Shown here piece by piece: positions 1 to 64,000 of a stretch of 64,000 nucleotides of DNA (its first letter is position 1; each line of letters begins with the position of its first letter). Under the pieces are notes generated by a model that had not been told where the DNA came from, made no database searches, and saw only the letters and a list, made by a program, of their open reading frames with translations. The translations under genes were made by a program, and so were the position numbers. The stretch is from positions 744,001-808,000 of the forward strand of contig NW_026570252.1 in the NCBI RefSeq assembly GCF_019649055.1, given 5' to 3'. The stretch is from Paramacrobiotus metropolitanus (lineage: Eukaryota > Tardigrada > Eutardigrada > Parachela > Macrobiotidae).

Positions 1-1435
1 ACTCGTTCCCCTTAAGGGTTGTGTGCACTGGACAGTAGCGGTAGCTCGGTCACTAGTTCAACTAACGGGATCTAAGCATTGGACAGTAATTGTAGCTCAG
101 TCAATCGTTCCACTAAAGGGCTGTGTGCGCTGGACAGTAGTCGTAGCTCGGTCACTAGTTCACCTAACGGGCTCTGTGCACTGGACAGTAGTGGTAGCTC
201 GGTCACTCGTTCAAGTAAATGGCTGTGTGCACTGGACTGTAGTGGTAGTTCAGTCACTAGTTCATCTAACGGGCTCTGTGCACTGGACATTATTGGTAGC
301 TCGGTCACCCATCTACCTAACGGGATCTAAGCACTGGACAGTAATGGTAGCTCTGTCACTCGTTCCCCTTAAGGGTTGTGTGCACTGGACAGTAGCGGTA
401 GCTCAGTCACTAGTTCATCTAACGGGCTCTGTGCACTGGATAGTAGTGGTAGCTCGGTCACTCGTTCAAGTAAATGGCTGTGTGCACTGGACTGTAGTGG
501 TAGTTCAGTCACTAGTTCATCTAACGGGCTCTGTTCAAGTAAATGGTTGTGCACTGGACGGTAGCGGTAGCTCGGTTACTAGTTCACCTAACGGGCTGTG
601 TGCACTGGACATTATTTGTAGCTCGGTCACCCATCTAACTAACGGGATCTAAGCACAGGACAGTAATGGTAGCTCAGTCACTCGTTCCCCTTAAGGGTTG
701 TGTGCTCTGGACAGTAGTTGTAGCTCGGTCACTAGTTCACCTAACGGGCTCTGTGCACTGGACAGTAGCGGTAGCTCGGTCACTCGTTCAAGTAAATGGC
801 TGTGTGCACTGGACTGTAGTGGTAGTTCAGTCACTAGTTCATCTAACGGGCTCTGTGCACTGGACATTATTGGTAGCTCGGTCACCCATCTACCTAACGG
901 GATCTAAGCACTGGACAGTAATGGTAGCTCTGTCACTCGTTCCCCTTAAGGGTTGTGTGCACTGGACAGTAGCGGTAGCTCAGTCACTAGTTCATCTAAC
1001 GGGCTCTGTGCACTGGATAGTAGTGGTAGCTCGGTCACTCGTTCAAGTAAATGGCTGTGTGCACTGGACTGTAGTAGCTCAGTCACTAGTTCATCTAACG
1101 GGCTCTGTGCATTGGACATTATTGGTAGCTCGGTCACCCATCTACCTAACGGGATCTAAGCACTGGACAGTAATGGTAGCTCTGTCACTCGTTCCCTTAA
1201 GGGTTGTGTGCACTGGACAGTAGCGGTAGCTCAGTCACTAGTTCATCTAACGGGCTCTGTGCACTGGATAGTAGTGGTAGCTCGGTCACTCGTTCAAGTA
1301 AATGGCTGTGTGCACTGGACTGTAGTGGTAGCTCAGTCACTAGTTCATCTAACGGGCTCTGTGCACTGGACATTATTGGTAGCTCGGTCATTCGTGCAAG
1401 TAAATGGCTGTGTGCACTGGACTGTAGTGGTAGCT
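1..1435. repeat. 51-bp satellite array, left block
   Basis: Tandem monomers of 51 bp run from the window edge. Each has a core reading roughly TGTGCACTGGACAGTAGTGG followed by a TAGCTCGGTCACT stretch and a variable join. Several monomer variants alternate (joins such as CCCTTAAGGG, CATCTACCTAACGG and TTCAAGTAAATGG), which gives a higher-order unit of about 5 monomers (252-255 bp). Because 51 is divisible by 3 and the monomers have few stops, long frames are open on both strands; they encode only a 17-residue repeat. I read this as satellite DNA, not a gene. The array continues beyond position 1. Confidence 0.95.
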
Positions 1436-1850
1436 CAGCTTCGCCTCCGCGTTTCTTGGATCACCTTCGCCTCTGTAGCTCAGCTTCGCCTCCGCGTTTC
1501 TTGGGTTCTAAACTCCACGGCCGGTTTGCGGATTGTTAACTTAAAATGGATCAGTTTATCAGCTAACCCCTTAAACAGAATGGATAAATCCGAAAAGCCC
1601 GAAAACAAAAATTATATAAGGAAATAGATGTTTTAGCTTCGTGCACTCGAGTGCAATTACTTTGACTTTACAGGTATTTTTATATAAATTTTCGTAGCGA
1701 AAACCATCCGAATCTAATCAACCACGAGAGTACTACATTACAAACTAAAAGGAAGCTCAGACTTGGACACTGGTGCCAGTTTGATCACAAAATAACAACT
1801 TAGCGAGCTCAGTATCTTTTCAGTAATTGCAGTTTGGTTATACGTTCACC
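1436..1850. other. non-satellite interruption of the array
   Basis: The satellite stops inside a monomer at about 1436. Next comes a short duplicated motif built on CTTCGCCTCCGCGTTTCTTGG (about 1438 and 1486), then about 300 bp of unique AT-rich DNA. The satellite resumes through a degenerate monomer (about 1800-1850). No gene is visible here. It could be an old insertion or a junction between two array blocks. Confidence 0.6.
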
Positions 1851-4800
1851 TAACGGGCTCTATGAACTGGACAGTGGACAGTATTGGTAGCTCGGTCACC
1901 CATCTATCTAATGGACTCCGTGCACTGGACATTAGTGGTAGCTCGGTCACGCGTTCCACTAAAGGGCTGTGTGCACTGGACTGTAGTGGTAGCTCGGTCA
2001 CTAGTTCACCTAACGGGCTCTGTGCACTGGACATTATTGGTAGCTCGGTCACCCATCTACCTAACGGTATCTAAGCACTGGACAGTAATGGTAGTTCAGT
2101 CACTCGTTCTCCTTAAGGGTTATTTGCACTGGACGGTAGTGGTAGCTCGGTCACTAGTTCACCTAACGGGATCTAAGCATTGGACAGTAATTGTAGCTCA
2201 GTCACTCGTTCCACTAAAGGGCTGTGTGCACTGGACTGTAGTGGTAGCTCGGTTACTAGTTCACCTAACGGGCTGTGTGCACTGGACATTATTTGTAGCT
2301 CGGTCACCCATCTAACTAACGGGATCTAAGCACTGGACAGTAATGGTAGCTCAGTCACTCGTTCCCTTAAGGGTTGTGTGCTCTGGACAGTAGTTGTAGC
2401 TCGGTCACTAGTTCACCTAACGGGCTCTGTGCACTGGACAGTAGCGGTAGCTCGGTTACTAGTTCACCTAACGGGATCTAAGCATTGGACAGTAATTGTA
2501 GCTCAGTCAATCGTTCCACTAAAGGGCTGTGTGCGCTGGACAGTAGTCGTAGCTCGGTCACTAGTTCACCTAACGGGCTCTGTGCACTGGACAGTAGTGG
2601 TAGCTCGGTCACTCGTTCAAGTAAATGGCTGTGTGCACTGGACTGTAGTGGTAGTTCAGTCACTAGTTCATCTAACGGGCTCTGTTCAAGTAAATGGTTG
2701 TGTGCACTGGACAGTAGCGGTAGCTCGGTTACTAGTTCACCTAACGGGCTGTGTGCACTGGACATTATTTGTAGCTCGGTCACCCATCTAACTAACGGGA
2801 TCTAAGCACTGGACAGTAATGGTAGCTCAGTCACTCGTTCAAGTAAATGGCTGTGTGCACTGGACTGTAGTGGTAGCTCAGTCACTAGTTCATCTAACGG
2901 GCTAGGTGCATTGGACATTATTGGTAGCTCGGTCACCCATCTACCTAACGGGATCTAAGCACTGGACAGTAATGGTAGCTCTGTCACTCGTTCCCCTTAA
3001 GGGTTGTGTGCACTGGACAGTAGCGGTAGCTCGGTTACTAGTTCACCTAACGGGCTGTGTGCACTGGACATTATTTGTAGCTCGGTCACCCATCTAACTA
3101 ACGGGATCTAAGCACTGGACAGTAATGGTAGCTCAGTCACTCGTTCAAGTAAATGGCTGTGTGCACTGGACTGTAGTGGTAGCTCAGTCACTAGTTCATC
3201 TAACGGGCTCTGTGCATTGGACATTATTGGTAGCTCGGTCACCCATCTACCTAACGGGATCTAAGCACTGGACAGTAATGGTAGCTCTGTCACTCGTTCC
3301 CCTTAAGGGTTGTGTGCACTGGACAGTAGCGGTAGCTCAGTCACTAGTTCATCTAACGGGCTCTGTGCACTGGATAGTAGTGGTAGCTCGGTCACTCGTT
3401 CAAGTAAATGGCTGTGTGCACTGGACTGTAGTGGTAGCTCAGTCACTAGTTCATCTAACGGGCTCCGTGCATTGGACATTATTGGTAGCTCGGTCACCCA
3501 TCTACCTAACGGGATCTAAGCAATGGACAGTAATGGTAGCTCTGTCACTCGTTCCCCTTAAGGGTTGTGTGCACTGGACAGTAGCGGTAGCTCAGTCGCT
3601 AGTTCATCTAACGGGCTCTGTGCACTGGATAGTAGTGGTAGCTCGGTCACTCGTTCAAGTAAATGGCTGTGTGCACTGGACTGTAGTGGTAGCTCAGTCA
3701 CTAGTTCATCTAACGGGCTCTGTGCACTGGACATTATTGGTAGCTCGGTCATTCGTTCAAGTAAATGGCTGTGTGCACTGGACTGTAGTGGTATCTCAGT
3801 CACTAGTTCATCTAACGGTCTCTGTGCACTGGACATTATTGGTAGCTCGGTCACCCATCTACCTAACGGGATCTAAGCACTGGACAGTAATGGTAGCTCT
3901 GTCATTCGTTCCCCTTAAGGGTTGTGTGCACTGGACAGTAGCGGTAGCTCAGTCACTAGTTCACCTAACGGGCTCTGTGCACTGGACAGTAGTGGTAGCT
4001 CGGTCACTCGTTCAAGTAAACGGCTGTGCACTGGACTGTAGTGGTAGCTCAGTCACTAGTTCATCTAACGGGCTCTGTGCACTGGACATTATTGGTAGCT
4101 CGGTCACCCATCTACCTAACGGGATCTAAGCACTGGACAGTAATGGTAGCTCTGTCACTCGTTCCCTTAAGGGTTGTGTGCACTGGACAGTAGCGGTAGC
4201 TCAGTCACTAGTTCATCTAACGGGCTCTGTGCACTGGATAGTAGTGGTAGCTCGGTCACTCGTTCAAGTAAATGGCTGTGTGCACTGGACTGTAGTGGTA
4301 GCTCAGTCACTAGTTCATCTAACGGGCTCTGTGCACTGGACATTATTGGTAGCTCGGTCACCCATCTACCTAACGGGATCTAAGCACTGGACAGTAATGG
4401 TAGCTCTGTCACTCGTTCCCCTTAAGGGTTGTGTGCACTGGACAGTAGCGGTAGCTCAGTCACTAGTTCATCTAACGGGCTCTGTGCACTGGATAGTAGT
4501 GGTAGCTCGGTCACTCGTTCAAGTAAATGGCTGTGTGCACTGGACTGTAGTGCTAGCTCAGTCACTAGTTCATCTAACGGGCTCTGTGCACTGGACATTA
4601 TTGGTAGCTCGGTCATTCGTTCAAGTAAATGGCTGTGTGCACTGGACTGTAGTGGTAGCTCAGTCACTAGTTCATCTAACGGTCTCTGTGCACTGGACAT
4701 TATTGGTAGCTCGGTCACCCATCTACCTAACGGGATCTAAGCACTGGACAGTAATGGTAGCTCTGTCATTCGTTCCCCTTAAGGGTTGTGTGCACTGGAC

Positions 4801-5455
4801 AGTAGCGGTAGCTCAGTCACTAGTTCACCTAACGGGCTCTGTTCACTGGACAGTAGTGGTAGCTCGGTCACTCGTTCAAGTAAATGGCTGTGTGCACTGG
4901 ACTGTAGTGGTAGCTCAGTCACTAGTTCATCTAACGGGCTCTGTGCACTGGACATTATTGGTAGCTCGGTCACCCATCTACCTAACGGGATCTAAGCACT
5001 GGACAGTAATGGTAGCTCTGTCACTCGTTCCCCTTAAGGGTTGTGTGCACTGGACAGTAGCGGTAGCTCGGTCACTAGTTCAACTAACGGGATCTAAGCA
5101 TTGGACAGTAATTGTAGCTCAGTCACTCGTTCCACTAAAGGGCTGTGTGCACTGGACAGTAGTGGTAGCTCGAATCACTCTTTCACCTAACGGGTTCTGT
5201 GCACTGGACAGTGGTGGTAGCTCGGTCACGCGTTCACTTAATGGGCTGTGTGCACTGGGCTGTAGCGGTAGCTCGGTCACTAGTTCACCTAGCGGGCTCT
5301 GTGCACTGGACAGTATTGGTTGCTCGGTCACCCATCTACCTAGCGGGATCTAAGCACTGGGCAGTAGGGTTATCTCGGTCACTAGTTCACCTAACGGGCT
5401 GTGGGTGCTGGACAGTATTGGTAACTCGGTCACTCACTCTACACCTGCCCAGTAA
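1851..5455. repeat. 51-bp satellite array, right block
   Basis: This is the same 51-bp monomer family. The CCCTTAAGGG-type monomer marks higher-order units: it recurs near 3299, 3554, 3911, 4165, 4420, 4777 and 5031, so spacings are about 255 bp (5 monomers) or 357 bp (7 monomers). The 7-monomer form carries an extra two-monomer block. Homogeneity is high in the middle. The last monomers (after about 5160) diverge, with substitutions and a monomer reading TCGAATCACTCTTTC, as expected at an array edge where homogenisation is weak. Confidence 0.95.
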
Positions 5456-5479
5456 GAAAAATCGCTAGGTGAGTAAGTG

Positions 5480-5542
5480 GCCGAGCTACAACTACTGCCC
5501 AGTGCACACAGTCCATTAGGTGAACGAGTGATCGAGCTTCCA
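5480..5542 (-). repeat. single inverted satellite monomer at the array edge
   Basis: Read on the minus strand, this stretch is one satellite monomer (TCGATCACTCGTTCACCTAA, then a GTGTGCACTGGGCAGTAG core). All other monomers run on the plus strand. It sits about 30 bp beyond the last forward monomer. Confidence 0.8.
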
Positions 5543-5545
5543 AGT

Positions 5546-5990
5546 TATAACGTTGAAACGTTGAAACGGAACGTTGAAATAACGTATAAAAGTGCCAACA
5601 ACCAAAACCGGAAGGCTAAATAAATTCTTATTAATTTTGTGCGTGGTGGTGCACGAAAATAAGTACTGTACGAGATTAATTTATTTATTTAGACTCGTAC
5701 AATTGAATTAATTTTCGGTTTAATTAAGTAGTGTATTTATCAGTTTATGTTAAGTATTGTATTGTATCCAAGCAAATTTTTTCTAAGTCCCAAGGTCACC
5801 TTGAAAGCGGGTTAGATCGCTTTCGGCATCGTGCCGGCACGATTCTGGTCGAACGAATTTAAAAAAGAAAATCATGTCGGCCAGTTCTAGACCAAGGCCG
5901 ATCTACTGGCGTTGTCAGTTTTTCAAAAAAACGGTTTGGTTATGGAGATCTGAAAACTATGGGGCGCCGCACGTAGTATAGATCTTGTAC
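5546..5990. other. intergenic, no gene seen
   Basis: AT-rich DNA with a short local duplication (ACGTTGAAACGTTGAAACGG near 5550). I see no coding frame or conserved motif. Confidence 0.5.

Positions 5991-5992
<2 letters not shown>

Positions 5993-6081
<89 letters not shown>
5993..6081. repeat. TA dinucleotide microsatellite
   Basis: An almost uninterrupted run of alternating T and A of about 85 bp. It is self-complementary, so it can extrude a cruciform and is prone to assembly length error. Confidence 0.97.
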
Positions 6082-6083
<2 letters not shown>

Positions 6084-7054
6084 CAGTTAGTGTTTCTTTA
6101 TTCAGTAATCATTTTGCATTCCCTCTGCAACCTTTAAGGTTCAAGTTGTCCATTTTCAGCATAATGACGGTCACAATCATCGAATTTAGATTCAGGGCGA
6201 TGTTATTGTTAATGTTTGCATTAACTTTAAGAGCAATAATTTGCATTAACTATAAGAGCATTAATTTCACGAAACCTAAGAGACCCACGTCAGTTCTGAC
6301 ACGTATAAAGATACACGAGATAAAAGTGGCGTGACATTTAGAGAAACTACAGGGCTTTACTTTAATACCATACAGGTGGTGGTATCCCGTATCACCAAAC
6401 TGTACATACGGGCACATAATATCTTTTATCGTATAGACATATACAGCTTACCGAGGACATTGCGGCTGTTAAATTCGCTGATCTCGATTAATAGTAAAAA
6501 GATGTTAGCATTCCTCAACGATATGCAAAACTGCAGAAAAAAAGTGTCTGCAATTGCATCATTATCCCGTGAAAACTCGAAATACAAATATTTGTAATTT
6601 CTCTTATATTCTTATTTTTATTTTATGGCGTGCAAAACCATCATCTGCCAACTCATCCGTAAATACTGCACTGTAAAGCCTGTAATTGAGCGAATTTAAC
6701 ATTTAGCTAGTACATTAGTACTTTAAGAGCTGCTCTAGCCGCAGATTGTTTAGGCTGCTAATAGTACTGCGCTTGAATCACTATTAATTTAGACGTTTTA
6801 ATCCTTCTTGCCCATAAATACAGATAAATAAGCCCGGAACGAAAACTTTACACTTAACCGACAGACAAATACCGCGGAATTAAGCTGTGCAGGCAATCAT
6901 ATTCAAAATTTAAAAAAAAAACAACCGAAAAAATACGATGCTAACTAAAAAACACTATACCCTTGCATTCGATCGTCATAAAACTCCCTATATGGCAAAC
7001 AATAAAATTAGTACGAGTACTAAGCCCGACTGTGCGTATACAATTTTAAAGAAA
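6082..7054. other. 3' flank of receptor copy 1, no gene recognised
   Basis: Two plus-strand frames of 62 and 88 codons lie at 6146-6597 but match no domain I recognise and have no clear splice support. The rest is AT-rich. It is the downstream side of the first LBD gene, so part of it is probably that gene's 3' UTR. Confidence 0.4.
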
Positions 7055-9913
7055 TTAGCGTTTCAAGCAGTCTTGAACTAGCGTCCTCAACGGTACGGGA
7101 AACGGAGGCACCGCCTCGTCGACATTTTGATATCTCTGGTGCACTAAGGAGAACAATGGGGTCGCTTCGTTCAGCCTGCGGTAGACAGCAGCTCGTTCCG
7201 TCGGATCGCGGCACCGATGGCCGATCATATACGTCAGGGCATCCGCGTAAAACGTGTGCAGATGACTGAGTAGTGATTTATCAGAAGCGGTGGTCGCCCC
7301 TAAGAAAAACCCGCCACCCGACAATCAAAATCATTGTACGCTTTTGCTGAATTACGCTGAAATACACTGTACATATTTGTAATAACGAATTGCCGAATAA
7401 AATTGTCATTGTTATACAAATTTCAGGAGATACATACGAGGATCAAAAACCGCCATGGCCAGGAGCAGATAGGATTCCGTCAGCGTCAGCCCGATTCCTT
7501 TAAATACAGCGGTGAATTTGTAGCTGAAGCGGACGAATTCGGGATCCAAACCCATAGCCTCCATCCAGTAATCGCCGGCGTGAATTTGTTCGGGACCCGG
7601 CAATGGGTAATAATACTGCCCTTTATGAAAGAACCGCATGTGATGCAGCTGCGAAAAGTAACACCATAATTATGAAGAATAAACATATAATTATCATATA
7701 CAAGCAGTTTGATAACAGGACAGAACAGCTCGTACCAAAGCGGTAATAAACGTTCTCTCCGTCAGTAAAATTTCGCGATCAGCCGAGCTGACGTTCTCGA
7801 AACCAGGTAGCATGGCGAGAAACTGCGCCAGACGGAGTTTGCCATCTTCCAGTTTCTCATGCAGGCGCAGTAGTGCTCGCTGCGGCAGTGTCTGTGGTTG
7901 ATACTGCATGGAAAATTATTAAAAATGATTATTGCAAGATATGTCGGTAATAATTCTGCACGGAGTGCAGTGAAATGTTAAAATGCGTGAAAATAAAATT
8001 ACTACTGATAGATCGTACCGGTATCTGCTGAGCTTCAAGGGCGGACGTCATGAACGCGGTATACACAGCAATCTGGTCTCCGTATGCAATCTCGTACGCC
8101 GCACACACCGCGCCACCGGCTTTCTGCAGCATCACATCGCGAGAATTGCTCATGTTTAAAAATTCCGCGCAATAAAAACTGGACGGTAGAACGGGACGAA
8201 AGGTTGCCGCGACACTCAAGAAGCCCTGAAGATCTGCAAAGAATACGCGTATTAATTGTCAGCCGAAGCCCTGCAGCATGTAAAAGCAGCGCGGACTCCG
8301 ACCGGTTGGAGGGACAGTTTTGCGGAAACCGGGCGGAAAAGTCGCCGGTGTCGGCTGAAAATCCTCGTTGAAATGCCCACGCAGTAGAACCTGCATTTCT
8401 GCTCGGTTCGGCTGGGTTTCCATCGTGTTGGAGCGTGACGCACGATCAGCGGATGGTGGGTCTTCCATGGTGGCTATAATAATTGTTAGTTAAAGCCAAA
8501 TTAATGATCTCGGTGTGCTCGTATTTTCTCGTACGGACTTTCGAAGTATCTACAGGGTTATCGCGCCAAGTGTGGACAGTTGCGTAAAATAAATTAAGAA
8601 ATATTCCTGTAAATCGTTTTGGTGCATGTTTTGCTTTTTCTAGTGTAACTTTTTCTTGCAAATTCAGTGATACCAAAATTGGTATTTGTTGACGTGTCCG
8701 GAAGTAGTCAGGTGGTGTTTAAGGTTAGGGGGTAGCGGTCAATTTTTTAATGGTTATGACGACCCCTCTCAGAAATTCAGTAATGAATGTTTTTGCGTTA
8801 GTTTTCAGTGAACTATCAAGTGCTTTAAAAGGTCGTTGTTACCGGCTAGCAAAACATTCTAGCACGATCACTGCTCGTCGTGAGTTCAAAACAAGATGTA
8901 CCTCCCATAGACTCGTATGTTAAAACCTACATTTCGAAGAATGTTGTTGCCTGGATCCCTGGTTGTGTTGGACGAGATGTTAGTGGTTTAACGGAAGTTC
9001 GAAAGAAACCATTAGAACACCATGGTATTACTTGATGGTTCTCAATCGTCCAACATTTTTAAAATATTGCTGATTGAACGTGAATATTTCTCGTTAAGCA
9101 GCGCAATTTTTCGGAAAATAATGAAAACTGTCCACACTTAGCCCGATAACCCTGTATTTGTATACTTGCAGTAAGTGAATAACGCGGTCGTAGTTAATGG
9201 TATACTTGCACTTAATTTTATTTCCCACTAATTAATTTCTGTCGTACTCGTAATGATGTACGAGTAGGACCGTTCTTAATGTGAGTTACTTGACCATCGC
9301 AACTGATTCTGCTGTTTGCCAGCGACATTTGGGCAGCGAACCGGTCGCTGTGGACGCTTCCTCGTCCTCCATATTATACAAGACTGCAGTACGTACATCT
9401 CTCAGTTTCATTCCCTTTTTATGAATATAACCGGAGCGCAGTTTTTACACGGTAGTCACAATTTTTAAAATCAGTTAACTTATTTTGATATTATTTGCGT
9501 TGTAAAAAGCAGTGAGTAAACACTGGCCCGCGCTGCGATAAATAATTTCTGCACTCGCTTTTGTCTGGTGGTGACTGCAGTGCAGTGCGGGCTCGCGTGG
9601 CGGCGATCGAGTGTTCCGTCACTCATTTTTTTACAAGGCAAATAACTTCGAATTCTGAAATTCTCATGTACTCTGTAAAAGATACGCTCTGTTTAATTAA
9701 CTGGGTACAGAAACCGGAAGGTAATCGGTTTGTGGAAGTTGTGAGTCAAGCTGTCCAGTTGAACGATTCAGTTTCCATATGGCTCGGCTAAGCGAGTGTG
9801 TAATAGTTTCTTAATTTTCTGCCGAATAAGATACTATCGAACCACTGAATACTGTCCACTGAATTACTCCGCTTGGATCGTTTCCGTGCGCCATGCCCGT
9901 CTGACTCCTCCAT
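7055..9913 (-). CDS. nuclear-receptor LBD-only protein, unit 1 (intact)
   Basis: Six coding exons on the minus strand: 9853-9913, 8303-8473, 8019-8233, 7736-7903, 7438-7648 and 7055-7299. They join in frame to 356 residues, with intron phases 1,1,0,0,1 and GT-AG borders. Exon 1 gives a basic start (RKRSKRS) that could be a nuclear localisation signal. Exon 4 carries the helix 3-5 signature of nuclear receptors near residues 177-196 (FLAMLPGFENVSSADREILL, compare the family pattern FAKxxPGFxxLxxxDQxxLL). Exon 5 has the helix 7-9 segment GLTLTESYLLLAMAVFDPR. Exon 6 holds helices 10-12 and ends in LVQDCLKR, like an AF-2 core with Asp in place of Glu. No C4 zinc finger is present in any exon or nearby, so DNA binding is not expected. 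The role is inferred to be ligand sensing or co-regulation by dimerisation, as in NR0 receptors. Ligand and partner are unknown. Confidence 0.8.
8553..9154. mobile_element. Tc1/mariner-like non-autonomous element in intron 1 of unit 1
   Basis: Inverted termini start CAGGGTTATCGCGCCAAGTG on the left; the right end, reverse-complemented, reads CAGGGTTATCGGGCTAAGTG. They match over about 30 bp and are flanked by TA on both sides (8551-8552 and 9155-9156). The corresponding place in unit 3 (about 26862-26880) lacks the insert, an empty-site confirmation. The interior is 0.5 kb with no intact transposase. Confidence 0.85.
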
Positions 9914-10225
9914 CGAAATAATATAATTGCATTTAGCTTTCTAAAAACTCAATCCCCGAATATTGTAAACGCATCCTGCAGGAAATGGCCCGATACATAA
10001 AACATGGTAGACAATTCTTGTGAATAAAGCTGCAAAATGTGTGTGGAACTGCGCAGGAGGAGTTTCCACAGATTACACAGGAATAATATACCGATAAAAG
10101 ATGTTGACGACATCCGCGCTCGAACGTTGAGACACGAAATCTTGAAGAAATAATTTCTTATCGTTAGGTAATGCGTGCGATGTACTCTGTATATAACAGT
10201 ATGTACTGTGTGAGTGAATACAAGA

Positions 10226-10240
10226 CGCTGGAGGCATTTT
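10226..10240 (-). promoter_or_regulatory. conserved upstream block of unit 1 with upstream ATG
   Basis: The plus-strand motif CGCTGGAGGCATTTT lies 313 bp upstream of the unit 1 start codon. Equivalents stand upstream of all eight units (19458, 28983, 38318, 45227, 47643, 56239 and 60097). On the minus strand it reads AAAATGCCTCCAGCG, so five of the eight copies also carry an upstream ATG. It may be a promoter or 5' leader element, but the role is not proven. Confidence 0.5.
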
Positions 10241-10757
10241 GCGTTCCTCGTGGTATCGCAAACGCTGAAAGCTGCCGCATCGGTTACACTGTCTGTGCAG
10301 GTTTGGGGGAAAATAATCGATAAAAATGCACTTACGGATAAGACACCGGAGTGGCTGCAGTTGTCTGCCGGGTGTGGGCGCTAATCTTTCCTACATATAC
10401 TGCAAAAATAACCAAGCCATGATTCATATTTCCATTTGCGGAATTAATTGCCAGTATTAATTTTCTCGAGAATCGTCGGTCGTTTTACTAGGAATGTCGC
10501 ACTGTGTACAGTGTACACGATCCAAAAAATAACGAAGATTAAAATGTACAGCAATAAAAAATTATGCCGGATTCGACTTCCATTTCCACGTACATAATTC
10601 GCAACCCTGGAGTTCTGTTGGTATGTCATAATACATGTATTGGTCCGTTCACCATTAAATGTGTTTTTTGTCACTGTTGTGCATTTGTACCTGCACAGGC
10701 TGCACTGTACCTGTTTTGTGCAAACTAAAATTCCAAAGAACCTTATACAAAACAAGC

Positions 10758-10813
10758 GTACCAGTGTTTTGTTATACTCGTATTATAATACGAGTATAAC
10801 AAAACATTGGTAC
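10758..10813. repeat. 56-bp near-perfect palindrome
   Basis: Two 28-bp arms with no spacer, centred at TATTA/TAATA, differ at only one pair. The arms begin GTACCA and contain GTTTTGTTATACTCGTA. It lies 27 bp before the 5' LTR of the element at 10841-12121. It could extrude as a cruciform or be a minimal fold-back insertion. Confidence 0.93.
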
Positions 10814-10840
10814 GGTTGTCCTTGCTTGGTACATTGGTAT

Positions 10841-12121
10841 TATAACGCGGGACCGTATGGGCGCCACGCGTATCCTCAAAAGCGAACAGCGGTGAACCCG
10901 GATGAGGCTTTATTGCCGAATCTAATGCGCACCGTGGCGCAGCAACACCAGACTAATGAGGAAGGATCCTGCAGCCAGTGCAACTGTGCTGCAGGTCCGT
11001 CAAAACAGCGCAGCAATGTGCGGGGTGGAAATCCCCAGAAACAGCGAATAGCTACTCAGGAGGGCGGGGCGTCCCGCCCTTACACCCCTTTTGCAGGCAT
11101 CGCTACGTCCTCGGAGCGAAATCTCCCAGGATTCGGAGGATCCGCACCCCACGCCGGTTCGGCTTGGGTTCCGGGTCAGTTCGGTCCGGTCGGCTCAGTC
11201 CTGGTTCGGTCGGCTCGAATCCGGTTCGGCTCGGGTTGGGTGCCGGGTCAGTTCGGTCCGAGGTCAGCCGTCTGGGTCAACGCATTGTCGCGCCAAATCC
11301 AGGGTCCAACCCGGAAACGGGTAAATTCCGTCGTTTCTTCAGCAGGGGAAAGGTCACGTTCTGGAGAAATTTGGGCAGGGGTTTGGGGTCTATGTGGCCC
11401 GTGACCCCTGTAAAAAAAACAAAGCACGCAAATCCGCGGTGAAATCCACTGCTCCGTCCGGGGGGAGGTCGCCGTCGCAGGAAGTTCGGGCAGTGTTATG
11501 GTGGGGGAATTCTTCGGCGTGATGCTGGTGGTCGATCCGTGCCGTTGGGATCGGAGTTGGTGCTGCTGTTGGCGGTGTATCCGTTCTGGTTTCCCGCTGG
11601 TCCGGGTCGCGTTCGCCGTCGGCATCGCAAGAGGCAATTCTCGCTCCACGGCATCGCAGGAGGGTTTCTCGCTCCGCGGCATCTCCGTCCAGTTTGGGAG
11701 GCATCCGGCGCGGGGAGGCGTCCATCTCCGTCAGTTGGGAGAGGAATCCATCACGTTCCGCGGGAATGGGGGGCATTTGTAGCTCCACACATGGGGGTTA
11801 AATTGGCTCAAATAATCAGAGGAGCCGTGCGCGCGGGCAGCGCGCACGGCCTGGCTCGCAACCATGATCTGCGACCATATAACGCGGGGCCGTATGGGCG
11901 CCACGCGTATCCTCAACAGCGAACAGCGGTGAACCCGGATGAGGCTTTATTGCCGAATCTAATGCGCACCGTGGCGCAGCAACACCAGACTAATGAGGAA
12001 GGATCCTGCAGCCAGTGCAACTGTGCTGCAGGTCCGTCAAAACAGCGCAGCAATGTGCGGGGTGGAAATCCCCAGAAACAGCGAATAGCTACTCAGGAGG
12101 GCGGGGCGTCCCGCCCTTACA
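10841..12121. mobile_element. short non-coding LTR retrotransposon (TRIM- or retrozyme-like)
   Basis: Two direct repeats of 244 bp (10841-11084 and 11878-12121) start TATAACGCGG and end CCCTTACA. They differ at only two positions near their starts. The 4-bp sequence GTAT flanks both sides (10837-10840 and 12122-12125) as a target duplication. The 793-bp interior is GC-rich, contains repeated CGGTTCGG-type motifs and an 11-bp-arm hairpin (11824-11850), and encodes no gag or pol. The repeats hold several strong hairpins, for example GGGCGGGGCGTCCCGCCC and a CTGCAG-bounded stem. Size, target duplication and lack of coding fit a TRIM. Neither the TG...CA ends nor a tRNA primer site is obvious. 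Confidence 0.8.
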
Positions 12122-12240
12122 GTATCTTATTCCTTGATAGACTAAAATAAGCTGACTCCGATCCTGCAATAAACAAAAATCGGTAAATAGAAATTGTGGC
12201 GGTTAAGAGACCGAAAAATACCACCGCTGAAAAAGTAAAG

Positions 12241-12439
12241 CTACAACGTTTTGGAATTTTCTAACAGCCATAACTCCCGAACCGGATGTTGCGCGCACAA
12301 ACGGTTTTCACGCAAGTGTGTACGAATCATCTGGCTACAGAATGTTTTAAAAGAAGAGAGAAAAGGGTTTGGGAGTGCGCAAAAGTGAAAGATTTCGTGC
12401 ATGTACATGACTTTGGTACTATGTACCGGGCCACTTCCC
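12241..12439. repeat. half copy of the TTAA-flanked MITE family
   Basis: This matches the right arm of the element at 15224-15902, including the end GTACCGGGCCACTTCCC followed by TTAA (12440-12443). The left arm is missing. Confidence 0.75.
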
Positions 12440-12499
12440 TTAACCTTTCGCACTACATACCACAGTCCCGTAAGTAACCTGCGTGTAAGGCTGCAACTT

Positions 12500-13030
12500 A
12501 ATTAGCGCAAATAGCGCGGGGATTGGGTTTTTTGCATTAGAGAATTTCGACAGGCTGCATATTATCAGATAGCAGCGCAAAGGACGAACGAATCTAGCAC
12601 ACCTTTATTGAGAACCAATAAAGCAACAAAAAAACCAACAGAAAAACCACAACTTCGATGAGGCGTAATGCTGATGGCTGCCAGCGAGCTCGAGAATTCC
12701 GTCTTCAATGATCGGCGAGCAGCAGCTGCGTATCAGCTGCGTGTTGTTTTAATTAATACTTCCGTATCAGCTGAAGTCGCATAACATGGGAATCGCTCGT
12801 AGACTGGGCGCCGCCCCCACGAGTGCAGCAAGAGCGCTGATTAGTCAGCGTAGACAAAGTACGCTGAGCGGTCAGCGGAAATGCGCGGCACGAGTGGTGT
12901 GGCCATCTGCGTGCGAGCGACAGAGCAAGGCACAAGAGATGTTTACCGCCTCGAGTGAGCGGTCTCTGACAATATTCCCCGCCACAATACGGACCGGCTA
13001 AGTGTAGTGCAAGGACGAATTCGAGTCGCA
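12500..13030. other. intergenic, no gene recognised
   Basis: Mixed-composition DNA. A 118-codon minus-strand frame (12753-13109) and its plus-strand shadow have no recognisable domain, and the frame runs into the fold-back repeat at 13035. I do not call a gene. Confidence 0.4.
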
Positions 13031-13034
13031 TGGC

Positions 13035-13200
13035 TCCCTGACATTTGGGCCGCATGACACTTCGGCCGCCGGACAATTCGGCCGCCCGTTGAAATGGGGC
13101 ATAAGACAACCTAAGAAATCTAATAAAACCTAAGAAAGCCCAAGAAAACCAAAAAAACCTAAGAAGTCCTAAGAAGTATCATGCGGCCGAAATGGCAAGA
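13035..13200. repeat. small fold-back element with CCTAAGAAA spacer
   Basis: Left-arm monomers of the type TTCGGCCGCnnGACA are followed by an A-rich spacer of repeated CCTAAGAAA-like units. The end reads CATGCGGCCGAAATGGCA, an inverted version of the arm. It has the same architecture as the elements at 27002-27500, 34850-35275 and 62035-62445. Confidence 0.65.
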
Positions 13201-13209
13201 TACCGAGCC

Positions 13210-15210
13210 ACATGTGGCCATCGTTATTGCTATTGCCGACTACTTCTTTAGCCTATTAATCCAGGCAATCATGCTCCACTGCTACTCGTATTTGCCGGTT
13301 GACGAAGCACTACCAGTACTGTACAAAATGCACAACCCAGTGCAACCGTTTTTGCTTTCGAAGATTTTCTAACCGTGGCCATTTACAAGCTACAGCTGAT
13401 TTTTTATATATTTGGGAATTTATCACACAGTACTGACGGTAGACTTTGATCGACTGTCTAACGGGACTAGGGTCGTAGCGAAGTCCAACGGCACAGCGGG
13501 CGCAGGCTCTGAGATCATCTGTATGCGCAGTTGATGCCGACCGAACCACAGAAGTGTAAAACGGAGCGCAGTCAAATTGCGCACGCCCATCGTTCGGGCC
13601 TCGCTACGGCCCTTCAGCTGTGTGCACGAGTAATAAGCGTGCACGTGCTTTAAAATAAATTTTTACCGGTTCAAATGCGGCCCGGCAGCTGTATAAGAGG
13701 GTTGAAAAATACCGGCTCACGTGGCAATCGCTCGCTACTGAAAATCCTGTACCCGAGCGCAGATCACACGATCCTTATAGTATTATACAGTTCACGGTTG
13801 CCATGAGATAGCCGATGTCTGCGATTATTTTAACTGCTGCGATTATTTTAACTGCTCTCGCTGATTCGATTTAACGGTGTGGTGTATACAGACGAGCTGC
13901 CGAGCTGCCGGTTTCGGCTTTATTCCGCAATATTCTGGCACTTCATCATTTTCCATTCCGCAGTTTCGATTTCTGTGCACTATTATAAAAATAATAGTGC
14001 ATTTGCGTTTCTTACTTGTATGTGTACAAATCACGCATACAAGTAGGCAAAATCACGCATACAAGTACGATCACGCATATGTAATACTCGTATTATGTAC
14101 TGTTACTACCGTAATCTCTAAAACATTTCTGAAAGTAAAAAACATGATTGTAAAAAAATTAGCGAAATCTCCAAATTACGTAATTCCCAAATTAATCCTT
14201 GTATTAGTTATTCCTTGAACCGATTTCCAAAAAAATTACAAAATAATTTTTGAATTAAGCGAAAATTCCCAAATAAATCCCGCACTGTTTTTAATTGTTT
14301 GAAATAAATTCTAAATTTATTTCCACAATTTTTCGGATTGATTTTCGAATGGATTTACTGATTAATTGTGCAATTTTTGGTGCACGGATTTTAAGTGTGC
14401 AAGGTGCGTGGTAGCCTAAAATCACACCCGGCTCACTTGTTATAGTACAGGTCATGATAATGGAGGCCGTGATGAAAGGGCAATCGGAAAGACGACTTTA
14501 CAAATCTTATGCAGCCGCGTCAAATTTATCAGGTTGACTTTCCGAACGCGACTGGAAACCCTCGGCCCGGAGACCATGGCCCCCGTCCAAAAGAATTTCT
14601 AGCATAGTATTGCCTGGCCTAGCCCGAAGCCACTACTTCACGCCCCTTCCTACCCTGAAGCTCTAACCACCTCACCTCGTCCCCGGCATGTCGCGCGTTG
14701 GGATAGGCTGCGTGACGCAGCACTTCCCGACGCGTGGCTTGCCGGGAAACGGGGTGTCCGGACCACGGCTGGCGGATGTAACGTGATTCATATTATGTCT
14801 GTGACTCTTGCTTTTAGCCATTCTGTTGAGCTGATTGTCTAGTTCTTCCACCTACATACGTGCTAGTCTGTTGATATGCTATGTCTCGTTATATAAGTCA
14901 CAGTATGTTACTGTGATAGACAGTCATCTATCTAGTCGATTGACTAAACGGTGTATCAGTACGGTCGGCTATCTTATTAAAACCCATCGTTAAACGGACG
15001 TTGCGGAATTCAAATGCCGAATCACCCGGCAAAAGCCATCCACACTGCTTGTTCTTGTATCATCGGGGCTGACTGATCCCAATGGCCGAATGATCATTTT
15101 CACATCGAAGCAGCCGGAAGGCAGCTGAGTTTTGGTGCGACGAGTCGATCTAAAGGCCGTTGGATGGTATAATTGTGTCCCGCTTCGCGTCGGGACCGAA
15201 TTACTCTAGC
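13210..15210. other. 2-kb intergenic stretch without a recognised gene
   Basis: It contains a three-copy tandem of an AATCACGCATACAAGTA-like 19-bp unit (about 14028-14082) and AT-rich DNA (14100-14400). A GC-richer block (14450-14800) has no convincing frame. Nothing else is supported. Confidence 0.45.
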
Positions 15211-15223
15211 CAACGGCCTTTAA

Positions 15224-15902
15224 GGGATTTGGCCCGGTACATAGCACAGAAATCGTGTACGTTGACGGGAATATGCGCTTTCGCGCACTTTCAAACACGT
15301 TTTTGGCTTGCTTTTTGATATTGTGTAGCCAAATGATTGCTGTACATAGGCGTGAAATCCGTTTTCGCGCGCAACATCCGGTTGCGGAGTTATGAGGGTA
15401 ACAAAATTCCAAAAAGTTTAAATGCATTCAGGTGTACGAAAAGTCTCATTATGGACCGATCCCTTTCAAATTTTGCGCGTAAATGCACATAACCATGAAG
15501 ATTGTTTTGACACGGATCCACTGTTCCAGCATGTTTTTCAAATTTTAAAATGAATTTCAAATATTTTAAAATTTATTTTAAAATTCGAAAAAAATCGTGG
15601 AAGTCTGGATCCGTGTCAAAACGATCTTCATGGTTATGTACATTTACGCGCAAAATTTGAAAAGAATCGGTCTATAATGTGACTTTTGGTACACCTGAAT
15701 GCATTTAAACTTTTTGGAATTTTGATACCCTCATAACTTCGCAACCGGATGTTGGGCGCGCAAACGGTTTTCTCGCCTGTGTATACAATTCTTCTGGCTA
15801 CAAAATACCATAAAGCAATGCAAAAAAGTGTTTGGGAGTGCGCAACAGCGAAAGTTCCCCTGGATGTACACGAACTTGGTGCTATGTACCGGGCCAAATC
15901 CC
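15224..15902. mobile_element. TTAA-flanked MITE, complete copy
   Basis: A 679-bp inverted repeat with arms of about 330 bp that meet at an AT-rich centre (TTTAAAAT-rich, about 15545-15595). Ends are GGGATTTGGCCCGGTACATA and its complement. TTAA stands on both sides (15220-15223 and 15903-15906), the target duplication typical of piggyBac-type elements. It encodes nothing and is the reference copy for the family in this window. Confidence 0.85.
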
Positions 15903-16712
15903 TTAAGATCGGATGCCCTTATGCTCAAGCTCCAAAGCGTGAACATGCGTTCCACAGGCATCGTGGAGTGAATCAGCTCCCGGTATGTTACAGCTAATAA
16001 CTTTAGTGAATTTAGTGATAAATTTATCATCGGGCTTTCATAATTTCGTTTCCCGTTTAAAATATTTTAAAAAAAAATCATTATAAAATTTTTGAAATTT
16101 CTGCAAACCTGGTAACCTGGGTGTGATTCGCATTAGTGAGATGCGTTCCTTAAAATGCGGGGAAATTATAATTCCGGTATTCATTAACACAACCAATAAA
16201 CTGCAGAAAAAGGCAGTTAACACTCCTACTGCAGACGGTAATGCACTCGTATAACAGTATAGCTAACAATAGTTCCGCCGTCAGTTCCAGGATGCAGACA
16301 TATTAAGCTGCTGAGAATTCTGCTCTACAACTTGCATTCCCGTCTAGCCTGGCTCAGATCACCGCAGCCCGGGGGCTTGTGGATAAACCGCGGAAGACGT
16401 GCCCGGTTGTCTTGACCTTTCTGCTGAACAGGCGAAAGTGCTGTAGGTGACATCTGTAACTGCTGCGGATTTCCTTTTAGCGTTCTTTGAATTGCGTGCC
16501 AAATGTGCCAGGAACGAAAACTTTATACACGGAACATAATATTTAATCGACAGAAAATAAAGACCGCGCAATTCGGTTCTACAGGAACTTACCTACAATA
16601 CCTCTAAAAAAGCGAAAAACTACGATACCTACATAAATACATATGTCGAAGTTATAAAACACATTATATGACAAACAATAAAGCCCAGCTGTGCGTATAC
16701 AAGTTAGAGAAA

Positions 16713-18833
16713 CTAGTGTTTCAAGCAGTCTTGAAGAAGCATCTTCAACGGTACGAGAAACGGAGGTGGCGCCCGGTCGACGTTTAGAAACTAATCAAGA
16801 GAAATCTGGTACGCCATGGAGAACATTTGGGACGTTTCGTTCAGCTTGCGGTAGACAGCGGCGCGTTCCGCCGGATCGCACCGACGATAGCCGATCATGT
16901 ACGTCAGTGCGTCCGCGTAGAACGTGTGCCGGTGGCTGAGTAGCGCTTTATCTGAAGCGGTGGTTGTTCCTGAATAAAATCCCGGCAACGGAATAACCAA
17001 AATCATTGCACGCTTTTGCTGAGCCCCAATGGCGTACTCGTAATGTCAAATGCCGAACAAAATTACAATCTTATTATTTTTTTATAAATTTACACGATAC
17101 ATTCGAGTATCAAAAACCGCCCTTGTAAAAGAACCTCCCTCATGTGGTGCAGCAACCTTTCCTCTCATTCAACGACTAGCTCATCGACGACGTAACTACC
17201 GTGCTCCTCCTATCCCTCTACGGTTTTATTTAAATTTTAGAAATAAAAAAATCACTCCGAAGAAGAAAAGCGAGTAGGGTGACATGTTCCGACAGAGTGA
17301 TAGAAATATCTGAGTGGCTGCATCCACCTTTCTGCCGGAGCAGTGTTCACATGCATTGATCTTACAATGAGCCCGAATGCACTCAATGGCGTCATTGCCA
17401 GATCAATCGACGCCGACGGGTTGGTTCGGCAGAAAGGTGGATGGCCTTTAGAAAAGGTGGATGTGTTCCGGTAGAAAGGTGGACGGCCGATCCACCAATC
17501 TGCCGACCTTCGGCAGATTGGTGGATGCAATTTCACTGAACATTCACCATCCACCGGTCCACCTTTCTGCCGGCTACAAGCGCTTGCGCTGACGGCATCG
17601 AGGTACAGGTTTGCGAGAACCGGACGGAGAAGTAGCCGTTGTCGGCAGAAAATCATCGTTAAAATGTCCACGCAGTAAAACCTGCACTTCTGTTCGGTCC
17701 GGCTGGGTTTCCAGTGTGTTGGAACTCAATGCACGGTCAGCTCATGATGAGTCTTCTACGTTGACTGCAAACATTTTTAAATAAGGGATCCCGGATTGAT
17801 TTTAATTAGTGTCCACAGCGCAGGCATTTTTGTTTTATGGATGAGCTATCGACAATAAACGAGAGAGGGATCCCGGTCTTGGTCTTCTTGTACCGTTGTT
17901 CGAGGTCATTACTTGTATGGTAAACGAAAAAGGCGGTCGTTGGGAAGGCCATCATAAAGGTACGCCTCACTGAATTTTAATTTCCCCAAACCGACTTCTG
18001 TCGTATAGGTATAAGAGTAGGTAACGTTCTGAATGTAACTAGTACCTGTGGGAGTACGTTCCTATAAAGAGTGCACTTAACCTTTAATAAGTATCATGTC
18101 ACAAGTACAACTAGTACCTTGACAAATCGCAACTGAATCAGCTGGCAGTATTTGCCAGCAACATCTGGACAGCGGACCGTTCGCTATGGACACTTCTGCG
18201 TTCTCCCTGTTGTTATGCAAGACTGCAGTACATCTCCCAGTTTCCTTTTCTTTTTTCATCGATATAAGCAGAGCGTAGTTTTTACATGGTACTTACAATT
18301 TGAAAATTCAGTTAAACCGTTTCGAAGTTATTTGGGCTGGGAAAAAAAGCCGTCCGTAAACACTGCCCCGCGCTGCGATACATAAGTTTTGCACCCGCAT
18401 AAAGATATGTCTGGTGGTGATTGCACTTATAAGGGTGCAGCGCAGTGGCTCGCGTGGCGGTGATCGAGTGTTCCGTCATTCATTTTTTTCTAGGCAAATA
18501 ACTTAAAACTTTAAAATTCTCAAGTACTCTGTAAAACGCTCGCTCTGTTTAAATAACTGGGTACAGAAGCCGGAAGGTAATCGGTTTGAATCTCTCACTC
18601 AGATACAAGTGAGAGATTCCTTAATGAGATTTAGAAATTATGACTCAAGCTGTCCAGTTGAATGATTCACTTGCCGTATGTCTGAGTTAAGCGAGCATGT
18701 AATAGTTGCTTAATTTTTCTCTCGGATAATAGTAGAAGCCCGAGCCCACGCAGATAATGTATTATCGAACCTCTGTTCTCTGAATTACTCCTCTTGGTCG
18801 TTTCCCTGCGCCATGCCCGTCCGACTCTTCCAT
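16713..18833 (-). pseudogene. nuclear-receptor LBD-only gene, unit 2 (decayed)
   Basis: Remnants of exon 1 (18771-18833), exon 2 (17594-17764) and exon 6 (16713-16969) lie in the right order. Exon 1 has lost one base after the codons for GKR (63 instead of 64 nt), which shifts the frame. Exon 2 has an in-frame TGA just before ADRALSSN. Exon 6 has TAG at the Trp codon of the ISLGW motif. Exons 3 and 4 are absent, and only the edges of exon 5 remain (about 17097-17150). In their place is a repeat of TCCACCTTTCTGCCG units. This copy cannot make an LBD. Confidence 0.88.
17320..17575. repeat. fold-back repeat of TCCACCTTTCTGCCG units replacing exons 3-5
   Basis: The unit TCCACCTTTCTGCCG occurs in both orientations: at 17321 and 17559 forward, and at 17420, 17450 and 17475 reversed. 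The centre is a hairpin with arms GATCCACCAATCTGCCGA at about 17490-17526. It occupies the place where exons 3-5 of unit 2 should be. Confidence 0.75.
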
Positions 18834-19091
18834 GGAAATAATATGATTGCATTTAGCTTTTTAAAAACTCCACCTCCGAAAGTTGTAAACGCCTCCTGCG
18901 CGAAATGGCCCGATACATAAAACACGGTAGACAATTCTTGTCAATAAAACTGCAAAAGTGGAGCTGCGCAGAAGCGGTTCCCACAGATTATACAGGAAAA
19001 ATATACCGATAAAAGATGTTGACGACCGCCGCGCTCCTACGTTGAGACACAATCATAAAGAAATAATTTCTTAAGTCATACGTGCGATGTA

Positions 19092-19413
19092 CAAGCTTGT
19101 CTAGTAATTCCCTACGTAGAGGTACAGCTAGCGCGAAGTTTGCGCTTATAACGATGGCCACTTCACTACGTTTATCAAATTGCCTAAATGCGCTCCGCAG
19201 TCAGGTTGTCAATTACTGCACCGACCATTTTTTAACTAGCTTCCGCCAGACAGTTACTATTATTCTCATACACTTGTATGGCTTGTACCAAGCCACCATC
19301 CAGTCAAATGCAAGTTACGTGTTGGCGCGGCGCGCCGTAGTGTGAAGTTTGGCGTAACACGCAAATTGTGTAAATCGCTGTATTGATTCGTCAGAAATTA
19401 CCGGACAAGCTTG
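19092..19413. mobile_element. TA-flanked MITE (Tc1/mariner-like) upstream of unit 2
   Basis: Ends CAAGCTTGTCTAGTAATT and, reverse-complemented on the right, CAAGCTTGTCCGGTAATT. TA is present on each side (19090-19091 and 19414-19415). Unit 1 has the uninterrupted site GCGATGTACTCTG at about 10180. An 87-codon frame inside it has no recognised domain. Confidence 0.85.
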
Positions 19414-19520
19414 TACTCTGTATATACCGTATCACTGTGTGTGTCTTGAATACAAGACGCTGGAGGCATTTTCACGTTCCTCGTGGTACTGCAAACGCTG
19501 ATAGCTGCCGCATCGGTTTA

Positions 19521-19751
19521 AGGGGGCATCCATAAATTACGTACTCAGACAACCACGGTTTTTTCACCCCTCCCTCCCCCTTCGTAACGGTACGTCACGT
19601 TAGCTTGACCCCTCCCCCATGCATCGCTCAGTCGTAAAACATGGAGCTGACCACCCCCTCCCCCTGCGATTGCCGGGGCCGTCACAGCTTGTCACGCTTT
19701 TTGGATCCGTCCCTCCCTGGTTCACTGCGTACGTAATTTATGGAACCCCAA
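19521..19751. mobile_element. TA-flanked MITE with CCATAAATTACGTA ends
   Basis: The left end reads GGGGGCATCCATAAATTACG and the right end mirrors it (TACGTAATTTATGGAACCCC). TA flanks both sides. Unit 1 has the empty site CATCGGTTACACTGTCTG at about 10280. The interior is rich in CCCTCCCCC tracts and non-coding. Confidence 0.87.
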
Positions 19752-20557
19752 TACACCGTCTGTCAGCGGCTTTGGGGGAAAATAATCGATAAAAATGCAC
19801 TTCCCGGATAAACAAACACCCTAGCCGCTACAATTGTCTCCAGGTGGGCGTTAATCTGTCCTGCATACAGTGTAAAAATAACCAAGTCACGTTTAATATT
19901 TCCATTTGCAGTGCTAATTGCCTTTATTATTGCCGACTACTAGGACGGAAAGGCGAACAACAGCAGGTGCATGGGGGGTGGATTTTAATTCACAAAAATC
20001 CCTGGCAAACGAATCTGTCTGCCGGTACAACGTAAACAGAACATCAACGCCTGCACGCACGCAGGTAAGCCTCACAAGAACATCATTCTACGACAAAAAG
20101 TCAAAACAAATCTCTAATGCAAATCTTTCAATGCGAACGAGATCCATGGTCGGTATCCTCCCGTTCCTCCTGCAAATGGCGGTGGGCGGGCGGGGAAAAC
20201 GAATTCTACGTTTAGCTGTGAGGCACTGGAAGTTGTGATCCGGCTGGCAGCTTTTTATAAGCGGGCAGTGGATCCGGTTTTGGTCGCTCTGCAACCGTCA
20301 GTGGCCTCCCGGCCAATGCCGACAGAGATGGGTCAGTTACGTTCGGCCAATAATAAACAAATTCTGCGTACGTACAGAATTTTACTCATTATTGCCGACT
20401 ACTAGGACGGAAAGGCGAACAACAGCAGGTGCATGGGGGGTGGATTTTAATTCACAAAAATCCCTGGCAAACGAATCTGTCTGCCGGTACAACGTAAACA
20501 GAACATCAACGCCTGCACGCACGCAGGTAAGCCTCCGAACCCCCAAACCTCTACGCC

Positions 20558-21600
20558 TCACTGTTGGTATGCGTACGATGCCATAATTGCTGCAAATTCG
20601 TGTCTGCGCTCGTTATCCAGAGTAATGTACTTCTGATAACAACTGCTGCGCCAATTACCTTGTGCTTTCACAACTTCTGCCGACGCTCCAATTGATGCTG
20701 CCAGAGTCGCCCCTCCACGGCGAAATGAGTGCGTCGAGATACGCGATGCGTCAAAACCTGCTCTGCGTACCACCTTTTTGAGGTAGTTGTTAAACTGCTT
20801 GGCCGTAAAGCTTTTGAGGACGTTATTACTGCGGAAGGAGAGAAGGTGATCACTTTCCTTAGCACGACTTTGTCAAGCATGCTTTTGATGGCTTCCATCG
20901 GACACAGTTCCTTTGCGTGTGCGATTTCCGGTATGATGACTTCCACGAACGCATTCTTATAGCGATTGGATTTTAGCGCGGGTACGGTGATCTTATACCC
21001 CGAAGAGGTCCGACTCAAATGTTTTACTAACACATGCCGATTGCTGCTACTGCTGGAGCAAAATAAATTTGAACTCCTAAAAAGCGAGAAAAATGCTAGT
21101 AAACACGCTGCCCAAAACGTTCTTCGCGCTGCTTCAGGTATAAAGCGCAAGTGCCTTCGAATTGCGACCAGTGTTTCCGGACTAATTCCCTTACGTCTGT
21201 GAGGCAGTTCCTCACACTGCTTCTGCGCTCCAGCAAGGGCTTCTTTTATTGTAAAATGCGACAGATCCGGTGCTACCGTGTCATGGAAATGATGAAACGA
21301 CGCCAAACTTGCAACGTAGTTTATTATCGTTGAGTACTGCAGTGAGCTGCGAGACAATTCCGTAATGTACAAACAAATTGTATGCGGCGAAGCCGGGACT
21401 GCTTGAAGCTTATATGCACTGCACAACTGCTTAAACCTGCTCCACTGGGAACGACGTGTTCGCTGCGATGAAACTGCTGTGCCAGCTTTCCGCAAGTCTT
21501 TCAGCTGTTTCTCCAGTTCCGCTTCTGGGATACGAGGTGTTCGTTGTTTCCGGTAGCCTTTCCCCGGGAAAACTGCGAAAAACGGAAAGAAATCTGTCAA
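20558..21600 (-). CDS. tyrosine recombinase of the Ngaro/PAT element (frameshifted)
   Basis: It would cut and rejoin circular element DNA into the genome. The first frame (21600 down to about 20870) contains the SAM-like N-terminal core and the first catalytic Arg in SLFRSSNL (about residue 175). The C-terminal part lies in another frame (about 20865-20558) and holds HSFR (His-x-x-Arg), the GNW motif and the nucleophile Tyr in SCYQKYI. The two halves join only through a frameshift near 20860-20875, after MEAIKSMLDK. A single-base error or indel explains this, so this copy is probably defective unless the frame change is programmed. It overlaps the RT frame by 170 bp. Confidence 0.88.
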
Positions 21601-23533
21601 AATGGCTGCTATCCGTTGTTATTCTGCTAAGGGAATCAGCTGCCACGTTTGTGATTCCTGGACAATGCACTGCCGTAACCGAAAGGTCGTACTTCAGGGA
21701 CACATTAAATAAAAGTTTAAGCCACTGCAACGCCCCACTGTTCTTGGTCGTACCACGACAAATGAAAGCAACGGTTGAGCTATTGTCGGATGTGACTACC
21801 ACGCGTCTGCCAGTCAAAATCGGTGCCCATATTAATATGGGCAAGCACGCTGCGATAAGCTCAAGAAAGTTTATGTTTTCTTGTAGTGTGCTGTCAACTG
21901 CCGGAGTTGCAATCCAGTTTCCGCTTAGTGCTTTTAGTCCGCCAGGCAACTGGTAACCTGCTTTCCAACAGCCTGCCATCCAGTGGTTATCCATGGTTGC
22001 TCCAAAACCGCTAAACGAAGCGTCCGTGTGTATAACTGCTCGGGGGCGGTTGGCCACTGCAACTGGCCACTGCACTCTGCCGTTTACTGCTGCTGCGAAG
22101 CTCGCCCACCAATTTAATGCACACTGCATTGGGCGGGTGACCCGCGCAAGATGCGACGGTGCCTTTAGGCTCATCATTATGTCGATGAAGTACCGCGTGA
22201 ATGTAGCCGCACCTGCGATTGCCCGAGATGCAAAGGACATGTGTCCAATCAACGCCTGCAGTTCTCGTTTTGAGACCTTCTTCCGTGCTGCGAAATGCAA
22301 TGCTGCTTCTGCTAATTTACTCAATTTTTCCTGCGGCAAAATAATGCACTGCAACTGCGAGTCTAATGTCAGACCCAAAAACTGGATGCGCTGCGTGGGG
22401 CTGATGACTTTTTCCCATTTTACTGCAAAACCCAAGCACACTAACAACCGCAAAAGTTGTTTCTGTGCTTCTGCGCACTGCTCATACGTTTTCGCTATTA
22501 AAATAAAATCGTCCAAGTAACAGATGCAGTGAAACCCCAGTTTCCTCATCTTTCTTGCTACTGCGCTAGATATTCGTTGAAAAATTGCGGGAGCGTTAGC
22601 CAGTCCAAAACATAAAAAATTATCAACAAAGTATTTTTCTGGTTCGTGTCCAAAGCCCCATTTGAAACCTTGTAACTGCCTGTGCGGTGGATATATCGGC
22701 ACGTGCCGGTATGCCGACTTTATGTCCACGACTGCGAAAAAACAATTACTGCTGCTAAGGTCGATAACATCTTGAACCGTATCAAATTTAAAAGATTCCG
22801 GTTCAATGTACGAATTGAGAGAATTTTCAAAAGGTCTCGAACAATCAGTAATGGGCCTGGGAGTGAGTGACCCGGATTTTGCTACTGCCCCAATGGCCTG
22901 TATGCGATGCGATTTTGTATCCTGCTCAGAAATTCTGCCTGCTAATAATCCTTCTGCGAAAAGCCGGTCAAGCAATGGCTTTGTCTCATTATTAAGTGCG
23001 CTGCTATAATTTTTTCCCTCTGCGGGTAAAACTGCATCCATATCCGGAACAAGTTGAAAACCGTAATAAATGCCGTTTATTAAAAAATGCAAATCCGTGT
23101 CATCCGAAAGTTCAGCTATCCAGAACTGCACATTACGAGTTAACGAACAGCGTTGCAGTAAGTCTTCGGCAGGGAGGTAATTAACACCATTAACATTGAA
23201 ACCTTTTTCATGAGAAATACATTTAACCGAAATAAAATCAAAACATTTGTTATCATCTGCCAAATGAATGCTGCTGTGCTCTGCTATGCTATTACAAGGT
23301 TGCCGGTTAGTAACACGTGCACTGCCAATGCTGTCGCTAACGTCCGTTGCTTCCGGCCTGGTTCGAGTTGCAGTTGACGGCGCGGTGCTTGCCTCCACAG
23401 TATCCGCACACGTGCCGGTATCGGCAGCTGTCGCCTCTTGCGCAAGTCGTGCGGTTGTAATCCAGGCAACAATTGGGAGTCTGGAATGCCGGGTGCGTAG
23501 CGAATCCGGTGTGCTGCTGTTGTCCGCGGCCAC
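21431..23533 (-). CDS. reverse transcriptase-RNase H of the Ngaro/PAT element
   Basis: An open frame of 700 codons. The RT palm is visible: motif A VVDIKSAYRHVPI with Asp near residue 280, LCFGLANAPAIFQR, and the catalytic YLDD near residues 349-352. RNase H follows, with HTDASFSGFG (about 512), FLELIAA (Glu about 568), VTSDNSSTV (Asp about 593) and NVAADSLSR (Asp about 643). No aspartic protease or integrase is seen, as expected for this order. The frame overlaps gag by about 200 bp and the recombinase by 170 bp in other frames. With no stops it may be a recent insertion. The product would copy element RNA in the cytoplasm. Confidence 0.94.
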   Translation of the reverse strand: MAADNSSTPDSLRTRHSRLPIVAWITTARLAQEATAADTGTCADTVEASTAPSTATRTRPEATDVSDSIGSARVTNRQPCNSIAEHSSIHLADDNKCFDFISVKCISHEKGFNVNGVNYLPAEDLLQRCSLTRNVQFWIAELSDDTDLHFLINGIYYGFQLVPDMDAVLPAEGKNYSSALNNETKPLLDRLFAEGLLAGRISEQDTKSHRIQAIGAVAKSGSLTPRPITDCSRPFENSLNSYIEPESFKFDTVQDVIDLSSSNCFFAVVDIKSAYRHVPIYPPHRQLQGFKWGFGHEPEKYFVDNFLCFGLANAPAIFQRISSAVARKMRKLGFHCICYLDDFILIAKTYEQCAEAQKQLLRLLVCLGFAVKWEKVISPTQRIQFLGLTLDSQLQCIILPQEKLSKLAEAALHFAARKKVSKRELQALIGHMSFASRAIAGAATFTRYFIDIMMSLKAPSHLARVTRPMQCALNWWASFAAAVNGRVQWPVAVANRPRAVIHTDASFSGFGATMDNHWMAGCWKAGYQLPGGLKALSGNWIATPAVDSTLQENINFLELIAACLPILIWAPILTGRRVVVTSDNSSTVAFICRGTTKNSGALQWLKLLFNVSLKYDLSVTAVHCPGITNVAADSLSRITTDSSHFDRFLSVFRSFPGERLPETTNTSYPRSGTGETAERLAESWHSSFIAANTSFPVEQV

Positions 23534-23804
23534 GAAAAGGCCGGTTCTGCTGCGTGTTGCCGATGCGTCGAAAGGCGTCCGTACGCCGAGTGTCTGCGTT
23601 CAGGTTGTTGTCTGCAATAGCAAGCTGCTCGCTTTTGTCAGTAAGTGCAAATTTTTCATCTTTTGCAAAGCTGCGCATTTCGTTGTCGAAGAGAACGATT
23701 GCTTCGTCCTCATACCGACACCGTCTGCCTGCCAGAAACTGCTGATACTGCAAGAATTCGCGTAGTGCGTCTGCGTATTTGCCCTGCACATCTTTAGCCA
23801 ACAT
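23337..23804 (-). CDS. Gag-like zinc-finger protein of the Ngaro/PAT element
   Basis: A 155-codon frame begins just inside repeat A1. Its C-terminal third has a CCCH finger (C-x7-C-x5-C-x3-H, ending CRYRH) followed at once by a knuckle of form C-x2-C-x3-H-x4-C (CGYCGGKHRAVNC). Such fingers bind the element RNA. It is short for a Gag, so the start could lie within A1 or the 5' part may be lost. It precedes and overlaps the RT frame. Confidence 0.75.
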   Translation of the reverse strand: MLAKDVQGKYADALREFLQYQQFLAGRRCRYEDEAIVLFDNEMRSFAKDEKFALTDKSEQLAIADNNLNADTRRTDAFRRIGNTQQNRPFRGRGQQQHTGFATHPAFQTPNCCLDYNRTTCARGDSCRYRHVCGYCGGKHRAVNCNSNQAGSNGR

Positions 23805-24801
23805 CTTTAGCCAACTTTAGAAAACGAATTCTACGTTTAGCTGTGAGGCACTGGAAGTTGTGATCCGGCTGGCAGCTTTTTATAAGCGGGCAGTGGATCC
23901 GGTTTTGGTCGCTCTGCAACCGTCAGTGGCCTCCCGGCCAATGCCGACAGAGATGGGTCAGTTACGTTCGGCCAATAATAAACAAATTCTGCGTACGTAC
24001 AGAATTTTACTCATTAATTTTTTCCAGACTCGCCGATCTTTTTACTAGGAATGCCGTACTGTGTACATCATCCGCAAAATGACGAATGATAAAATGTACA
24101 GCAACAAAAAACAAATAACGGAATTGATTTCCATTTTCATGTTTTTCCATTTCCATGTACATAATTGGCAATCCTGGAATCAAATTTGGTATGACATTGT
24201 CATAGCACATGCAGACATGTATCTGCGCTAGTGTTCTCACTGTAAAATGTGTTTTGTCACCGTTGCGCCATTCTACCTTGAACTGTAGAGAAAGGCAATT
24301 CGCTCTCCTAATAAAGGTAAGATCTAACGAAATAACAACAGTGCCGCCGTGAGTTCTAAGACTGCAGACATAATAAAGTGTTGAGAAGGTTCTTTACATC
24401 TTACGTTTCCCGTCTAACCTGGATCAGATCCCCGCAGACCGGAGGCATTGGGGGTGGTTAAACTGCGCCCGGTTATCTTGACCTTTCTGCTGAATACGCA
24501 AGCGAAACTGCTGTAAGTGTGATTTTTGTGACTGCCGCTGCAAATTTGTCTTTACCGTTGATAAAACTGCGCGGTAAATGTGCCAGGAACGAAAACTTCT
24601 ATACTCGTAACATCAGAGTGGCAGATAAAATTAATGTATACCGCGCAATTTTCGTTTACAGGAAATCACCTACGATATCTCGAAAAAAAAATGCAAAAAA
24701 CAACGATGACTACGAAAAATACATTTCTTAAGTATCCGTCGTAAAACACTCTACATCGCACACAATAAATTCGTGCCAAGCCTGTCTGTGCGTATACAAG
24801 T

Positions 24802-25350
24802 GTGATTGATTGATTGATTGATTTAATTTCGAGTAGCCAAGCCCGTAAACGGGCACTCTCACATATCCTTATCCGTTGAGAACATCAAATATGCTAAGGC
24901 TAGTCAAGTCACCACAACTCGTTAAACACCAGTAATACGTACGCTAGAGAAGCAACACGTCACAGAATTGCTGTAGGCTAATACGGGCACAAAGCTACGT
25001 CATGCACAAGGCACAAAGCCACAGAACAACAAGATCAGTATCACTCTATATCGCATCCGTATCACAGTTGAGTCGAAGTTGAGGCCCCTTCGTACGTCCA
25101 CGTACGGCATCGAAGTGGTGAGTTGATCCATGTAGAATCCGTATTGACCACAGGCGTCGAGGAAACGTACACGCCACTCCGTACGGTCAGCGCTGATGCC
25201 GACTAACCACTTCGCACACAGCCTTGCACTCGCAGCCTGAACTCAGAGTGGTCACCCATCCAAATCCAAACCGCGCTCGATGTAGGTTATCTTTCAAAAT
25301 CGAAGATCCATCCATTTAGCTACACGGAGTGTAGCTAAATGGATGGATGT
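24802..25350 (-). mobile_element. SINE-like insertion with 5S-rRNA-like box and (AATC)n tail
   Basis: On the minus strand it starts near 25350 and ends in (AATC)n (24802-24822 on plus as GATT repeats), a tail typical of LINE-mobilised elements. At about 25242-25275 the minus strand reads GCGCGGTTTGGATTTGGATG then GGTGACC. This resembles the end of the 5S rRNA gene internal promoter (GCGCGGTTAGTACTTGGATG then GGTGACC in common 5S genes). The insertion separates ATACAAG from GAGAAACT, which are adjacent in unit 2 (about 16697-16713). I infer a 5S-derived SINE, probably 5'-truncated. Confidence 0.6.
25306..25348. repeat. perfect 20-bp-arm hairpin at the 3' end of unit 3
   Basis: Two 20-bp arms, ATCCATCCATTTAGCTACAC and its exact complement, are separated by GGA. 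It lies at the boundary of the SINE-like insertion and is partly translated as the novel C-terminus of the unit 3 protein. Confidence 0.95.
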
Positions 25351-28300
25351 GGAGAAACTTGCGTTTCAAGCAGTCTTGAAGAAGCGTCTTCAACGGTACG
25401 GGAAACGGAGGCAGCGCCCGGTCGACATTTTGATACCAGCCAAGTGAAATCTGGTACACCAAGGAGTACATTTTAGCCGCTTCGTTCAGCTTGCGGTAGA
25501 CAGCGGCGCGTTCGGCCGGGTCGCGGCGACCATTACCGATCATGTACGTTAGCGCATCCGCGTAAAATGTGTGCAGATGACTGAGTAGCGCTTTATCTGA
25601 AGCGGTGGTCGTCCCTAAGAAAAACCCGTCAACCGTCAACCGTAATCATTGTACGCTTTTGTTGAGTCACGCGGAAACACACTGTGCTCGAACGAGTAAT
25701 AACAAAATAAAGCCAAATAAAATTACCACAGTATTATGCTTTCATAACACATATTGCACGATACATACGAGGATCGAATATCGCCATGGCCAGAAGCAGA
25801 TAAGATTCCGTAAGTGTCAGCCCGATCCCCTTGAATACAGCGGTAAATTGGTAGCTGAAGCGGAGGAATTCGGGATCCAAACCCATCATCTCCAACCAGT
25901 AGTTGTTGGCGTGAATCTGTTCGGGTCCCGGTAATGGGTAATAATATTGTCCTTTGTAAAAGAATCTCATGTGATGGAGCTACGAAACGTGACACCATAA
26001 TAATTATGGAGAGTAAACGTATAATCGCCATGCGTTTACTCGTACCAAAGCACTGATGAACGTTTTCTCCGCCAATAAAATGGAGCGATCGGTCGGGCTG
26101 ATGTTCTCGAACCCGGGCAGCATGGCGAGAAACTGCGCCAGACGGACCTTCCCATCTTCAAGTTTCTCATGCAACCGCATTACAGCTCGCTGCGGTAATG
26201 TCTGTGGTTGATACTGCACGGTAAATTGGTAAAAATGATTATTACAACCCATGGTGATAATTTTCTGCAGCGAAGTGTTAACATGCGAAAAATAAATAAA
26301 AAAAATTAAAGTTATCAACCACGATCGTACCGGGATCTGCTGATCTTCAAGGACGGACGTCATAAACGTCGAGTATACGGCAATCTGGTCGCCGTAGGCG
26401 ATTTCGTACGCCGCACATACCGCGCCACCGGCTTTCTGCAGCATCACATTGCGGGAACTGACTACGTTTGAGAATTCAGCGCAATAAAAACTGGACGGTA
26501 AAACAGGGCGAAAGGTGGCTGCGACACCCATGAAACCCTGAAGCTCTGCAAAAAAATATGAATATTTTTTGTTGGCCTAAACACTGCACTGACTGCAGAA
26601 TGGTAGAAACAGCGCGGACTCCGACCGCATGGAGGGACAGTTTTGCGGAAACCGGGCGGAAAAGTCTTGGATGTCGACAGAAAGTCCTCGTTAAAATTTC
26701 CACGCAGTAGAATCTGCACTTCTGTTCGGTCCGGCTGGGTTTCCAATAGGTTGGAGCTCGATGCACGGTCAGCTAATGGTGGATCATTCATGGTGACTAC
26801 AGAAATTATGATTTACTGAAACCGTGTGATCTCGGTGTTCGTTTTCTCGCACTGTCGTTCGAGGTCACATTTTGTATGGTAACGTGGTAAGGGAATAAGG
26901 CCGCAGTAGTTAAAGGTAGGCCTATTAAATATTAATTCCATAAACCGGTTTCTGTCTTATATGTGTGAGGATAGTACGTTTTTGATGCGACTCATAACCT
27001 AACAAATCGCAACTGAATCTGCTGACAGCGCTAAAGAGCTACCTCTCCTCGGTAGCACATCGATTCGCCGACCTACAGCTTGCTGCCCGACCAGTTGCTG
27101 ACCGACAAGCTGATAACTTACACCCCTCGCTGACCGACAAATTGTTGACGGATAATTTGCTTTTCTGCTAAATTGTTGACCGACGTTTTGTGGAAACATT
27201 TTTGCTAACCTACAACTTGCTTTACGATTCGAGGCGCTGATTTTTGAGTACCCCGTACTTCAGTTTGTTTTTTTCTCAAGTTTCTTAGAGCTCTTAGGTT
27301 TCTTAAGTTTCTAAGATTTCTTGGGTTTCACACGTCAGCAAAATCTGTCGGTGTTCGCAAAAAGTCGTTCAGCAAGATGTCGCTCAGCGATTGGTCGTTT
27401 CAACAAACTGTCGGGTCATTGTCTCGTCGGTCAGCTAAAAGTCGCCAGCAAGTTGTCGGTCAGCAAGATGGTCGTCAGCGAGTTGGTGGTGTGCTGATAA
27501 AGGGCTATAAAGATAAAGTTGTCCGTGTGCCGGTTTCCTCGCCCCTTATATGCAAGACTGGAGTATACCTCAGAGTTCTCTATGTTAACGGAAGTGGCCC
27601 GGTACATGGTACCAAATTCGTGTACACGCACGAAAACATTTACTTTCGCGCACTCCCAAACACTTTTTGTTTCGGTTTATGACATTATGTAGTCAGAAGA
27701 TTTGTATACACTGGCGTGAAAACCGTTTGTGCGCGCACCATCCGGTTCAGGATTTATGGCTGTTAGAAAATTCCAAAAAGTTTAACGCATTTCAGGTGTA
27801 CCAAAAATCTCATTACGGACCGATCTCCCTCAAATTTTGCACGGAGATGCGCATAACCATGAAGAACATTTTGACACCGATCCCCTGTTCTAGCATGTTT
27901 TTCAAATTTTCAAATTTGAAAAAGCCTAAACGAAAAAGTGTTTTGAAGTGCGCGATAGCGAAAGTTTTCGTGCATGCACACGAATTTGGTACCATGTACC
28001 GGCCCACTTCCCTTAAGTTTCTTTGACAATGGAAATTCCTTTCCTCGTTGTGGCTACTCAAAATCCCTTCGTTCTAATTTTCCCTTCCTCTTTTTAATCT
28101 TGGCCTAATCCGGCCAGACATTGGCCTAAAGACGCTCCGCGCCTGCACATGTTTGGTGGTTGCTCGCGTGGCGTGAATCGGGGTGTTTGGCTGAAATTTT
28201 TTCACAAGGCAAATAGCTTAAAGACAGTTTTAAAATTTGTAGATATTCTGTAAAGGTTACACTCTGTTAAAGAAACTTGGAACAGAAAGCGGAACGCAGC

Positions 28301-28515
28301 TCGGTTCGTGCAGATTATAACTCAAACTGCCAATCGAACGATTAGCTTGCCATAATTATAACCAAACTGAACGGGCGTGCAAATAGTTGATTAAATTTAT
28401 CTAGTGCTGCAAAATACCAGCATAAGCCCGAACAACCAAATGCCATCATACCTCTGTCCACAGAATTATTCCGCTCCGATTGCTTCCGTTTGCCATGCCC
28501 GCCTGACTCCTCCAT
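25316..28515 (-). CDS. nuclear-receptor LBD-only protein, unit 3 (intact, extended C-terminus)
   Basis: Exons 28452-28515, 26626-26796, 26331-26545, 26046-26213, 25769-25979 and 25316-25614 join in frame to 375 residues. Exon sizes for exons 2-5 equal those of unit 1 exactly (171, 215, 168, 211). The helix 3-5 signature is FLAMLPGFENISPTDRSILL, and the AF-2-like LLQDCLKR is present. The usual stop after CLKR is gone: the inserted DNA at 25306-25350 replaced it, adding KFLHIHPFSYTPCS. Intron 1 (1655 bp) contains a fold-back element (27002-27500) and a TTAA MITE (27589-28012). Exon 1 is less basic than in unit 1 (KRKQSER). It probably has the same ligand-binding role as unit 1; the tail could alter AF-2 placement. 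Confidence 0.78.
27002..27540. repeat. fold-back element in intron 1 of unit 3
   Basis: The left arm (about 27040-27230) is a degenerate tandem of TTGCTGACCGACAA-like units. The centre (27255-27330) is rich in TTTCTTAGGTTTC, the complement of CCTAAGAAA units. The right arm (27335-27500) is the arm in reverse (GTCGGTCAGCAAG units). The whole can fold into a long imperfect hairpin. Confidence 0.75.
27589..28012. mobile_element. TTAA-flanked MITE, internally deleted copy
   Basis: Ends GGAAGTGGCCCGGTACATGG and the matching GTACCGGCCCACTTCCC, with TTAA on both sides (27585-27588 and 28013-28016). Compared with the copy at 15224-15902 it lacks about 250 bp around the centre. Confidence 0.82.
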
Positions 28516-29527
28516 CGAAATAATATGATCGCATTTAGCTTTCTAGAATTGAATCTGCAAAAGTTGTAAACGCATGCTGCAGGAAATACAAATATTCCAG
28601 TAAAGAAAGCATGACAGAAAATTCGTGTGCATAAAACAGCGTAAAATTTGTTTGGTCCTGGGCAGAAGCGAAAAACCCCGTAGATGCCTACGGAACTGGC
28701 ACCATGCAGTGACCGCAGTTGTCACGTCTTCGGATGTCGTTTTACTGCGGTACACAGTTCTTTCAGACTGGTTTAAAATAGTGCAACAAATGTCCTTACT
28801 CGATAAAATAAAATGTCTTCTGAAAATATACACACTGTACAGTGAGATATTCCGATAAAATATCTTAGCGAAATTAACACTTTCATACATCAACGCCCGA
28901 AATCATCATGAAATAATAATTACTATTACGTTAGAAAGGGTATACGGTTTAGGTATCCGTGCAGGAGAGCCCTGAATACCGACGCTGGAGGCATTTTTAC
29001 GTTTCTCGTGATATCGCAACCTCTGATAGGTGCAGCATCGGCTCGACTTTGGGGTAAAACAATCGATAAAAATGTATGTGCCGCATCAGTAAACATCGGA
29101 GCTCCTACAGCTGTCTGCCGGGTGTGGGCGTAAATCCGTCCTACCTGTATGGCATTAGCTAGTTATGGAGTGTAGACTGAAGTGTAAAAATATCCACATT
29201 ATTATTTTCCATCATTCCCATCTTTCGCTGAAATGATTTTCTTCGAGTATGCGTATTTTCATGCCTTTCTGGGTATCCCGTATGATAGGACGCAAATAAT
29301 AATAGCGCTAGTTGCTTAATGCTTACGAATTTGGATAATGTGCCGCCAGTAGGAGGACTATTTGCTTAAAATACCGGTAACCATCGCAATTACGTTCCCA
29401 GTCAAGCATAGAATTCCCAGTTCAGAGGACGTATGGGATTCAGAGAATTTGTTATGTTAGATTGTACAGCTTGTGTTGTGCAGTATTAACCTTTAATCTG
29501 TTTAAGAAATTTACATAAAACTTTTCA

Positions 29528-29551
29528 AATATATATTATATATATATATAT

Positions 29552-29584
<33 letters not shown>

Positions 29585-29725
29585 ATATATATATATAAAT
29601 GTTTATATAATGTATATATATTATTCAAATATATATTATATATATATATATTATATATACATATATATTATATATTATATTATATATATATATTATATAT
29701 ATTATATATATATTATATATATAAA
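29528..29725. repeat. TATA-rich microsatellite cluster
   Basis: About 200 bp of ATATAT and TATATTATATA repeats upstream of unit 3, with imperfect period. A 141-codon frame through it encodes mainly Tyr-Ile and is not a gene. Confidence 0.95.
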
Positions 29726-29773
29726 CAAGCAAAACGTGAACTGGTCAGAAAACGTTTGGCAGAACTCTGTTAA

Positions 29774-30420
29774 TGGAAATGGCCCGGTGCATGGTAACAA
29801 ATTCCTGTACTTGCACGAAAACTTTCACTGTCGCGCACTCCCAAATACATTTTTGTTTTGGTTGATGACATTCTATTGCCAGACGGCTTGTATACACTGG
29901 CGCGAAAACCGTTTGTGCGCGCAACATCCGGTTTGTTCGAAAATTCGGCTGTTCGAAAATTCCAAAAAGTTTAAATGCATTCAGGTGTACCAAAAGTCTC
30001 ATTATGGACCGATCTCCTTCAGATTTTGCATGTAAGTGCACTTAACCACGAAGAGCGGTTTTACACCCATCCCCTGTTCTAGCATGTTTTTGAAATTTTA
30101 AAATAAATTCCGAAAATTTTAAAATTTATTTTAAAATTTGAAAAAAATCATGGATGCCTGGATCGGTGTAAAAACGATTATCATGCCATGAGCATTTACG
30201 TGCAAAATTTGAAGGAGATCGGTCCATAATGAGGCTTTGGCTACTACACCTGAACGTATAACTTTGCATTTAAACTTTTTTGAATTTTCTAACTGTCATA
30301 ACTCCCAAACCGGATGTTGCGCGCGCTAACGGTTTTCACGCCCATGTATACAAACATCTGGCTTCAAAAAAAAGAGAAAAGAGGGGTTTGGGCGTGTCGT
30401 AAAAGAAGAGAAAAGATTTG
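29774..30420. mobile_element. TTAA MITE, right end lost
   Basis: The left end GGAAATGGCCCGGTGCATGG follows TTAA (29770-29773). Left arm, AT-rich centre (30080-30140) and most of the right arm can be aligned to 15224-15902. The terminal 40 bp at the right are replaced by purine-rich DNA. Confidence 0.75.
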
Positions 30421-30424
30421 CTTT

Positions 30425-32390
30425 GCGGTCAGGAATTCCAGGAGAGCTTCTGATTTGATGTTTTTACCTTGCTGCGTTAATGTGTTATTACGAGTAATTA
30501 ACAGGAAATTTGTTTGGTTAGCTTGTTGCTGTGATGTTGGTCAGCATGCCTGTGATATAAAGTAGCGGCTTGGTACTTTATTACAAGTTGATGTTTTTCG
30601 TTTTTTTTAATAAGGGAAGTAACGAAAATGATTGCAAAATACAGCGGTCAAGTAACATCGGCATGGGAGAAAATTATGTGCGCTTGCTGACCACATCTTC
30701 GCCACTCCGTCAATGACCCTTTGTCAAAAGCTAACCTGTGGCAGAGCGGCCAGCCGGATTCGACCGGCCGCTTATAACCAGCCGAACCGGATCACCTCTT
30801 CCAGTGCATTGCAGCAAAGTGCAAAGCAAGATTGAGGATTTCTTTTCAACTGCAAGGAGCTTATTAGTTCTTGGTTTTGTAGAGCTGGCGCTTTGCAGGC
30901 GTTTCTGTTACGCGCTTCTGTTGGCAGACCGACAATTTGCTGACCGCTGTCTTACTAGTTATCATCTGTACCTCGTAACTCTGTATTATCTCTGTAACCT
31001 CCTGCCACACCGTCACACTCTTTTCGATTCTCGGAGTTCCGATGTGCATCAGTTATTTCACCTGTTCCCGTTGCGTCTAACTATACGCAGTTTTTTGAAT
31101 GACTATGTGAAAATAATCGTGTGCCGATTTGATCAGTGCCGATCTGCCGTGCCGAAAATATTCGTTTGGCAGTTATTAACCACTATGTACTACGTAGCCA
31201 AGGTAGGTAGAAGTATATGTATTATGTAACAAAGGTTGGTAGAAACTGCTTTTGATCGAAAAATGTGGAAACTGCGCTCCGGTCTGCCAGTTAACCAATC
31301 GTTGCATTTTCCTAGTTGTGTATTACCGTTCCTGTATTGTGAGAAAAGATCACCGCTATAGTATTGAACTTTTAAATTCTTGTGGAAATTCTGTACACTC
31401 AGGCATCGGACAAAGTTGGGCGTTTGCGGGACGAACAGGTCGACGGCGCGGCGGCATATGCGAGATCGAAGGTGCAGGTGATGACCTCACCGGTTCGAGT
31501 ATCCGATATCCCCACTTCCGCCCGACTGCCCCCGTTTATTGCATTGAGTAACAGACCAGTTGCAAAAGCAATAACAACAAAATCCACCATGTAGGGTGGG
31601 CGGGTGGTAGATGAAAACAGCAGAGGATTAAATCAGCGGACTGAAAAGGTACCAGCTTGTCAGCACGACTGATCAGAACAGAACGCGGACAGTAAAATCG
31701 GGCCGTGTGCATGGCCGGCGGCAACATAAAACGTTCCCACAGCGCAACAAAGAGAGTGGGCTGAGCCAAAGTTTAACAAAGCAGTACAGGGAATTTGCCA
31801 CGAATTTAACTGCACTTAGCTCGCTAACTGTTCTTTAATATACCATAGAAATATTTGTACGGACTGTTAACTGAAGAAAAAAAATAATAGGTTTTTTCTA
31901 TCAGGAAATGTTCCTTATAACCGCTAGAACAAGAAAAACCACTAGTCCGTAGACCGATGCCTTTGGCCATAAAGTTTATTGAGACAGAAAAATGCAAACG
32001 ACTTTGCTGACTTCCTAAGCACTTAAAATGACTTACTGTTCAGTATAATGATACGCTATTGGTAAAATGTTTGAACAACGGAAGCCTGCTGCATTGCCTT
32101 CCACAGAACAGACTGTATGGTATGAATTATTAATGACTCGTGTCTAGTAGTAATTAAATCAGCGAGTAAACAATCCATTAAATTATTCAGCCAAAGGCCT
32201 AATATGTGATCGTGGTAAATCACGGTGTTATTTCACGCCCTGAGAGAGAACAGAAAGAATCTGGCTATTTTCATTCTGCTACAAAACGTTTTTTTTAGTG
32301 CACACCCGAATCGTAACTTACGATTCGAAGGAGCGCAGCTTAGTCAAAGTTTTGGCGGTTCGAATTAAAAGGGCAGCAAATCTAGCTAGC
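30425..32390. other. upstream region of the GPCR gene, no other gene seen
   Basis: Frames up to 163 codons (30738-31229) have no domain I recognise. The stretch includes a single fold-back-type monomer (GACAATTTGCTGACCGC at about 30930). The promoter and 5' UTR of the receptor gene should lie in the right part. Confidence 0.4.
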
Positions 32391-34114
32391 ATGAACAATT
32401 CCACTGCCGTGGTTTTATCCGGATTATTCTATAGCAGTGTGAATGCCTCCAGTCAGTACACTAACGAAAACAATTTGAGCGTGTGGGGTGAAGGACATCA
32501 AGAAAATAATGCAACAGCAAATGTCATTGACACTTGGCTTTTTTCTGCCGATCAGGTCCGTGATTCGTTTCTCGCGTGTCGAGCTGTGTTTTTCTGTCTG
32601 TTAATTCTGTGCACGGTGGGGAATGGATTGAATCTAGTGGTGTTAATTCGAAGTGTACCGACATGGCGGACGTCGGCGTGTCATTACATGATCGGCACAG
32701 CCGTTGCTGATTTAATAGCTGTGTAAGTTGGCAAGGTCAAAGCCGTATGCTGTTTGATGAACATAAAAAACAGTGTCGGTTTCACTTTAGCGTGGGATGC
32801 TTATTCGCTTTCTTGTCCAGATGGCTCGGATTGGACAAATTTTTCTCGGACTGGGATCATATGCATGGTGGTGTCGGGCGCCTGTATACGCTTTTTGTCC
32901 CCTGGTTTGGTGATACATCAATGAACCTATCCGATTGGTAAGATTCTCCTATATTCGAACCTCACAAAATTGTTGAGAGTACTCGTGCTCTGTGGGATTT
33001 GTGTGTTTTCCTGGTCGCTTCTTAGGTTTTCTTAGGTATTGATAATTACCTCGTTATCGTCCTATACCGTTCAGTGTGTCGCAGCGCGCCTCGCTTCCTG
33101 CAGTAAAATATATTTTAGTACAATAACGTTGCTATATTGTTACAGGATTCTGGTTGTCTTCTCATGGGAACGGTTGCTTGTGGTTATGAGCCCTTTTCGC
33201 TTTGAATTTCTGCAGTGCGTCCTCACGGCACGACTTGTTATCATATTCCTCGTCGTGCTATCCCTCGCAAGCTTCGTATTCGACTTTGTACATCATTATT
33301 TTCCTTACATGCACGATTTCAGCAGACCAGTTGACGATACGCCGCAGTGGTTTCTTCCATGGCTCAAAATCAACAAAATGGGATTGGTAGGTATTAACAA
33401 CGCAGGCAGAACGGTCATCTTAATTTCTAGAAAGGTCACTATATGATAGATATATGTAGAATCCCACAGAAGGCACTTCAATACATCGTACGCGTAAAGC
33501 GATGACCTTTCCTTAAAGTTCCGATATTAAATCGGCCTCGATATTATATCTGCTTGGACCATCTTGGTGCTGATAATTTATCGTGATTGCAGATTGGGAT
33601 GCGCGTGCTAACCTTCTTGCTGATTCTTATTCCTAGTGTAATTTTAATTGCATTTCTTGCGCGCTACCGGCGATCAGAATTTGGGACGATGCGTCGTTTG
33701 CAGAAATCCAACAGTGCGGCAACGTCTACCAGCAATTCTTCAGCACAGCATGGTATCAATATCATCTTACTAAGCAGCGCATTGCTGTATCTCATTACGC
33801 GCGCTCCCAAATTTTTCGATTTGTGTGCATCACTCCTAGTATGGTATGGCGTTCGCTTAACATACAACGACGACTATACCCTGAATAACCTCATGGAACC
33901 AATTATCCATGTGACAACATTCATGGGTTATTCGTTGAACTTCTACCTTTATCTGCTAACCGAGCGCCAGTATAGGCGGCGTTTCATTCAGCTAGTCGCT
34001 CGCCCATTGTGCCGTCCGTGCTTCCCCACACTGTTTGCTGACAAAATTCCGGAGCGACAATCTACAATAGTGGAGACGATCTCAAGGCCAATAACGAACA
34101 CCACAGAGCTATGA
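32391..34114 (+). CDS. rhodopsin-like (class A) GPCR
   Basis: Four exons, 32391-32722, 32821-32937, 33146-33386 and 33593-34114, join in frame to 403 residues; phases are 2, 2 and 0. The N-terminus carries several N-glycosylation sites (NNST, NAS, NNAT). TM1 contains GNGLNLVVL and TM2 AVADL, matching GNxxN/LAxAD patterns. The end of TM3 reads SWERLLVVMSPF, a DRY-type motif with Glu-Arg. TM4 is LVIIFLVVLSLASFVF and TM5 FLLILIPSVILIAFL. TM6 is INIILLSSALLYLI and TM7 ends SLNFYLYLLTERQYRRRF, an NPxxY variant. The Cys pair that normally links the top of TM3 to loop 2 is not visible. It resembles peptide or amine receptors of invertebrates; the ligand is unknown. It would act at the plasma membrane. 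Confidence 0.88.
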
Positions 34115-34194
34115 CAACACCACCAGCATTAAATAAGGAAACAAAACAAGAAGAGGGTGCGCTGAAGAGGCAGAACTTATGAAGAACTTATGAG

Positions 34195-34330
34195 GGTTTC
34201 CCGACAATTTGCTGTCCGCCGTTTTGTTTACCGACAATTTGCTGACGACTTTTCGCTACCGTCTTTTTGCTGATTGACACTTGGCGGTCAGGAAACTGTC
34301 GGGAAGCAAAGCGACGGTACGGAAACTGAC
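34195..34330. repeat. half fold-back element just 3' of the GPCR
   Basis: Degenerate units of GACAATTTGCTGACGAC occur four times and are followed by a reversed one (GGCGGTCAGGAAACTGTCGG). It belongs to the same family as 34850-35275. Confidence 0.6.
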
Positions 34331-34599
34331 GTGCTACGGCTGCAGGAAAGACCGTATATAAACTTGGTGCCTACATAAACCATTGCCTTTAATGTTTGTT
34401 TACACTATAAACACAGCAATCTGAAGCGTAAAATTTTATTTCCATGAGTATAAAATACAGTTCCGTCAGTGATGACACTGACCGGATTGGTGCATGTAAC
34501 CGTCCAAAACGTCCGAAGGTCTGAGATGTCCAGCAGACGTTTCGGCCCTTAAATCGTCCTGAACGTACGGGGCCGGCAGAACTACTGCCGTAAATTTTG

Positions 34600-34765
34600 C
34601 CCACTTAGCGTTTTTTTTTATTTTCCAACCCTTAGTGTTGTTTTCGCCCACTTAATGTTTTGCCTTAGTTTTTTGATTTAATGTTTTGACTTAGTGTTTT
34701 GCCTTATTGTTTTCAGTATTCTGCCCACTTAGTGCTTTCTTTGCTTTTTTTAAAAATGAGTATAA
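34600..34765. repeat. degenerate CTTAGTGTTTTG tandem repeat
   Basis: Units similar to CACTTAGTGTTTTGC recur about nine times. It is non-coding. Confidence 0.7.
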
Positions 34766-34849
34766 TTCATAACCGGATGTTTTGGCCTGACGTTAAATCC
34801 GTATTCAGGTTTTTCGGACGGTTTTAGGGCCAAAGCGTTCGCAGCCAAC

Positions 34850-35275
34850 TTGCTGGCGACTTGTGTCATTGAGCAACGTTATAATCGCTGCCAAGAATCG
34901 AAAATTTGAAATTCATTTTGTGTGAAGAATGACCACCATTCTGCTGACAGCCAACTTGCGGACGACTTTTTGTTGACCGAAAAAATGTTGACCCGACGGT
35001 TTGTTAAAACGACAAATTGCTGAACTATCGTTTGCTGAACACCGATAATTTGCTGACGACATTTTGTTGACTTGAACAACCCAAAAAACCTAAAAACCCT
35101 AAGAAACCTATGAAAAAACACTAATAGCTTGAGAAAACTCAAACACCAACGTATCGAAGCGAACAGCAAGCTGTTGTTCAACAAAAATGTTTTCGCAAAA
35201 AGTCGGTCAACATTTTAGCAGAAAAGCGAATTGTCGGGCAACAACTTGTCGGTCAGCGAATTGCAGATCTGTAAA
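34850..35275. repeat. fold-back element 3' of unit 4
   Basis: The left arm (34935-35075) is made of TTGCTGAACGACAATT-like units. The centre (35080-35150) consists of CCTAAGAAACCTATGAAA units. The right arm (35160-35270) consists of GTCGGTCAACAAAAT units in reverse. The ORFs across it are artefacts of the repeat. Confidence 0.78.
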
Positions 35276-35404
35276 CTAACGTGCTACCAAAAAAGGCAAG
35301 ACAAAATAAGCAACAAAATTCAAAGGCCCATACATTTCTAAACATTTCGTTAAGTTACAAACACACCACCATTCATACATGCGGCTTGTAGTGAGTAGAA
35401 ATGG

Positions 35405-38020
35405 TTAGCGTTTCAAGCAGTCCTGAAGCAGCGTCCTCAGGTTTGCTGGAAACGGTGGCACCATCCGGTCGACATTTTGGTACCACGCAAGAGCAATCTG
35501 GTGCGCCGTGGGGAACATTTTGGTCGCTTCGTTCAGGTTGTGGTACACTGCGGAACGTTCCGCCGGGTTCCGGCAACGATAACCGATCATGTACGTCAGC
35601 GCATCCGCGTAAAACGCATGCAGCTGCCCAAGTGCCTGTTTATCCGACGCAGTAGTGGTGTCTACCAAAACACCCGGCAACCTTATTATCACAATTCCAG
35701 TGCCCTTGTCTTGACAGGGTTGAAATAACAAAAGTCGTATCTTACGCCTCAGCTCATGGTGGTCTAAAGTTGAAAATTTAATGATATAGTGTACAATCAC
35801 TTCGAGAATCGTTGAAAGAAACATCGTGATTAGTAAGCCGTATATGTTATCCTTCATAGAATACGTACTAGGATCAAAAAACGCTACGGCCAGCAGCAGA
35901 TATGATTCCGTCAGCGTCAGCCCGATGGCGCTGAATACAGCGCTGAATTTGTTGCAGAACCGGCAAAATTCCGGGTCGACACCCATAATATCCATCCAGT
36001 AACTGCTAGAGTGGATCTGCTCGAGACCCGGTAACATGCAGTAATATTCGCCCTTGTAAAAGAACCGCATGTGATGCAACTACAGAAAAATAGCACTAGA
36101 TGGAGAATCGTGAGATACAGGTACAGCATACAAGTGTCTTGATATCAGGTACAGCATACAAGTATTTTCATATCAGAACGGAACAGCTCCTACCAAAGTA
36201 CTGATAAACGTTTTCTCCGCCAGCAAAATACTGCGATCAGCCGGGTTAATCCTCTCGAACCCGGGCAGCATGGCGACAAACTGCGCCAAACGGGCTTTGT
36301 CATCTTGGCGTTTTTCCAGCATTCGCAGCAGTGCTTGCTGTAGCGAGGTCTGCGGTTGGTACTGCACCGTAAACGAGCAAATGAGTTAGCGTAGCAAGTG
36401 CTGGTACACCATTTTCTGCCCTGACCAAGGTACATAGGCCCCCTCCAAATGCAGAAAATTCTCATTTTTTGTAAAATGGTAGTATACTGTTGCAGTATGC
36501 TTAAAAATTTTTTGTATTTGCCATTGTCAAGAAAGAGTGACCAGACAACAATTAAAAGTTTACATATTATCGCATACATGACACTGCGGAATGCAGTGCA
36601 GTACAAGTTATTCGTATTTATTTTTATGTTAACGTTTTACTGCAGCACCGTGGACTTTTGCAGCTGTCGAGTAGTGATGTAAAAGAAACACCTTTGCGGC
36701 AGCTAGTGTCATTGCTGCCTGAGTGGACATTTTCGAAAATTTGTTATGAAATATATCACGTAACTGGTTATCAGTAGAAAAGGTTTTTTTTACACAGCGT
36801 ATTGTCTATAACAGCAATCAATGAAAAATTTTCAAAATGTGCACTCAGGCAGCAATGGCACGAGCTGCCTTACGTGAGCTTTTTTTACATGACTTCTCGA
36901 CAGCTGCAAAAGTCCTCGGTGCTTCAGTAAAAGTAAATATATTGATGACGAATAACTTGTACTGCACTGCATTACGTAGCGTCAGGTAAGTGATAATGTG
37001 TAAATTTTTAATTGTTCTCTGGCCACGCCCTCTTGACAATGGCAGATAAAATTTTTTTAAGCATGCTTAGTCATGCTATAATAGTATACTACCCCTTTAC
37101 AAAAACTGAAATTGTTTTTATTTGGAGGGGGCCCTGGTGAGAGCAGAAAGATGTTACATTGCGATACAGTAAACAACTAAATCATAAACGATCATACCGG
37201 TATCTGCTGAGCTTTAAGGGCTGACGTCATGAACGCCGAGTACACCGCAATCTGGTCTCCGTAGGCGATTTCGTATGCCGCACACACCGCGCCACCGGCC
37301 TTCTGCAGCATCCCATCGCGGGAACTACTGACATGGGCGTACTCGCTGCCGTACATATGTGCCGGCAAAATGGGGCGAAATGTCGGGGCAGCACTGAGGA
37401 AACCCTCGAGATCTGCAAAACTTGTTCACTGGTTGCTTAAGCAGGGTAATATTGAGAATAACACACCGACCCACCGCATGGACTGGTCACTTTGCGGAAA
37501 CCGGGTGGAAACGCCTTCTGGGTCGGCTGGAAATCCTCGTTAAAACGTCCACACAGCAGGCTCTGTATTTCTGCTTGGTTCAGCTGCGCTTCCGATACGG
37601 CGGATGTCGATGCTTGCAGCATGGACTGTGGGTCCTCAATGGAGACTGCAAAACATTGTCAATGTGAGCGAAATAGGCTGTTGGTCCTGTCACTGTCAGG
37701 TGCGCTTGTTGATCTACCATCTGGCATAAGAAACAAAAGGAAACATAAGAAAAAAACATAAGGAGAAAACGTATGAAAAATATAAGACAACATAAGCAAA
37801 TATAAGAAAATATAAGAAAGCCTAAGAAAACGAAAGAAAACATAATCAAAACCTCTTGGCATAGAAATACCTAAGAAAAACAGAACATAGCATAAGAATA
37901 AACATAAAAACATAAGAAAGCACAAGGAAACATATGAAACTTGAGCACATGCCTACCCTTGTCCACAGAAAGACTCCGCTTGAATCGCTTTCCTTCACCG
38001 TGCGCTTCTGAATTGTCCAT
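35405..38020 (-). CDS. nuclear-receptor LBD-only protein, unit 4 (intact)
   Basis: Exons 37957-38020, 37475-37645, 37198-37412, 36194-36361, 35869-36079 and 35405-35661 join in frame to 361 residues. Exon 1 carries GEGKRFKRS, a possible nuclear localisation signal. Exon 3 has the most conserved stretch of the family, QKAGGAVCAAYEIAYGDQ. Exon 4 has FVAMLPGFERINPADRSILL (helix 3-5 signature) and exon 6 ends LLQDCLKR. The sequence has diverged more from units 1-3 than these have from each other; for example exon 5 gains Cys residues in EFCRFCNKF. Intron 3 (836 bp) is swollen by a 0.7-kb palindromic element. Intron 1 contains ACATAAGAAAA repeats shared with units 5 and 6, so units 4-6 form a subgroup. 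Confidence 0.8.
36431..37134. mobile_element. 704-bp palindromic MITE in intron 3 of unit 4
   Basis: Ends are GGCCCCCTCCAAAT and its mirror ATTTGGAGGGGGCC. The arms continue inward as long imperfect inverted repeats (for example ATCACTTACCTGACGC-type inner segments and GGCAGC/GCTGCC at 36710 and 36850) and meet near 36790. The right end extends to CCCTG, reminiscent of hAT termini (CAGGG), but I could not settle the target duplication. Confidence 0.78.
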
Positions 38021-38049
38021 GACAACAATACTACATTTAGCAGTACAAA

Positions 38050-38680
38050 TGATTTCAAGCTCTTCTCATTTTACTGTGAACTCTTCTGCGGAAGTCCTTT
38101 TATTCTAGCATGAAGCTTTCCCTATTCAGCATGTTTGGATACTTAATACGGAGAACGTAATGGGATTTCTATAAATGTGCAGAAAATTTACCGGTGCAAA
38201 ATTACAAGCACTGGTGAAAGCGCTCATTCAAGCAAATCTTCGTGTTAAAGGCTGCCTCGGACAAAGCTACCTGGGCTAATGTTTGTCTCTGGTAAGCGAG
38301 CATGCGATAAAACGCTCCGTTGGTAGCGTTTTCATCTCCCATAAATCTCCAACGCTGAAGGAACGACGATATCGGGTACGCTGAATGTTCGGCTTGGAAG
38401 GAAAAAAATCAATAAAATCTAAGCTTACCTGCGCCAGATATCTGATTCTGATACCGAGTGCTCTGGTTGTCTGATAATTTCTGGTGCAACCTCTCTATGG
38501 TACATCGTATATCGTAACAATATACCTAATTGAAGTAACATTTCCAGTCTGTCGCCTGTGACTGGTATCGATTTGTTCGAAGACCGCCAAAAAAGCTTGT
38601 CCACGACAGCTACCAGTACAGCACAGCCGAAATCGTTACGACTTCCGAGTCTTGATTGACACTATCATCTGGTCCTACAC
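38050..38680 (-). promoter_or_regulatory. upstream region of unit 4, conserved with units 5 and 6
   Basis: Blocks such as CTTCTGCGGAAGTCCTTTTATTC, the CCGTTGGTAGCGTTTT motif (38318) and GGTATCGATTTGTTCGAAGACC recur at 44940-45560 and at 47370-47672 plus 50835-51150. Conservation extends at least 0.6 kb upstream, so whole units with promoters were duplicated. Confidence 0.6.
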
Positions 38681-39065
38681 GGAGAATGGAGAAAGAAGAA
38701 CCTTCGCCATGATGGTCTCGTGAATATTTATTTTGCTAACCAAGCTAGATCATAACAAGAATCCCTAATAATTTTATTGATAAACGGTGGAGGTGAATTG
38801 AACCTGGGTAACCATTGCGCGCCGGGTAACGGGGAAACGTATAAAAACCGTGACGTAACAGCGCGTAAACTTGTAAATATTCTGATTCGCAATCACGAAA
38901 TCTGGGATGGGTTTTTAGATTACTTGTCCGCGTAAGCGTTATCTCTGCGTTTACGCACTTTATCACCGTTTTCGAGCTCTGAGTGTTAGTAGAAAACTTT
39001 GGCCTGCGTTATATCAAACAACTGGTAACGTCGATATACGAGATCATACCTGTGTGTGCACTTAA

Positions 39066-40368
39066 GGAAAATGGCCCGGTACATAGTGTCCAAAATGGGA
39101 TACTTACACTAAAACTTTCGCTTACACGCACTCCGAATCACTGTTTTGGAATACTTTATGTCTTTCTAAAGCAGTCAGGGCCTAAAAACTTGTGCTCACA
39201 TAGCACAAAATGTGCTCACATAAAGGTGCATGTGCTCACCTAGATTGGAACTTGTGCTTAAAAATTGTCAATACTCCCCCCTTCTGTGTAATTAATCGGC
39301 TTCAGATTGTTTTTTTTTATTTTTTAAAAGAGCAAAAATTTGCGAAAACGAACAGGAAAACGCTTTAAACCAATGCGTGTCACGTTATCTTTCAGTGGGA
39401 GTTGTGCCAATGGGCACGTTTTATAGTAACTACACTTCTATAGTAGGCTTCGCGTTTTATAGCAGGCTTCGCGCTTCGCGCGAGGCATCAGTTCGAAATC
39501 AAAGGAACTGCAAAAAATATCCATTCCACTGTCATACTAACAACCATCTTGCAGAAAGAGACTAGCAACTTGAGCCATCTCAAAACTCATGTTTTTTTAG
39601 GTTTACTGGATGCGTCTATGCGCCCCTTAAGTTTTCTGCAAATTTGCTAACGTCAGTTGCACCTGTATACATGCTCTCGAGTCCTGATAATATCAGCCAA
39701 TATGAAAATACAGAGCAAATAATCAGTACCCCCTCTTTGCGAAATTAAGTGTGCTCACATAGATTTTGAAGATTTTAGGCTCTGCTAAAGCTAAATGATA
39801 TGTGTACAGTGTTATGAAAACCGTTTACGCGCGCAACGTCCGGTTGCCGAGATATGGCGTACCAAAATTGGCGAAAAGTTTAAATGCATTGCTGTGTACC
39901 AAAAGTCTGGTTATCACCCGATCTTCTTGACACATTGCTGCAAATGCCACATGGCCATAACGTCAAAGTGAACCAATTTCAGCTTCATAGGAATTTCCAA
40001 TAATTTTAAAATGAATTTTAAAAATTTTTGAAAGTTATTTTAAAATCGGAAAAATATGCCATGGTTCTGATATTGGTTCACTTTCGACTTCCTGACCATG
40101 TGTGGGTTTGCAGCAAAGTTTCACGAAGATCGGGTAATAACGAGGCTTTTGGAATACAACAATGCATTTAAACAGTTTTCGCCCATTTTAGTTCGCCATA
40201 TCTCGGCAACCAGATGTTGCGCGCGTAAGCGGTATTCAGAGCAATGTATACCAATCATTTAGCTCCAGAATAACATAAAGTATTACAAAAAAGTGAATCG
40301 GAGTGCGCGAAAGCGAAAGTTTTAGTGTATGTATCACATTTTTGACGCCTTGTACGGAGCCATTTCCC
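39066..40368. mobile_element. TTAA MITE with a nested hAT-like MITE
   Basis: Outer ends GGAAAATGGCCCGG and CCATTTCCC are flanked by TTAA (39062-39065 and 40369-40372). The left arm is interrupted by a second element at 39176-39784. The central palindrome lies at 40000-40060. Confidence 0.82.
39176..39784. mobile_element. hAT-like MITE nested in the TTAA MITE
   Basis: The left end reads CAGGGCCTAAAA. The right end, reverse-complemented, reads CAGAGCCTAAAA, the CAGRG start of many hAT elements. TGTGCTCACATAG is repeated near both ends. CTAAAGC stands on both flanks (39167-39173 and 39785-39791), a probable 7-8-bp target duplication with a small indel. It is non-coding. Confidence 0.8.
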
Positions 40369-40374
40369 TTAAGC

Positions 40375-41190
40375 CGAAGCAACTGACCTAACCCTTTAAC
40401 ACAATTATGCACAGCACTCGTACTTTTCGATTCCGATGCTGAGCGCGTAATAGTTTGAATCATTTAAACTATTCAAAGAAAGCCTGCTTTGTTGGATCAG
40501 TATTCTCGTTCTACTTCCCTTGGTCAAAAGTAAACTTTACTGCCTACATATTCGTGGGTGTGTGATCCGGTAAAATTATCCTTAATCCGTTGAAGCCCAT
40601 TGGTGTTAGCCGAGTACATAGTATAGCATAGAAAACCAATACAAGTACTAGACCCGCCAGCATTAACTACAAAGTGATAATAATTGGTAGAATTATTTTC
40701 CTGAAATTGACTGGAACTGTCACAACGGAAGCGGATTTTAACGTGTTTTCCTTAAAATAGTTTTGGTTGAGGCAAATCGTCAATTTTCGAACACGTACTC
40801 CCTGAGTTAAAAATTGTCATGATAGCAGTTGAGTTCTTTTGCAACCTTTGGAGCTGAAATCAGCAGTTCGAGTTAAGATGGTTTAGCAGCATACTTTTAA
40901 ATGCAGCATGTATGACAGAGAGATATTATTTGTTTCGTACTGGAAGGGATAGGCGATAAGATAAGCAGCAATCAGCGATAATAAGTATTACTGCCGTAAC
41001 ATCCATGCAGCTTTGACGTCGATAAACCTGAGCTATCCGACTGATTTTCAATGTGTATTCGGTATCTCACATTTGCACAACATCCGAATGTATTCGCCCG
41101 TTTAATAGGCTTTTTCTATATGCCTATTAAGAAACGCCTGTGCCTATCAGGAAGTCGTGACTGAAAGAATAACGCAATAAGTCCCTAGCG
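40375..41190. other. intergenic and 5' flank of the F-box gene
   Basis: No gene or repeat family is recognised in this AT-rich stretch. Confidence 0.4.
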
Positions 41191-41206
41191 CGATGTGCTA
41201 TACAGC

Positions 41207-42569
41207 ATGCATTTGTATGAGAGACGGAGTCGTTCGGTGTATGCGTGGAACGCGGTGGACGTGCTGATCGAAGGCCAGTTGAGACACGGGCATGTCGTTA
41301 ACACAGCAGCGAACGGTCTTACTGTCGACCTCTTCTGCTCTACACAGGAGGCGGTGTTCGTGGAGTTTGGGAAGATTTTCGATTCGTCGGATAAATCGCT
41401 GCAGAAACGCACATGCCTTGGTTAGTACTTAAATTCAGCGCAATAGAAAGATTATGGCTTCGACTGGATAGTGAACACGCTACATACGAGTATTAAGTGC
41501 ATTACAAAATAAAGAGATACATCAGTTCTTTTTCTTAATCTCCAGTATTTCGTAATCGTCTAATTGATCCGTTACAGGATGGAAGGACCAGTTTCTAAGC
41601 AAACCGCGCAACGCGAACGTGCAAGTGCTGCTGCGCGCCCATCCCAACCGCCCATGGACGTGGTACCCAGCCACTGTGCTGATCACCGACTTTCTCAGTT
41701 TCACGCTGAACGATTACGCTTTCGTAGAGGCGCAGCTGGACGGCTACACCACCCGTGAACTGCTTCCACCGGAGCAGATTCGCTGTGTTCCGACACGGGA
41801 GCAGATGGCAGAAGCCGTCGTTAAGCGGGGCGACTTCATCCTGCAGACATGGCGACATCCAGAGCATTTGGAGTTGATACCGTCGGATGTCATACACGAC
41901 CTAGAGCGGCGCTTCAGTGTCGTTGTCTCTAGCGTTTCCGAGGCGGAGATGCTATACCTTGAGCATCGCGAGCGCCACCGCCCTATGGAGGCGATGCTGA
42001 GTATGACGGTCAACCGCCCTGCGATGCTGAGCAAAATTGCTAACGACGGACAACAACACCCCGCTAAACGGACCGTGCCAATCGAACTGGTGGCGGAATT
42101 CCGAGGTATTCGGTTACCAACTGAGCTTCTCACTGAGGTTTTCTGGCATCTGAACACCATCGAGCGTCAGCGCTGTCGCCGCGTCTGCCCATTATGGGGC
42201 GCTTTGCTGACGTTCGCCACATTGTGCCAAGATGTCTGGTTGCCGCAGAGCAAAGCGTTCTTTCTTCCGTATGGGCTGCAATCGGTCTTGTGGACACCTA
42301 AATACGCGCTCTTCGCCGGTTTTCTGAAATGCGTCACCTCGATGACGAAAAGCGTTTGCCTGGAACAGTTTGTGGATGCGCAGCATGCGCGCCATGTTCC
42401 GCAGTGTATGTGCATTCTGCGCGGACCTTTGCCGCATCCGGCGAGTAGAGTGAAGAAGCTGATCTACGTCAATTGCCATTTGGCTCAGCGTCGCAATGCT
42501 GACAACAATCGCGATATAATGATGTCTTTAAGCAGCGTCATATTCGCTGCCAATGACTCAAATATCTAA
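41207..42569 (+). CDS. F-box protein with N-terminal Tudor/Agenet-like repeats
   Basis: Two exons, 41207-41420 and 41578-42569, join in frame (phase 1) to 401 residues. The first ATG in frame gives MHLYERRSRSVYAWNAVDVL. Residues about 10-70 (AVDVLIEGQLRHGHVVNTA, then VDLFCSTQEAVFVEFGKIF) and about 85-140 (NVQVLLRAHPNRPWTWYPAT) look like two small beta-barrel repeats of Tudor or Agenet type; this is inference. Residues about 235-280 contain the F-box: RLPTELLTEVFWHLNTIERQ followed by CRRVCPLW. F-box proteins bind Skp1 and bring substrates to an SCF ubiquitin ligase. The C-terminus shows no clear LRR or WD repeats. It lies between units 4 and 5 on the opposite strand. Confidence 0.8.
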
Positions 42570-42953
42570 AATTCTTTTACGTACAAAATGTCAAACTTAG
42601 TTATGGAAAAGCAAGGAAACTGGCAATAAATATGGTTTTTGTTGTGATCTACTTTCGTGCGTTTTCATTTAACTTTGTTCATTTAAAAATCCAATTTCTG
42701 AGATTAAATTCTAACCAGAAAAAGTTCACACATACCTAAATGCTTTGACATTTACGTTTCCATCGTCCTTACTTCTGTCAAACTTTATTATGTTATGGAC
42801 AAAAGCAGTGGGGTAAAATTGTTTTCCTCCCCAGAGGCGTTTTCCCAGTCTAAATTAAAAGAAATATAATTTTTTTAAAAGAAAACTAGAAAACTACGAT
42901 AGTACGATAGCCAAAGTGCCATTCGTACGTATGGCTCGATACGAGCACAGTAA

Positions 42954-44897
42954 TTATTGTTTCAAGCAGTCCTGAAGCAGCGTCCTCAGCGGTGCAGGAA
43001 ACGGTGGCACCATCCGGTCGACAGTTTGATACCGCGCAAGAGCAACCTGGTGCACCGTGGGGAACATTTTGGCCGCTTCGTTCAGTTTGTGGTAGACAGC
43101 GGCGCGTTCCTCCGGATTCCGGCAGCGATAGCCGATCGTGTACGTCAGCGCATCCGTATAAAACGCGTGCAGTTGTTCGAGTGCCGGTTTATCCGACGCG
43201 GTAGTTGAGCCTACCAAACCGATGGCCACAAATTAATTACACCTTCCGTACGCTTGCCCTGAGTCCTGACCGCGTTGGAATACGAGTAACATATTACTTT
43301 ACTTGAGCGCTCGTGAATAGAAATTAAGGTAATGCAGAGCAAAAAAACCAGAACAGTTTTTCCGGGTTGTCTATTTAAAAAAGTATTCTTTAATATTTCC
43401 TGACTGGACTATCGCGGTTAGTAACCTAGTGCGAGTAAAAGCTATGTTCGTAGATTACATACGCGGATAAAAAAATACTGCGGCCAGAAGCAGATAGGAT
43501 TCCGTCAGCGTCAGCCCGATTCCGTTGAATACAGCAGTGAATTTGTAGCAGAACCGAAGGAATTCAGGATCCAAACCCATCATCTCCATCCAGTAGTTGT
43601 TGGCGTGAATGTGTTCCGGCCCCGGTAATGTGTAGTAATTTTGTCCTTTGTAAAAGTACCGCATGTGGTGCAACTGCGCAAAGTAGCCCGACAATTTAGA
43701 GACTAAACAGATATATAGAGTATAATTATCATTATCAGATATATAGAGTATACTGTAATTATCATATATAGAGTATAATTATCAGATATATAGAGTATAA
43801 TTATCATTATAGAGCAAGTACAGTATTACGATTAAGCGTACAGAACAGCTCGTACCAAAGCACTGGAAAAGGTTTTTTCTGCTAGTAAAATACCGGGATC
43901 ACCCAGACTAACGATCTCGAACCCAGGCAGCATGGCGACGAACTGCGCCAAACGAAGTTTGTCATCTTGACCTTTCTCCTGCATTCGCAGCAGTGCTCGC
44001 TGCGGCGAGGTCTGCGGTTGAACAAGCTAAATCTGTAAACAAGCTAAATCGCTTATTATATGCCATGCTCATAATATTCTGTACCTAATAGGTGCAGCCG
44101 CAAAGCGAGATGCTATAACGCGCGGGAACAAATAACTACATTATAAACGCTCGTACCGGGATCTGCTGAGCTTTAAGGACGGACATCATGAACGCGGAGA
44201 ACACGGCAATCTGGTCTCCGTAAGCGATTTCGTACGCCGCACACACGGCGCCACCGGCTTTTGCAGCATTACATCGCGCGAATTGCTGACATGTGCGTAC
44301 TCGCTGCCAAACATATTTGCCGGCAAGATTGGGCGAAATGTCCTTTTGTTTGTTATATCGGAGATTGTGCGTGCAGTCGCCAGATGGTAGATCAATAAGG
44401 GCAACTGATAGAACCGACAGATTATTTCGCTCACGTTGACAGTGTTTTGCAGTCTCCATTGCGGATCCCCCGCCCCTGCAGCAAGCTTCGACATCAGCCG
44501 TATCGGAAGCGCAGCTAAACCAAGCAGAAATACTGAGCCTGCTGTGTGGACGCATTAACGAGGATTTCCTACCGACCCGGGCGACGTTTCCACCCGGTTT
44601 CCGCAAAGTAGCCCGTCCATGCGGTCAGTTTTTGGGGCGTTGTTCTGCATACTGTCGTTGACATTTTCTGCAGATCTTGAAGGCTTCATCAGTGTTGCAC
44701 CGAAACGTTAAGATAAATCACAAGAATAAAACATAAAGGGAAAACGTATGAAAAATATACGACAACAGAAGCAAACATAGAACATAAGAAAACGGAAGAA
44801 AACATCAGAACCGAAACCTGAGCATATGCATACCCGTATCCACAGGAGGACTCCGGCTGATTCCTTTTATGTCCCCTTCCGCTTCCGAATTTTCCAT
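42954..44897 (-). pseudogene. nuclear-receptor LBD-only gene, unit 5 (broken by micro-inversion)
   Basis: Exon 1 (44834-44897), exon 4 (about 43856-44026), exon 5 (43463-43673) and exon 6 (42954-43210) are on the minus strand. Exon 2 (44453-44623), intron 2 and the first 30 bases of exon 3 (from 44674) lie on the plus strand. The rest of exon 3 (44157 to about 44341) is again on minus. The inverted segment is about 44342-44708. The minus piece of exon 3 has also lost one base near 44262 (GGCTTTTGCAG for GGCTTTCTGCAG), shifting the frame. The acceptor of exon 4 has been altered. Exons 5 and 6 remain open, ending LLQDCLKQ. No complete LBD can be made. Confidence 0.87.
43683..43815. repeat. AGATATATAGAGTATAATTATC minisatellite in intron 4 of unit 5
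   Basis: Four imperfect copies of an approximately 31-bp unit with core GATATATAGAGTATAATTATC, truncated or extended by ATC blocks. Confidence 0.88.
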
Positions 44898-46059
44898 AAC
44901 GATAGCATATATTTCAACACCTAATCAATAATTACAATCTCTGCACATTTGAAACCGTCATTTCGTCCGGGGAAGTGCTTTTATTTTGGCATGAAATTTG
45001 TACCGATTTTCCCGATTAAGCACGCACTGCCTGTCTGCATACCCAATATGCGGAACGTAACGGGTTTTCTATATACTCTGTCTGTGCAAAAAATGTACCG
45101 GTGCAAAATTAAAATTCTCCTTAAAGCGCAAATTCTTAAACAAATCACCGTGTTGAGCTGTCTTGGATTTAGCTATTACCGGGCAAATTTTTGTCTCTGC
45201 TAAGTTGAGAATGCAGTACAAAGCTCCGTTGGATGCGTTTTTCAGCTCCCCTCAAGCCTCAAATGCTGAAGGTATGACAGTTGAATGTTCGGCTTGGCGG
45301 AGAAGAAATCAATAAAATGTGAGATTATCTGCGCCGGATATCTAATTCTACCGGTAATACCACAGTGCTACAGCTCTGCCAGGTTTTGGTGCAACGCTGC
45401 CAGGTTTCCATTACACACTGCATGCTGCAGCAGTATACCTAATTAAAGTAATAATTCTAGCCTCCCACCTCTGACCGATATCGATTTTATCGAGGGCCGC
45501 CGATTTGCTTGACGAAAATTACGGTACTCGACACAGCCAATTATGAAACACCGGCGTATTTGGTACGACTGTTAACAGTATCAGCTGGTGCAATATGGTG
45601 GACTGTGCCTTGGGGAGAGAAAAATGCTCTGTGTTAACTGTAGTCACGCTACACCACAGCGCGTGAAATGTTTCTAATTTTCTCAAGAGACATTCCACGT
45701 ATTCCTATATCTGTATCAAAGTTACATTAATTTTAGCTTCTTAACATCTCGATCCGGGTGATCACTGATTAATAATTATGTACTGTACTATTACAGTGCA
45801 TCTGTACAGCAGTACAGGAATATTTCGCAATATTATCAATTTGAAATTGTGGGCGTTGCACTTGTCCTGCAAAATCAACGCACAATTGCCGAAGAATTCT
45901 GTTATATTCACGGAAGAAAAGATAGTGTAGGTGTTTTGTAACGGCACTTTATGTTGTCTTCTTTCGTACTGGTTTAATCCAGCCTTGTTAAGCGTCACCC
46001 AACCAGATTGACTGTTGCCTATACAGTTGCCGCGCTTTAAAAGTGCTTTTATATTTGGT

Positions 46060-46200
46060 GACCACTCCGTACACACCCTTTCACTACCTTTTGCTCCGTA
46101 CACAACCCTTTGCACTACCTTTCATTTGGTACACTATCTTTTTGAACACTACCTTTGACTCTGTACGCAACCATTTGGCACTACCATTTTCTGCGTCTAT
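46060..46200. repeat. degenerate CACTACCTTT repeat
   Basis: About five degenerate units containing TCCGTACACAACCCTTT and CACTACCTTT, spaced about 30 bp. It is non-coding. Confidence 0.6.
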
Positions 46201-46456
46201 TTCCTTTTATCTTTTAAATTTTTTCACGTATTTTTTCACATCAAAGTTAACTGCCGTTTTTTTCGTTAACAGCTGTTATTGCTGCATGAATGAAAGCTGT
46301 GACGTATTTACTGAGCGCTAATACTTTCAGTTTATTAGCAGCTCAGGAGCTGCGCCTTAGCAGACTAAAACATCAACAACGCAACTGCGTATGTACATTA
46401 ACTACGCCAGTTGCCAGGTACAACATTCGTACAACACAACATCTTTACATTGGCAT

Positions 46457-46739
46457 TCACGAGAATCCTTTACTATACACTACAAAAGCTTCTCCGGCAG
46501 TATACTTAAAATCGAATTTCCCTGAGTAAATAATTCTAGGTGCTTGCGTGCTGGTTTTTCTTCGCAGAGTTTGGACAGTGCCGTTTTTGAACAAATTTTC
46601 GACCCAATTTCGTAGGTCCTTCCGTGTGTACGAAGTTGTCGCGGGGTCTTTTCCATAAAGGGCAATCTCTGCCGCGAACGCCAACGAGTAAAACGCGCAG
46701 TCTCGACCGTTTCTTTTTCTTTTGAACAGAAACGTTTCT
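46457..46739 (-). pseudogene. fragment of a C48 (Ulp1-like) cysteine protease
   Basis: On the minus strand a frame reads KRNGRDCAFYSLAFAAEIAL followed by YGKDPATTSYTRKDLRNWVE. This matches the C-terminal part of Ulp1/C48-type proteases found in transposons, where DCGLFALAFA contains the catalytic Cys and the next helix carries the loading motif. Only about 90 residues remain, and the His and Asp of the catalytic triad are absent. It lies where exons 2-6 of unit 6 would be expected. It is probably a transposon relic. Confidence 0.6.
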
Positions 46740-47263
46740 CACCAGCAACAGCAACGCTTTCCGAGCTGGACATGGTGCAAACGTTTTAGAGAAACTACTC
46801 CAGCTTAAAAGGACTTATTACAGTAAGTAAACGTTTGATAAGACTTTTTCATATTGATCGTGGGGCTATTTTCTGAATAATTCTATTTAAATCTGGTTGG
46901 AGTCCATGGAGACAGCAATCGATTTCTGCATTTCTGAAGTACGTACAGTAATACATTTTAATATTTTGTATCTCGAATAGATGTAAAAGTATGGTAATGC
47001 ACCGAGTCAAACGTAGCGTGGATTGGTAGTGTACCGAGTGAATGAGAAATTTTCCTGACTGTTGTTGCGCATACAGAATTCCATAATAAACAAACCATAA
47101 TTCCATAATAAACACACCTTACCCCTCTGGCATAGGAAAGAAAAGAAAACACTAGAATAAAACATAAGAAGAAAACGTATGAGGTCAGACAACAGGAGCA
47201 AACATAAGAAAAGATAAAAAACGCAAGAAACATAAGGAAATAAACCTGAGCGTATATACACAC

Positions 47264-47327
47264 CCATATCCCCTGAAGGATTCCGATTGATTCCTTCTTC
47301 TTCATCGTCCGCTTCCGAATTCTCCAT
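47264..47327 (-). pseudogene. orphan exon 1 of LBD unit 6
   Basis: The sequence encodes MENSEADDEEEGINRNPSGD and ends at a phase-1 donor (GTGTGT), exactly as exon 1 of the other units (64 nt). Intron 1 sequence with AACATAAGAAGAAAACG blocks continues to about 47120. No exon 2-6 sequence follows. The basic KRxKRS patch is also missing, being replaced by an acidic run. Confidence 0.8.
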
Positions 47328-48081
47328 AACGATAGTATATATTGCAGTACAGTACTTTATCAATAATTAAAACCTCTGTGTTTTCGAAACTGTGAACTCA
47401 TCTGCGGAAGTTGTTTGATTCTGGCATGAAGCTTTTGCCAGTTTCCCTGGTTCTGCGCACTGCCTGCCTGGATACTCGATATGAAGAACGCAATAAGATT
47501 TCTTTAAAATACGCAGAAGATTTACCGGTGAAAAATTAGAAAGCGCTGATCCTTTTACAAATCACTATGTCTTGGATAAAACTACTCGGGCAAATGTTTG
47601 TCTCTGTTAAATGATCATGCTGATTCGTGCAGCACAAAGCCCCGTTGGAGGCGTTTTTCATCTCCATCTCAATAGATTATTACCGCTCGTTAAAAAAGGC
47701 CTACGATATACGATGCGATATACGGTAGGCTCATAAACGTCACAGCGGAGTACCCTTACCGGACCATCATACGATAAGTGTGACGGTAAGTAATGATCCT
47801 ATCGTTATTCTGCTGTGGTCGTACCGTTGCCTTCTGCGAAGTAGCAACCGCCACCTGTGGCATGTACTTGGATCTCAGTTCTGCTCGATCGAATGAATTT
47901 CCAGAATTCTGATTGGTTGCTCGTATCTCTTTATGATTTTTGCTGATAACGAAACAGCACCCAGCAAGAAAAAGAGAAATTAAAAAATAAGGGTTTTTGA
48001 TCTCTTTAGGAGATTTGTGAGGTTTTTTGAAGTGTAGTGTAGTGTACTGTAAGTGTAGTCACGTTCTTTTCGTTACTGGAG

Positions 48082-49377
48082 ATGGAGGCTCCGACACCAC
48101 CAACGTCTGAAGCAGGCCTTGATATTCCTAATGTTCGAAAGCTAAAATGTCGATTTAACGCCACTTCTGATCTCGTTCTCCTGGACCTCGTCAAGCATTA
48201 CAATCCCTACGTCGCGGATAATAAAGGTGCTGCTTGGAAAGATATCGTAAGAGCTCTGGATGACACTAAGGTAAAAATCAAGCGTTGTTACCAAGAATGA
48301 TGTATTTTTAAAAAGCGCAGGTAATTTCCGTGCTTTTGGGATTACACATCCAGAACTGCATTTCTTAGATTTTTGTGAAACCTGTGACGGAAAGAGCTGC
48401 GAAGGATCGGCTAGCGAATTTGGTCGCCTGGTTCAAGGCAGAAGATCTGCGAAACAAAAGCCGCAGTGGTACCGAGGAGCAATATGGACGCATAGAAATG
48501 CTCCTCACCGAGATATGTGAACTTATGAAGGGATCTGAGGATGCGGAGGCGAAAAAGAAACGCGCAGCTTCTCAGGCACAGAAAGAACGCCAAGAAATCT
48601 CCAAAATTATGAAGGCTGCTGGCGAACACGGCCGCAAAATTCCGAACGACGAGGAAGACCACCTGAGTTTGGCAACTTCTACGTGTAAAACATCATACAA
48701 ACGTTGACTGAGAATTAAAATAAGAAAAAAATTTTGTCTTAATAAATCGATTATTAAATTGCATTTTATTAGTTCAGGCGAAGCACAACAATCATATTTT
48801 ATTTCTGCATAACACATGTGCTGCAGCTGTTCAAAATAATGCACTCCAAATGTTTAAAATTAGAGTTATTTTAAAGTGAGACTTATTTACATTTTTGTCA
48901 TTAATAAATTAGTTTTTTTTGCAAATTTTAATAGCACCGGCTTCCTCGCGAGATTTAAATAAGGAGGAATGGATGAAGGAGACGGGCTGTGACGAGCAGG
49001 ATTGGGTCGAAGAACTGAAGTCTCGAGAGGTCCAAAAACATTCGGCAAAGCGAATGAAAATTTCACCGCGAAAATTTAAGTTTGTTGGATCTCCCAAAAA
49101 AGCGCTGGAGAAAAAGCTCCGCACGTCACGCTCAAATGCGGCAAAAGTCCAGAACGTTGACGCTGAAGAGAAGTGGCTGGACTACTTTAAGGAGTCAGAC
49201 AATAAGCGCCTGGAGTTTGAAAAATCAAAAGCCGCAGAAGAAATGGCCGCAAAAATTAAATTGGTAGAAGACGCTAAGGAAGTGCGCTTAAAGGAACCGG
49301 AAGTGGAAAAATTACGTCTTCAGTTCGAATTGAAAAAAATTAAGAAAAAAAATCAGGAAAAATATTATGGCTTTTAG
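48082..49377 (+). CDS. Harbinger-associated Myb/SANT-like DNA-binding protein
   Basis: Three exons, 48082-48270, 48369-48684 and 48935-49377, join in frame (phases 0 and 1) to 315 residues. The N-terminal part (residues about 28-110) has the trihelix or Myb/SANT pattern: FNATSDLVLLDLVKHYNPY, AAWKDIVRAL, and RAAKDRLANLVAWFKAEDLR followed by NKSRSGTEEQY. Such proteins accompany Harbinger transposases, bind the transposon ends and carry the transposase into the nucleus. The C-terminal half is highly charged and probably coiled-coil (EEKWLDYFKESDNKRLEFEK, then KIKLVEDAKEVRLKEPEVEK). The frame is fully open although the partner transposase is dead. Confidence 0.8.
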
Positions 49378-49383
49378 ACTTTT

Positions 49384-50600
49384 TTAATCTCGCAAATACT
49401 TTCCAAGAAATGGCGGTTCTAAATTAAAATACTGGCTAGCCTGATTTGGATACAAACAGTTTCTGCAGTTTGTCAGTAGCACAGCGATTCTGAACATCTT
49501 TTTAACAGGGTTCTCAAATATCTTCATCTGCTTTTTAAAATCAACAAAAGCAAATTCTTTGACGACTTCCTTGAAGGCTCACTCAACAGATTCCCTTACT
49601 GTTGACATGGTCTCGTTGAGAGCTTCTTTCAGGGGATTACTGGCTGCCTCTACTTGGGAAAATGGCTTAATTAACAGATCCTTCCGGCCGTAATTAGAAT
49701 CTCCGTAGATGTAATATTTCTGCTGAAAATTAGCCTGCTTGTCTCTGAACTGCTGTAAGAAATTACTTTCTGCAAAGAGTCTGCTGTAGCGCATCGATTC
49801 TTCTTTACCACCATATAGGTTACCAATCGCTCCTACAAAAGGCACAAGATATCATAACATCAGTGAATAAATTCCCAATTTAGCAGAAGATTTTACAGCT
49901 CAGAGATTCACTACGCAATGCACCCGTGCGTAACAAAATATAGCGCAAATGCTAATTTTAGTTTACCGTTTGGAAAGAGAACAGGCTGCCACTTGGTGCA
50001 GTGAAATCTTTTGTGACCGCTGTACATAATCCGCTGATATCTTTTAGGCCGACATATTTTTCGTGCAGTTCCATCTATAAATCCAATCACACCAGGATAA
50101 ACACCACCCTTCGCTGTGATGACGCGCGAAAATTCGTCGAAGTCTCCTTCCGTTAACCAGCGCTGCTCAAGCTCACGAAGTAAATGCGACCAGTGTGCGT
50201 CCATTGTTTCCAGAGTGTGATAAAAAATCCTCCTCAAAGAACCATGAGATCGGCCAAAGATGGCTCGCAGATCACACCATCGATTTGGGTACGACATTCG
50301 TCGTAATACGATACAGAGCGCTTCCGTTCCCGTACACCTATCCCGTTCCGAAGTTCGAACTGATTCCGGAATACACAGGGCAACTCGCAGTCTATCGATA
50401 TCATCTTTTCAAACTCGAAACATTCTCCAGCAGTCAACATCAGAAAATCGATCAAGGTCAAATGGCTGCTCAGCCCACACTTCCTGAGTTTCACGATATC
50501 GAGCCGCATCCTGTCTTTTCTTCAGCAGTCTCAAGGCCGTAAATCGTTTTTTATCTATTCTACCAGTTCTCAGTAGATTCGCAATTATAAACCACCGCAT
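49384..50600 (-). pseudogene. Harbinger-type DDE transposase with two in-frame TGA codons
   Basis: Two exons on the minus strand (50600-49967 and 49832-49384) join by a GT-AG intron after LFPNG. Upstream of the catalytic part lies the usual helical region (FSDVDCWRMF, RRMSYPNRWCDLRAIFGRS). The first catalytic Asp is in GFIDGTARKICRPKRYQ and the second in YGDSNYG. The third acidic residue is expected in the RESVEWAF-type motif. Here the Trp codon is TGA (49579-49581), after which AFKEVVKEFAFVDFKKQMK continues in frame. A second TGA follows WRMFRV (about 50411). Both remain in an otherwise open frame, so the copy is recently inactivated. Confidence 0.85.
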
Positions 50601-50834
50601 TCTACAGATAGCTATCGGAAATTTCGTAAAATAAAACGCTAATGTTGAAAACTGGTTTCGTTTTTTCTAAACATAAAAATGGATTAATCAATGCATACAC
50701 TGCACAGTCGTTCACCGTACACCGTGTTATCCCGGCTGCGATCACACAGGATGTTAGCCGGTGCGCTTCCGGTGCGGTCGGCATCGACCGTATATCGCTA
50801 CCGTCTACCGGGCCTGTGGGGCGATAATAATCTA

Positions 50835-52280
50835 ATCATCCAACGCTGACGGAACGACCGCATCGGGTATGTTGAATGCTCGCTTGGCGGGAAAAAATCA
50901 ATAAAATCTGAGCTTACCTGTGCCGGGTATCTAATTCTAATACCGAGTGTTATAGCTGTCTGCTAATTCTTGGTGCAACTTAACTATTGTACATTGCATA
51001 TGACAATAATATACCTTATTGAAATGGCATTTCTTTTCTCCCACCTTTGACCAGTATCGATTTTTTTGAAAGGCCTTGGATCTGTTTGACGAAGACAGCC
51101 AAAAACACCACAAAGCCGAATTGGACGAATGATGACAATATCAGCTGGTGCAAAGCGGTGGAGTGGAACAATGGGAAAGGTCAATTGCGCTCCCACAGCT
51201 TAACGTCAGCGCACAAGGCCCTAGCGATTAAAACTGTTCCACATTTACCAAAATTTTCTTCCAAGTAGTTGTTTGGCTTTAGCTACACCAAAATTACACG
51301 GATTTTAGCTGTTTTTTCAACATGATTTTGGTTGTTTCTTTCGATCTTATTACGTGTTGCGTGAAATGTAAGCCAGGAATGTACAAGGCTAAAAAAATGG
51401 CGGTCTCTTTATATAGCTTAATTGCACTTGTGTAAGAAATTATCAAGCTCCTAGCTCGCAGAATTAAGAATCTCATGATATTTCTTTCACAACCGAGATG
51501 TATTTGAATCCTTTCAGCTCTATATTAAAAAAATAAAATTTTTTGTTAAAAGGAAAAACTTGTTGCTATGGTAAGCTGTACAGTCGGCACCATTACGACT
51601 TCAACAAACGCAGGTTATTCATGTGAAACGTTTTAAGCATACATATACACTCTGTATTTGTTACAATTTTTGCGGCACGACAGACGCCAACACAAAATTT
51701 CAGCTTAGCGGGAAAATGTAACTTTGATATTGCTCTTGCAGAGACAAGTTTGCTTCATTTCCCTTCCCTAAGCATTATTGAGAAATTCAATATCTACAGT
51801 TTTTCTGGCGGATTTCAGAAATATGTGCAACGTGTGCACTGTGCAGTTTCAGTTTCTTTGCTGAACACGGTCAGTAAAAAGCCGCAGTTTATACAGTAAA
51901 AAAGTAGAAAACAACCGTTCCCAGAAACTGTAACGTAATATGCAGTACAGGTAGTAATGTGGAGCAAAAAACGCAGATCAATGTGTGGCCAGATCACCGG
52001 CTTAATTTAATTACCTACGTACCAAAAAAAAAGAAGACCCAAAGCCGAAGTCAGGTTTAGGGACGCCCGTCAGAACATGTAGTCAGGAGTCAGGACACGG
52101 GCATCCGCTGAGACAACAATTCATCAATAAATAAAATTCTGTATAAATAAAAATTCTGTGTAAAATTCTAAATTCTGTATAAAATATGATACAAAATAAT
52201 TTACTCTGATACAGCAGTTTTAATTACAGATTTACAATCATGAAATACACTTCATACGGATCCGTACGAGGACGGTTACA
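50835..52280. other. upstream remnant of unit 6 and 3' flank of unit 7
   Basis: 50835-51150 continues the unit 6 upstream region beyond the Harbinger insert (CCAACGCTGACGGAACGACC, then TATCGATTTTTTTGAAAGGCC) and is shared with units 4 and 5. From 51200 to 52280 I see AT-rich DNA without a supported gene. Confidence 0.5.
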
Positions 52281-52285
52281 GGGAA

Positions 52286-54664
52286 TCAGCGTTTCAAGCA
52301 GTCGTGAACCAGCGTCCTCAATGCAGAAGGAAACGGCGGTGGCATCTGAGCCTCGGCTTTATTATACCATTCAAGGTAGAGTTGGTACGCAGCGGGAAAC
52401 AGTTTGGCGGCTTCATTCAGCTTCTGGTACACAGCAGCGCGTTCCGTCGCGCTCCGACAACGATAGCCGATCGTGTACGTCAGCGCCTCCGCATAAAACA
52501 TGTGCAGATTCTTCAGCAACGTTTTTTCCGACGCAGTGGTCGTGCCTAAAACACCCGGCAGCATTGCAATTCGATTTTATGCACCACATTACGCGGCGAA
52601 TCTAAGTAGGATGCGCTACCTAGGTAGCTAAAAAATTCATTTACTCACAAGTCCATGTCACCGTAAGCCACCCATCAGCAGGAGTGAGAAACCTGCATTT
52701 TTTAACTGAATTTAAAAATTTTAGAATTTTAGATTTAGAATTTTATTTTTAGATTTACTGATGGCTGAAAGGGAACTGTTCACCCCTGTCTGCACGTCTC
52801 TCAACGTAATACCTTAGGAAAGCCTATTACCACACTTTTACGTCCCGGCACGATCTCGTGATTCTACTTAATTTTTCGTGTTAGTCTACATAAATTTCTC
52901 ATTTACAGTATTTTATGTAGTTCCTAACCCAGGATTTTCTGCGGTAAATTAAAAGTGCTAAGAGGATTACAATCCAGTGCCCCTCAAACCAATTATACTG
53001 ACCTCGTTAGAATCGATACTATACGAACCTGGATCAAAGAACGCTACGGCCAACAGAAGGTAAGATTCCGTCAGCGTCAGCCCGATCTTGTTGAAGACCG
53101 CACTGAACTGATAAATGAACCGGAGGAATTCGGGATCCAACCCCATAATCTCCATCCAGTAGTTGTTGGCGTGAATCTGTTCCGGACCCGGCAATGGGTA
53201 GTAATAGTCGCCTTTGTGACAGTATTTCATATAATGCAGCTAAAGAACAGCACCAGTAAAATTAATAGACAGAAAAACAAACACCGTCAAATAGAACGTA
53301 CCAAATTAGTGATAAACCTCTTTTCCACCAGTAAAATATCGCGATCAGCGGGGCTGATGTCCTCAAAGCCAGGCAGCATGGCGACAAACTGCGCCAGACG
53401 GACTTTATCATCTTGACGTTTTTCGCGGGTACGCACCAGTACACGCTCCAGTGATGTCTGTGGCTGATGCTGTACAGTGAATAACCGCAATGAGTGAAAA
53501 ACATCAGTTTATTCAGTCCGTAGCAAGCGAACACTGTTTTCTTTAATTGAGTTATAGAAGGTTCTCACATTTATTAACTTTTACCGGGTCACTTCCCTTC
53601 AGCGTCACATTATTTTAGTCATTTAACATAAGTGTGCAAACAGCAGTCCCATTTTCGGAGAAAAGGGCCTCCGAAACACCGGAATAAAGCAATCGCTTAT
53701 TACAGGATTTACAGCTGTATTTTTTGCCTTGGCGACTGCCGAGTGCAATGATCGTACCGGAATTTGCTGGGCCTCGAGGGCGGACGTCATGAAGGCGGAG
53801 AACACGGCAATCTGATCTCCGTAGGCTATCTCGTACGCCGCACATACCGCACCACCGGCTTTCTGCAGCATCACATCGCGGGAACTGCTGACATGGGCGT
53901 ACTGATTAAAATGCGAATCCGCCGGCAACATTGGACGAAATGTCGCTGCGACACCCATGAATCCCATAAGATCTGCTGAGAATACTGATCATCAGCCCCA
54001 GCAGGGGTAGCGCGAAACGCACGTCAAGTGCCTCACCGCAGGAACGGACAGGTTTACGGAAACCAGACGGAAAGGTCGTCTGCGTCGGCTGAAAATCCTC
54101 ATTAAAATGTCCCCTCAGCAGGGTTTTCGCTTCGTTTGGATCCAGTACGGATGAGATCTGTGCTGGCTGTGCTGATGATGGGTCCACCGCGGAAACTGCC
54201 AATTTTAATATTATAAACTACATAAATCAGTCAAGCGGCGAGTTCTAAAAAAACGTTACTTAATAATTTGCCAAAATTATAACAATACCGATCTGGGCGA
54301 GAGTCTGTACTTGGACGATTTACGCATTCCCGACATTTTCACAGTCTACAATCACATACCGGACAAGGGACACCAGAGACGCGTTATTTTTTGCGTTGTT
54401 CCGCCAGCCAGAAACTTTTCAAAACTTACCATCATTAATTGCGATAATTGTAGTTTTTATACAAGCTTGTATTGTACACGAAATTACGAGCAATAAAACA
54501 TTATCAAGTTGTCTAATGTGGAACGACCCGAAGAATACGGCGTCCTTGGTGTCCGGTACGCGGATCCATTGTGTGAAAATGTCTGGAATGTCGGTCATAC
54601 TTCTCTCAAGGGAATTAATCGGCTTGGATCGCTTTCTCGCGCCGTGTGCTTCCGAATCCTCCAT
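52286..54664 (-). CDS. nuclear-receptor LBD-only protein, unit 7 (intact)
   Basis: Exons 54601-54664, 54037-54195, 53758-53972, 53302-53469, 53029-53239 and 52286-52545 join in frame to 358 residues. Exon 2 is four codons shorter than in units 1-5. Exon 1 is basic (HGARKRSKP). Exon 3 contains QKAGGAVCAAYEIAYGDQ. Exon 4 has FVAMLPGFEDISPADRDILL, the helix 3-5 signature. Exon 5 has GLTLTESYLLLAVAFFDPG, and exon 6 ends LVHDCLKR. The insertion TTTASEKTLLKNLHMFY in helix 10 is distinctive. Intron 5 (483 bp) contains only AT-rich DNA. No DNA-binding domain is visible upstream. Confidence 0.8.
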
Positions 54665-55079
54665 CGCAAGAATATAACTGCGTTTAGCCTCTTCAAAATC
54701 CAACTTTGTAGTTAACGTAGTTAACTCATTTAAACGTAGTTAACGCATTTTAAATGAAGGGGACCAAATAAACATTACGATGGCACTAGAATGGCATACA
54801 GCGATAATAAGCAGATTTTATGAAGTACAAGCGGGATTTGCAAAGGATGCAATATGCGCAACTGGTCCCCTGTAGCTATTCGCTTTACAAAACCATTTTA
54901 ATATTCCGGTAACGGTCCGTTGACGTTCTTTCCGCATTAATCTGATCATTGTAGGTCTCCCTACTCCACAAAAGTACGTCAAATTTTCTAAAAATGGGCA
55001 GAAAATGTCGAAAAACGGAAGACATCCATAATTTACGATTAATCTAAAATACAGCGTTAAAGACTGACTGCAATGACTA

Positions 55080-56159
55080 CGAGGACGAGCTTAGTATATG
55101 TGATAGACAAAACAACTAGCGAGAGAATCTGATAACCATGCCCGGCCAGTGCAACACGGGCAACCACCCAGGTTTGTCAGTGCTGGTAAACACATCACAT
55201 TTAATACAAATAATCACCCCAGTAATACCGCACACTTTATTTCTTACAGTAACACTTTGACTTTGTAGAACCACATGTGAAATTTCAGAGGACTCACTTT
55301 TTACCAATTCTGAAAGATTTTTTAATTTAAGTCGGAGTATTTGTCACATCGCTAAGTCCGCTACGAGTGTTTCTTTTTCGCTTATTTTTCTGCAGCAGTT
55401 TTTCTGCTTCCCGTTGCTCGAGCTCTGCGATTACTTTACTGTCCGTTACTTTACTGTCCGTCCCTGCTTTGGCGCGCAGACGAGAATCTTGAAGTTTTCT
55501 CTTTCTCTGAGGATGAGCGCTCATGAAATTATGGTGCCAATCTGCAGCCACTTTGTCTGCTGCAACCGATGGAAGAAAACCTGCTTTAGAGATTGTGAAC
55601 GCCACAATCTCTTCTATCTGTCAGGTTCCCCGTTCTACAAGCCTTCAGCGCCAAGGCCATAAAATCATCGTACGCTGCTGGTAAAGGCACGTCGCTGGCA
55701 GGTTCCTCCACACAATTCTCACTCAACGGTAGGCCCGAAATAACGCTGATACTCGCGCAAGAAATCTCCATCGCAGGTGCAGAAAACAAACTGGCAGGTA
55801 GCCGTACGTCGGTGATATTCTCATCGTAGTGCATCTCGCCAGATGAATCTTTATATTTAGATGGTAATTTTATAACATTATTATCAAGAGCTTGGTTAAT
55901 TAATGTAAGTCACTGGTTACTGGAAATTTTGCGGAGAACCAATTATAAACAATGTTATAAAACCAAAACAAAACTCGCATTTAAATTTTAATACGAGTGT
56001 GCGTTACAGAAAATAGCAGGCCGTGTTCAGCTGACGGCTGTGTGACGGCGCGCGGCTACCGCCAGCCTAAGGTGGCTGACAGTGTTGCACAGCACGCAAA
56101 TGGTTATCAGATTCTCTCGCTAGTTTTTTTGTCTATCACATGTACTAAGCTCGTCCTCG
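55080..56159 (-). mobile_element. 1.08-kb TA-flanked DNA transposon with long inverted ends
   Basis: The first 58 bp (starting CGAGGACGAGCTTAGTA and containing ACTAGCGAGAGAATCTG) recur inverted at 56104-56159. TA stands on both sides (55078-55079 and 56160-56161). It separates the conserved upstream block of unit 7 (56239) from its first exon (54664). Inside is one minus-strand coding remnant. Confidence 0.85.
55327..55834 (-). pseudogene. decayed protein gene inside the TA-flanked transposon
   Basis: Two frames, 55834-55586 and 55605-55327, join only with a frameshift near 55610, after GNLTD. The product would contain MALALKACRTGNLT, EEIVAFTISKAGFLPS and ADWHHNFMSAHPQRKRKLQD, then a charged tail ELEQREAEKLLQKNKRKRN. 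The WHHNFMSAHP stretch recalls the CENP-B/pogo-type helix-turn-helix segment that precedes transposase cores (Wxx-F-xxRHP). That resemblance is weak, and no DDE core is present. Confidence 0.4.
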
Positions 56160-56253
56160 TATATTATGAGCAGCTGCACGGCAGGTGTTTACATTTTATC
56201 AGTCTACAATATTTTCAGCGAGCGTGTACAGTGCAACACGCTGGAGGCATTTC

Positions 56254-56985
56254 TCAAGCGGCGAGAAAGCTAAAAGTATCGGGTACGCCGGATGTTTCGA
56301 CTTGATGGAAAGCGATCGATATACAGAGCACGCACACTACTTATCGGTTAATTTAGTACCTAAATCGGTATCCTACATTGTATCGGTATGTGAATGGTTA
56401 CTTGCCGGTTACATCTATCTACCGGGAAAATTTATTAGCGCGCAACCGCATTCAACAGTGTAATTAACAGGCAGGTACAGAACTGGCATCGAGGATTTTA
56501 CAGGTAATAGCAAGAATTTTATTGCGCCTTCTTGGTAAATTGCTTGCTGTTAACTCGAAATTCTCGTTGCCAGTTCTGTACCTGCCTTTAAATTTCTACT
56601 CCAATCTGCGGATCCGTCTTAACTCTTTACTGGCATTTAAAATTGTTTTTGTTCGACCAGACTTAAATTCCCCTTGGGGTTGTCTGCTCTTGTGCCGTAA
56701 TAACAATAATAATTAATAATAATAATAATGATGAAGTGAAAATACAGCAAAGCGCTGTGGTTTAGAAGCCAATACATCGTAGCTAACAGTTTTATTACTT
56801 ATGGTAAGTACTAACACGGTTGAAATGTTATCCGGAAAGTATTGTTCAAATAAAATTTATAAAAAATATCATTATTTAACAGGGTGAGCCATTGTGTAAA
56901 AGGATACAGCTGTGTGCAAGAAACAACTTTTTATTTTACAAAATCTTTACACTGAACCAAAATTAATTTCCAAAACTGCTTTACA
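56254..56985. other. spacer between units 7 and 8
   Basis: It contains a short inverted duplication (AACTGGCAACGAGAATTTCG against its complement, around 56475-56585) and an AAT trinucleotide run (56698-56730). No gene is seen. Confidence 0.5.
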
Positions 56986-57061
56986 TTAGCGTTTCAAGCA
57001 GTCTTGAACCAGCGTCCGTAATGCCGGAGAAAACGGAGGGAGAGCCTGGACTTCGGCTGTT

Positions 57062-59719
57062 TTATACCATTGAAGGTACAGCTGGTAGACTGTGGAACAT
57101 TTTAACCGCTTCCTCAAATTTATGGTACACAGCAGCGCGCTCCCACGGGTGCCGGCACCGATACCCGATCATGTACATCAGCGCGTCCAAATAAAACGCA
57201 TTTAGGTGCTTGAGTAACGCTTTATCCGAGGCGGTGGTCGTGTCTGGAGGAAAACCGGCAACATTATCAAAAACGCCGAAGGACAAATGTGTTTTCATAC
57301 ACTGGCGCAAGTGAACAATAGTGCCCTGCAACGGAGTCGAAAACTTCGTCCAGTCCGATCCGAACTGATAAATTTTTCTCCGAACCCAGTCCGACTCCGA
57401 ATTTTCAAAATCATACTCCGACCACTCCGATCCGTAAATGTTTTTTACAAATCCGAATCCAGTCCGATCCGCTCCGAAAATTTTTGTCATATTTATTTTT
57501 TATTTCATTCCAGAAAAATCTATAATACCTATACTATCCGCTGCAACAATTAAAGATAGCGCACGCCAGGTTATCATCGAAATTCTCAATTTTCAAAATC
57601 TTCGGAACGTTTATTTGATTTTTATGCAATCTCCGTTTAAATTTTGCGTCGTCTTAGCCATAGATTGCTCATACCTGAGCGTTTTTCGAGTTGCGAATTC
57701 CGAAAATTTTGATCTTTTTGCCATCGCAAAAACCACAGTTTCTGGCTGGTGCTTTCACGTGTTAGTGGCATCTCTTTTAGTTCTCAACAAAAGAACTCAT
57801 AAAAGTTGTAATTCGGATTTTTTTTTATTGAACAAGCTTCGCTTCTAACAAAGGGCACGGAGTAAGTAACTGAAGTTAACGTAAGTAATAGAAGTAGCTA
57901 CGTTTAGTGCTTTACCGAATCACACAGAAGCCTCGCGCGGAGCGCGAAGCTGGCGATGCTTTTTGTCCAAAAAATTATGGAAATTCTATAAAAATCAGTT
58001 GAAAATATAATTTTATTTCGGATAATTCGGAGTCATAATTACATCCGAATCCGATCCATTCAGGCAAGCCTAAACTCCGAAACCACTCCGATCCGAATTT
58101 TTTTAAAACAAATCCGTCCAATCCGCTCCGAAAATCGGAGTGGATTCGGAGCGGTTCGGATTTACCAGTCCGTTGCAGGGCTCTAGCACTGAACAATTCT
58201 CTAAACCCCGCAACAAATTGCTCGGAGTAAATCAATCTATACCTGGATCAAAAAACGCTGCGGCCAACAGTAGATAGGATTCCGTTAGCGTCAACCCGAT
58301 TCTGTTGAACATAGAACTGAATTTGTAACAGAACCGAATGTATTCGGGATCCAATCCCATAATCTCCATCCAGTAGTTGCTGGCGTGAATCTGCTCGGGG
58401 CCCGGTAAGGGGTAATAATAATCTCCTTTGTGACAATATTTTATATAGTTGAGCTACGAACAGCAAACAGTAAATAGGATAGGCAAACACAATTAATGTG
58501 AACATTATAGAAACCGTCCGTACCAAATTAGTAACAAACGATTTCTCCGCCAGCAAAATATTGCGATCTGCCGGGCTGATGTCCTCAAAACCAGGCAGCA
58601 TGGCGACAAACTGTGCCAGGCGGGTTTTGTCATTTTGACGTTTCTTGTGCATTCCCACCAGAAAGCGCTTTAGCGACGTCTGCGGTTGATACTGTAAAAT
58701 AGAAGCCATAAATGATTTTGTGCCGAACGTCGACCGGCAGCGTTTGCTACGAGTAAGCACCTTCAAGCGTCACGGTAAAAACAAACACAAAGTTAGTAAA
58801 AAAATAATCTTTTGAGTAAAAATAAGTACGAAATTTTTAGGGAGGGAAAATGCGAATAAATCAGTTCCAAAGAAGGAAAACTCCCTGGTCAAAAAGGAGA
58901 TTTTTATATTCAAAAAGAAGAAGAAAATATTCGCGCCTAATACCCTTTGACTACGTTCAGAATTCCGAGCTGCCAAATTTTGCTGAAATGTTTTTTTTAA
59001 ACGCTAAGCTAAGTAAAGAGTAAACCCTCTCGAATCTAGAGAAAAATGGTAATTTTCAAAATTTTCTAACTTGCCGACTGTCATATGCAGAAATCTTACC
59101 GGTATTTGCTGAGCTGCGAGGGCGGACGCCATGAACGCGGAATACACGGCAATCTGGTCTCCGTAGGCGATCTCGTACGCCGCACACACCGCGCCACCGG
59201 CTTTCTGCAGCATCACATCGCGGGAATCGCTCACATCGGCGTACATACTGAAGTACGAATTCGGCGGCACAACCGGGCGAAATGTCGCGGTGACACTCAA
59301 GAAGCCCTCAAGATCTGTTAAAAATTTTGTTTGTCAACTCCAAACATGGCAGCATGAAGCATATGCCATGGATGCTGACCACAAGGAGGGACAACTTTAC
59401 GGAAACCGAGCGGGAACGTTGCCCGGGTCGGCTGGAAATCTTCGTTAAAATGTCCACGCAGCAGAGACTGCACTTTTAGGTGTTTTGCCTGTCGGGATGA
59501 GATGGATGGTTCCTGTGCTGATGGCGGATCATCAGCTGCAAAAAATTGCCGATTGGACGCACGAGAATTAATCAACTAGTAGGCTGCGTGGATTCCACTA
59601 AATCAGCTGCCAGATATAAACAGATTGCACGATTGCAGTTTGAGAACTGTAGTCTTACTGTACACGGAATGTCTCCGCTTTGATGGCCGCTCTTCTCCGT
59701 TTTCTTCCGTATCATCCAT
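57062..59719 (-). CDS. nuclear-receptor LBD-only protein, unit 8 (C-terminally truncated)
   Basis: Exons 59659-59719, 59380-59535, 59100-59314, 58524-58691, 58243-58453 and 57062-57243 join in frame to 330 residues. Exon 1 contains GEERPSKRRHS. Exon 4 has FVAMLPGFEDISPADRNILL, the helix 3-5 signature. In exon 6 the frame shifts after KMFHS (about 57090) and stops at 57062, so helix 11 and the AF-2 segment are not translated. The remaining codons, ending LVQDCLKR at 56986, are still present and open in another frame. A net shift of one base (or loss of two) explains it. The product could be inert or act as a receptor lacking AF-2. Intron 5 holds a MITE. Confidence 0.75.
57322..58184. mobile_element. 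MITE with TCCGATCCGAA subterminal arrays in intron 5 of unit 8
   Basis: The left end GCCCTGCAACGGAGTCG mirrors the right end GTCCGTTGCAGGGC. Next to each end is a cluster of degenerate TCCGATCCGAA units (57345-57480, and 58030-58165 in the opposite sense). The interior, including a 136-codon frame at 57438-57848, shows no recognised transposase. Clustered subterminal repeats usually serve as transposase binding sites. Confidence 0.8.
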
Positions 59720-59724
59720 GACGC

Positions 59725-60845
59725 TAACGTTATTGCATTAAGCTCTCTAAAAAACGAAGCATATACAAGTATTCGTTTAATGTGTCCGCATTAAACGAAT
59801 GTCAAAGACCGGGGCTCGCGCCATTTGCCTTACAAAATCATTTTATTCTGGCATCGGACTTGTGGCTTTCGCTCCAGATTACTTCGACCATTGCATGTCT
59901 TAATACCTGTACTTGGCAAAAATGTTCAAGCCATCCTAGAAATGTAACAGAAAAATGAAATTCACACACAAATCTTAAAACACTGTGCCAAATGCTGCCT
60001 TGAACGACGAAGTACATAGAGCTCCACGGAAACTGTCTCAGTACAATGTTTAATATTTGTATGTGCGCAGTTTACAGCGAGCTGCTACAGTGCAGGATGC
60101 TGGAGGCATTTTTACGCTTAGCTCGAACTGCCACATGCCGACAGATCTACGGCACCGGGTGAGCTGGATGGAAATCGATCGATATAATACGAGTAGGTAG
60201 TACGCACTATGCTACCTACTGATCGATGCAGCGATGCCGTATGCCGAACGTAAACAGTAGCATGTTACAGCTCTATCATGTACATATGTATCGTACAACA
60301 TTACAGTAGCGCGGAATCGTCTGAATGTGAAAGATTCAAAAATAATACGAGTACTCAAGTTGGTTATTAGTTATGAGTGTTTTTAAACTAGGAGAATGAA
60401 CCGATGATACCGGAGCACAGCTTCTCCTGTTTTACGTACAACGCCATTCGGCAAACTGACGCTTACCGTAATTGTCAGCGAACATTCACCAAAACACTGC
60501 ATTTTTGCACTCATGAAACTTTTGTTACCAGTACTTAATTTTCTCAATAAAAATTTACCGCTAAAATAATATCACATCTAAAGGAAGGATGATAAATTAA
60601 GTCATAAAAATTAAAATAAAAATTTGTGGAAAAAATGTTAGTGTGGTCCGGAAAATGGCTATTACAGGTAGGTATACAGGTATACGTAACTTAGAGAATG
60701 GTACAAAGTTGACTGTCCGGTAATAGAATACAGATGCTTGTAAGCAAATATTTGCCGAGTACACTCTGACAAATCCGCAAAAACTCGCTCCACATGCAAG
60801 ATGCAGTGCAAGCTTCCAAGTCAATTCACACCAACCTCTATTTCA
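59725..60845. other. upstream region of unit 8
   Basis: It contains the conserved block ATGCTGGAGGCATTTTTACG at 60097, with its upstream ATG on the minus strand. Several TACGAGTA palindromic octamers also occur (60190, 60340). No gene is seen. Confidence 0.5.
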
Positions 60846-60849
60846 CGCT

Positions 60850-61175
60850 CCACGATTTGTTGACCGCGAAACGACGATTACTGATTCCCGCTATTGCTGG
60901 CCGACAAATTGATGACGGACAATTGGCTTTTTTACGAAATCATCGACTTACTGTATTTCGTTGATTGGCATGGTTCGCTTGTCGATCCAGTTCTTGCATT
61001 TCTTAGTGTTTTTCTTACATTTTTTTACGGTTTTCTTTCCTACTTTTTTTAAGGTTTCTCTTTTTAAGTTTTTCTTTTTAAGGTTTTCTTTAAGGTAACG
61101 TATGTACTTTGGGAAGCTGTTTTATCGATCAACACTTTTTCCGACACAATTTTGCCGGTCCGCAAATAGGTAGTC
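60850..61175. repeat. fold-back element, degenerate
   Basis: Left units TTGTTGACCGCGAAACGACG and TTGATGACGGACAATTGGC, a T-rich centre of TTTTAAGGTTTTCTTT units (61010-61100), and right units CCGACACAATTTTGCCGG and GTAGTCGGCAGG. It is the same architecture as 62035-62445. Confidence 0.6.
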
Positions 61176-61453
61176 GGCAGGATGCCAGTAGAAAAGCTCG
61201 AGGGTAGCAACTATGAAGTCGTAGGTGTATCACAAACAATGAACAGCACAGAAGGGCAAATTTCAGAAAGACATGTAGGAACTTGAAACTCATTCGGGAT
61301 GACACTCTATATACTCTCTGACCATCCATCATGGACTCAAAGTATTGTACAACAAGCGGCTAGCTTGGCTCCGGGCTCGCACCCAAGACGTTTCAGGGAC
61401 CATCAATCGACCACTGGGCCCGTGAATTGGTTCCACGGGAAAGCGATTCGCAT

Positions 61454-62008
61454 TCAGTTAATGCTCTCTGAAGCATTCAGACAAGTCGACGTGGCAGTTA
61501 TGAACTGCCAAGGTCGAATGACCGTTGACGCCAAGTCCGACAACAGATTTACGTTCTTTTGCAGGAAATTGATGGTCGACCATCCTCCACCGTGTTTGGT
61601 GTTGTACATCTCTATTGTCTGAGCGGGCTCTGCTTCAGAGTGGTTCCCTCCACAGACATATATCCGGTCATTAATAACATGTACAGCATGTCGACATCTG
61701 GGCTGTCCCAGTGGTTCTATCTCTTCCCATGTACCAGTGTTCAGGTTCAGACGGATACAGTCAGACGATGCACTATCATAGGCCGATAGCACATATCCGC
61801 CGATAATGTACAGGTAGCCGTTGACCACCGCCATTGCAAAGGCCGCTCGCCACTGTGGCAGATTTTGTAAAGCTTCCCATTTACCAATAATTATATTGTA
61901 CCGGTACAGGCGATATCGTGTGGCAAAATATATCTGATCGTCACTTTTTGCCACTTGAGATAATAACAATTCCATCCTGTCAACACAAATCGTTCTAGAA
62001 TCGCCCAT
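61454..62008 (-). pseudogene. Kelch-repeat protein fragment
   Basis: From ATG 62008 the frame encodes about 185 residues. Two Kelch blades are clear: VNGYLYIIGGY followed by DCIRLNLNTGTWEEIEPLG, and INDRIYVCGGN followed by TIEMYNTKHGGGWSTINFLQ. Part of a third precedes them (QIYFATRYRLYRYN). Full Kelch propellers have five to seven blades, and the usual BTB-BACK part is not present. The frame ends after QKN, perhaps at a lost splice donor (GTAAAT at about 61552). Upstream it runs directly into a fold-back element. I read it as a 5'-truncated copy or one part of a split gene; expression is unknown. Confidence 0.65.
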
Positions 62009-62034
62009 TGTCGTGATTTCGGTCAAAAACACAG

Positions 62035-62445
62035 CACACCGACAATTTGCTGACTGCTGTATTCCTGACAGACAACTTGCTGAACGACCTTTTGCTGAAC
62101 ACCGACACTTTGCTGATGACACATTGCTGACCAACAAAACAACTTTTTTCGCAGCCCACAAAAATTCAAGAATTCTAGGAAACCCAAAGAAAACCTATAA
62201 ATGACCTAAGTAAACTTTAGGAAACCTAAATCTAACAAAACCTAAGAAAACTTAAAAAAACCTACGTAAGCCAAAGAAAACCTAAGAAAAACTACGAAAA
62301 CGCGTATTTGGACGTAATAAAACGCTAAGAAATCTAAGAAACCCAATTAAAGCACTCAGAAACTAAGAAACCTCGGAACGTGACCGAAAAGCAAGCTGCC
62401 GGTCAACAAAATACTTCCCGCAAAAAGTCGGACAACAAAAGTGGG
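62035..62445. repeat. fold-back element upstream of the Kelch fragment
   Basis: The left arm (62038-62140) has six units like GACAATTTGCTGAC and GACAACTTGCTGAACG. The centre (62160-62380) has many CCTAAGAAAACC units. The right arm (62385-62440) reads GCAAGCTGCCGGTCAACAA and AAAAAGTCGGACAACAA. It is the clearest example of the family. Confidence 0.8.
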
Positions 62446-62525
62446 CAATAATGCAGAAGTGGGCCAGAGTTGCATGGATACATGTTTATTTTGTATTGTG
62501 GGGGGGAGGACCCTGGAATATCTAA

Positions 62526-62596
62526 TGCGCAGCTTGCGACACTGCGGCAGGCTGCAACACTGCGGCAGACTGCGAAACTGCGGCAGGCTGCGACAT
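62526..62596. repeat. 19-bp minisatellite, GCGGCAGGCTGCAACACT units
   Basis: Almost four copies of a unit ACTGCGGCAGGCTGCAAC with substitutions (GGCTGC and GACTGC variants), followed by AT-rich repeats (62640-62690). Confidence 0.9.
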
Positions 62597-62819
62597 ATAA
62601 AATTAATAGCATACTAATATTATATTATGACGACTGTCTGGTGACCTTTTATATATTGACTTTTATATATTGACCTTTTATATTACCATAATACCGGCCA
62701 TTTTAGGGTGCTGCTAGTTTTATTTTATTTCAGAGTTCTTATAGCTAGACATTTTCATAGATAGATAAATGTTTTCCGCGTTAAGACAACCCGTAAGAAA
62801 ATGCATCAACAATTGTTTT

Positions 62820-64000
62820 CTAATAAATATTTAGCCCAGGTGGATAACCTTCGTCGTCGGGGACTATCCGTTTTGTGCCATGTGGTTGAGGTGCAGTAGG
62901 GTGGTTGTAAGGGTTTTGACGCTTCAGTTCTTCAATTGTTTCGTTTAATTCCCGCCTTTTTGATGGAGGCAATGCAAAATCTGCATTATAAGCAGATTCA
63001 TACGCTGTAAACATAAGGCCGAAAGTGTTAACAGACTGCTTATCAACTTTATTTGGGGGACACTTGTACAACACATTTGCTTCCTTTCCGCTGGACATCA
63101 GAAACGGTTTCATAGTTCCAATACCAATTTCGTGCATTTGTTGGGCTGCATCAGAGAATTCTGCCTCTGTTAACCGCACAAACGCTTTCCGGGATCCAAA
63201 TGTATCGTTATAGATGCGGCATGTTACAAACTGCCCGGGTACAAGACCAAGCGAGAAGTTTGACGCTTTGGAAGATGTAGCGGGTCGGATGTTTTCATAC
63301 TCATTGAACGCATCGCCGCTGATATCCGCAAATTTAAATGCTTTTTCCACTGTTTCCAGAGCTATAATATTCGGGATATTGATCGATTTGACTGTGAGCA
63401 TACTGTGGTATGAGGAATCCAAAATATGCTGATCCATCGAAAGCTTCTGTATGTTGTCTTCCAGTTTCGAAATAAAGTCGGACCTGTCGGCAGAATCTTC
63501 GCCATTAGCAATTTTTTGGTTGTGCAAAATCCGCATTCGTTTGACATCAGTAGATATTTTTCCAATGAAATTGAAGGCTTCTGGGGAATAAGTAAGCAAC
63601 AGACCAGGATGTTTTTCCAAATATTCATGTAATTTTTGAAACATTTCTTTCAAATCAACCTTTGGCTTAGGGAGGCATTGCTTAGCTTCTTGGCATTCAG
63701 GTATATCAGTGACAACATTGTCAACTGCCGTGACCAACAGTCTATCCTCCAGGCCATTTCCTGCTGGCCAAGATTTTAATAGACTGCAAAATGGTTGCGG
63801 ATGAAGGCTTCCAAAAAATGCAGAAGATGATCGCGGTAACTTCAGAGATCCGGCGCTTTTGTAAGACACATTAAGGCTTTGACCACCCCAGACCTTGTTC
63901 ATGAGGCTTGCGGCATTTTCTTCTGATAATGTCAGTGTGGCGAGTGTTCCTGCTATTTCATCAGCTACGACGGAACCAAATCCCTTGGTGTCTGTTAGGA
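62820..64000 (-). CDS. unidentified protein, 5' end beyond the window
   Basis: The frame is open from the right edge to the stop at 62820, about 393 codons, without an intron. An internal ATG stands at 63902, but the upstream codons (KGFGSVVADEIAGTLATLTL) read on without a stop, so the start is probably outside. I recognise no domain. Visible features are a helical charged segment (DLKEMFQKLHEYLEKHPGLL), SLGLVPGQFVTCRIYNDTFG, a segment MHEIGIGTMKPFLMSSGKEA, and a Pro-rich end (NPYNHPTAPQPHG). The length and lack of introns differ from the genes nearby, so it could be an element-derived or otherwise acquired gene. That is only a guess. Confidence 0.6.
   Translation of the reverse strand, partial: LTDTKGFGSVVADEIAGTLATLTLSEENAASLMNKVWGGQSLNVSYKSAGSLKLPRSSSAFFGSLHPQPFCSLLKSWPAGNGLEDRLLVTAVDNVVTDIPECQEAKQCLPKPKVDLKEMFQKLHEYLEKHPGLLLTYSPEAFNFIGKISTDVKRMRILHNQKIANGEDSADRSDFISKLEDNIQKLSMDQHILDSSYHSMLTVKSINIPNIIALETVEKAFKFADISGDAFNEYENIRPATSSKASNFSLGLVPGQFVTCRIYNDTFGSRKAFVRLTEAEFSDAAQQMHEIGIGTMKPFLMSSGKEANVLYKCPPNKVDKQSVNTFGLMFTAYESAYNADFALPPSKRRELNETIEELKRQNPYNHPTAPQPHGTKRIVPDDEGYPPGLNIY

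Follow-up and report, generated by a model that had tools for sequence, protein, structure and literature searches.

What kind of protein is encoded by a tardigrade gene array that repeats one six-exon plan along a single strand, and whose products RefSeq names "uncharacterized"? The stretch of DNA analysed here, hereafter the window, comprises 64,000 nucleotides (bases 744001-808000) of C32, a 1.28-Mb contig in the 169.8-Mb genome of the eutardigrade Paramacrobiotus metropolitanus, and positions without further specification refer to it. Our preferred reading, to which we assign a probability of roughly 60%, is that nuclear receptors resembling those of subfamily NR1 lost their DNA-binding domain (DBD), multiplied in tandem and may now act as DNA-free partners or cofactor competitors.

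Layout of the array

Seven recognisable head-to-tail units (U1-U7), all copies of one six-exon gene, occupy the minus strand between 7055 (the end of U7) and 59719 (the start of U1), limits that coincide with those given in a first-pass annotation of the same DNA. Four units are intact (U2, U4, U5 and U7), one is frameshifted near its end (U1) and two are dead (U3 and U6), and relics are present in addition. The annotation had counted eight head-to-tail units on one strand, four intact, one truncated and three dead; the strand, the orientation, the four intact copies and the truncated one (U1) stand, while the recognisable units number seven, the rest being relics, and the dead ones two. Its description of exon sizes and phases as nearly constant is borne out by the five modelled units, in which the exons measure 61 or 64, 156, 159 or 171, 215, 168, 211 and 245-299 nt, the intron phases are 1,1,0,0,1 and the borders are GT-AG.

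Read in the direction of the array, U1 (56986-59719, minus strand; exons 59719-59659, 59535-59380, 59314-59100, 58691-58524, 58453-58243 and 57243-56986) is truncated because its last exon is out of frame, and up to its stop the sequence is the same as that of RefSeq P0010 (330 aa). U2 (52286-54664, minus strand; exons 54664-54601, 54195-54037, 53972-53758, 53469-53302, 53239-53029 and 52545-52286) is intact and encodes 358 aa; RefSeq splices its end differently, with a short alternative last exon at 52661-52699, and the resulting P0011 is a 283-aa protein without the last ligand-binding exon. U3 (42954-44897, minus strand) is dead, with exon 3 out of frame and exon 2 inverted (44452-44622, plus strand); the RefSeq model P0017 (224 aa) covers this dead copy. 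The intact U4 (35405-38020, minus strand; exons 38020-37957, 37645-37475, 37412-37198, 36361-36194, 36079-35869 and 35661-35405) encodes a 361-aa protein identical in sequence to RefSeq P0001, and the intact U5 (25316-28515, minus strand; exons 28515-28452, 26796-26626, 26545-26331, 26213-26046, 25979-25769 and 25614-25316) encodes 375 aa. U6 (16719-18833, minus strand) is dead: exon 1 is out of frame (18833-18763), exon 2 (17795-17601) and the last exon (17000-16719) each carry a stop, and exons 3-4 and most of exon 5 are missing. U7 (7055-9913, minus strand; exons 9913-9853, 8473-8303, 8233-8019, 7903-7736, 7648-7438 and 7299-7055) is intact with 356 aa, its first exon being less certain: a family-like start was chosen here, and RefSeq P0002 has another ATG and another donor. 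The RefSeq models of the array genes are themselves possibly prediction-only; SRA runs from hydrated and desiccated animals are named in PMC11191345.

A relic on the minus strand at 47143-47490, with 75% DNA identity to the exon-1/intron-1 region of U3 (44710-45057), is possibly what remains of an eighth unit. An exon-4-like relic lies at 16292-16438 (minus strand, E 6.5e-5), and a further exon-4-like piece at about 24333-24535 is 76% identical to it. Other open frames are found among and beside the units. Between U6 and U5, a 722-aa frame (21434-23599, minus strand) contains a reverse-transcriptase domain (RVT_1, E 3e-20) and is probably a retrotransposon. A 333-aa frame on the plus strand, opposite to the array, lies between U3 and U4 (41568-42566) and matches an F-box (E 1.9e-5), and a Kelch-repeat frame (E 2.3e-20) is situated upstream of the array (61457-62194, minus strand).

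Identity of the domain and the search for a zinc finger

The array proteins are almost certainly nuclear-receptor ligand-binding domains (LBDs), with insecure limits at helix 1 and helices 10-12, because of their profile matches in the Protein Data Bank (PDB), the homology of U4 to the receptors P0019 and P0018, and shared intron sites. A PDB search with a profile representing the four intact copies, in which U5 and U7 were entered without their first exon, gave 42 matches at E up to 10, every one an LBD, 17 of them below E 0.01 and the best being LXR-alpha at 2.5e-4. The broader A2 profile, built from 12 family sequences of which 4 come from DBD-bearing loci, matched 413 different sequences with E of 0.01 or less, the best E being 1.6e-15, and the best 60 of these 413 are again all nuclear-receptor LBDs. 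Both sets, that is, all 42 matches of the four-copy profile and the best 60 of 413 of A2, belong to NR1 (LXR, VDR, CAR, Rev-erb and FXR), in alignments that span about helices 3-9, helices 1 and 10-12 being placed by position only. Within the genome, U4 (P0001) matches P0019 at E 2e-55 with 34% identity and P0018 at E 4e-37 with 31% identity. P0019, named ROR-alpha-like in RefSeq, contains a zf-C4 domain (E 3.6e-25) and a PF00104 match that falls under the cut-off (E 0.002), and P0018, named ecdysone-induced protein 78C-like, has both domains over the cut-off. Three LBD intron sites (IP|QPQT-type, L|LHH/L|VHH and FDP/FRP) occur at the same places and in the same phases in the array and the P0019 locus. 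The first-pass identification of the products as nuclear-receptor ligand-binding proteins is thus upheld by the PDB profiles and by homology to zinc-finger receptors of the same genome.

The PF00104 search that had been proposed alongside that identification stays under the cut-off when run on single intact proteins. None of the four intact units reaches the curated 23.5 bits, which their relative P0018 does; two of the four gave no match in single-protein Pfam searches, and the others gave E 0.042 and 0.088. When the set was widened to 16 proteins, PF00104 matched five of them at E up to 1, most strongly the DBD-bearing P0018, and a genome-wide PF00104 search returned 18 matches, none on C32. 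With shallow alignments, hhalign gave a probability of 2% (E 0.023) for the array against the canonical LBDs of the genome, and of 21% (E 0.001) for the wider family. Rfam gave no match at the gathering score.

It is highly probable that the DBD was lost from the array genes. A genome search with PF00105 gave 63 matches, none on C32, and a DBD model seeded with ten receptor sequences of the P. metropolitanus genome gave a best E of 0.42 across the window and its flanks (7 kb upstream, 3 kb downstream), in agreement with the earlier statement that no C4 zinc finger was found in the window. As a control, the same model detects all five DBD-bearing loci, two of which supplied seeds and three of which did not. 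A zinc-finger exon overlooked near the array was rejected on both searches, and because no C4 DBD was found the array genes appear not to be canonical complete receptors but to be DBD-less by descent.

Extent of the cluster and history of the domain loss

Further copies, for which the first-pass annotation had suggested a genome search, are plentiful: P0001 gave 136 exon matches, grouped into 43 places, and the local expansion described earlier proves to lie inside a larger cluster. Of these places, one corresponds to the inverted U3 exon and five to DBD-bearing receptors (C14, C40, C80, C96 and C140). The other 37 are without a detected DBD, and 22 have three or more exon matches; these 37 include dead or frameshifted copies (U3, U1), places with a single match may be fragments, and a group on C87 comprises more than one gene. 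Array-type genes span 636 to 933 kb of C32 on both strands, the window array forming the middle of this ~300-kb cluster, and relatives occur on other contigs. Protein searches directed at other tardigrades returned P. metropolitanus in 17 of 17 and 13 of 13 matches, with about 8000 candidates sharing most words being scored, a scope that does not imply absence elsewhere; a further protein search, with 1250 candidates scored, returned P0019 only. For comparison, the portion of a zf-C4 survey drawn on here counts 42 C4-type zinc-finger proteins in P. metropolitanus (PMC12941274).

The history of the DBD was approached with an LBD tree of 34 rows, comprising 16 of the 19 proteins found, U2, U5, 13 loci and three canonical receptors as the root; P0011, P0013 and P0017 were left out as incomplete. 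In this tree, whose outgroups fill under half of the columns and in which two rows have long branches, the DBD-bearing P0018, C140 and P0019 branch first, with support of 98/62 and 99/97 below P0018. Fifteen rows, including the window genes, form a wholly DBD-less clade (100/100), and another three genes without a DBD, two from C80 and one from C69, have a DBD-bearing C80 gene as their sister (98/96). The DBD-less state of the relatives is scored from limited flanks (loci of 2.7-9.9 kb) and the genome PF00105 search. Parsimony gives three changes of DBD state, at least two of them forced by well-supported branches, and a single DBD-less clade is rejected (p-AU 0.0016). As the DBD-less genes are nested among DBD-bearing ones and a single clade is rejected, repeated loss of the DBD is indicated; complete NR1-like tardigrade receptors would have lost their zinc finger, after which the genes would have multiplied in tandem. 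The first-pass designation of the genes as NR0-type is not retained, the PDB matches listed being all NR1 and DBD-bearing tardigrade receptors being homologous over the LBD. Descent from NR0 is likewise unsupported by sequence affinity, with no NR0B among the PDB matches listed, and was rejected as a candidate on that ground.

Selection, possible function and known systems

Purifying selection acts on the intact copies. Taken together, the four give an omega of 0.26 (bootstrap 0.21-0.32, 120 resamples), and by region it is 0.51 in exons 1-2, 0.15 in exon 3, 0.26 in exon 4, 0.13 in exon 5 and 0.34 in exon 6; pairwise dS is 0.47-0.93, the regional and pairwise values having been obtained with five-exon models of U5 and U7. 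An omega of 0.26 at such dS implies that the intact copies have long been kept under constraint, and a recent burst of duplication is rejected by the same dS range. That the array might consist of decaying duplicates without function would fit the three broken units among the seven, but it has to accommodate four intact copies with these omega and dS values, and we consider it highly improbable. The chance also seems slight that the units form the 3' portion of ordinary receptors, with DBD exons that sit far upstream, have diverged strongly or were missed. Introns of more than 1 kb do exist upstream (1.66 kb between exons 1 and 2 of U5), and 5' coverage of several relatives is limited to near flanks. 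Applied to 17 relative loci without a detected DBD, the DBD model gave 7 weak rows (E 0.0099-0.88), some on the strand opposite to the gene, and the best of the seven is a finger-like stretch upstream of a DBD-less relative (L058:2940-3137, minus strand; WECCMCKSFCKRSSQQ, E 0.0099), a possible decayed DBD relic. Such exons are, however, difficult to reconcile with the fact that every intact unit possesses an ATG exon of its own, with the RefSeq models of U2 and U4 (and U1) starting at the same exon 1 as ours, and with no DBD being detected within 7 kb upstream of the window end or on the whole contig.

What the proteins might do is suggested by a small number of motifs. A basic motif, K[KR]x[KR], lies within the first 40 residues in 9 of 17 rows, where shuffling predicts 0.33. 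That set contains U2 twice (P0011 and our own model), omits P0016 and takes for U5 and U7 start variants that lack the first exon of the six-exon models. When every gene is entered a single time, in its six-exon form, the raw count remains 9 of 17, the motif being absent in 8. Of these 17, 13 carry a helix-12-like end (LLQDCL/LVQDCL or a near match) and 4 are without it. Helix 3 reads F(V/L)AMLPGF in the window copies, FAK in P0018 and one canonical receptor, and WAK in two other canonical receptors; the lysine absent from the array is presumably that of the coactivator 'charge clamp'. Its loss is not tied to that of the DBD, since four of the five DBD-bearing relatives are without it too. LxxLL motifs are found in the C-terminal segment of 8 of 17 members (LRTLL or LKTLL before QDCL/QECL; absent in 9) and in the N-terminal part of none of the 17, and 10 of 17 carry [VIM]xxLL[RCH]G ahead of the LBD.

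We tentatively suggest the following mechanism. The LBD-only proteins would enter the nucleus, as the short basic cluster near the start of 9 of 17 hints, would bind no DNA themselves, and would pair with DBD-bearing sister receptors or compete for their cofactors, and the copies may differ in the small lipophilic ligand to which each is tuned. Because the helix-3 lysine is absent in the array while the helix-12-like motif is kept, altered cofactor docking would be expected, with mainly dominant-negative or modulating action. We put this mechanism, in which nuclear, DNA-free LBDs pair or compete with their DBD-bearing sisters, at slightly short of an even chance. A bolder proposal, which we regard as doubtful, is that a tardigrade lineage stripped the DBD from NR1-like receptors at least twice and built a large LBD-only set (37 hit groups) as a combinatorial layer of ligand-gated partners, whose C-terminal helix, AF-2-like and in 8 of 17 also LxxLL-like, would plug their own or a partner's cofactor groove.

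The proteins could alternatively be stand-alone ligand sensors or carriers unconnected with transcription, for example lipid binders of the cytoplasm or nucleus. A selection pattern that is strictest in exons 3 and 5 (omega about 0.15 and 0.13) and least strict at the N terminus (0.51), together with the missing helix-3 lysine and the 8 of 17 members without a basic motif, would suit such a role, which we nevertheless judge unlikely in view of the helix-12-like end in 13 of 17 and the NLS-like basic cluster in 9. They could also resemble SHP and DAX1 in acting as repressors whose own LxxLL-type helices occupy the coactivator groove of other receptors. DAX1 carries N-terminal LxxLL-type repeats. 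The array proteins are DBD-less as NR0B is, and the C-terminal LxxLL and the motif before the LBD could serve as such helices; yet 9 of 17 are without the C-terminal LxxLL, the N-terminal part has it in none, and NR0B is not among the PDB matches listed, so that repression of this kind seems distinctly improbable.

Among the closest comparisons are P0019 and P0018, whose LBDs are homologous to that of U4 (intron sites being common only with the P0019 locus) and which, unlike the array, carry a C4 zinc-finger DBD; P0018 also keeps the helix-3 lysine. The NR1 receptors LXR, VDR, CAR, FXR and Rev-erb provide the best PDB matches to the LBD but are complete, and helices 10-12 of the array align to them without significance. 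NR0B shares an LBD without a DBD, DAX1 and SHP being vertebrate repressors that lack the latter (PMC3038971, in the portion consulted), whereas the close homologues of the array are DBD-bearing tardigrade receptors. Analogous in an invertebrate lineage are the HNF4-like (NR2A) DBD-less receptors of ctenophores, two in Mnemiopsis and one in Pleurobrachia, for which, unlike the array, no tandem expansion is reported in the sections of PMC3038971 drawn on here; NR2A is not among the best 60 of 413 A2-profile PDB matches. The tardigrade C4-type zinc-finger 'Group 5' has likewise expanded partly by tandem duplication (PMC12941274, as excerpted), but cannot include DBD-less genes because it is defined by the zf-C4 domain.

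DBD-less receptors as such are already known (DAX1, SHP and the ctenophore receptors), at one or two genes per animal in the parts of the literature consulted (e.g., PMC3038971). A tardigrade set that is NR1-like, arranged in tandem, under selection and repeatedly stripped of its DBD was not found in the open-licence PMC literature, covered in part by the best matches listed. The sequences suggest a large overlooked set of sensor or blocker proteins in this animal. If this holds, a multigene, selected and repeatedly evolved set would show receptors able to multiply as ligand-binding partners that do not bind DNA, and a hidden part of the tardigrade receptor repertoire would have been missed by surveys based on zf-C4 or Pfam. 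The DBD-bearing and DBD-less sisters would then form a natural series for the effect of DBD loss on receptor function.

Repetitive sequence is found within and beside the array. A fold-back element at 15220-15906 has 342-nt arms, 85% complementary and 3 nt apart, and related stretches are scattered through the array near 12.2-12.5, 27.4-28.1 and 29.7-30.3 kb. An inverted-repeat element at 36512-37051, with arms of 104-108 nt that are 83-86% complementary, sits inside intron 3 of the intact U4. Positions 1-5435 of the window are occupied by a long interrupted minisatellite with a 51-nt unit (17 codons) that is open in several frames, e.g., WTVVVAQSLVHLTGSVH, and that also shows longer periods of 102-222 nt.
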